Notes under the pieces: generated by a model
Seen by the model: the letters and a program-made list of their open reading frames with translations, nothing else
Told to the model about the DNA's origin: nothing
Databases searched by the model: none
Source: a virus
Reading direction: 5' to 3' (one strand)
Length of the DNA: 24,630 nt
IMG/VR virus record: IMGVR_UViG_3300028192_000012
Span: 1-24,630 of that record
Position numbers and translations under genes: made by a program
Shown: in pieces, positions 1 to 24,630 of the stretch
How positions within the stretch are numbered: position 1 is the stretch's first letter
How the letters are laid out: every line of letters starts with the position of its first letter

Positions 1-126
1 TACAGGTACTTGTTTTAAGTCAACTGTACCATCTTTACCTTTTCCTAATTCAATTGAAAAGTTACTCAATACTCTTATAAATTGAGTTATAAACTTTCTA
101 ATTTGTCCTTCGTAAAAATGTAACAT
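1..126 (-). CDS. gp15-like tail terminator / sheath-stabiliser structural protein (partial, N-terminus only)
   Basis: Forty-two codons are open from an ATG at 126-124 to the window edge. The protein starts MLHFYEGQIRKF and continues with an aromatic and basic stretch ending near a VPV. This pattern (short FY motif, RK/RR, a hydrophobic 'FIRVLSNF' segment, then VPV) resembles the N-terminus of T4 gp15 and of a conserved virion protein of marine T4-like phages that I recall starting YYDGQIRRY. gp15 caps the tail tube and sheath next to the neck. The start overlaps the stop of the upstream minus-strand gene by one base (TAATG), which implies translational coupling in one neck operon. Only the N-terminus is visible, so the identity rests on a short segment; a baseplate or other tail-associated paralogue is possible. 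Confidence 0.6.
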   Translation of the reverse strand, partial: MLHFYEGQIRKFITQFIRVLSNFSIELGKGKDGTVDLKQVPV

Positions 127-1298
127 TAATTGTCAGCCTTTGGTTTTAATGCATCTGATAATGATTGTCTTTGGTCTACTGTTAAACCATTAATAGTAGT
201 TGTACCTGACGTATTAACAAATTTAGTCTTCCAATTTGCTCTTGTATTATCATTTGTTGTAGTTAATCTTATTTTATCTTCTATTTTAACCCATCTAACT
301 CCATCATAACGGAACAATCTATTTGGTAAAAAGTCTGTTCTCAACACGTAGTCTCCCTTATTAACATTTAAAATAGGGAAATTATTTCTAGCCTCCATTG
401 GATATCCGTTTGGTGGAACACCATCACCATCTATATAGAATCCATATGTTGAACTTGCCGGTGTATCTATTACTGCATTAATAGGTTTATCAATTGATAC
501 CCTGTCTGTTGTATTATTAACATTGTCGGTTCTAATATTACCCTTTTCATCAATTGGAGTAACATAATATTGTTTATAATTAAATCCTGATTTAGGTGCG
601 TCAACTTCTGCTTGATTTACAACTGCTTCGTTAATTTCTTTTTCTCTATTAAACGTTGACATATAACTTGCTAGTGAGCCTGTGGCTGTTGCATCACCAA
701 GTATATCTCTAAATTCTTGTGAATCAACTAAAGTTTTCATTTTTAATCTTAATAAATGTGGCCACCAAGTTTGACTAAATCCTTCTGCCGCTCTGTTTAC
801 ATCTTCTATAACATAAAATCGTTTAAGTGCAATTGGTATATTTTGATCTAATGAATAATCTTCTTTCATATGTGGGAATTCAATAACATCACCCGACATT
901 GGTTTTCTACCTATTCTTTCAACTACATCATTTAAGTGAACTGTTAAAAATATAGTATCATTTTGTAAAAACATACCAAATTGTGATAGATTAAAATCAA
1001 TATCTGCAACATTATAGATACCACGAAGTGTATAGATATCTGGTGCATACTTTCTATCTCTATTTTCTAGAAACAATAAGTCTTGTATAGTTAATTCATT
1101 AACATTTTCCTGTCCAGAATAATCCGGAGATGATGGAGATGCGTTACCATCTTTTTGTAATGCTCCTTGATCGTATGGACCTAAGTATTTGTGAAAATTT
1201 AGATCCGTTCCACCAACCGTAAACATCTCTTTAATAGTACGATCAAAAAATTTGTAATCATTTCCCTTTTCAGGTTTATATATTGACAATCTTGGCAT
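126..1298 (-). CDS. gp14-like neck / virion structural protein
   Basis: 390 residues. Two parts can be seen. Residues 1-200 carry a pattern typical of the gp14 neck family and a related marine T4-like virion protein: an LFLENRDRKY segment (75-84), an FGMFLQNDTIFL segment (107-118), then a GRKPMSGDVIEFP segment (130-142) and an FYVIED strand. Residues 290-390 form a separate module with GDYVLRTD...LFRYDGVRW (315-336) and a conserved C-terminal tail RQSLSDALKPKADN, which I recall from cyanophage structural proteins. It is read divergently from gp13, with a perfect TATAAATA element 8 bases from its ATG. It overlaps the next minus-strand gene by one base. The role (head-tail connector) is inferred from family resemblance and neighbours. 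A different accessory virion protein is the main alternative; it is surely a marine-phage virion-type protein. Confidence 0.6.
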   Translation of the reverse strand: MPRLSIYKPEKGNDYKFFDRTIKEMFTVGGTDLNFHKYLGPYDQGALQKDGNASPSSPDYSGQENVNELTIQDLLFLENRDRKYAPDIYTLRGIYNVADIDFNLSQFGMFLQNDTIFLTVHLNDVVERIGRKPMSGDVIEFPHMKEDYSLDQNIPIALKRFYVIEDVNRAAEGFSQTWWPHLLRLKMKTLVDSQEFRDILGDATATGSLASYMSTFNREKEINEAVVNQAEVDAPKSGFNYKQYYVTPIDEKGNIRTDNVNNTTDRVSIDKPINAVIDTPASSTYGFYIDGDGVPPNGYPMEARNNFPILNVNKGDYVLRTDFLPNRLFRYDGVRWVKIEDKIRLTTTNDNTRANWKTKFVNTSGTTTINGLTVDQRQSLSDALKPKADN

Positions 1299-1306
1299 AT
1301 TATCTA

Positions 1307-1314
1307 TATTTATA
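1307..1314 (-). promoter_or_regulatory. T4-type late promoter element for the neck operon
   Basis: The minus strand reads TATAAATA, an exact match to the T4 late consensus, with 8 bases between its last A and the ATG at 1298. It lies back to back with a second perfect element on the plus strand at 1329-1336. By the T4 rule the start site would be about 3 bases before the ATG. Confidence 0.8.
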
Positions 1315-1328
1315 GTTTCCTAAATGTC

Positions 1329-1336
1329 TATAAATA
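1329..1336 (+). promoter_or_regulatory. T4-type late promoter element for gp13
   Basis: This is a perfect TATAAATA, 5 bases before the ATG at 1342. It would sit inside the coding sequence if translation began at the upstream in-frame ATG at 1324, so it argues for 1342 as the start. The predicted transcript start coincides with the A of that ATG. Confidence 0.8.
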
Positions 1337-1341
1337 TGAGT

Positions 1342-2103
1342 ATGTCAGAACTACAAACAGGTCAACAAGAAGTATTTGAATACGTTAAATCAAACCTCGG
1401 CGAAGGTATGATTGATGTTGAATTAGACCCAAAACACTATCAAACTGCATTAGAAAGAGCAATTAACAGATATAGACAAAGATCTTCAAATGCAGTAGAA
1501 GAATCGTATGCTTTTTTAACACTAAAGAAAAATCAAAACAAATATATTTTGCCAGATGAAGTAATTAATGTTAGAAAACTATTTCGTAGAACAGTTGGTT
1601 CTCGTACAGAAGGCGGAGAAGGTGGAACACTTTTTGAACCATTTAATCTTGCATACACTAACACATATTTGTTAAGAGCAGGTGCAACAGGTGGACTTGC
1701 AACATATTTCGCTTTTGCATCTTACCAAGAATTAGTTGGAAAATTGTTTGGATCTTTTATACAATTTCACTTTGATGTAGCAACTAAAACATTAACTATT
1801 ACACAAAGACCACGTGCAGACGATGAAACTGTTTTAATGCACACCGATAATTATAGACCTGATATAACACTATTCAAAGATGTTTATTCAAAACCATGGG
1901 TTAGAGATTACACACTAGCAATATGCAAAGTAATGTTAGGTGAAGCAAGATCCAAATTTGGACAAATTGCTGGTCCACAAGGTGGAACACAATTAAATGG
2001 TGGAGACCTTAAAACAGAAGGTAATGCAGAAATGGAACGTCTTGACTTAGAAATTAACAATTTCTCAGAAGGTGGAACACCTCATAGTTTTGTTATAGGT
2101 TAA
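1342..2103 (+). CDS. gp13: gp13 neck (head-tail connector) protein
   Basis: 253 residues from the ATG at 1342 (MSELQTGQQEVF). The C-terminal half carries the gp13 signature: MLGEARSKFGQIAGPQGG followed by LNGGDLKTEGNAE, then a short acidic helix and a C-terminal FVIG. T4 gp13 (309 residues) has an equivalent LRDKYASIPGP...LNG segment. The protein would form the ring at the top of the neck between portal and tail. Earlier in-frame ATGs at 1324 and 1336 exist, but 1324 lies upstream of the perfect late promoter and 1336 overlaps its last base, so they would not be on the late transcript. It is divergent from the gp14-like and gp15-like genes, so the neck module is split between strands. The product assignment is strong; the start choice is an inference from the promoter. 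Confidence 0.8.
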   Translation: MSELQTGQQEVFEYVKSNLGEGMIDVELDPKHYQTALERAINRYRQRSSNAVEESYAFLTLKKNQNKYILPDEVINVRKLFRRTVGSRTEGGEGGTLFEPFNLAYTNTYLLRAGATGGLATYFAFASYQELVGKLFGSFIQFHFDVATKTLTITQRPRADDETVLMHTDNYRPDITLFKDVYSKPWVRDYTLAICKVMLGEARSKFGQIAGPQGGTQLNGGDLKTEGNAEMERLDLEINNFSEGGTPHSFVIG

Positions 2104-2119
2104 TTCTTTCACAACTTAT

Positions 2120-2127
2120 TTTAAATA
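2120..2127 (+). promoter_or_regulatory. T4-type late promoter element (TTTAAATA)
   Basis: TTTAAATA lies 8 bases before the ATG at 2136. The sequence between ends GCACT, the same five bases that precede the ATG at 7572. No Shine-Dalgarno sequence is present. Confidence 0.65.
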
Positions 2128-2135
2128 ATAGCACT

Positions 2136-2336
2136 ATGCCAAAAGTAAAAGTACAGATTACATCTGATAAACGTTATCGAAATTATAAAGATTTATCTTA
2201 TAACGAACTAAACGACTTGGTAAAAAGTTTAGAATCTGATTCTAAACGAGCCAAACAAAATCCAATATTACGTGAACAAGTTCTTGGTGCTGTTTCCGAA
2301 GCAAAAACAGAGATTGCAAAACGCATTATAAAATAG
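2136..2336 (+). CDS. small basic hypothetical protein
   Basis: 66 residues, rich in Lys and Arg, beginning MPKVKVQITSDKRY and then mostly helix-forming sequence with no Cys, Trp or recognisable motif. Reality as a gene is supported by its own late-promoter element, tight packing between gp13 and the dNMP kinase, and no competing frame. I do not recognise the family. Its charge and size would fit a small virion-associated or DNA-binding protein, but nothing in the sequence proves either. Confidence 0.65.
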   Translation: MPKVKVQITSDKRYRNYKDLSYNELNDLVKSLESDSKRAKQNPILREQVLGAVSEAKTEIAKRIIK

Positions 2337-2348
2337 TATAATCAATTA

Positions 2349-2945
2349 ATGTTAATAGGATTAGTAGGACCAATTGGGTCTGGCAAAGATACCGTTGCGA
2401 ATAGATTGGTAACAAAACATGGCTATAAAAGAGATTCATTTGCTGATCCATTAAAAGATGCAGTAAGCAAAATATTCAATTGGGATCGGAAATTACTTGA
2501 AGGCAATACTAAAATAAGTCGTGAATGGCGAGAAACAGCCGATGAATTTTGGAGTAAAAAATTTAACAAAGAAATAACACCACGTTGGGTATTACAATAT
2601 TTTGGTACTGAAGTTATGCGTGGACAAATGCATGATGCAATATGGGTTGATTCATTAATTGCACGATATAAAGGTGAAAAAACTGTTGTATCTGATACAC
2701 GATTTCAAAACGAAATAAAAAATATCAAAGCACACGGTGGTATAATTGTACTTGTAAAAAGAGGACCAATTTCAACTAGAGAAGAAATGCAAAAGCAAGG
2801 CATACATCAATCTGAATGGGACTGGGTTGGGTCTAATTTTGATTATACTATTGAAAATACTGGCACTTTAGAAGAATTAAATGCTGAAATTGATACAACT
2901 ATACATCAACTTCCAAATCACCAATTTTCCAACGAAGATGCTTAA
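2349..2945 (+). CDS. gp1: deoxynucleoside monophosphate kinase, T4 gp1 type
   Basis: 198 residues. Phosphorylates dNMPs to dNDPs in the cytoplasm for phage DNA synthesis. The P-loop is GPIGSGKDT (residues 7-15), followed by a DSFADPLKDAV segment and later WVLQYFGTEVMR and VVSDTRFQNE, all typical of the phage dNMP kinase family; T4 gp1 is 241 residues, so this is a compact form. It starts 12 bases after the preceding stop with no obvious Shine-Dalgarno sequence and no clear late element, so it is probably read through from the 2136 gene. Its last 47 bases overlap the 3' end of the convergent HNH-type gene. Finding a nucleotide-metabolism gene among neck and tail genes is unusual relative to T4. 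Confidence 0.85.
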   Translation: MLIGLVGPIGSGKDTVANRLVTKHGYKRDSFADPLKDAVSKIFNWDRKLLEGNTKISREWRETADEFWSKKFNKEITPRWVLQYFGTEVMRGQMHDAIWVDSLIARYKGEKTVVSDTRFQNEIKNIKAHGGIIVLVKRGPISTREEMQKQGIHQSEWDWVGSNFDYTIENTGTLEELNAEIDTTIHQLPNHQFSNEDA

Positions 2946-3258
2946 CACTTACTAATCTTTGACAATTTGCACATACAGTTTTTAAATTAATTGTATTAAC
3001 ATTATTCTTATTACCATCTACAAAAAACACATCAAGTTGTAACGGTTCTTTTGCTTTAAATCCGCACAATTCACATTTATTTTTCTTTCTATAACCTGAA
3101 CGTTGTAATGGTGTTATTCCACCTATTTTAAGTTTTTTTCTTTTCCGAATACAGGTATCACAAAGTCGTCTCCAATAAATTTTTGTACCTTTACGATAAC
3201 CATATGCTCGTGGTTTAGCCTTACACTGTATACATAGTGGTCTGGTGGCTATATTCAT
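2899..3258 (-). CDS. HNH-type zinc protein with lost catalytic histidines
   Basis: 119 residues with four CxxC pairs (9/12, 33/36, 62/65, 96/99). The second half follows the HNH nuclease pattern: CELCGF, then LDVFFVDGNKNN (75-86), then NLKTVCANCQ (91-100). In active HNH enzymes the middle motif reads like VHHIDGN and the last knuckle ends in His. Here the histidine positions are Phe78/Phe79 and Gln100, so metal-dependent cleavage is unlikely, while the zinc frame and DGN are kept. I recall similar short proteins in many T4-like marine phages, which argues for a conserved non-nuclease role such as nucleic-acid binding. A late element (CGTAAATA) lies 5 bases from the ATG. The 3' end overlaps the dNMP kinase tail to tail by 47 bases. 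Confidence 0.75.
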   Translation of the reverse strand: MNIATRPLCIQCKAKPRAYGYRKGTKIYWRRLCDTCIRKRKKLKIGGITPLQRSGYRKKNKCELCGFKAKEPLQLDVFFVDGNKNNVNTINLKTVCANCQRLVSVKHLRWKIGDLEVDV

Positions 3259-3263
3259 AACTG

Positions 3264-3271
3264 TATTTACG
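3264..3271 (-). promoter_or_regulatory. T4-type late promoter element for the HNH-type gene
   Basis: The minus strand reads CGTAAATA, ending 5 bases before the ATG at 3258; the six 3' bases match the late consensus. It is divergent from the gp18 promoter about 60 bases away. Confidence 0.6.
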
Positions 3272-3273
3272 TC

Positions 3274-3285
3274 GCCTATATAGGC
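3274..3285. repeat. 12-base perfect palindrome in the divergent promoter region
   Basis: GCCTATATAGGC is a perfect 12-base palindrome between the HNH-type and gp18 promoters. It is one of the few G+C-flanked symmetric sites in an AT-rich gap and could be a protein-binding site. It may also be chance. Confidence 0.4.
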
Positions 3286-3326
3286 ACCAATTTTACATTT
3301 ATTTTGTCGTTAAATCCGGAACAACC

Positions 3327-3334
3327 GCTAAATA
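3327..3334 (+). promoter_or_regulatory. T4-type late promoter element for gp18 (GCTAAATA)
   Basis: GCTAAATA matches the CTAAATA form of the late element that I recall from marine T4-like phages. Unlike most others in this window it is far (57 bases) from the ATG, giving a leader of roughly 50 bases. That leader carries a Shine-Dalgarno sequence, AAGGAG at 3375-3380. Confidence 0.65.
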
Positions 3335-3374
3335 GTATTAATATATTAAAAGATATAATTTTAATGTTAAATCG

Positions 3375-3380
3375 AAGGAG
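3375..3380 (+). promoter_or_regulatory. Shine-Dalgarno sequence for gp18
   Basis: AAGGAG lies 11 bases before the gp18 ATG at 3392. It stands out because most late genes here have no such site. Confidence 0.75.
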
Positions 3381-3391
3381 TTAAAAATAAT

Positions 3392-6300
3392 ATGGCAACA
3401 CTAACTAGTCCAGGAGTAGAAGTTTCAGTCATAGATGAGAGTTTTTACGTACCAGCAGACGCAGGTACTACACCATTATTTGTTGTAGCAACAGCACAAG
3501 ATAAAACACAAGGGTCAGGAACAGGCATAGCGGCAGGTACAACATCTGCAAATGCAGGTAACGCCTATTTAATTACTTCACAACGTGAATTAATGGAAAC
3601 ATTTGGAGAACCAAAATTCTATACTGATGCATCAGGAAATTCATTACATGGTTACGAATTAAACGAATACGGATTACAAGCGGCATATTCATTTTTAGGA
3701 ATTGCCAATAGAGCATACGTTTTAAGAACAAACATTGATCTATCAAATTTGTTAGGCAGTGCATCAGCACCAACAGCCAATCCAACAGATGGAACTTATT
3801 GGTTTGATCTTGCATCATCTGATATTGGACTATTTGAATGGTCATCAACTAACCAAAAATTTACAACAGTAACTCCAACATTACTAACAAGCCTTACAGA
3901 TCTAGTAGGAGATGTTTCTACTGGTGCACCAAAATCGCACGTAGGATCAACAGGCAATTATGCAATTAATACAACACACAATTCAAACAAGATTTACTAT
4001 AAAAATGATGCAGGTACTTGGGTACAAGTAGGAGCAACAGGATGGCATACTTCACACGCAACAATTACTTCAACTATAAGTAACGGTTCAGTTACATCGG
4101 GTCATTCAATTAAACTTAACACAACAACTGTTGCCACAAATGCAACTACATTTGCTAACGTGGCATCACAAATTAATGCGGCATCGATTACAGGAGTAAC
4201 AGCGGCAGTTGATTCAACAACTGGATATTTAAAAATTTATTCAGATGGAACATCTGCAGGGAATGGTTCTGTAGTTGACGGCAAAATTGTATTAGCCAAC
4301 AACTCAGGTACATTATTAACAGATATTGGCTTAACAGCAGGCACATATGCTTCGCCATTCTTATTACAATCGGCACACACTTCAAGACCTGAATGGAAAA
4401 CAGGAGACACAACACCAAGACCAAACGGATCTGTTTGGTTTAAAACAACATCTCCGAATTCGGGAACAGATTTATCAGTTAAACTTTACAGTTCATCTAC
4501 TACAAGTTTTGCAAGTGTAAGTGCTCCAATGTATGCAACAGGGCATTCAGCAGTATACAATTTAGATACTGCTACAGGTGGAGCGGCAATAACAGTTGGT
4601 TCATTATATGGACAGTACAACACTACAGAAGAAGCAGGATTAGATAGTTTACCAAACGTTGGTGACTTTACATTATTTAGATATGAAGGTGGTGCAACCA
4701 CAATATCATCTAAAACAGTATATCCAACAGGATTACAAGGTAAATTTAAAATTCAGGAAACAGTAAAAAGTTCAGCATCATTAATATCAGCAGTTGAAAT
4801 TACCGTTGCAAACCTTGATGGTTCAACAGTTGCAGACGCAGAAGATTTTTGTGCGGCAGTTAATAATAAAACAGACTTAACAAATATAACTGCATCAGTA
4901 ATTACATCAGGTGGATATAAAGGTGCCATTTCAATGACACACACATTAGGTGGTGAATTTAGAATGGTTGACTCAGAAGGAAGTACTACTCTTGCAACAG
5001 CAGGATTTAGTATAGCAACTGCTCATGCATATGGATCATATACAGCAAACTCAACAACACTTATTGATAACTTATATGATGCACCAGCAGGCGAAACACT
5101 TGATTCATCTGCCAATAATGCAATAATTGCCTCTAACTGGAAAAGATTATCTTATACGGCTTCAACTAGTTCACCAACTAACGAAGCATCAAATGGAACA
5201 TTATGGTACAATACAAATTTAGAAGCAGACATATTGGCTCACAATGGAACAACTTGGCAAGGCTACGCAAATGTTTATGGATCAACAGATCCAAATGGTC
5301 CACAATTTTCAGCAACTACTCCAACTAAACAATCAGATGGAACAGCACTTGTAGATGAAGATTTATGGATTGATACATCAGACTTAGAAAACTTTCCAAA
5401 ATTATACAGATATAATACGTCTGCAACAATTACTAATTCAACGTCAGGTCTACCAGTAACAACAACTGGAGCGGCTTGGGAATTAGTTGACAATACTGAT
5501 CAAACAACAGAAAATGGTGTTTTATTTGCTGATGCTAGATGGCATATAGCGGCAGAAAGACTAGATTCTACAACAAGCGGTGGAGCAGGTTCAGGAAGTA
5601 CAATAAAAAATTTATTAAGTGATAACTTCTTAGATCCAGATGCACCAGATCCAGTATTATATCCAAAATCAATGTTACTTTGGAATACTAGACGTTCAGG
5701 ATATAATATTAAAGAATATAATAACACTTACGTATCAACTACTGCATATCCAGGTTCAGGATCAACAGGACTAGGTAATATAAGATATAACAACGAATCG
5801 GTTGCATCTTACTATCCTGATAGATGGGTTTCTAAGTCATCTACTAACTCAGATGGTTCTGGAACTTTTGGAAGAAAAGCACAAAGAAAAGTTATTACAG
5901 CACAATTTAAATCAGATATAGGAACAAATCAAGCAATTAGAGAAGATCAAAGAGGCTTTAATGTAATGGCTTGTCCAGGTTATCCTGAAGCAATTGCAGA
6001 TCTGTTAAATCTAAATGCTGATAGAAACTATACAAGTTTTGTATGTGGTGATTCACCATTAAGATTAAAAGCAACAGCAACTGAAATATCTAATTGGTCA
6101 AACAATACAGCAGGAGCATCAGATAACGGCGAAGACGGACTTGTTTCAAGTTCAGAATATTTAGGTGTCTTTTATCCTGCAGGAAAAACTACTGATAACA
6201 GTGGAAATTCAATTATTGTTCCACCTTCACATATGATGATGAGAGTATTAGCAAATAACGACAATTTGGCATATCCATGGTTTGCACCAGCAGGTACAAG

Positions 6301-6823
6301 ACGTGGTATAGTTGATAATGCGACAGCAGTTGGATACATTAGTGCAAGTTCGGGAGAATTCCAAACTATCTCAATTACTGAAGGTATGAGAGATGCTATG
6401 CATACTGTAAAAATTAATCCATTAACATTCTTCTCAGGTTCAGGAATTATGAACTTTGGTAACCTTACAAAGGTATCATCAAGTTATACATCTGCACTAG
6501 ACAGAATCAATGTTTCAAGACTAGCAGTCTACTTAAGAACACAATTAGAAAGTGTTGCTAAACCGTTTATTTTTGAACCAAATGATGAATTAACAAGAAA
6601 CGAAATTAAACAAGCAATCGAATCATTTTTACTAGAACTTGCAGGTCAAAGAGCAGTATATGACTTCTTAGTAGTTTGTGATGACACAAACAACACACCA
6701 ACAAGAATAGATAGAAATGAATTGTATGTTGATATAGCAATTGAACCAGTTAAATCAGTTGAATTTATTTACATACCATTAAGAATTAAAAACACAGGAG
6801 AAATTGCAAAATTAGGGAACTAA
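3392..6823 (+). CDS. gp18: gp18 contractile tail sheath protein, greatly enlarged
   Basis: 1143 residues against 659 in T4. The conserved sheath core is split. The N-terminal part (1-122) opens with TLTSPGVEVSVIDES and includes FGIANRAYVLRTN-like sequence at 101-114. The C-terminal part (about 830-1143) carries GFNVMACPGYPEA (855-867), an APAGTRRGIV segment (966-973), a YLRTQL...FIFEPND segment and a final strand ending IYIPLRI. Residues about 123-760 are an insertion of Thr/Ser/Gly/Asn-rich beta modules. Several follow a pattern DG(T/S)xW(F/Y)xT...LxxxxxxxW (near 133, 346, 602, 658). One stretch (223-321) looks like the flagellin hook 'IN' motif. Sheath subunits contract around the tube at infection, and the insertion would lie on the outer surface of the tail. 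A strong leader and Shine-Dalgarno sequence fit a very abundant protein. Confidence 0.9.
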   Translation: MATLTSPGVEVSVIDESFYVPADAGTTPLFVVATAQDKTQGSGTGIAAGTTSANAGNAYLITSQRELMETFGEPKFYTDASGNSLHGYELNEYGLQAAYSFLGIANRAYVLRTNIDLSNLLGSASAPTANPTDGTYWFDLASSDIGLFEWSSTNQKFTTVTPTLLTSLTDLVGDVSTGAPKSHVGSTGNYAINTTHNSNKIYYKNDAGTWVQVGATGWHTSHATITSTISNGSVTSGHSIKLNTTTVATNATTFANVASQINAASITGVTAAVDSTTGYLKIYSDGTSAGNGSVVDGKIVLANNSGTLLTDIGLTAGTYASPFLLQSAHTSRPEWKTGDTTPRPNGSVWFKTTSPNSGTDLSVKLYSSSTTSFASVSAPMYATGHSAVYNLDTATGGAAITVGSLYGQYNTTEEAGLDSLPNVGDFTLFRYEGGATTISSKTVYPTGLQGKFKIQETVKSSASLISAVEITVANLDGSTVADAEDFCAAVNNKTDLTNITASVITSGGYKGAISMTHTLGGEFRMVDSEGSTTLATAGFSIATAHAYGSYTANSTTLIDNLYDAPAGETLDSSANNAIIASNWKRLSYTASTSSPTNEASNGTLWYNTNLEADILAHNGTTWQGYANVYGSTDPNGPQFSATTPTKQSDGTALVDEDLWIDTSDLENFPKLYRYNTSATITNSTSGLPVTTTGAAWELVDNTDQTTENGVLFADARWHIAAERLDSTTSGGAGSGSTIKNLLSDNFLDPDAPDPVLYPKSMLLWNTRRSGYNIKEYNNTYVSTTAYPGSGSTGLGNIRYNNESVASYYPDRWVSKSSTNSDGSGTFGRKAQRKVITAQFKSDIGTNQAIREDQRGFNVMACPGYPEAIADLLNLNADRNYTSFVCGDSPLRLKATATEISNWSNNTAGASDNGEDGLVSSSEYLGVFYPAGKTTDNSGNSIIVPPSHMMMRVLANNDNLAYPWFAPAGTRRGIVDNATAVGYISASSGEFQTISITEGMRDAMHTVKINPLTFFSGSGIMNFGNLTKVSSSYTSALDRINVSRLAVYLRTQLESVAKPFIFEPNDELTRNEIKQAIESFLLELAGQRAVYDFLVVCDDTNNTPTRIDRNELYVDIAIEPVKSVEFIYIPLRIKNTGEIAKLGN

Positions 6824-6829
6824 TTTTTG

Positions 6830-6837
6830 GATAAATA
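6830..6837 (+). promoter_or_regulatory. late-promoter-like element fused to a Shine-Dalgarno sequence before gp19
   Basis: GATAAATA is followed at once by AGGAG (sharing the A at 6837, to 6841), with ATG at 6848. If the element drives transcription by the T4 rule, the start would be about 5 bases before the ATG and the AGGAG would be upstream of it. If gp19 is read through from gp18, the AGGAG works as a normal ribosome site. The two uses exclude each other on a single transcript. Confidence 0.55.
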
Positions 6838-6847
6838 GGAGAAACAT

Positions 6848-7474
6848 ATGTCAATATCAACATTATCAAAATTTACAGTACCTTTAGCAAACGACCAAAG
6901 TGCAGTATCACAAGGTTTGTTGATGCCAAAACTACAATATCGTTTTAGAGTAGTTCTTGAAAACTTTGGTATATCTACGCCTAGATCAGAATTAACAAAA
7001 CAAGTTGTAGATGTAACAAGACCTGATTTATCGTTTGATCAAATCACGTTAGATGTTTATAACTCACGTGTGTATATGGCAGGTAAACATACTTGGAATC
7101 CAATTACATTGAACTTGAGAGATGACGTGAACAACGCAGTTTCTAAACTTGTTGGAGAACAAATACAGAAACAATTTGACTTCTTTGAACAAGCAAGTGC
7201 AGTATCTGGTATTGATTACAAATTTACTGCTAGAACAGAAATATTAGACGGTGGACAAGGATCATCTACACCAAACGTATTAGAAACATTTGAATTATAT
7301 GGTGCATATATTGAATCAGTCAATTATAACACATTAGCATATAATACATCAGATCCAGCAACAGTAACATTAAGTATTAGATACGACAATGCTATTCAAA
7401 CACCGCAAGGTACAGGAATTGGTACTGCCGTAGCAAGAACAGTTGGTACATTAGCAACTGGTGGTGGACAATAA
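6848..7474 (+). CDS. gp19: gp19 tail tube protein
   Basis: 208 residues against 163 in T4. Forms the stacked hexamer rings of the inner tail tube. The tube-fold pattern is visible: YRFRVVLENF (31-40), VVDVTRPDL (53-61), the HTWNPITLNLRDD segment (81-93), and a final YNTLAYNTSDPATVTLSIRYDNA segment with the alternating hydrophobic strand typical of the C-terminus. It follows gp18 by 24 bases, the standard 18-19 order of T4-like phages. A rho-independent terminator follows the gene. The C-terminal Gly/Thr-rich tail is longer than in T4. Confidence 0.9.
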   Translation: MSISTLSKFTVPLANDQSAVSQGLLMPKLQYRFRVVLENFGISTPRSELTKQVVDVTRPDLSFDQITLDVYNSRVYMAGKHTWNPITLNLRDDVNNAVSKLVGEQIQKQFDFFEQASAVSGIDYKFTARTEILDGGQGSSTPNVLETFELYGAYIESVNYNTLAYNTSDPATVTLSIRYDNAIQTPQGTGIGTAVARTVGTLATGGGQ

Positions 7475-7521
7475 GAATTAACTTTGCAATTATAATAAAA
7501 TTTTAGACCTCCAATCTAAGT

Positions 7522-7550
7522 AAAAAAGCGTCATTATAGGCGCTTTTTTT
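7522..7550 (+). terminator. rho-independent terminator after gp19
   Basis: The stem AAAAAAGCG (7522-7530) pairs with CGCTTTTTT (7541-7549) around a 10-base loop, followed by one more T. It is a perfect 9-base stem with a T run, 47 bases after the gp19 stop. It would end the gp18-gp19 transcript and leaves the next gene dependent on its own promoter at 7556-7563. Confidence 0.8.
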
Positions 7551-7555
7551 ATGGC

Positions 7556-7563
7556 AATAAATA
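7556..7563 (+). promoter_or_regulatory. T4-type late promoter element (AATAAATA)
   Basis: AATAAATA ends 8 bases before the ATG at 7572 and starts 6 bases after the terminator T run. It would be inside the coding sequence if the ATG at 7551 were used, which supports 7572 as the true start. Confidence 0.7.
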
Positions 7564-7571
7564 CAAGCACT

Positions 7572-8981
7572 ATGCCTAGCATTAATGATTTTTTAAAAGG
7601 ATTTACAGAAGGCCTTCCGGGCATGAAAGACTATCGTCATGCCTCAAGATTATATTTTGACGACAACTTTAAACTAGCACCAAAACACAAATATCTTTTC
7701 CATGTAGTATTTGACCTCGATGAAACCGTTCTTGGAGCAACAAGACCATTTACTAATAACGAAAGATTAGAATTGAATATGCTAGTTAAGACAATTGATT
7801 TGCCACAGTACAATATGAACGTTGATGAAAAAATTCAATACAATAAAAAAATGTATTTGGCAACAAAGATTAGTTATAATCCAATTAATATAGCATTTCA
7901 TGATGATAATGCTGATACTGTAAATGCTTTTTGGAAAACATATTATGAATATAACATAGCAGATTCAATAACTACGGTACCTTCAATGCGTACCATGAAC
8001 AAAGATACACAATATGATAGTGGCGACCAATTAAACTATACTCAATTTGGTATGGATACTGCTACAAATAGAAAAAAACCGTTCTTAAGAGGTATCGATA
8101 TTTTTGTATTACATAAACAAAGATTTACATCATTTCATTTAATAAATCCTGTTATTGGATCATTTGCACATGACCAATTAGATCAAACTGATGGTTTAGG
8201 AACTCTGCAAAACACAATGCAAATATTTTATGAAACAGTATTATACGATACAGGAACTATTAAAGGTGGTGGAGTACCTGGGTTTGGAACAATACACTAC
8301 GATCACGAACCTTCACCACTATCAGTATTAGGTGGAGGTACTAATTCAATCTTTGGACCAGGCGGAATAATTGATGGAATTGGTTCTGTTATTGGTGACG
8401 CAAAAAGGGGAGAAGTCGGACTTGGTACAATACTTAAAGGAATTCACACATATAATAAAGCAAAAAAAATGAAGAATCCTAAAGATCAAGCAAAAGAAGA
8501 ATTAAGAGGTATTGTAAAAGACGAAATTAAAAAAGTTGGAGAATCAGCAGGTACTATTGCAAATCCTGTTGGAGATTATTCTGTAGGAAGTGCCGTTGTA
8601 ACAACTGCTTTAGCAGGAGCCACAATTGCCGCATCAAAAGGTTTAATTGATAATGATAAAAAAGGTAATACAGTAATAAATTCTTCTACTATTGATACAA
8701 GTATCCACTTGACTGCTAACGAATGTTTTCTTCTTGTTAATAACAACGAAAATGTAAAACAAGAAATTGCGGCAAGTTTATATTATAAAGACATTGGGAG
8801 TAGAAAAGGATTAACAACTGCTGAAAGTAATATTGAATATAATTCTGCATCAGATTCAATTAAAAATGTTTATAATACTAAAGTAATCACAAATATTAGA
8901 AAACTAGTAACTGAAGGTTACATAAAAATAAACAAAAATACATACGACGTAACAACATCAATCGAAGGACAAAATTTATAA
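7572..8981 (+). CDS. second tail-tube-like structural protein (gp19/gp54 family type)
   Basis: 469 residues from the ATG at 7572 (MPSINDFLKGF). The N-terminal 250 residues look like a tube-fold protein related to gp19: KYLFHVVFDL, then VKTIDLPQYNMNV (72-84), then KISYNPINIAFHDDN (99-113), which lines up with the WNPITLNLRDD segment of gp19. A Gly/Pro-rich hinge follows (about 235-290), then a Lys-rich helical and mixed C-terminal region of about 180 residues with no recognised motif. In T4 the tube starts on gp54, a gp19 relative, so this protein may be a tube-initiating or tube-capping subunit; a baseplate hub-associated role is another option. An in-frame ATG at 7551 exists but directly abuts the terminator and precedes the promoter element. 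The stop overlaps the next start (TAATG). Confidence 0.65.
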   Translation: MPSINDFLKGFTEGLPGMKDYRHASRLYFDDNFKLAPKHKYLFHVVFDLDETVLGATRPFTNNERLELNMLVKTIDLPQYNMNVDEKIQYNKKMYLATKISYNPINIAFHDDNADTVNAFWKTYYEYNIADSITTVPSMRTMNKDTQYDSGDQLNYTQFGMDTATNRKKPFLRGIDIFVLHKQRFTSFHLINPVIGSFAHDQLDQTDGLGTLQNTMQIFYETVLYDTGTIKGGGVPGFGTIHYDHEPSPLSVLGGGTNSIFGPGGIIDGIGSVIGDAKRGEVGLGTILKGIHTYNKAKKMKNPKDQAKEELRGIVKDEIKKVGESAGTIANPVGDYSVGSAVVTTALAGATIAASKGLIDNDKKGNTVINSSTIDTSIHLTANECFLLVNNNENVKQEIAASLYYKDIGSRKGLTTAESNIEYNSASDSIKNVYNTKVITNIRKLVTEGYIKINKNTYDVTTSIEGQNL

Positions 8982-9358
8982 TGGCTGACATATATTCAAA
9001 TTTACCAACTAGTACTGATGACCGATTTGCAAAATCAATAAAAGAATTAACAGAAAATCAATATGTTGAACCTTTTTCATTCAACGTTGCTGAATATGAT
9101 ACTGCAATTGCTTTTTTTGTAAAAAGAGGATTTGACAGAGGTCCTGCAGAACAATTAGCATATATTATGTTACGACAAGCAAAGATTGATGACGTGAATA
9201 CTCAAGAAGTTCTTGATAAACTAGGAACTGCAAGTCCAATACAATTGTCTGAAATTGTTCAAATGATATTAAATGCCTCTCGATATAAATCAAGTCGACT
9301 TGGTTCAAGAGAAACAAAAAAATCTAAGGACATTATTTCTAGAAATATTGTGGAGTAA
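8981..9358 (+). CDS. conserved virion-module protein of unknown function
   Basis: 125 residues. The centre, VAEYDTAIAFFVKRGFDRG followed by an AEQLAYIMLRQAKIDD helix and a 'VLDKL...IQLSEIVQMILNASR' helix, matches a small conserved protein I recall from marine T4-like phages in the same neighbourhood. The last 30 residues are Ser/Arg/Lys-rich. It overlaps the previous stop by one base (TAATG) and is followed three bases later by the gp4-type gene, so it is translated as part of that operon. No enzymatic motif is visible. Possible roles are a structural minor protein or a tail chaperone. Confidence 0.65.
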   Translation: MADIYSNLPTSTDDRFAKSIKELTENQYVEPFSFNVAEYDTAIAFFVKRGFDRGPAEQLAYIMLRQAKIDDVNTQEVLDKLGTASPIQLSEIVQMILNASRYKSSRLGSRETKKSKDIISRNIVE

Positions 9359-9361
9359 ATT

Positions 9362-9796
9362 ATGAAATTTGCCAGAGGGAGATTTCATCTTAAAAATCAA
9401 GAAAAATATGTAGGCACTAAAACTCCTACTTACAGGTCTGGTTGGGAACACGCATTTATGAGATTATGCGATGAACATCCTAACGTATATAAATGGGCAA
9501 GTGAATCAATTAAAATACCTTACAGACATCCACTTACAGGCAAATATACAATCTACGTACCGGATTTTTTCGTTGTTTATATTGACAAAGAGGGGCGTAA
9601 ACACGCCGAGTTGGTTGAAATTAAGCCAAAGGCACAGACAACAATGGAAGATGCAGGACGTAGTCATTCTAAACAAAGACAAGTTGTTATTAATACTGCA
9701 AAGTGGGAGGCCGCAAGTGCTTATGCAAAACAAAATAGAATTAAATTTAGAGTAGTATCAGAAGAGCAATTATTCCATAACGGTAAACGTAAGTAA
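9362..9796 (+). CDS. gp4: gp4-type head completion protein (TnsA-like nuclease fold)
   Basis: 144 residues against about 150 for T4 gp4. Needed in T4 to finish the DNA-filled head before tail joining. Landmarks include YRSGWEHAFMRLCDEHP (24-40), IKIPYRHPLTGKYTIY, the YVPDFFVVY strand (65-73), LVEIKPK (84-90) and NTAKWEAA (111-118). Glu29, Asp68, Glu86 and Lys88 together make an E...D...ExK set like that of TnsA-type and restriction-like nucleases, so a nuclease activity on DNA ends is plausible. A TGGAG Shine-Dalgarno sequence at 9351-9355, overlapping the end of the preceding gene, serves the ATG. The assignment rests on motif memory, with good length agreement. Confidence 0.8.
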   Translation: MKFARGRFHLKNQEKYVGTKTPTYRSGWEHAFMRLCDEHPNVYKWASESIKIPYRHPLTGKYTIYVPDFFVVYIDKEGRKHAELVEIKPKAQTTMEDAGRSHSKQRQVVINTAKWEAASAYAKQNRIKFRVVSEEQLFHNGKRK

Positions 9797-9799
9797 ATA
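9792..9799 (+). promoter_or_regulatory. T4-type late promoter element for gp16 (AGTAAATA)
   Basis: AGTAAATA overlaps the stop codon of the gp4-type gene and ends 5 bases before the ATG at 9805. Confidence 0.65.
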
Positions 9800-9804
9800 A
9801 AACG

Positions 9805-10353
9805 ATGACTAAGAAATTAGAAGATATATTAAATTTACCAAATGTTAAAGAAGCATTTGCAAAAGTTGATGAAAAAGAAAAGAACAAGAAAAACGAAGAT
9901 AAAAATGGTTACGTTGCTCCAAAAAATGTTGATCCAAAAACAGCAATAGCACTCGAAAAAACATACAAAGAATTTGACAAGATTTCTGCTTCTCTACCAC
10001 AAGTAAAAGGATTAGGAGAAATATCCGATTTAGAACTAGATAAATTAGCATCTGAGGCAGAAGAGTCATATAAAAATTTAATGGATTTAGGTATGAACGT
10101 CGACTCTCGTTATTCAGGACGTATATTTGAAGTTGCAAGTACTATGTTACGTAATGCCATAGATGCTAAAGGTTCTAAAATAGACAAAAAACTTAAAATG
10201 GTGGAATTACAACTTAAAAAACTAAAAATAGATAAAACAGGCGGGGACGACCTAGAGACAGTAGAATCAGAGGGTGTAATTATATCTGATCGTAACGAAT
10301 TAATGAAGAAACTACTTAAGAAAGACGACACGGAAGACAGCAAGAAAGACTAA
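9805..10353 (+). CDS. gp16: gp16-type terminase small subunit
   Basis: 182 residues against 164 in T4. Recognises phage DNA and stimulates the gp17 motor. Layout: a charged N-terminus (20-40, Lys/Glu/Asn-rich), a helical core with LDKLASEAEESYKNLMDLGM (78-97), the segment GRIFEVASTMLRNAIDAK (105-122) followed by a Lys-rich coiled coil MVELQLKKLKIDK (132-144), and a polar C-terminal tail. The SRYSGRIFEVASTML region and the following coil match gp16 proteins of T4-like phages as I know them. It is separated from gp17 by three genes, whereas in T4 genes 16 and 17 are adjacent. Confidence 0.75.
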   Translation: MTKKLEDILNLPNVKEAFAKVDEKEKNKKNEDKNGYVAPKNVDPKTAIALEKTYKEFDKISASLPQVKGLGEISDLELDKLASEAEESYKNLMDLGMNVDSRYSGRIFEVASTMLRNAIDAKGSKIDKKLKMVELQLKKLKIDKTGGDDLETVESEGVIISDRNELMKKLLKKDDTEDSKKD

Positions 10354-10356
10354 ATA
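10349..10356 (+). promoter_or_regulatory. T4-type late promoter element (ACTAAATA)
   Basis: ACTAAATA contains the stop codon of gp16 (10351-10353) and ends 7 bases before the ATG at 10364. Confidence 0.65.
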
Positions 10357-10363
10357 TTGTATT

Positions 10364-10972
10364 ATGAGCGACTTTAAGCACTATCTAACCGAAGCAATAA
10401 AGCAATACGACTATCGAATTAAGGTAGCAGGTGATATCGATAAAGATTTTGCATCACGAATGGAAACTTGCTTACAAAAATACGAAGTCAAAAAATTATC
10501 TGCAGGCAAAAAAACACCAATTCAAGAACATCCATTAGATTTTCCTACTCTTAAAAATCAATTAGTAAACATATTTGAACTCACTACAAATTATCCAGTT
10601 TCAGTTAGAGAATTAAAAGAATATATTGCTGATCATATGGACGTATCATCAATTATGATAGTAGTTAAAAAACCAGGAGAACCAACAGAAGAATACCAAG
10701 AACAAATGAAAGACAAATCGGAATATCAAAATTTGTTACAAACAGTTGAAATGGGTTCAGCAAGTGATGTTAAGCCTGAAGATATGTATGGTGATAAGGC
10801 TAATATGAGTTTGCTAAAAGAATTATTAAAAGATAGAGAAAAAACAGAATTTGTTAAAACAGAAAAAACACAAGAAGTACAAAGTAAGGAAGACGAAGGA
10901 AGTCCTTCACCGTTAACAAAAGCGGCACATGATGGACCTATTAAAGGCAACCCAATTCCAGCAGGAAAATAA
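10364..10972 (+). CDS. conserved phage protein, probable virion component
   Basis: 202 residues. The N-terminal 100 residues (FKHYLTEAIKQYDYRIKVAG, then KKTPIQEHPLDFP near 49-61, then YPVSVRELKEYIADHM near 76-91) form a compact alpha/beta domain I recall from several marine tailed phages, where it is called a structural or hypothetical protein. After about residue 100 the sequence is Glu/Lys/Gln-rich and probably disordered, ending with a Pro/Gly-rich tail. There are no catalytic motifs. It sits between gp16 and an acidic protein that starts 4 bases after its stop, so the two are probably made together. A link to packaging or head assembly is inferred from position only. Confidence 0.6.
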   Translation: MSDFKHYLTEAIKQYDYRIKVAGDIDKDFASRMETCLQKYEVKKLSAGKKTPIQEHPLDFPTLKNQLVNIFELTTNYPVSVRELKEYIADHMDVSSIMIVVKKPGEPTEEYQEQMKDKSEYQNLLQTVEMGSASDVKPEDMYGDKANMSLLKELLKDREKTEFVKTEKTQEVQSKEDEGSPSPLTKAAHDGPIKGNPIPAGK

Positions 10973-10976
10973 TATT

Positions 10977-12389
10977 ATGGAAATGATTGACGTTTTAAAT
11001 AAACTACACGAACTTGAAAATAAAAGTCCTGAAGTTACAAAAGCAATCACTAGTGTTGAAAAAACAAATATAACACAAGAAGCAAAAGGAAAAGATCACG
11101 ATAAAGACGGTGACGTAGATTCTAAAGACTGGAAAAAATCTAAAGATATTGCTATTAAAAAAGCAATAAAAAAAGAATCAATAAGTTACAAAGATTTTTT
11201 AGCATCTAAAGGCGTAGACATTTACAAACTTACAGGTGATGAACACGTAAAATATTCTACAGCATATAGAGACAATAGAGATGATCAAGAAGCAAGTGAT
11301 TCTCAAAGTCAAACAGATGCACCACAACAAGAAGGTAGAGTTAAAGATGCAGTACTTGGTGCTGAAGAAAGAGTTGGGGATTACATTGACGATGATGGCA
11401 ACTTAAAAATGCCTAAAAATAAAGTTTTATATGATTTAAAAGCACAAAGTAAACAAACAACAGATGCGATGGCAAGTTATGAACTTAATATTGCAATAGA
11501 TTTAGTTCAAGATAAATTTGATGATAACGGTCAAGCAAGACCTGATGAGGACGATGTTCCACATGATGTAGATACACAAATGAATATGGACGCACCAACA
11601 GAAGCAGAACCTCAAACAACTGAACCAAAAGTTGAAGAAGAAATGACACCTATGGGAACTAGAATGTTTTTTGATATGGGTGCTAAATTAGATATTAATT
11701 TTGATATGGATCAAAAAGGAATGATGGCTGGTGTTTTAAACAGATTAGATCAAGATGCGTTAATGAAATCAGTAGACGAGTACAAAGCACAGGAATTAGA
11801 TCCGGATCAAGCAGAGTCAGAACAGGTAAATACAAATACAATGAAAACAGAAGACAAAAAACCACTTAAAGAAGACAAAAAACCAGTTAAAGAAGCAATA
11901 ACAATGAGTGCTGATTCACCAGAAGAAGCAGGTATGTTAATGCAAATTATGAAACTTGCAGGTGTACAACAAGTAACACCTGATATGATTGGTGGAGAAG
12001 AACCAGCGGCAGACAACGATGCAGATCACGATCACGATGGCGATGGCGAACAAGACCATGCTCCAGAAGAATGTCCAGTATGTGGCAACGACGGTGGAGA
12101 TATGAGAAATATGATGAGTAAAGTTGACGACAGAGAAGAACCAGCAGAAGAAACTTATTCTAATACACCGGACGAAAAAACTCAAGATATTGATGATTTA
12201 GTTAATGTTCACTCTGGTGGTTTAAATAGACAAAAACAACAAGTAAGAAAAGAATATCCAGGTGATAATCCACTTGCAGTCAAAGAAGATCCAACAGAAG
12301 AAGAATTATCAAATTCATTAAGAAATCAATACGAAGGCTTTAAAAAAAGTTATTCAGAAGCAATATCTAAAACAAAAGAATCCAAGTAA
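10977..12389 (+). CDS. acidic virion-type protein with an EF-hand-like calcium loop
   Basis: 470 residues from the ATG at 10977. An in-frame ATG at 10929 lies inside the preceding gene; 10977, 4 bases after that gene's stop, is the better start. Residues 40-51 (DHDKDGDVDSKD) fit the 12-residue EF-hand/dockerin loop DxDxDGxVxxxD. The middle is Asp/Glu/Gln-rich and likely disordered apart from a TPMGTRMFFDMGAKLD segment. Near 325 there is MKLAGV, a motif repeated as TKLAGV in the 15298 protein. At 347-375 a second Asp/His-rich stretch (DHDHDGDGEQDH) is followed by a CPVC pair. The KEDKKP block is repeated twice near 298-304. I do not recognise the family. Acidity, low complexity and location near packaging genes suggest an internal head or scaffold-associated protein, which is an inference. 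Confidence 0.65.
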   Translation: MEMIDVLNKLHELENKSPEVTKAITSVEKTNITQEAKGKDHDKDGDVDSKDWKKSKDIAIKKAIKKESISYKDFLASKGVDIYKLTGDEHVKYSTAYRDNRDDQEASDSQSQTDAPQQEGRVKDAVLGAEERVGDYIDDDGNLKMPKNKVLYDLKAQSKQTTDAMASYELNIAIDLVQDKFDDNGQARPDEDDVPHDVDTQMNMDAPTEAEPQTTEPKVEEEMTPMGTRMFFDMGAKLDINFDMDQKGMMAGVLNRLDQDALMKSVDEYKAQELDPDQAESEQVNTNTMKTEDKKPLKEDKKPVKEAITMSADSPEEAGMLMQIMKLAGVQQVTPDMIGGEEPAADNDADHDHDGDGEQDHAPEECPVCGNDGGDMRNMMSKVDDREEPAEETYSNTPDEKTQDIDDLVNVHSGGLNRQKQQVRKEYPGDNPLAVKEDPTEEELSNSLRNQYEGFKKSYSEAISKTKESK

Positions 12390-12403
12390 TTTCATTTATA
12401 ATA

Positions 12404-12411
12404 TTTAAATA
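12404..12411 (+). promoter_or_regulatory. T4-type late promoter element for the sulfotransferase gene
   Basis: TTTAAATA ends 5 bases before the ATG at 12417, with no Shine-Dalgarno sequence. The cargo gene thus carries the same late signal as the structural genes around it. Confidence 0.65.
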
Positions 12412-12416
12412 AGCAT

Positions 12417-13184
12417 ATGAGTAATAAAAGACTTATGGCTGTTAGATCATTTGCATTAGTTAATGACTCTATGTGGATCGGCATTCCAAAAACTGCCACT
12501 ACTAGTCTACAACAAATCTTCCACAGATTTCCAAAAACATATTATGAAGATAATTCAGAATTTTTAAAAATTAGAAAGTCACCAGACTTATCACCTAAAA
12601 AAATCTGGTGCATATGGAGAGACCCATGGCAACGTTGGTTATCTGCCGTCATGCAAGACTACGAATTAAAATTTGATCTAGGAAGAGTGACGCCATCTGG
12701 AAACAAGAATCATCGGCAAATGGATTATCAAGAAATAGTTAGTCTGGCAAAGGACCTACAATTAAAATGGAAATTTAATAGTGCAAATTTAAGAAATAAA
12801 ATGTTTCAGCATAGCAGTCTTTATGTTGCCAGGTATATTACCTTATTATGGAAGTTAGCAAATGAACGTCATAATTGTCCTATATTAGAAATTTATCCTA
12901 TATCAAAAATTAATAATGCAATAAAAACTCATTTCAATATAAATTTTAACTCTCCTAATCTAAATAAATCTCATCAAATAAATCTTGATCGTTTAGATAT
13001 GATTTTACAAGAAAAGAAATTTTATAACAAATGGAAAGAACAATTTGAAGAGGATATAAATCTCAATGAAATTATCTCACAAAATATAAAAAGATTTAAT
13101 AAGACAGAATGGAATGAAAAAGTTTTGTTTAAATATGGATTACATCTAGACCGTTATTTTAAAAAAATATCATCGGATTTTTAA
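12417..13184 (+). CDS. PAPS-dependent sulfotransferase-like protein
   Basis: 255 residues. Would move sulfate from PAPS to a sugar, lipid or protein hydroxyl in the cytoplasm. Two cofactor motifs are clear: IPKTATTSLQ (23-32), the 5'-phosphosulfate loop with Lys25 and the Thr/Ser run, and WRDPWQRWLSAVMQDY (67-82), the 3'-phosphate motif RDPxxRxxS with Arg68, Arg73 and Ser76. The Gly of the usual PKTGTTSL is Ala27 here. A strand WIGIPKT precedes the loop as in the family. The rest is helical and Asn/Lys/Ile-rich and not diagnostic. It is a cargo gene standing between virion genes and gp17, with its own late element and an inverted repeat after it, as if inserted as a unit. The substrate is unknown; host surface polysaccharide or a virion glycan are candidates. 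Confidence 0.75.
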   Translation: MSNKRLMAVRSFALVNDSMWIGIPKTATTSLQQIFHRFPKTYYEDNSEFLKIRKSPDLSPKKIWCIWRDPWQRWLSAVMQDYELKFDLGRVTPSGNKNHRQMDYQEIVSLAKDLQLKWKFNSANLRNKMFQHSSLYVARYITLLWKLANERHNCPILEIYPISKINNAIKTHFNINFNSPNLNKSHQINLDRLDMILQEKKFYNKWKEQFEEDINLNEIISQNIKRFNKTEWNEKVLFKYGLHLDRYFKKISSDF

Positions 13185-13190
13185 AACAAC

Positions 13191-13231
13191 AGGCTAGATA
13201 TAGAAGATTAAAACTAACCACAAACTAGCCT
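13191..13231. repeat. inverted repeat between the sulfotransferase gene and gp17
   Basis: AGGCTAG (13191-13197) and CTAGCCT (13225-13231) form a perfect 7-base inverted repeat with a 27-base AT-rich spacer. The right arm abuts the gp17 late promoter (13230-13237). There is no T run, so it is a poor terminator; the long spacer also weakens a hairpin. Confidence 0.45.
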
Positions 13232-13237
13232 TAAATA
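13230..13237 (+). promoter_or_regulatory. T4-type late promoter element for gp17 (CTTAAATA)
   Basis: CTTAAATA ends 7 bases before the ATG at 13245. The bases just before the ATG (ACACT) nearly repeat those at 2136 and 7572 (GCACT). Confidence 0.65.
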
Positions 13238-13244
13238 CAACACT

Positions 13245-14840
13245 ATGGCATATGTATCATTAGATTCAGAGCAAATTAAACGTGCTCACAAGAAGCACAA
13301 ATATACAAAAGATCAAGTATTAAAACTTGAAAAGTGTATGCATCCAAAAACCGGACCTTTGTATTTTATGGAAACATTCATGAGAATACAACATCCAACT
13401 AAAGGTGAGATGGCATTTCATCCTTATGATTTCCAAAAAAGATTAATTGAATCTTACAATTCGCACAGATTTAGTATATCAATGCTACCACGACAAACAG
13501 GTAAAACAACCTGTGCGGCAGGATACATTATTTGGTATGCTATGTTTCATCCAGATTCATCTATATTAATTGCGGCACACAAATACGCAGGTGCATCTGA
13601 CATTATGTCACGTGTAAGATTTGCATATGAGATGTTACCTGAATGGATTAAAGCAGGAGTAACACAATACAATAGAAATTCTATAGAATTTGATAATGGT
13701 TCAAAAATAATGGCAACTACTACAACTGAAAATACTGGACGGGGTTTATCCTTAACAATGATTTATTGTGATGAGTTTGCTTTCGTGCAACCACCCGATA
13801 AAGCCAAAGAGTTTTGGACTTCACTATCTCCAACACTATCAACAGGAGGTAAATGTATGATTACATCAACTCCAAATAGTGATGAAGATCAATTTGCATT
13901 AATTTGGAAAGAAGCAAACAAAAGATTTGACGACTATGGCAACGATAAAATAGTAGGAACAAATGGTTTCTATGCCATGAAGGCACACTGGTCAGAACAC
14001 CCTGACAGAGATGAAGAATGGGCAGAAACTGAAAAAGCAAGAATCGGTGACGAAAGATTTAGACGGGAACACGAATGTGAATTTATAATCTTTGACGAAA
14101 CATTAATTAACTCTATAACATTAGTAGAATTAGAAAGTACTTTGCCAACTTTAACTACAGGACAAGTTAGATGGTGGAAAACGCCACAGCCTGGAATGAC
14201 TTATATGGTATCATTAGATCCGGCGATGGGAACTGGTGGTGACTATGCCGCTATCCAAGTATTTGAACTGCCAACATTTGAACAAATTGGTGAATGGCGT
14301 CATAACGAAACACCAATGAATCAACAAGTTAGAATATTACAAGGTATTACAAAACATATACACGAAGCAATCATGGAAAAAGATAGTACTAACAATCCTC
14401 AAATATTTTATTCAATGGAAAATAATACAATAGGTGAAGCGGCATTAATGCGTGTAATGGATATTGGTGAAGAAAATATTCATGGTATGTTCTTATCAGA
14501 ACCTATTAGAAAAGGACATAGAAGAAAATTTAGAAGAGGGTTCAATACTACTGCTAAATTTAAAATAGATGCTTGTACTAAATTTAAAGAACTTATAGAA
14601 GGTGGAAAAATGGTAGTAAACAGTAATCTTCTTATAACTGAATTAAAAGATTTTGTTGCAACAGGAATGAGTTACAAAGCCAAGCCTGGACAAAATGACG
14701 ATTTAGTTAGTGCTTGTTTACTAATGACACGTATGATGAAAGTATTAGCAGATTTTGATCCTAAAATATTTGAAAAATGGACGAATAGAGACAGGGAATA
14801 CACTATACCAATGCCTATCTTTGCTAACTTGGGTGTATAA
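13245..14840 (+). CDS. gp17: gp17 terminase large subunit
   Basis: 531 residues against 610 in T4. The ATP-driven motor that pumps DNA into the prohead and cuts it. ATPase domain: the adenine-binding Gln region FHPYDFQKRL (58-67), a Walker A LPRQTGKTT (81-89, Lys87), a Walker B MIYCDEF (172-178, Asp176, Glu177) and a coupling motif TSTP (207-210). Nuclease domain: SLDPAMGTGGDYAA (323-336, Asp325), SMENN (390-394, Glu392) and QNDDLVSA (483-490, Asp485/486), matching the catalytic acid triad of T4 gp17. All key residues are present, so it should be active. It is preceded by a late promoter and followed one base after its stop by the next gene. Confidence 0.95.
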   Translation: MAYVSLDSEQIKRAHKKHKYTKDQVLKLEKCMHPKTGPLYFMETFMRIQHPTKGEMAFHPYDFQKRLIESYNSHRFSISMLPRQTGKTTCAAGYIIWYAMFHPDSSILIAAHKYAGASDIMSRVRFAYEMLPEWIKAGVTQYNRNSIEFDNGSKIMATTTTENTGRGLSLTMIYCDEFAFVQPPDKAKEFWTSLSPTLSTGGKCMITSTPNSDEDQFALIWKEANKRFDDYGNDKIVGTNGFYAMKAHWSEHPDRDEEWAETEKARIGDERFRREHECEFIIFDETLINSITLVELESTLPTLTTGQVRWWKTPQPGMTYMVSLDPAMGTGGDYAAIQVFELPTFEQIGEWRHNETPMNQQVRILQGITKHIHEAIMEKDSTNNPQIFYSMENNTIGEAALMRVMDIGEENIHGMFLSEPIRKGHRRKFRRGFNTTAKFKIDACTKFKELIEGGKMVVNSNLLITELKDFVATGMSYKAKPGQNDDLVSACLLMTRMMKVLADFDPKIFEKWTNRDREYTIPMPIFANLGV

Positions 14841-14841
14841 T

Positions 14842-15288
14842 ATGATTTTACAAAAAGCATTAGATAATTTTCTAGCAAAAGAAACTACTAAAAACAAAGG
14901 CGATGTTCCATGGTTGGTTTGGCTTATGGAAAATCCAAAATCACCATTACATTTACATGGCGCTTCTGCTTTAAATGATCATGATTACGTCCATGTTATT
15001 CTTGATAAAGGACAAGCCAACGATGATGAAGCATTTGTTATTGGATTTACAATGGGCAATGATGATAGAACTAAAAATTGGGAAGTAAAATTATTTAAAT
15101 TTATTTCCAGTAAGTTGTATCCTGAAGAAGCACGTTTTACTAAAGAGCAACTTAAAATTTTTGATAAGGGTTTTAAGTATGGCCAGTCAAAACTACCTTT
15201 ATATCAAAGAATCGGTGAATTTGATTGGGATACAATGGATAAAAATACTCCATTAAATGACATCAAAAGAAAATTTAACGTACAATAA
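14842..15288 (+). CDS. conserved protein with a Coq4-like HDxxH...E metal motif
   Basis: 148 residues from the ATG at 14842. An in-frame ATG at 14755 would overlap gp17 by 86 bases and is less likely. The core reads PWLVWLMENPKSPL, then NDHDYVHVILDKG, then DDEAFVIGFTMGND. The spacing His-Asp-x-x-His, eleven residues, Glu is the motif of the ubiquinone-pathway protein Coq4. I also recall related short proteins, of unknown function, in cyanobacteria and marine T4-like phages. Conserved GFTMGND and a LYPEEARF segment near the C-terminus define the family. It is placed directly after gp17 and is probably co-transcribed with it. Whether it binds metal or a lipid/quinone is an inference from the motif only. 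Confidence 0.65.
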   Translation: MILQKALDNFLAKETTKNKGDVPWLVWLMENPKSPLHLHGASALNDHDYVHVILDKGQANDDEAFVIGFTMGNDDRTKNWEVKLFKFISSKLYPEEARFTKEQLKIFDKGFKYGQSKLPLYQRIGEFDWDTMDKNTPLNDIKRKFNVQ

Positions 15289-15291
15289 ATA
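15284..15291 (+). promoter_or_regulatory. T4-type late promoter element (AATAAATA)
   Basis: AATAAATA includes the stop codon of the preceding gene (15286-15288) and ends 6 bases before the ATG at 15298. Confidence 0.7.
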
Positions 15292-15297
15292 CAGTAT

Positions 15298-17823
15298 ATG
15301 ACAACTAATAATCTATCATCAGACGTTTTTAACAAAATAAGATCCAAATTTGGTGACATTCAATTAGGCGATTCTGAAGGGAACGTTACTGCTGATCCAA
15401 GCGGAGCACAATTTTACGATTTTGAGTATACTGAAGATTCAGACACATTTGGCAGAATGAGCATTTCTCTTGCAGATGGTGAAACAATGAAAGTTTTTTA
15501 TAACAGACAGTTAACTGATAAAATTGATGAAACTAGTAAACAAGAATTTTTTAATTTTTTAAAAGAATTAAAAGATCTTGCAGTACAACATCAATTAGGG
15601 TTTGATGTTAGAGATATTACTAAATCAAACCTATCAACACAAGATTTTAAGAATCTTGCTGATACAAACAAAACGGTAAATACTGATGAAATGTCAGAAG
15701 AATTAAACAGAATTACAAAATTAGCAGGTGTTGATGTTAAAGAAAGTTTAACAGGCACAGCAAAAAGATCATACGAAAACTTAGATAAAACAAGATTAGT
15801 AATTAGACACTCAGGCAAAGTAGATGAAGAGGTTCCTGGCTCTAGATCAAGACACATTGAATCATTATACATTGAAAACGAAGATGGTGAAAGATTCAAA
15901 TATCCAATAACTCATTTAGCAGGTGCAAGAGCAATGACAAGACACGTTGCTAACGGTGGAAGACCGCACGATGAATTTGGACAACACATTGTACAAACAT
16001 CAGAAAATATTGCACAATTAAATTCATTTTCTAGATACGTTTCACACAAAGATCAATTAAATGACAATGCTGGTGATATAATTGAACAAACAAAATTAAA
16101 ATTAGAAAATTTAAGAACGTACATGAAAAACTTAAACAAACAATCACACTATGATGAAACTTTTAAAAACTTTAAAACAACAGAAGACCAAGTTTTAGAT
16201 GACGAAACAAAAGATTCTTATAGAGAAAAATTTACAATGAAGCATCTTGACGACAGAGTTGAAAATGCATTACCACTTATACACCGTATTATGAGTGAAT
16301 TTAAACCTGGTGATGATGATAAAGATGCAAAAGTAGAACCACCAGTAGACCATGGAGCAATTGTACAAGGGTGGTTAACTAACCCTGACAAAAGATTAGT
16401 ATTAAGAAAAGACGAAACAGCAGATAAAATGTTATCAGTAACAAAATTTAATAATAAAAACACAATGCTTGGTAGTATCTTATCTGATATTGCCTCAAGA
16501 ATGTTGACTACAGAACCTGAAGATGACAGAGTGGCAAACTTTGCTTCTAGAATTGCAGATGATTTAGAAAAAGAAGGCGAAGCATTTTTTAATCCAGATA
16601 AAGATTATGTAAAAAATAAAAAAATTGCTATTCAATTAGCAAGAAGATATATTGATGATTATAAAAAAATGCAAAACGATCCTGCTTATGCTAGTGAAGT
16701 AAGAAAAGATCCAAACGAAGTTATTCCTAGAAAAGATAGACACGGTAAAACAAAAGAAGATCCATTTGAATCATGGGCAGACCGAGTTACTGAAGGAACA
16801 TGGTCACTACCTGATGATCCAAAAAATTATAACGAACTTAAAGGAATTATGTCACAACATTTCGATGTTGGTACTGATGCTGTTAATGCCACTACATGGT
16901 TAAGCAAATTTGGATTTGGTGATGATAGTTTATATGATACATTAGGATCATTATATGATAAAGATGGTGAAAAAGCAGACGCTAGACCAGTTATAAAAGA
17001 TTATGTAACAACAATGCTAGTACCTACAGGTCATTATGACGACTCACTAACTCCTGAAATGAAAGCAGGATTAATGACAGCAGTTTCAGTATATAAAGAT
17101 GAACTAGCAACTGCAGAATCACAACCTGATGCAGGTTCTGAAAGAGCGGATGCGGCACAAGGTATGTGGGCATCAAGTAAAGAAATACAATCAAAATTTA
17201 AAACTTGGCAAGACTTTATGAACTCGGAAGAATTTGATGATTATTTACAAGACGATACTAACCAATTAGAAGGTTTAACTTTTGAAGACATCAAACCTTA
17301 TGTATCAATGTACAAAGGTGATGATGGCAAAGTAGTACACGACGTATTAGATAAAGGTGGTAAGTCTGCATACAAAACAAATAATGCCAAAGATGCAATG
17401 AATTATTTGTCAAAAAACTTTGGCAAACTTCGAGGACAAGCACCTAAGGTTAAAGATTTTATAAAATCTGAAGATACCAAAGATGCCACAAAAGGCAAAT
17501 ATTCAGATAAGGAAATTAAACAAGCAAAAGGTATTGCTTTTGATAAACGATACAAAGGTGGCAACTACACTGGAGCACATAATACTATTAACAAACTTAA
17601 AAAAGGATTATCAGATCACCCAGATGTTGCTGATGCATTAAAAAGAGCAAACGAAAATATTACAGAACCATTAAAAGAATCAAGAACTAAAATAGTAGAA
17701 GCAATTAAAAATAAAGCAGATACAGGATTTAATATCGCTGGAATAGAAGGCGAGGACGACAGAGTAACAGGCGATGCAGGTCTTCAAATTGCTAGACTAA
17801 AATACCTTTCTACATATCAATAA
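15298..17823 (+). CDS. large marine-phage virion-type protein of unknown function
   Basis: 841 residues, very rich in Asp, Lys and Asn, no Trp-rich or membrane segments. Three blocks resemble proteins I remember from marine T4-like phages: SGAQFYDFEYTED with a following acidic strand (35-60) and DVRDITKSNLS (103-113); the block LVIRHSGKVDEE...SRSRHIESLYIEN (167-194) with GARAMTRHVANGG (209-221); and a C-terminal FESWADRVTEGTWSLPDDP block with DATNATTWL-like and GDDSLYDTL sequence (about 498-550). A short MSEELNRITKLAGVDVKES (132-150) shares KLAGV with the 10977 protein. A late element precedes it, so it is expressed with structural genes. Function is unknown; an internal or tail-associated virion protein fits best. 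Long charged linkers suggest much of it is flexible. Confidence 0.65.
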   Translation: MTTNNLSSDVFNKIRSKFGDIQLGDSEGNVTADPSGAQFYDFEYTEDSDTFGRMSISLADGETMKVFYNRQLTDKIDETSKQEFFNFLKELKDLAVQHQLGFDVRDITKSNLSTQDFKNLADTNKTVNTDEMSEELNRITKLAGVDVKESLTGTAKRSYENLDKTRLVIRHSGKVDEEVPGSRSRHIESLYIENEDGERFKYPITHLAGARAMTRHVANGGRPHDEFGQHIVQTSENIAQLNSFSRYVSHKDQLNDNAGDIIEQTKLKLENLRTYMKNLNKQSHYDETFKNFKTTEDQVLDDETKDSYREKFTMKHLDDRVENALPLIHRIMSEFKPGDDDKDAKVEPPVDHGAIVQGWLTNPDKRLVLRKDETADKMLSVTKFNNKNTMLGSILSDIASRMLTTEPEDDRVANFASRIADDLEKEGEAFFNPDKDYVKNKKIAIQLARRYIDDYKKMQNDPAYASEVRKDPNEVIPRKDRHGKTKEDPFESWADRVTEGTWSLPDDPKNYNELKGIMSQHFDVGTDAVNATTWLSKFGFGDDSLYDTLGSLYDKDGEKADARPVIKDYVTTMLVPTGHYDDSLTPEMKAGLMTAVSVYKDELATAESQPDAGSERADAAQGMWASSKEIQSKFKTWQDFMNSEEFDDYLQDDTNQLEGLTFEDIKPYVSMYKGDDGKVVHDVLDKGGKSAYKTNNAKDAMNYLSKNFGKLRGQAPKVKDFIKSEDTKDATKGKYSDKEIKQAKGIAFDKRYKGGNYTGAHNTINKLKKGLSDHPDVADALKRANENITEPLKESRTKIVEAIKNKADTGFNIAGIEGEDDRVTGDAGLQIARLKYLSTYQ

Positions 17824-17853
17824 AAACTAGCATATAAGTTTACCAATTATTCA

Positions 17854-17861
17854 TTTAAATA
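17854..17861 (+). promoter_or_regulatory. T4-type late promoter element (TTTAAATA)
   Basis: TTTAAATA ends 5 bases before the ATG at 17867, with no Shine-Dalgarno sequence. Confidence 0.65.
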
Positions 17862-17866
17862 TTAGT

Positions 17867-18151
17867 ATGAAATGGTTAATCGTAGCACTTCTTTTACTTC
17901 CTACTGGTGAGTTAAACATGATTCATAATCAAGAAATTTCATTTTCTGATAAAAAATCTTGCATAAATTATGTTCTCACAAACGGCGAACAACTTCAACA
18001 CGGAATTAACATATATCTAGATTCTTTATTTGATAATAACCACGAAATTAAAATAAGTGGAATTTCCTGCCTAGACGAAGAAACATATAATTCAGGAAAA
18101 GACTACGATAAAGAAAAAGCACAGATGGACAAACTTAAATCTGTTGAATAA
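17867..18151 (+). CDS. small protein with an N-terminal hydrophobic signal/anchor segment
   Basis: 94 residues. It begins MKWLIVALLLLPTG: one Lys followed by a hydrophobic run of about 11 residues, consistent with a short signal peptide or membrane anchor. The mature part has two Cys (about residues 32 and 65) that could form a disulfide in the periplasm, and a polar, Lys/Asp-rich tail. I do not recognise a family, but short exported proteins of this layout are common in marine T4-like phages. The late element gives it the same timing as virion genes. A role at the host envelope is possible but not shown. Confidence 0.6.
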   Translation: MKWLIVALLLLPTGELNMIHNQEISFSDKKSCINYVLTNGEQLQHGINIYLDSLFDNNHEIKISGISCLDEETYNSGKDYDKEKAQMDKLKSVE

Positions 18152-18187
18152 TACCAATTAAACCTCCAAATTAACCAATAATAGTAG

Positions 18188-18216
18188 TAGACATTTAATA
18201 AATATAGTAGTATATT
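18188..18216 (+). promoter_or_regulatory. sigma70-like promoter for gp32
   Basis: TAGACA (18188-18193) and TATATT (18211-18216) are separated by exactly 17 bases; each matches the -35 or -10 consensus at 5 of 6 positions. The predicted start near 18223 leaves a leader of about 60 bases. The 18152-18284 gap holds this promoter, an AATAAATA late-like element (18197-18204) in its spacer, and the gp32 ribosome site. Confidence 0.55.
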
Positions 18217-18269
18217 ATGTGTAATGCTTAATATACATTTAGGCAAAAACAAACATAGGCACACAACAC

Positions 18270-18276
18270 AAGGAGG
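18270..18276 (+). promoter_or_regulatory. strong Shine-Dalgarno sequence for gp32
   Basis: AAGGAGG lies 8 bases before the ATG at 18285, the best ribosome site in the window. Confidence 0.85.
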
Positions 18277-18284
18277 CTTACATT

Positions 18285-19253
18285 ATGGCTACATTGGCTG
18301 AAATAAGAGCGAAGTTAAAAACTCAAGAGGTGAATCGCTCCACTTCTTCATTAGGTGGCGACAACGCCATTTACCCACACTGGAATATAAACGAAGGACA
18401 AGAAGCAGTTCTTAGATTCTTGCCAGATAGAGATACTAACAATACTTTTTTCTGGGCAGAAAGAAACATGATCAAACTACCTTTTGCAGGTATTAAAGGT
18501 CAAACTGATTCTCGGCCGATACAAGTACAAGTACCGTGTATGGAAATGTACGGAAAAACTTGTCCAGTACTAACGGAAGTTAGACCATGGTTTAAAGATA
18601 AAAGCATGGAAGACATGGGTAGAAAATATTGGAAAAAGAAAAGTTATATTTTCCAAGGTTTTGTTGTTACTAACCCGTTAAACGAAGACTCAACTCCAGA
18701 AAACCCAATTAGAAGATTTATTATTGGTCCACAAATCTTTAATATAATTAGATCGGCATTACTTGATCCAGAAATGGAAGAGTTACCAACTGATTCAGTT
18801 AAAGGTGTAGACTTTAGAGTAACTAAAACTTCTAAAGGCGGTTATGCTGACTATTCAACATCTAAATGGTCGAGAAGAGAACGTGCTCTAGACGAAACTG
18901 AAAGAGCGTCAATCGACAAACATGGTTTACATAATTTAACAGATTATAGACCAAAAGAACCATCTGAAGCAGAAGTAAAAATAATCAAAGAATTATTTGA
19001 AAAATCTGTTGATGGTGAAGCATATGATCTTGAAAAGTATGGACAGTATTATAGACCTGCAGGAACATCTGCACCTAAAATATCAACTCCAACAGCAAGT
19101 AAACCTGCTCCAGTTGAAAAAACAGCAGATCCAGTAAACTCTGATGTTAAAATTGGAAAACCGGCAACAACACCAGCACCAGCAACAAATGGTGATAGTG
19201 CTAAAAGAGCCGAAGATATATTGAAGTTGATTCGTTCAAGACAATCTCAATAA
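18285..19253 (+). CDS. gp32: gp32 single-stranded DNA-binding protein
   Basis: 322 residues, close to T4 gp32 (301). Coats ssDNA in replication, recombination and repair and works with UvsX and UvsY. The N-terminal basic segment with LAEIRAKLKTQE is followed by YPHWNINEGQEAVLRFLPD (30-48), PFAGIKGQTDSRPIQVQVPC (66-85) and CPVL (93-96), then YIFQGFVVTNPL (121-132) and a FIIGPQIFNII segment, the OB-fold core of gp32. Only two cysteines (85, 93) occur in the region where T4 gp32 has its zinc site, so a full HC3 site is not obvious. The C-terminus is a Pro/Ala/Thr linker ending in a helix KRAEDILKLIRSRQ rather than the strongly acidic tail of T4. Strong promoter and ribosome site suit its high level. 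Confidence 0.9.
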   Translation: MATLAEIRAKLKTQEVNRSTSSLGGDNAIYPHWNINEGQEAVLRFLPDRDTNNTFFWAERNMIKLPFAGIKGQTDSRPIQVQVPCMEMYGKTCPVLTEVRPWFKDKSMEDMGRKYWKKKSYIFQGFVVTNPLNEDSTPENPIRRFIIGPQIFNIIRSALLDPEMEELPTDSVKGVDFRVTKTSKGGYADYSTSKWSRRERALDETERASIDKHGLHNLTDYRPKEPSEAEVKIIKELFEKSVDGEAYDLEKYGQYYRPAGTSAPKISTPTASKPAPVEKTADPVNSDVKIGKPATTPAPATNGDSAKRAEDILKLIRSRQSQ

Positions 19254-19263
19254 TTTAACTTAC

Positions 19264-19298
19264 CAAGACCTTGATTACTATTGACGATCAGGGTCTTG
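19264..19298 (+). terminator. hairpin between gp32 and uvsX
   Basis: CAAGACCTTGAT (19264-19275) pairs with ATCAGGGTCTTG (19287-19298) over 12 bases with a single G-T wobble and an 11-base loop, starting 11 bases after the gp32 stop. No T run follows, so termination may be weak. It could instead protect the gp32 mRNA 3' end or regulate uvsX. Confidence 0.6.
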
Positions 19299-19309
19299 TA
19301 TGCTAAAAT
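19281..19309 (+). promoter_or_regulatory. sigma70-like promoter for uvsX, extended -10, no leader
   Basis: TTGACG (19281-19286), 17 bases, TAAAAT (19304-19309) preceded by TGC, an extended -10. The distance from the -10 to the ATG at 19316 is 6 bases, so transcription should start on or next to the start codon. The -35 lies in the loop, and the spacer in the right arm, of the hairpin at 19264-19298. Confidence 0.65.
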
Positions 19310-19315
19310 AGAATT

Positions 19316-20383
19316 ATGGTTAAACCTTTTGACGTAACAAAATTTAGAAAAAGCATTACAAAGTCTATACAAGGACTTGGTGTAGGATTTAGTGATCCTA
19401 CAGACTGGATAAGCACAGGAAATTATGCATTAAATTATTTAATAAGTGGAGACTTTAATAAAGGTATTCCACTAGGCAAAGTAACAGTACTTGCTGGAGA
19501 ACCAGCGTCGGGTAAATCTTATATTGCATCAGGTAACATTGTTAAAGAAGCACAAAAACAAAATATATTCGTTATACTAATTGATTCAGAAAATGCCTTA
19601 GATGAAAAATGGCTACAAGCACTTGGCGTTGATACTAGCAAAGAAAAACTTTTAAAATTAAGTTTATCTTTAGTTGATGATGTAGCAAAAACTATATCAG
19701 ACTTCATGAAACTATACAGAGAAGAAAATAAAGATGACAAAGAAAATGCACCCAAAGTATTAATTGTTGTTGACAGTTTAGGTATGTTACTAACTCCAAC
19801 TGACGTAGATCAATTTGAAAGAGGTGAAATGAAAGGTGATTTAGGACGAAAAGCAAAGTCTTTAACAGCACTAGTTCGTAATTGCGTTAATATGTTTGGC
19901 TCATGGAACGTAGGACTTGTAGCAACTAATCACACTTATGCATCACAAGATATGTTTAATCCTGATGATAAAATATCGGGCGGACAAGGATTTGTATATG
20001 CATCATCTATTGTAATAGCAATGAAAAAATTAAAACTTAAAGAAGACGAAAAAGGAAACAAAATTACTGAAGTACGTGGCATTAGGGCGGCTTGTAAAGT
20101 TATGAAAACACGTTTTTCAAAGCCGTTTGAATCAGTACAAGTAAAAATCCCTTATGAAACAGGTATGGATCCATTCAGTGGATTAGTAGAATTATTTGAA
20201 AAAAAAGGAATTTTAGTACAATCTGGTAATAGACTCAAGTATGTTAACTCTGCAGGAAAAGAACATTTAGACTTCAGAAAATCTTGGATCGGAGATAAAT
20301 TAATTATGTTGATGGATGATTTTGATAAATTATCTACAACAACCGAACCCAAGGAAGAATTAAATGGCCGAGATGACACATGA
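19316..20383 (+). CDS. uvsX: UvsX, RecA-like recombinase
   Basis: 355 residues against 391 in T4. Forms filaments on ssDNA and carries out strand exchange for recombination-dependent replication. Walker A GEPASGKS (61-68), a DSENALD segment with the likely catalytic Glu92, Walker B VLIVVDSLG (148-156), and the L1/L2 region with MFGSWNVGLVATNHTY and ISGGQGFVYASS follow the phage RecA family. No catalytic residue appears to be missing. Shorter than T4 UvsX by about 35 residues, mainly at the C-terminus. Its 3' end overlaps the next gene by 20 bases. The likely start at 19316 has no Shine-Dalgarno sequence and a promoter that would give a leaderless message. Confidence 0.95.
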   Translation: MVKPFDVTKFRKSITKSIQGLGVGFSDPTDWISTGNYALNYLISGDFNKGIPLGKVTVLAGEPASGKSYIASGNIVKEAQKQNIFVILIDSENALDEKWLQALGVDTSKEKLLKLSLSLVDDVAKTISDFMKLYREENKDDKENAPKVLIVVDSLGMLLTPTDVDQFERGEMKGDLGRKAKSLTALVRNCVNMFGSWNVGLVATNHTYASQDMFNPDDKISGGQGFVYASSIVIAMKKLKLKEDEKGNKITEVRGIRAACKVMKTRFSKPFESVQVKIPYETGMDPFSGLVELFEKKGILVQSGNRLKYVNSAGKEHLDFRKSWIGDKLIMLMDDFDKLSTTTEPKEELNGRDDT

Positions 20384-20612
20384 AGACATTGAACGTATTT
20401 GGAATTCGTTCTCTCATTATGTACCAGATAGACAAAAATCAGATGCCGCAGTTGAATTTGTTAATACATTAAAAGATATGAGTATTGATGAAACACAAAT
20501 AAAGGCATCATCTGAGTACGATCCGAAGTTAGAAGAAGCAATAGGTACTGTTTTTGAAGACGAGGGCGAGAGCGATTACGATTATGGCAATGATGACGAA
20601 CTGGTATACTAA
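20364..20612 (+). CDS. small acidic protein between uvsX and uvsY
   Basis: 82 residues, starting MAEMTHEDIERIWNSF and ending in a strongly acidic tail (DEGESDYDYGNDDELVY). AAGGAA at 20351-20356 sits 7 bases before the ATG. It overlaps the uvsX end by 20 bases and the start of uvsY by about 20 bases, so it is translated as part of the recombination operon. I recall a small acidic protein in this position in marine T4-like phages, without a known function. The acidic tail could mimic DNA or bind gp32/UvsX, which is speculation. Confidence 0.7.
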   Translation: MAEMTHEDIERIWNSFSHYVPDRQKSDAAVEFVNTLKDMSIDETQIKASSEYDPKLEEAIGTVFEDEGESDYDYGNDDELVY

Positions 20613-21054
20613 AGTAAGCAAAGACATTTCACTCATTCCGGAGTGTATTAAGTATTTCGAAACCGAATACCAACAAGCAAAAAAAGAATGCTCAATATGG
20701 GGTAATTTAGAAAAAGCCTCTGCTTCAATGCCCGGCGTTGTTGAGCATAGATTTAACCAATTACAAGAAATTGAAGCAATCCTAGAGTATCTTAATATCG
20801 AAAAACGTAGATTAAGATCTAAAACATTTCGAAATTTTTTGGAAAGTTACAATAGAGCATTAACATCACGTGATGCTGACAAGTATGTTGATGGGGAAGC
20901 CGATGTTGTAGATTTAGAAAAAATAATAAACGAATTTGCACTTATAAGAAACCAATGGTTAGGCATTACCAAAGGACTAGACCAAAAACAATGGCAAATT
21001 ACAAACATTGTTAAATTGCGTGTAGCAGGGATGGAAGATGCCAACATCAAATAA
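20593..21054 (+). CDS. uvsY: UvsY recombination mediator
   Basis: 153 residues from the ATG at 20593 (MTNWYTKVSKD). Loads UvsX onto gp32-covered ssDNA. Lacks enzyme motifs and is mainly helical with Trp at the start and in the middle, as in T4 UvsY (137 residues). Landmarks include KRRLRSKTFRNFLESYNRAL followed by SRDADKYVDGEADVV (near 95-110) and a C-terminal QWQITNIVKLRVAGMED helix, which parallels the FAIKHIQDMRAFEAGK end of T4 UvsY. Other in-frame ATGs at 20554, 20584 and 20590 are possible; 20593 gives the shortest overlap (20 bases). The position after uvsX supports the call. The stop overlaps the next start by 17 bases. Confidence 0.8.
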   Translation: MTNWYTKVSKDISLIPECIKYFETEYQQAKKECSIWGNLEKASASMPGVVEHRFNQLQEIEAILEYLNIEKRRLRSKTFRNFLESYNRALTSRDADKYVDGEADVVDLEKIINEFALIRNQWLGITKGLDQKQWQITNIVKLRVAGMEDANIK

Positions 21055-21661
21055 AATAATCCTTACAGACGTAGACGGTGTATTACTAGAATGGGAAAAC
21101 CATTTTACTAAATGGATGTTACAGCGAACACTCTTTGATGAAAAAGGAAGTAGAGTTTACCCATATAGATTGTTAGAAGATAAAGAAAACACTTACGAAA
21201 TGGCAGAACGTTTTGGTGTTACTAAACTAGAAATTAGAAAAGAAATTAGAGAGTTTAACAAAAGTGCTTGGATGGGAACACAATCCCCAATGCCAGATTC
21301 ACAAACTTGGATTAAACTACTACACGCAGAAGGTTGGACTTTTATACCAATTACATCACAAACTTCAGATATTCCTGCACAAGAATTACGTAAAAAACGA
21401 CTAGAAGAATTATTTGGTGAAAATATTTTCTACAACTTTCATATACTTGAAACAGGATCGGATAAAGATTCGGCATTTGCAGAATTTCACAACACAGGAT
21501 TATGGTGGGTTGAAGACAAATGGACAAATGCGTTAGCAGGTTTAAAATTTGGATTAAATGTATTATTATACGATCGTCCTTACAACAGAGATTGCAATCA
21601 CCCCGAAATTACCAGAGTAAATAATTGGCAAGAGGTTCATAAGATTGTAAGCAAAAAATGA
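21038..21661 (+). CDS. HAD-superfamily phosphatase-like protein
   Basis: 207 residues. HAD motifs in order: ILTDVDGVL (8-16, nucleophile Asp11 and acid/base Asp13), IPITSQTSD (104-111, motif II Ser/Thr), a Lys in GSDKDSAF (Lys143, motif III), and WWVEDKWTNALAG (156-168, Glu159/Asp160, motif IV). All four active-site elements are present, so it is likely an active phosphohydrolase. The compact cap and phage setting suggest a nucleotidase, but a sugar phosphatase would fit the glycosyltransferase next door equally well. It overlaps uvsY by 17 bases and the next gene by 4 (ATGA), so it is translationally coupled to both. Confidence 0.75.
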   Translation: MPTSNKIILTDVDGVLLEWENHFTKWMLQRTLFDEKGSRVYPYRLLEDKENTYEMAERFGVTKLEIRKEIREFNKSAWMGTQSPMPDSQTWIKLLHAEGWTFIPITSQTSDIPAQELRKKRLEELFGENIFYNFHILETGSDKDSAFAEFHNTGLWWVEDKWTNALAGLKFGLNVLLYDRPYNRDCNHPEITRVNNWQEVHKIVSKK

Positions 21662-22473
21662 CATTTAAAGTTTTTATAGGCTGGGATAGTACAGAAGATA
21701 TTGCATATCAGGTTGCTCGACATTCAATTTTAAAAAGAACAAAATCTGATGTCGATGTTAAACCGATTAAGCAACATGAGTTACGATCAGCAGGAATTTA
21801 TGCTCGTCCTCGCGATAAAAAAGCATCAACAGAATTTAGTCTTACACGTTTCGCAGTTCCAACTTTATGTGATTATAAGGGTTGGGCAATTTTTTCAGAT
21901 TGTGATTTTTTATGGTTATGTGATATTGAGGAAGTTTTTAATATGGCTGACGACAAGTATGCTGTAATGTGTGTTCATCATGATTATAAACCAAAAGAAG
22001 AAGTTAAGATGGACGGTAAACAACAATTTATATATCCACGAAAAAACTGGAGTTCAATGGTTTTATGGAATTGTGAACACCCACAAAATAAATTACTTAC
22101 AAAAGATGCAGTAAATCATCAAACACCGGGTTGGCTACATCGGTTTGAATGGCTTAAAGATTCAGAAATTGGAGAAATACCTTATCAATACAATTACTTA
22201 GAAGGATGGTATAATACAAATGATGCAAAAGTTGTTCATTTTACACGTGGAGGACCATGGCATGAAGGATATGAAACTCCCGATGACATGAATATTACAT
22301 CATGGAACGATGTTGAGTATGGAAAAGAATGGCGAGAAGAAGAAAAAGACTTTTTAAAAACTCAATTATCAAGTTGGAATTACAAATCTATTCGTCTTAG
22401 ACTACCAGTATCAAAGGGGGGAGAGCATAAAGAGTATGATGATAATCACAAATATTTTTGGAAGAATAGATGA
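21658..22473 (+). CDS. glycosyltransferase, GT8-like
   Basis: 271 residues. An N-terminal VFIGWDSTED (5-14) nucleotide-sugar strand, TEFSLTRFAVPTL (58-70) and FSDCDFLW (79-86) with a DxD metal motif (Asp81, Asp83) fit glycosyltransferases of the GT8-like fold. Later VVHFTRGGPWHEGY (about 217-230) resembles the HxxGxxKPW motif of the same group, with the second conserved metal His. Probably adds a hexose to a lipopolysaccharide, DNA or protein acceptor; the acceptor cannot be read from sequence. ATGA overlaps with both neighbours tie it to the HAD-like and oxygenase genes. Confidence 0.75.
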   Translation: MTFKVFIGWDSTEDIAYQVARHSILKRTKSDVDVKPIKQHELRSAGIYARPRDKKASTEFSLTRFAVPTLCDYKGWAIFSDCDFLWLCDIEEVFNMADDKYAVMCVHHDYKPKEEVKMDGKQQFIYPRKNWSSMVLWNCEHPQNKLLTKDAVNHQTPGWLHRFEWLKDSEIGEIPYQYNYLEGWYNTNDAKVVHFTRGGPWHEGYETPDDMNITSWNDVEYGKEWREEEKDFLKTQLSSWNYKSIRLRLPVSKGGEHKEYDDNHKYFWKNR

Positions 22474-23234
22474 GTTATTCTGTTTTACAAAATTATAAAC
22501 AAAATGAACATTTTTTTGAACAACCTTATCCACATATAATAATTCCTAAATGTTTACCACACGAAACTTACGAACTTTTATACGAAAGTTTTCCTGTAGA
22601 AATTGTTAAAAAAAATTTTCAACTAGTTGAAGAACATACATATAGAGGATTAGCAAATGACTTTATTAGATCTAATAGAGTAAATGTACATAATCGATGG
22701 AAAGATTTTTTCGAATTTCACACATCTCGTGAATTTTATAACCAAGTTTTAAATATTTTTGAACCATATATTAAAAATTATAGTTGGGTTAAAGAACAAC
22801 CTGTAAAAGTTCGACATAGTCCTGGTGAAACTAAAATAGTCACCGACACACAATTTGTAATACACAAACCAACAAAAATTACAACAAGAACAGACCATAT
22901 TGATAACCCTGCTGAATTATATGCAGGATTACTTTATTTTAGACAACGAGGAGATATTAGCACAGGTGGAGATTTTGTAATATACGAAACAAAAGAAGTT
23001 AACGAAGTGTATGCAAATACTGGACGAGAAGTTCCTAAAGATGTTGAGAAAAAAGAAAGTAAAGTTATAAAATATAAAGATAATGCATTTATTATGTTCT
23101 TAAACTCAAATAAAGCAGTACATGGTGTGACACCACGAGTAAATGCTATGCATGACAGGTTGAGCATTAATATAATTGCTGAAGTAGACAAAAAGGTGAA
23201 TCCACTATTTAAATTAAGCGATATCGCTCAATAA
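22470..23234 (+). CDS. 2-oxoglutarate/Fe(II)-dependent oxygenase-like protein
   Basis: 254 residues. N-terminal YPHIIIPKCLPHETYELLYESFP is typical of phage 2OG-Fe(II) enzymes. The iron site is TDHIDNPAEL with His143 and Asp145, the distal His is AVHGVTPR (His218), and Arg230 in DRLSINII is a good 2-oxoglutarate anchor. A jelly-roll pattern of strands (GLLYFRQ, GGDFVIYE, NAFIMFLNS) lies between. All iron ligands are present. Substrate unknown; hydroxylation of a lipid-linked or sugar substrate would fit its neighbours, and DNA/protein modification is the alternative. Start overlaps the glycosyltransferase stop (ATGA). The 3' end overlaps the convergent gene by 21 bases. Confidence 0.75.
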   Translation: MSYSVLQNYKQNEHFFEQPYPHIIIPKCLPHETYELLYESFPVEIVKKNFQLVEEHTYRGLANDFIRSNRVNVHNRWKDFFEFHTSREFYNQVLNIFEPYIKNYSWVKEQPVKVRHSPGETKIVTDTQFVIHKPTKITTRTDHIDNPAELYAGLLYFRQRGDISTGGDFVIYETKEVNEVYANTGREVPKDVEKKESKVIKYKDNAFIMFLNSNKAVHGVTPRVNAMHDRLSINIIAEVDKKVNPLFKLSDIAQ

Positions 23235-24041
23235 TTTCCAAGCAGTCTCATTTATCATTTCTTCCATAGAAAAATTATTATATGCTAACGAACTGAATAA
23301 TGACACTCGATCTTCATAAATGGGCCTTTCAATTTTGGAAAAATCTGTTTCTGCAATAGGCGTTGCGGCACAATTTTTTGAATCACAAAAAACTGGAACA
23401 CCATTTACAAAACTTTCAATTATTGTATTACTATTATATGTAACACAGGCAAAGTATTCACTCCAATTAATCTTTCCTGCAATTTTATTTGTTGGTCTGT
23501 CAACTTTAATTGTTGCACCGACATGATCTTTACCTACGCCTGGGTTATACGGTTTTTCTCTTACAACCAATTCTCTATCTGTGTTTTTACGTAATATTTT
23601 TAACGTATTATCTAACCAGTCCTCTGCATTAAAAAAGTTTGCAATGGCGTTTGTAGGCGGTAATATAAGTATCTTAGCACCATTTTTATTCCACTTTTTA
23701 ATATCTTTCTTAAAATACTTTTCATATCTATCAGCGGGTCTTTCAATTAACTTTGTTTGACAATGTGCATTTTTTGTTATTCTTAACCAATGTGGATGAT
23801 CATGTGCATTACTAAAATAACTATGATCCATAAAATAAAAATCTTTATTTTCTTTTTTACACCATTTATAAACCTCACCGGACCCTGCTAATATCCCATA
23901 CATTATTAAAGTTTCTGATGGTAAATTTTTTAAATCTCTCCATTGATATATTTTAAACGGGCCAGGAGTTCCTGATACAAATGCTTCAACATATCTTTGC
24001 GTTCTTGGTTTGGTGGTGTGTATTCCTGCTATACTTGTCAT
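23214..24041 (-). CDS. surface-polysaccharide/glycosyltransferase-like protein
   Basis: 275 residues. The C-terminal half has KILILPPTNA then VVREKPYNPG, then ACVTYNSNTIIESFVNGVPVF (193-213) and CAATPIAETD. This resembles capsule-type polysaccharide processing and glycosyltransferase-like proteins, in which the NSNTIIE(A/S)xxxGxPV segment forms the donor-sugar site. The N-terminal half has mixed alpha/beta sequence with an FYFMDHSYFSN segment. It starts one base after the stop of the FkbM gene on the same strand, so they share a transcript, and runs tail-to-tail into the oxygenase gene. The family is recognised from the donor-site motif only, so the exact activity is uncertain. Confidence 0.6.
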   Translation of the reverse strand: MTSIAGIHTTKPRTQRYVEAFVSGTPGPFKIYQWRDLKNLPSETLIMYGILAGSGEVYKWCKKENKDFYFMDHSYFSNAHDHPHWLRITKNAHCQTKLIERPADRYEKYFKKDIKKWNKNGAKILILPPTNAIANFFNAEDWLDNTLKILRKNTDRELVVREKPYNPGVGKDHVGATIKVDRPTNKIAGKINWSEYFACVTYNSNTIIESFVNGVPVFCDSKNCAATPIAETDFSKIERPIYEDRVSLFSSLAYNNFSMEEMINETAWKLLSDIA

Positions 24042-24042
24042 T

Positions 24043-24630
24043 TTACTTCCAATATATCTTGTCTACTTGCTTATGCAATCCATGATCATCAATAATTTTA
24101 GAGTTTAAGAATCCTAAATTTTTCATGTATGTATCCATTTCTTTTACATCAGGCATAAGAGGATGATCGGGATCTTTATATAAGTTCACTTCGTTTAAAA
24201 CATAAGTTGCTCTTTTAAAAATTTCGGGTGATCCTTGTATTACTAAAAGTTCTGCACCTTGTACATCTTGTTTAATAAAATCATACGAAACATCAGCACC
24301 AACCAAAGATTCTAGGGTAACCATTTCTCGTACCTCTGTTGAATGTGACGGAAAAGATTCTGATGATCCAAATATATTCGAACCTTTAGTATATGTTATT
24401 TTACTTCTATGACTTCCTTTTGTAATTTTTCTTAAATGCATTTTAACTTTTTTATTTTCATTTCCTAACACACCAATAAAAACGTTATTCGCACACTCTT
24501 TTAATCTTTCTTTATGTTTTTCTCCTGCTTCAATACAAGTATAATGTGCGTCGGGCCAAAATTGTTTTGCTTGTCTTGTCCATCGTCCATTCCAAGCACC
24601 AATATCTAAAATTTTATTTGGGGTAAAGCC
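24043..24630 (-). CDS. FkbM-type SAM methyltransferase (partial; N-terminus outside the window)
   Basis: At least 195 codons are open to the window edge. SAM motif I ILDIGAWNGRW is encoded at about 24575-24610, and the FkbM signature DFIKQDVQGAELLVIQG lies further on, followed by a VLNEVNLY strand. A GTG at 24471 is not the start: the frame continues upstream through the SAM-binding motif. FkbM enzymes O-methylate sugars and small molecules. One base separates its stop from the start of the next minus-strand gene. With that gene it looks like a glycan-modification pair. Confidence 0.8.
   Translation of the reverse strand, partial: GFTPNKILDIGAWNGRWTRQAKQFWPDAHYTCIEAGEKHKERLKECANNVFIGVLGNENKKVKMHLRKITKGSHRSKITYTKGSNIFGSSESFPSHSTEVREMVTLESLVGADVSYDFIKQDVQGAELLVIQGSPEIFKRATYVLNEVNLYKDPDHPLMPDVKEMDTYMKNLGFLNSKIIDDHGLHKQVDKIYWK

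Follow-up and report, generated by a model that had tools for sequence, protein, structure and literature searches.

TAAATA elements at the start codons of late genes in an uncultured marine jumbo-type phage: probable T4-type late promoters predicted to yield leaderless messages

Many late genes of an uncultured marine phage and of hundreds of its relatives carry a TAAATA element immediately before their start codons. We regard these elements as gp55-type late promoters placed at the ATG, whose messages would be leaderless or nearly so and translated without a Shine-Dalgarno (SD) sequence, and give this reading a probability of about 0.84. The T4-type late promoter is known; its placement at the ATG, with the leaderless messages predicted from it, appears to be new. 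In the window, the complete IMG/VR record of 24,630 bases (33% GC) representing a fragment of a phage genome, TAAATA ends 5-8 bases before the ATG at 11 of 23 gene starts.

The source is an uncultured marine jumbo-type phage of the T4 superfamily. Its large terminase has as nearest isolates the jumbo phages PA5oct (53%, over 95% of TerL) and Phosso (47%), and the virion gene order gp13-gp1-gp18-gp19-tube-gp4-gp17 resembles that of PA5oct. Large terminase homology and virion gene order thus point to membership of the PA5oct/Rak2-type jumbo phage superfamily. Megablast of the window against annotated phages gave no match, and no RNA polymerase subunit is found among the family matches of the 24.6-kb window, which is an incomplete genome. 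Relatives were analysed as a W set (80 contigs related to the window by terminase), a P set (contigs closest to PA5oct) and an H set (contigs closest to gp13 of Pelagibacter phage HTVC008M). Elements are called near when TAAATA ends 4-8 bases before the ATG, middle at 9-14 and far at 15-30. SD sequences were scored as GGAG, AGGA, GAGG or AAGG at -20 to -5 of window gene starts. The features of the window are the following.

126 to 1298, minus strand: virion structural protein (phrog_11591; previously labelled gp14-like), predicted 3-nt leader
1307 to 1314, minus strand: element TATAAATA, 8 nt before the ATG at 1298 of the preceding virion gene; divergent pair also in relatives G001, G002 and G003
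1329 to 1336, plus strand: element TATAAATA, 5 nt before ATG 1342 (gp13), back to back with 1307-1314
1342 to 2103, plus strand: gp13-like head-tail adaptor Ad2, predicted leaderless
2120 to 2127, plus strand: element TTTAAATA, 8 nt before ATG 2136 (small ORF); family near in 8/9 nonredundant W cases
3264 to 3271, minus strand: element CGTAAATA, 5 nt before the ATG at 3258 (HNH); near in 18/20 orthologues
3375 to 3391, plus strand: leader of the sheath gene gp18, containing an SD (contrasting class)
6830 to 6847, plus strand: leader of the tube gene gp19, GATAAATAGGAG, containing an SD (contrasting class)
7522 to 7550, plus strand: intrinsic terminator AAAAAAGCGTC...GGCGCTTTTTTT, -12.5 kcal/mol, hairpin and T-run ending 5 bases before the element at 7556-7563
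7556 to 7563, plus strand: element AATAAATA, 8 nt before ATG 7572; near in 26/27 nonredundant orthologues, mode 5
7572 to 8981, plus strand: second tail-tube-like protein, predicted leaderless or with a leader of at most 3 nt; start MP conserved
9792 to 9799, plus strand: element AGTAAATA, 5 nt before ATG 9805 (previously labelled gp16); near in 51/55 orthologues, mode 5; its TAA is the gp4 stop codon
10349 to 10356, plus strand: element ACTAAATA, 7 nt before ATG 10364; near in 34/35 orthologues; its TAA doubles as the stop of the 9805 gene
12404 to 12411, plus strand: element TTTAAATA, 5 nt before ATG 12417 (sulfotransferase-like); near in 3/3 orthologues
13230 to 13237, plus strand: element CTTAAATA, 7 nt before ATG 13245 (gp17, large terminase); near in 61/63 orthologues, mode 7
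15284 to 15291, plus strand: element AATAAATA, 6 nt before ATG 15298 (virion protein), overlapping the stop codon of the preceding gene; near in 40/40 orthologues
17854 to 17861, plus strand: element TTTAAATA, 5 nt before ATG 17867, whose gene has no relatives found in the contig set

Dinucleotide shuffles (5000) yield a mean of 0.31 and a maximum of 4 elements near gene starts, against the 11 observed. Among all 954 ATGs of the window 15 carry a near element, 11 of which are gene starts. The octamer TATAAATA is not enriched window-wide (83 matches with up to 1 mismatch versus 94 expected). The preliminary description had called the elements TATAAATA-like, which fits their conserved TAAATA core and is loose for the two 5' letters, variable in the window's clade. 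All eleven spacings that it listed were reproduced, namely 5 bases (1342, 3258, 9805, 12417 and 17867), 6 (15298), 7 (10364 and 13245) and 8 (1298, 2136 and 7572), and so was the lack of SD tetramers at -20 to -5 of these genes (0/11). It had counted thirteen elements; eleven are near, and the other two are presumably those of gp18 (TAAAAATA) and gp19 (GATAAATAGGAG), both with SD. SD sequences precede gp18, gp19, 8981, gp4, gp32 and 20364 in the window. Scans for consensus promoters and terminators gave a signal not separable from chance, and folding predicts open 5' ends at the starts, a property common to gene starts generally and not decisive.

The spacing is not random in relatives either, since it peaks at 5-8 in the same orthologues of the 80 W-set contigs. 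TAAATA is found at 4-8 in 254 of the 758 nonredundant upstream regions of this set, against one or two at each position as background, and SD sequences accompany 27 of 253 near genes versus 248 of 505 others. The P set has 160 near (SD 0), 12 middle and 137 far elements (SD about 0.65), the H set 30, 9 and 112 (SD 0.8-0.9 for the far ones), and a single 354-kb relative 42, 5 and 64. Two distance classes with few elements at 9-14 are as expected if the element sets the start point of the message, leaving a leader either of 0-3 bases or with room for an SD. For control hexamers chosen without overlap with the motif, HTVC008M shows nothing like the 4-8 peak, and in the contig sets the peak is far lower.

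Near elements precede late genes (gp13, gp17, virion proteins) and none is found before gp32 or uvsX; gp18, gp19, gp32 and uvsX are never near in W orthologues, gp18 is near in 0/79 orthologues of W and P together, and gp19 has an SD in 54/54 W and 39/39 P orthologues. In relative G002 the major capsid and several baseplate-type genes have SD leaders. The preliminary description had taken the late programme as a whole to be leaderless or nearly so; such initiation is the best explanation for the eleven genes, while gp18, gp19 and these G002 genes retain SD leaders. The 10364 orthologue switches mode, being near without SD in W (64/65) and far in 37/52 of the P set, 30 of these 37 with SD, a change that needs about three events on the terminase tree. 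A variant, TAAGTA, lies exactly 5 bases before the gp17 ATG where TAAATA is missing (L140, L149, L153 and other P-set loci).

Upstream of the HNH gene (3264-3300, minus strand) a conserved palindrome, GGTGCCTATATAGGC, directly precedes the element in many orthologues and is perhaps a second control site. The gp32 leader (18250-18290) holds a strongly conserved AGGAGGCTTACATT with an upstream CATAGGCA motif in relatives, a possible regulatory leader. Accessory genes in 12417-13184 and 21658-24471 are sulfotransferase-like (a label of the preliminary description), glycosyltransferase-like and methyltransferase-like (phrog_8156), perhaps serving surface modification; the glycosyltransferase assignment is our own reading, its match phrog_28018 being of unknown function.

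In the numbering of T4 late promoters a spacing of 5 places +1 on the A of the ATG, and with the same geometry a spacing of 8 leaves a 3-base leader. Near and far elements share clade-specific bases (G at -13 in P; T at -13 and A at -12 in H), and TTGACA-like matches upstream of both are about as frequent as in shuffles. With shared flanking bases and no -35 hexamer, near and far elements look like a single promoter class, of gp55 type; a host sigma-70 -35 element is ruled out by the same shuffle-level counts. Homologues of gp55 are encoded in relative contigs G002, G018, G020 and G021, G002 belonging to the close clade; none lies in the 24.6-kb window, too short a fragment to expect one. For gp33 the relatives give two marginal matches (E 7e-4 and 1.5e-3). 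The gp55-like sigma at L090:1024-1953 has an insertion of about 110 residues relative to cyanophage gp55 and adjoins a gp47-like gene.

The layout of the genes bears on where the messages start. The terminator-then-element arrangement of 7522-7563 is found also in the displayed orthologues of the second tube protein, strong GC hairpins often stand directly before the near elements of P-set gp17 and tube genes, and L098 offers an example of a terminator abutting the element, GCCCGCTCCGGCGGGCTTTTTTTTGGATAAATACAAGT-ATG. Terminators lie at most 20 nt upstream of near elements in 31/310 W and 28/197 P cases and in none of the shuffles; the generic scan missed the 7522-7550 hairpin, probably owing to its A/U-rich stem. 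With an intrinsic terminator directly before the element, the 5' end of the message has to fall between that terminator and the ATG. Together with the divergent gp13 and gp14-like genes, whose elements stand back to back, this arrangement makes transcripts of such genes hardly attributable to promoters far upstream.

These observations weigh against the alternative, raised in the preliminary description, that the A/T run acts on read-through transcripts. The element would then be a translation enhancer or standby site on messages started upstream and not a promoter at that place. The elements of 9805, 10364 and 15298 overlap the preceding stop codon, as in a tight operon layout, and for 15298 an SD-like tetramer lies no more than 20 nt before the start codon, though not between element and ATG, in 27/64 W orthologues; at these three genes read-through may add a leadered message. 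As a general account it is unlikely, given the terminators that directly precede many near elements and the divergent pair. This element, flanking bases included, is also found at 15-30 together with an SD, as befits a promoter, and the near peaks survive the removal of elements that are upstream stop codons (213 left in W, 128 in P).

Less probable still is that the late promoters are real and initiation does not proceed as in T4, for instance several bases inside the ORF, with translation from a downstream codon. The spacing is indeed inconstant: 4-8 does not fit one fixed +1, and a spacing of 4 would put that of T4 inside the ATG. However, N-termini are conserved right after the ATG (MAY in gp17, MTK in 9805, MPS in the second tube protein), which argues that the annotated start codons are correct, and the W set uses 295 ATG and 1 GTG. 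Starts 1342 and 7572 are internal to slightly longer ORFs, and relatives begin at these same ATGs. An artefact of composition or gene calling, from TAA stops of packed genes in A/T-rich DNA, is scarcely credible: the motif does contain TAA, GC is 33% and there is no window-wide enrichment, but shuffles and control hexamers fall far short of the near counts, 8 of the 11 window elements do not coincide with a stop codon, a near class is absent from the equally packed T4, PA5oct and Syn9, and the persistence of the peaks without upstream stops rules out a stop-codon origin.

The preferred reading, gp55-type promoters at the ATG, has its closest parallel in the late promoters of T4, which depend on gp55, gp33 and gp45. 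Likenesses are the TAAATA core, the lack of a -35 hexamer, the virion genes downstream and the gp55 homologue of the window's relatives. T4 elements, however, mostly stand 20-30 bases ahead of the ATG (13 of 26 within 60 bases), with an SD leader between, and one is at 4-8, whereas in the window it lies at 5-8 without SD; moreover the two 5' bases, consensus positions -13 and -12, are not conserved in the window's clade. The position of the T4 element assumed in the preliminary description, -13 to -6, agrees with the review of T4 late transcription (PMC2988020). T4-like cyanophages Syn9 and P-SSM4 have a similar element before late genes, spaced 20-30 and without a near class, and the late element of S-PM2 is NATAAATA (PMC2984593). 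The KVP40 and phiM12 stretches were poorly chosen and were left out of the spacing comparison.

HTVC008M has 12 elements exactly 5 bases before ATG (consensus TATAAATAGTA) and encodes gp55; it is the one isolate among those examined with a clear excess of the layout, apparently shared by a lineage apart from that of the window. Most of the contigs nearest to it by gp13 have the leadered type. In Mosig the excess at spacing 5 is less marked. A spacing set by the host alone is unlikely, since HTVC008M and Mosig share host HTCC1062 yet differ in degree. PA5oct, Phosso, Atu_ph07 and Rak2-type jumbo phages have no near class above control, and in jumbo phages BF, 121Q and CBB it is absent above control or only slight. 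The late promoters of phiKZ are alike in standing next to the start point and differ in serving a phage multisubunit RNA polymerase, with no TAAATA at -13 to -6; they are described as TATG with the start at G (PMC4666361), and phage transcripts in the AR9 paper "are often leaderless" (PMC5312081). In our literature searches no T4-like phage turned up for which leaderless late messages are reported, and the papers retrieved do not call HTVC008M leaderless.

We propose that a phage gp55-like sigma recognises the TAAATA element with T4 geometry and that transcription would begin either at the A of the ATG or no more than about 3 bases ahead of it. The message, with a predicted leader of 0-3 bases, would be translated without SD by host ribosomes starting on the 5'-terminal AUG. 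Sheath, tube and major capsid, products probably needed in bulk, keep SD leaders, a generalisation suggested by a few genes, and leaderless initiation would be one of two late modes. A broader scheme, which we advance tentatively and hold somewhat less probable than not, is that one gp55 promoter class serves two translation modes: late genes would switch in the course of evolution by moving the element between two distances, with the zone between nearly forbidden, leaderless messages serving proteins made in modest amounts and SD leaders the bulk ones, and ribosomes would perhaps be tuned in infection. Ribosomal protein bS21 is phage-encoded in 3 of the 11 records searched (HTVC008M 91237-91392; G018:C1:232992-233144; G019:C1:111767-111931) and could bear on non-SD initiation.

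If the main reading is true, leaderless translation in abundant uncultured phages is fed by T4-type late transcription, one of the most thoroughly studied programmes of any phage. These genomes would then offer hundreds of natural promoters whose start is predicted to lie at the AUG, and one could test directly why they avoid leaders of about 4-9 bases. Gene-start annotation in these genomes would change too, as start callers expect an SD.

Follow-up and report, generated by a model that had tools for sequence, protein, structure and literature searches.

The locus and its promoter boxes

The window analysed here (the whole stretch of DNA, 24,630 bases) is positions 1-24,630 of IMG/VR record IMGVR_UViG_3300028192_000012, from an uncultured T4-like phage, and the gene treated below looks like one for a highly divergent sulfate-transferring enzyme. 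Its open reading frame comes after a series of tail and head genes, among them one of a head-closure family and one of a virion structural family, and is followed by the gene for the terminase large subunit. The placement between virion proteins and terminase gp17 given in a first-pass annotation therefore holds. The features are as follows.

10929-12389, plus strand: gene for a 486-aa protein, the upstream flank of the slot; it has relatives in related loci and is the positional counterpart of gp281 of Pseudomonas phage PA5oct
12405-12411, plus strand: TTAAATA box resembling a late promoter, with 5 nt between it and the ATG of the sulfotransferase-like gene
12417-13184, plus strand: sulfotransferase-like gene, an open reading frame opening at ATG, 255 aa; same-place relatives in contigs L005, L010 and L085, and a profile link to Sulfotransfer_2 proteins
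12486-12509, plus strand: PKTATTSL at residues 24-31, the candidate 5'-phosphosulfate loop; Lys25 never varies in the alignment of 22 proteins
12618-12644, plus strand: RDPWQRWLS (residues 68-76), candidate 3'-phosphate site; Arg68, Pro70, Arg73 and Ser76 invariant in 22 aligned proteins
13191-13197 and 13225-13231, no strand: the two 7-nt arms, AGGCTAG and CTAGCCT, of a probably incidental inverted repeat within the spacer
13231-13237, plus strand: TTAAATA box that precedes the terminase gene, repeating the 12405 box in direct orientation and closing the cassette
13245-14840, plus strand: terminase large subunit (gp17), the downstream flank of the slot; PHROG E 1.3e-114, 53% identical to the PA5oct terminase

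Similarity between the 486-aa protein and gp281, a structural protein detected by mass spectrometry (MS), was not detected (E 0.05). The 202-aa structural protein encoded at 10364-10972 is a homologue of the MS-detected PA5oct gp282 (E 3e-17). One further virion structural protein (126-1298, minus strand; PHROG 11591, E 3.5e-78) is encoded in reverse orientation relative to the remaining structural genes. The GC content is 0.286 for the sulfotransferase-like gene, 0.290 for the gene at 22470-23234 and 0.330 for the whole window.

Promoter boxes. The gene had been credited with a late-type promoter of its own, and the TTAAATA at 12405-12411 upholds this, the box being enriched before gene starts. 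Counted across the entire window, the motif shows no excess (14 matches versus 18.8 expected); TAAATA lies within 30 nt upstream of 8 of the 22 plus-strand starts versus 11 of 529 other ATGs, beginning 11-16 nt 5' of those eight starts, several of which belong to structural genes. Among related phages TAAATA was found within 25 nt of 81 of 82 terL starts, and TTTAAATAAGCATATG is identical across three distinct copies of the gene locus. The arrangement is that of T4-type late promoters, an TATAAATA-like box at a fixed distance before late genes, and one report describes a cyanophage late promoter, NATAAATA (PMC2984593). Because the box is placed before gene starts, several of them structural, and because of the cyanophage NATAAATA promoter, it is fair to infer that the sulfotransferase-like gene would be expressed late. 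Sigma-70 promoter-like sites (42 versus 41.6) and terminator-like sites (2 versus 3.4) were no commoner than in shuffled sequences and were set aside.

Inverted repeat. The repeat after the gene had been read as a cassette end, a claim that proved weak: an equal repeat occurs in 189 of 2000 random 60-nt stretches, and the repeat was not found in two other lineages (L005 and L010), where the stop codon runs into the terminase promoter. The repeat region folds modestly better than its shuffles (z -2.2). The repeat is probably incidental.

Candidate PAPS site and family relationships

Copies and selection. Four viral contigs carry the gene at an identical position; one is the same phage, and the other three (L005, L010 and L085) represent two further lineages, so that homologues at this position, which the first-pass annotation had proposed to look for, do exist. 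The L005, L010 and L085 copies are 49-52% identical to the window protein, those of L005 and L085 being nearly identical to each other. Between L005 and L010, dN is 0.103 and dS 0.779 (dN/dS about 0.13), a pattern of purifying selection by which the gene is kept functional; between the window and L005, dN is 0.44 and dS, near saturation, 1.7. A search of the 50 records behind the loci returned just the four known copies, no relative was confirmed when bacterial genomes were scanned with the protein's profile, and a scan of plasmids with the L010 protein gave none.

Motifs. Lys, Arg and Ser of these motifs hold PAPS in sulfotransferases. We take PKTATTSL as the candidate 5'-phosphosulfate loop and RDPWQRWLS as the candidate 3'-phosphate site. 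Both motifs, earlier described as intact, are present in the reading frame, and the PAPS-binding Lys and Arg, whose loss in homologues would have spoken against a sulfotransferase, are retained. In an alignment of 22 proteins, Lys25, Arg68, Pro70, Arg73, Ser76 and Asp213 are invariant (22/22). Two features of Sulfotransfer_2 are thus present: a 5'-phosphosulfate loop with its invariant Lys, and the Arg and Ser of the 3'-phosphate site in the form RxPxxRxxS. The family-2 motif QH, found between the two sites in all 11 members of a family-2 subset (L104, L110a, L111-L116, L118-L120), is absent there from all four copies of the sulfotransferase-like protein, as is the family-2 motif DNHxRP; because both are missing, no catalytic base can be named. 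In one small phage protein, L138b, the QH sits close to the N-terminus.

Database searches. At E up to 10 the window protein matched nothing in Pfam, falling short of the gathering cut-off of Sulfotransfer_2 (PF03567), and the L005 and L010 proteins had none at E up to 1. NCBIfam gave no match to the window protein, nor did a PDB sequence search with the protein and its profile. PHROG 3347 (Galactose-3-O-sulfotransferase) was matched weakly and by one of the four copies, over 31 residues (18-48; E 0.013), and no full-length profile match to it was found. Two other candidates were rejected: a PHROG 'kinase' match (residues 187-243, E 8e-4) lies in the C-terminal part, outside both motifs, and appears for one of the four copies; an Erwinia phage match (E 0.4) is to a sequence lacking the sulfotransferase motifs.

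Profile comparisons. A profile of the four copies was compared with 13 Sulfotransfer_2-type proteins, namely L104, L105 and L110 (cyanophage ACG-2014f and a related viral contig) and L111-L120 (Alphaproteobacteria plasmids). The score was 35.7 (probability 53, P 1.3e-4). The alignment kept the two motifs in register, and the similarity was limited to about 57 residues around them. None of 200 column shuffles scored as high (mean 13.3, maximum 29.1), and the reversed profile scored 8.3. Against the same 13 proteins the window protein alone scored 37.0, and the 19 other window proteins tested reached at most 19.6.

A scan of viral contigs for RDPWxRWxSA returned 19 stretches, including small sulfotransferase-like proteins, and the four-copy profile recovers those of L129, L130, L134, L137, L138 and L139 at E values from 9e-7 to 4e-3. 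Against six small phage proteins the profile scored 62.4, a value inflated because part of the set had been fetched with the window protein's own RDPWxRW motif. A fairer test used L138b and L142, which had not been fetched with that motif, and gave a score of 27.9 (probability 14), whereas 200 shuffles reached 19.8 at most. L138b passes the Pfam Sulfotransfer_2 cut-off (29.7 versus 22) and L142 is just under it (21.4); L142 was the sole new relative among 14 stretches returned by a pattern scan.

Two of the contigs that carry these small genes have further features. L138 encodes two different small sulfotransferase-like proteins (1816-2364 and 3013-3666), a few hundred bases apart on one viral contig. 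On the minus strand of L129 (1779-5198), sulfotransferase-like, peroxiredoxin-like and radical-SAM-like genes lie near a clamp-loader-like gene, labels that were assigned by eye.

Structure models. AlphaFold gave a pLDDT of 39 from four sequences and 44 from 14. The 14-sequence model, of low confidence and too poor for use, shows the expected strand-loop-helix at both motifs, and a Foldseek search with it gave no match at E <= 0.001.

The cargo slot beside the terminase gene

Related loci were taken from the top 80 among at least 598 relatives of the terminase, so slot frequencies describe close kin only. Among 83 sequences, four without a usable flank (L018, L031, L046 and L075) were dropped; leaving out three copies of the window's own phage and adding L085 gives the 77 loci counted here, all with both flanks. 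The slot is empty (37-44 nt) in 51 of the 77, holds a spacer of 187-227 nt with no forward open reading frame of 50 aa in three, and is filled in 23 by a gene of one of five kinds: a sulfotransferase-like gene (3/77), a cold-shock protein (5/77), a radical-SAM/SPASM protein (3/77), an unknown 216-aa protein (1/77), or a Usg-like and/or 123-133-aa protein (11/77). Families were assigned with Pfam on one or two examples of each kind and the rest grouped by reading the sequences. Clustering at 97% identity leaves 65 locus clusters, 44 of them with an empty slot.

On a tree of 70 terminase proteins the sulfotransferase-like gene requires two changes, the cold-shock gene four and the radical-SAM gene two. 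The window terminase groups with those of two cold-shock phages (support 100/97), apart from L005, L010 and L085.

L053 carries an insertion scar: at 4953-5010, 5' of its radical-SAM/SPASM gene, there is a duplicate of the terminase promoter together with the opening 12 codons of the terminase gene, ending in a stop. Both promoter copies in L053 share a variant that its relative L050 lacks. In L073 the left junction falls at the TTAAATA box. The scar and this junction fit a putative insertion or exchange of cargo at the late-promoter boxes. Against a single rule, the cold-shock genes lack a TTAAATA box of their own and directly follow the upstream stop codon. The earlier view of the gene as inserted cargo is strengthened by the 51 empty loci, the 23 filled with one of five gene kinds and the L053 scar.

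Usg-like proteins (PF06233, E 3e-20 for L059) are found as terminase-side cargo in L059 (5732-5992) and its relatives L060, L066-L069 and L076. A scan of bacterial genomes with the Usg proteins found no close relative.

Substrate, rival readings and known systems

Sugar genes. Both ACG-2014f relatives lie within a glycosyltransferase cluster, near a tail-fibre gene. Among the plasmid relatives, as judged from the short stretch seen of each, 6 of 10 adjoin a polysaccharide-type gene (L112, L115, L116, L118, L119 and L120) and L111, L113, L114 and L117 have no sugar-polymer neighbour. At 21658-22473 the window itself encodes a protein that has a DxD motif and is weakly Glyco_transf_8-like (E 0.021, under the cut-off). 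Because relatives stand near sugar genes and the window has this glycosyltransferase-like protein, a glycan, on the particle or the host envelope, would be the likeliest substrate class. The gene at 22470-23234, which overlaps that at 21658-22473, encodes a weakly 2OG-Fe(II) oxygenase-like protein (E 5e-5, just below the Pfam cut-off).

We favour, at a probability of roughly 0.6, the reading that the gene encodes a divergent, PAPS-dependent, late carbohydrate sulfotransferase that has been swapped in as a promoter-bounded cassette. Transcription late in infection would start from the gene's own TTAAATA promoter, and the enzyme would transfer sulfate from PAPS to a carbohydrate, either in the cell envelope or on the phage particle. 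The gene would have been inserted into a cargo slot with a structural gene on one side and the terminase gene on the other. The late-promoter boxes that bound this slot, as putative sites of recombination, might let single genes be gained, lost or exchanged with terminase expression unharmed. The position of the slot suggests a late, swappable chemical modification.

Different substrates could be imagined. An enzyme whose acceptor is a small host molecule, a protein or a peptide, and which serves host metabolism or defence evasion during infection, strikes us as unlikely. In its favour, neither gene flanking the sulfotransferase-like gene is a sugar gene, the cold-shock, radical-SAM and Usg cargoes show no sugar link, and sulfotransferases have many substrates, as one paper on OM43 phages puts it (PMC10580990); against it, sugar clusters surround the nearest relatives whose neighbours are informative, and the window has its own weakly Glyco_transf_8-like protein. 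It is somewhat harder to credit that this is a P-loop or other nucleotide-binding protein, structural or regulatory for example, which bears PAPS-site motifs without sulfotransferase activity, whether that was lost or never present. Such a protein would accord with the missing motifs of the family-2 catalytic region, the low-confidence AlphaFold models (pLDDT 39 and 44) and the weak 'kinase' match at residues 187-243; every candidate PAPS-site residue, however, is invariant, the purifying selection is strong, and the 'kinase' match is C-terminal, off the motifs and limited to one copy in four.

The slot might also be no exchange site at all, the loci being those of divergent phages that differ in gene content and the sulfotransferase-like gene an old, vertically inherited one. 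Two changes on the terminase tree would allow one gain followed by losses or replacements, and the GC content of the gene is near that of the window gene at 22470-23234. We nevertheless find vertical descent improbable, given that the window terminase sits with those of cold-shock phages and apart from those of the other sulfotransferase phages, that cold-shock and radical-SAM cargoes need four and two changes of their own, and that the terminase start persists in L053 as a truncated copy 5' of the cargo.

Beyond the late carbohydrate sulfotransferase that we prefer, a bolder version is doubtful: a new sulfotransferase branch performing late glycan sulfation on particles or on the dying host's receptor, from a plug-in slot bounded by late promoters. 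Were it true, sulfation might keep progeny from being trapped or shut rivals out, and related phages would keep other single-gene modifiers in that slot. A late-type, terminase-adjacent copy restricts the time at which the enzyme could act, and the slot offers natural one-gene swaps among otherwise similar phages, a ready-made comparison.

Known systems. Phage sulfotransferases had been called rare, a claim that does not hold up: they are known in marine phages, from PHROG 3347 of ACG-2014f and from OM43 phages, two of whose genomes carry a Sulfotransfer_3 gene of a function that the paper calls unclear (PMC10580990). A sulfotransferase has been reported as an auxiliary gene before (PMC8290583, in one account), and individual further phage cases appear in PMC11309003 and PMC13079714. 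The window protein resembles Sulfotransfer_2 (PF03567) of bacteria and phages in its phosphosulfate-loop Lys, in the 3'-phosphate-site Arg and Ser, in the order of the motifs and in a conserved Tyr/Asp near the C-terminal helix, but differs in having no Pfam match, no QH and no DNHxRP. Like the PHROG 3347 protein of ACG-2014f, it is phage-borne and shares a weak match at residues 18-48; unlike it, that protein has 205 aa and is encoded in a glycosyltransferase cluster near a tail fibre rather than next to the terminase. The best profile match found is to the small phage proteins of L129, L130, L138 (two), L139 and L142 (62 for six, 28 for two), although these are only about 15-19% identical to the window protein, which has additional C-terminal residues, and the gene contexts in the two contigs looked at (L138 and L129) differ from the window slot.

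PA5oct (Arenbergviridae) has its genes in the same order as the window between tail sheath and UvsX, and its terminase is 53% identical, but its slot is empty (28 nt) and its protein 5' of the slot has no detectable similarity to that of the window. In PA5oct a homing endonuclease gene (L099:1547-3163) also separates tail sheath from tail tube; the window has none there. A hypervariable gp17-gp18 region is named in a study of cyanophages (PMC3037559) and is likewise a case of added genes beside the terminase in T4-like phages. Unlike that region, the window slot lies 5' of the terminase gene and mostly holds one gene, here the sulfotransferase-like gene flanked by two TTAAATA boxes.
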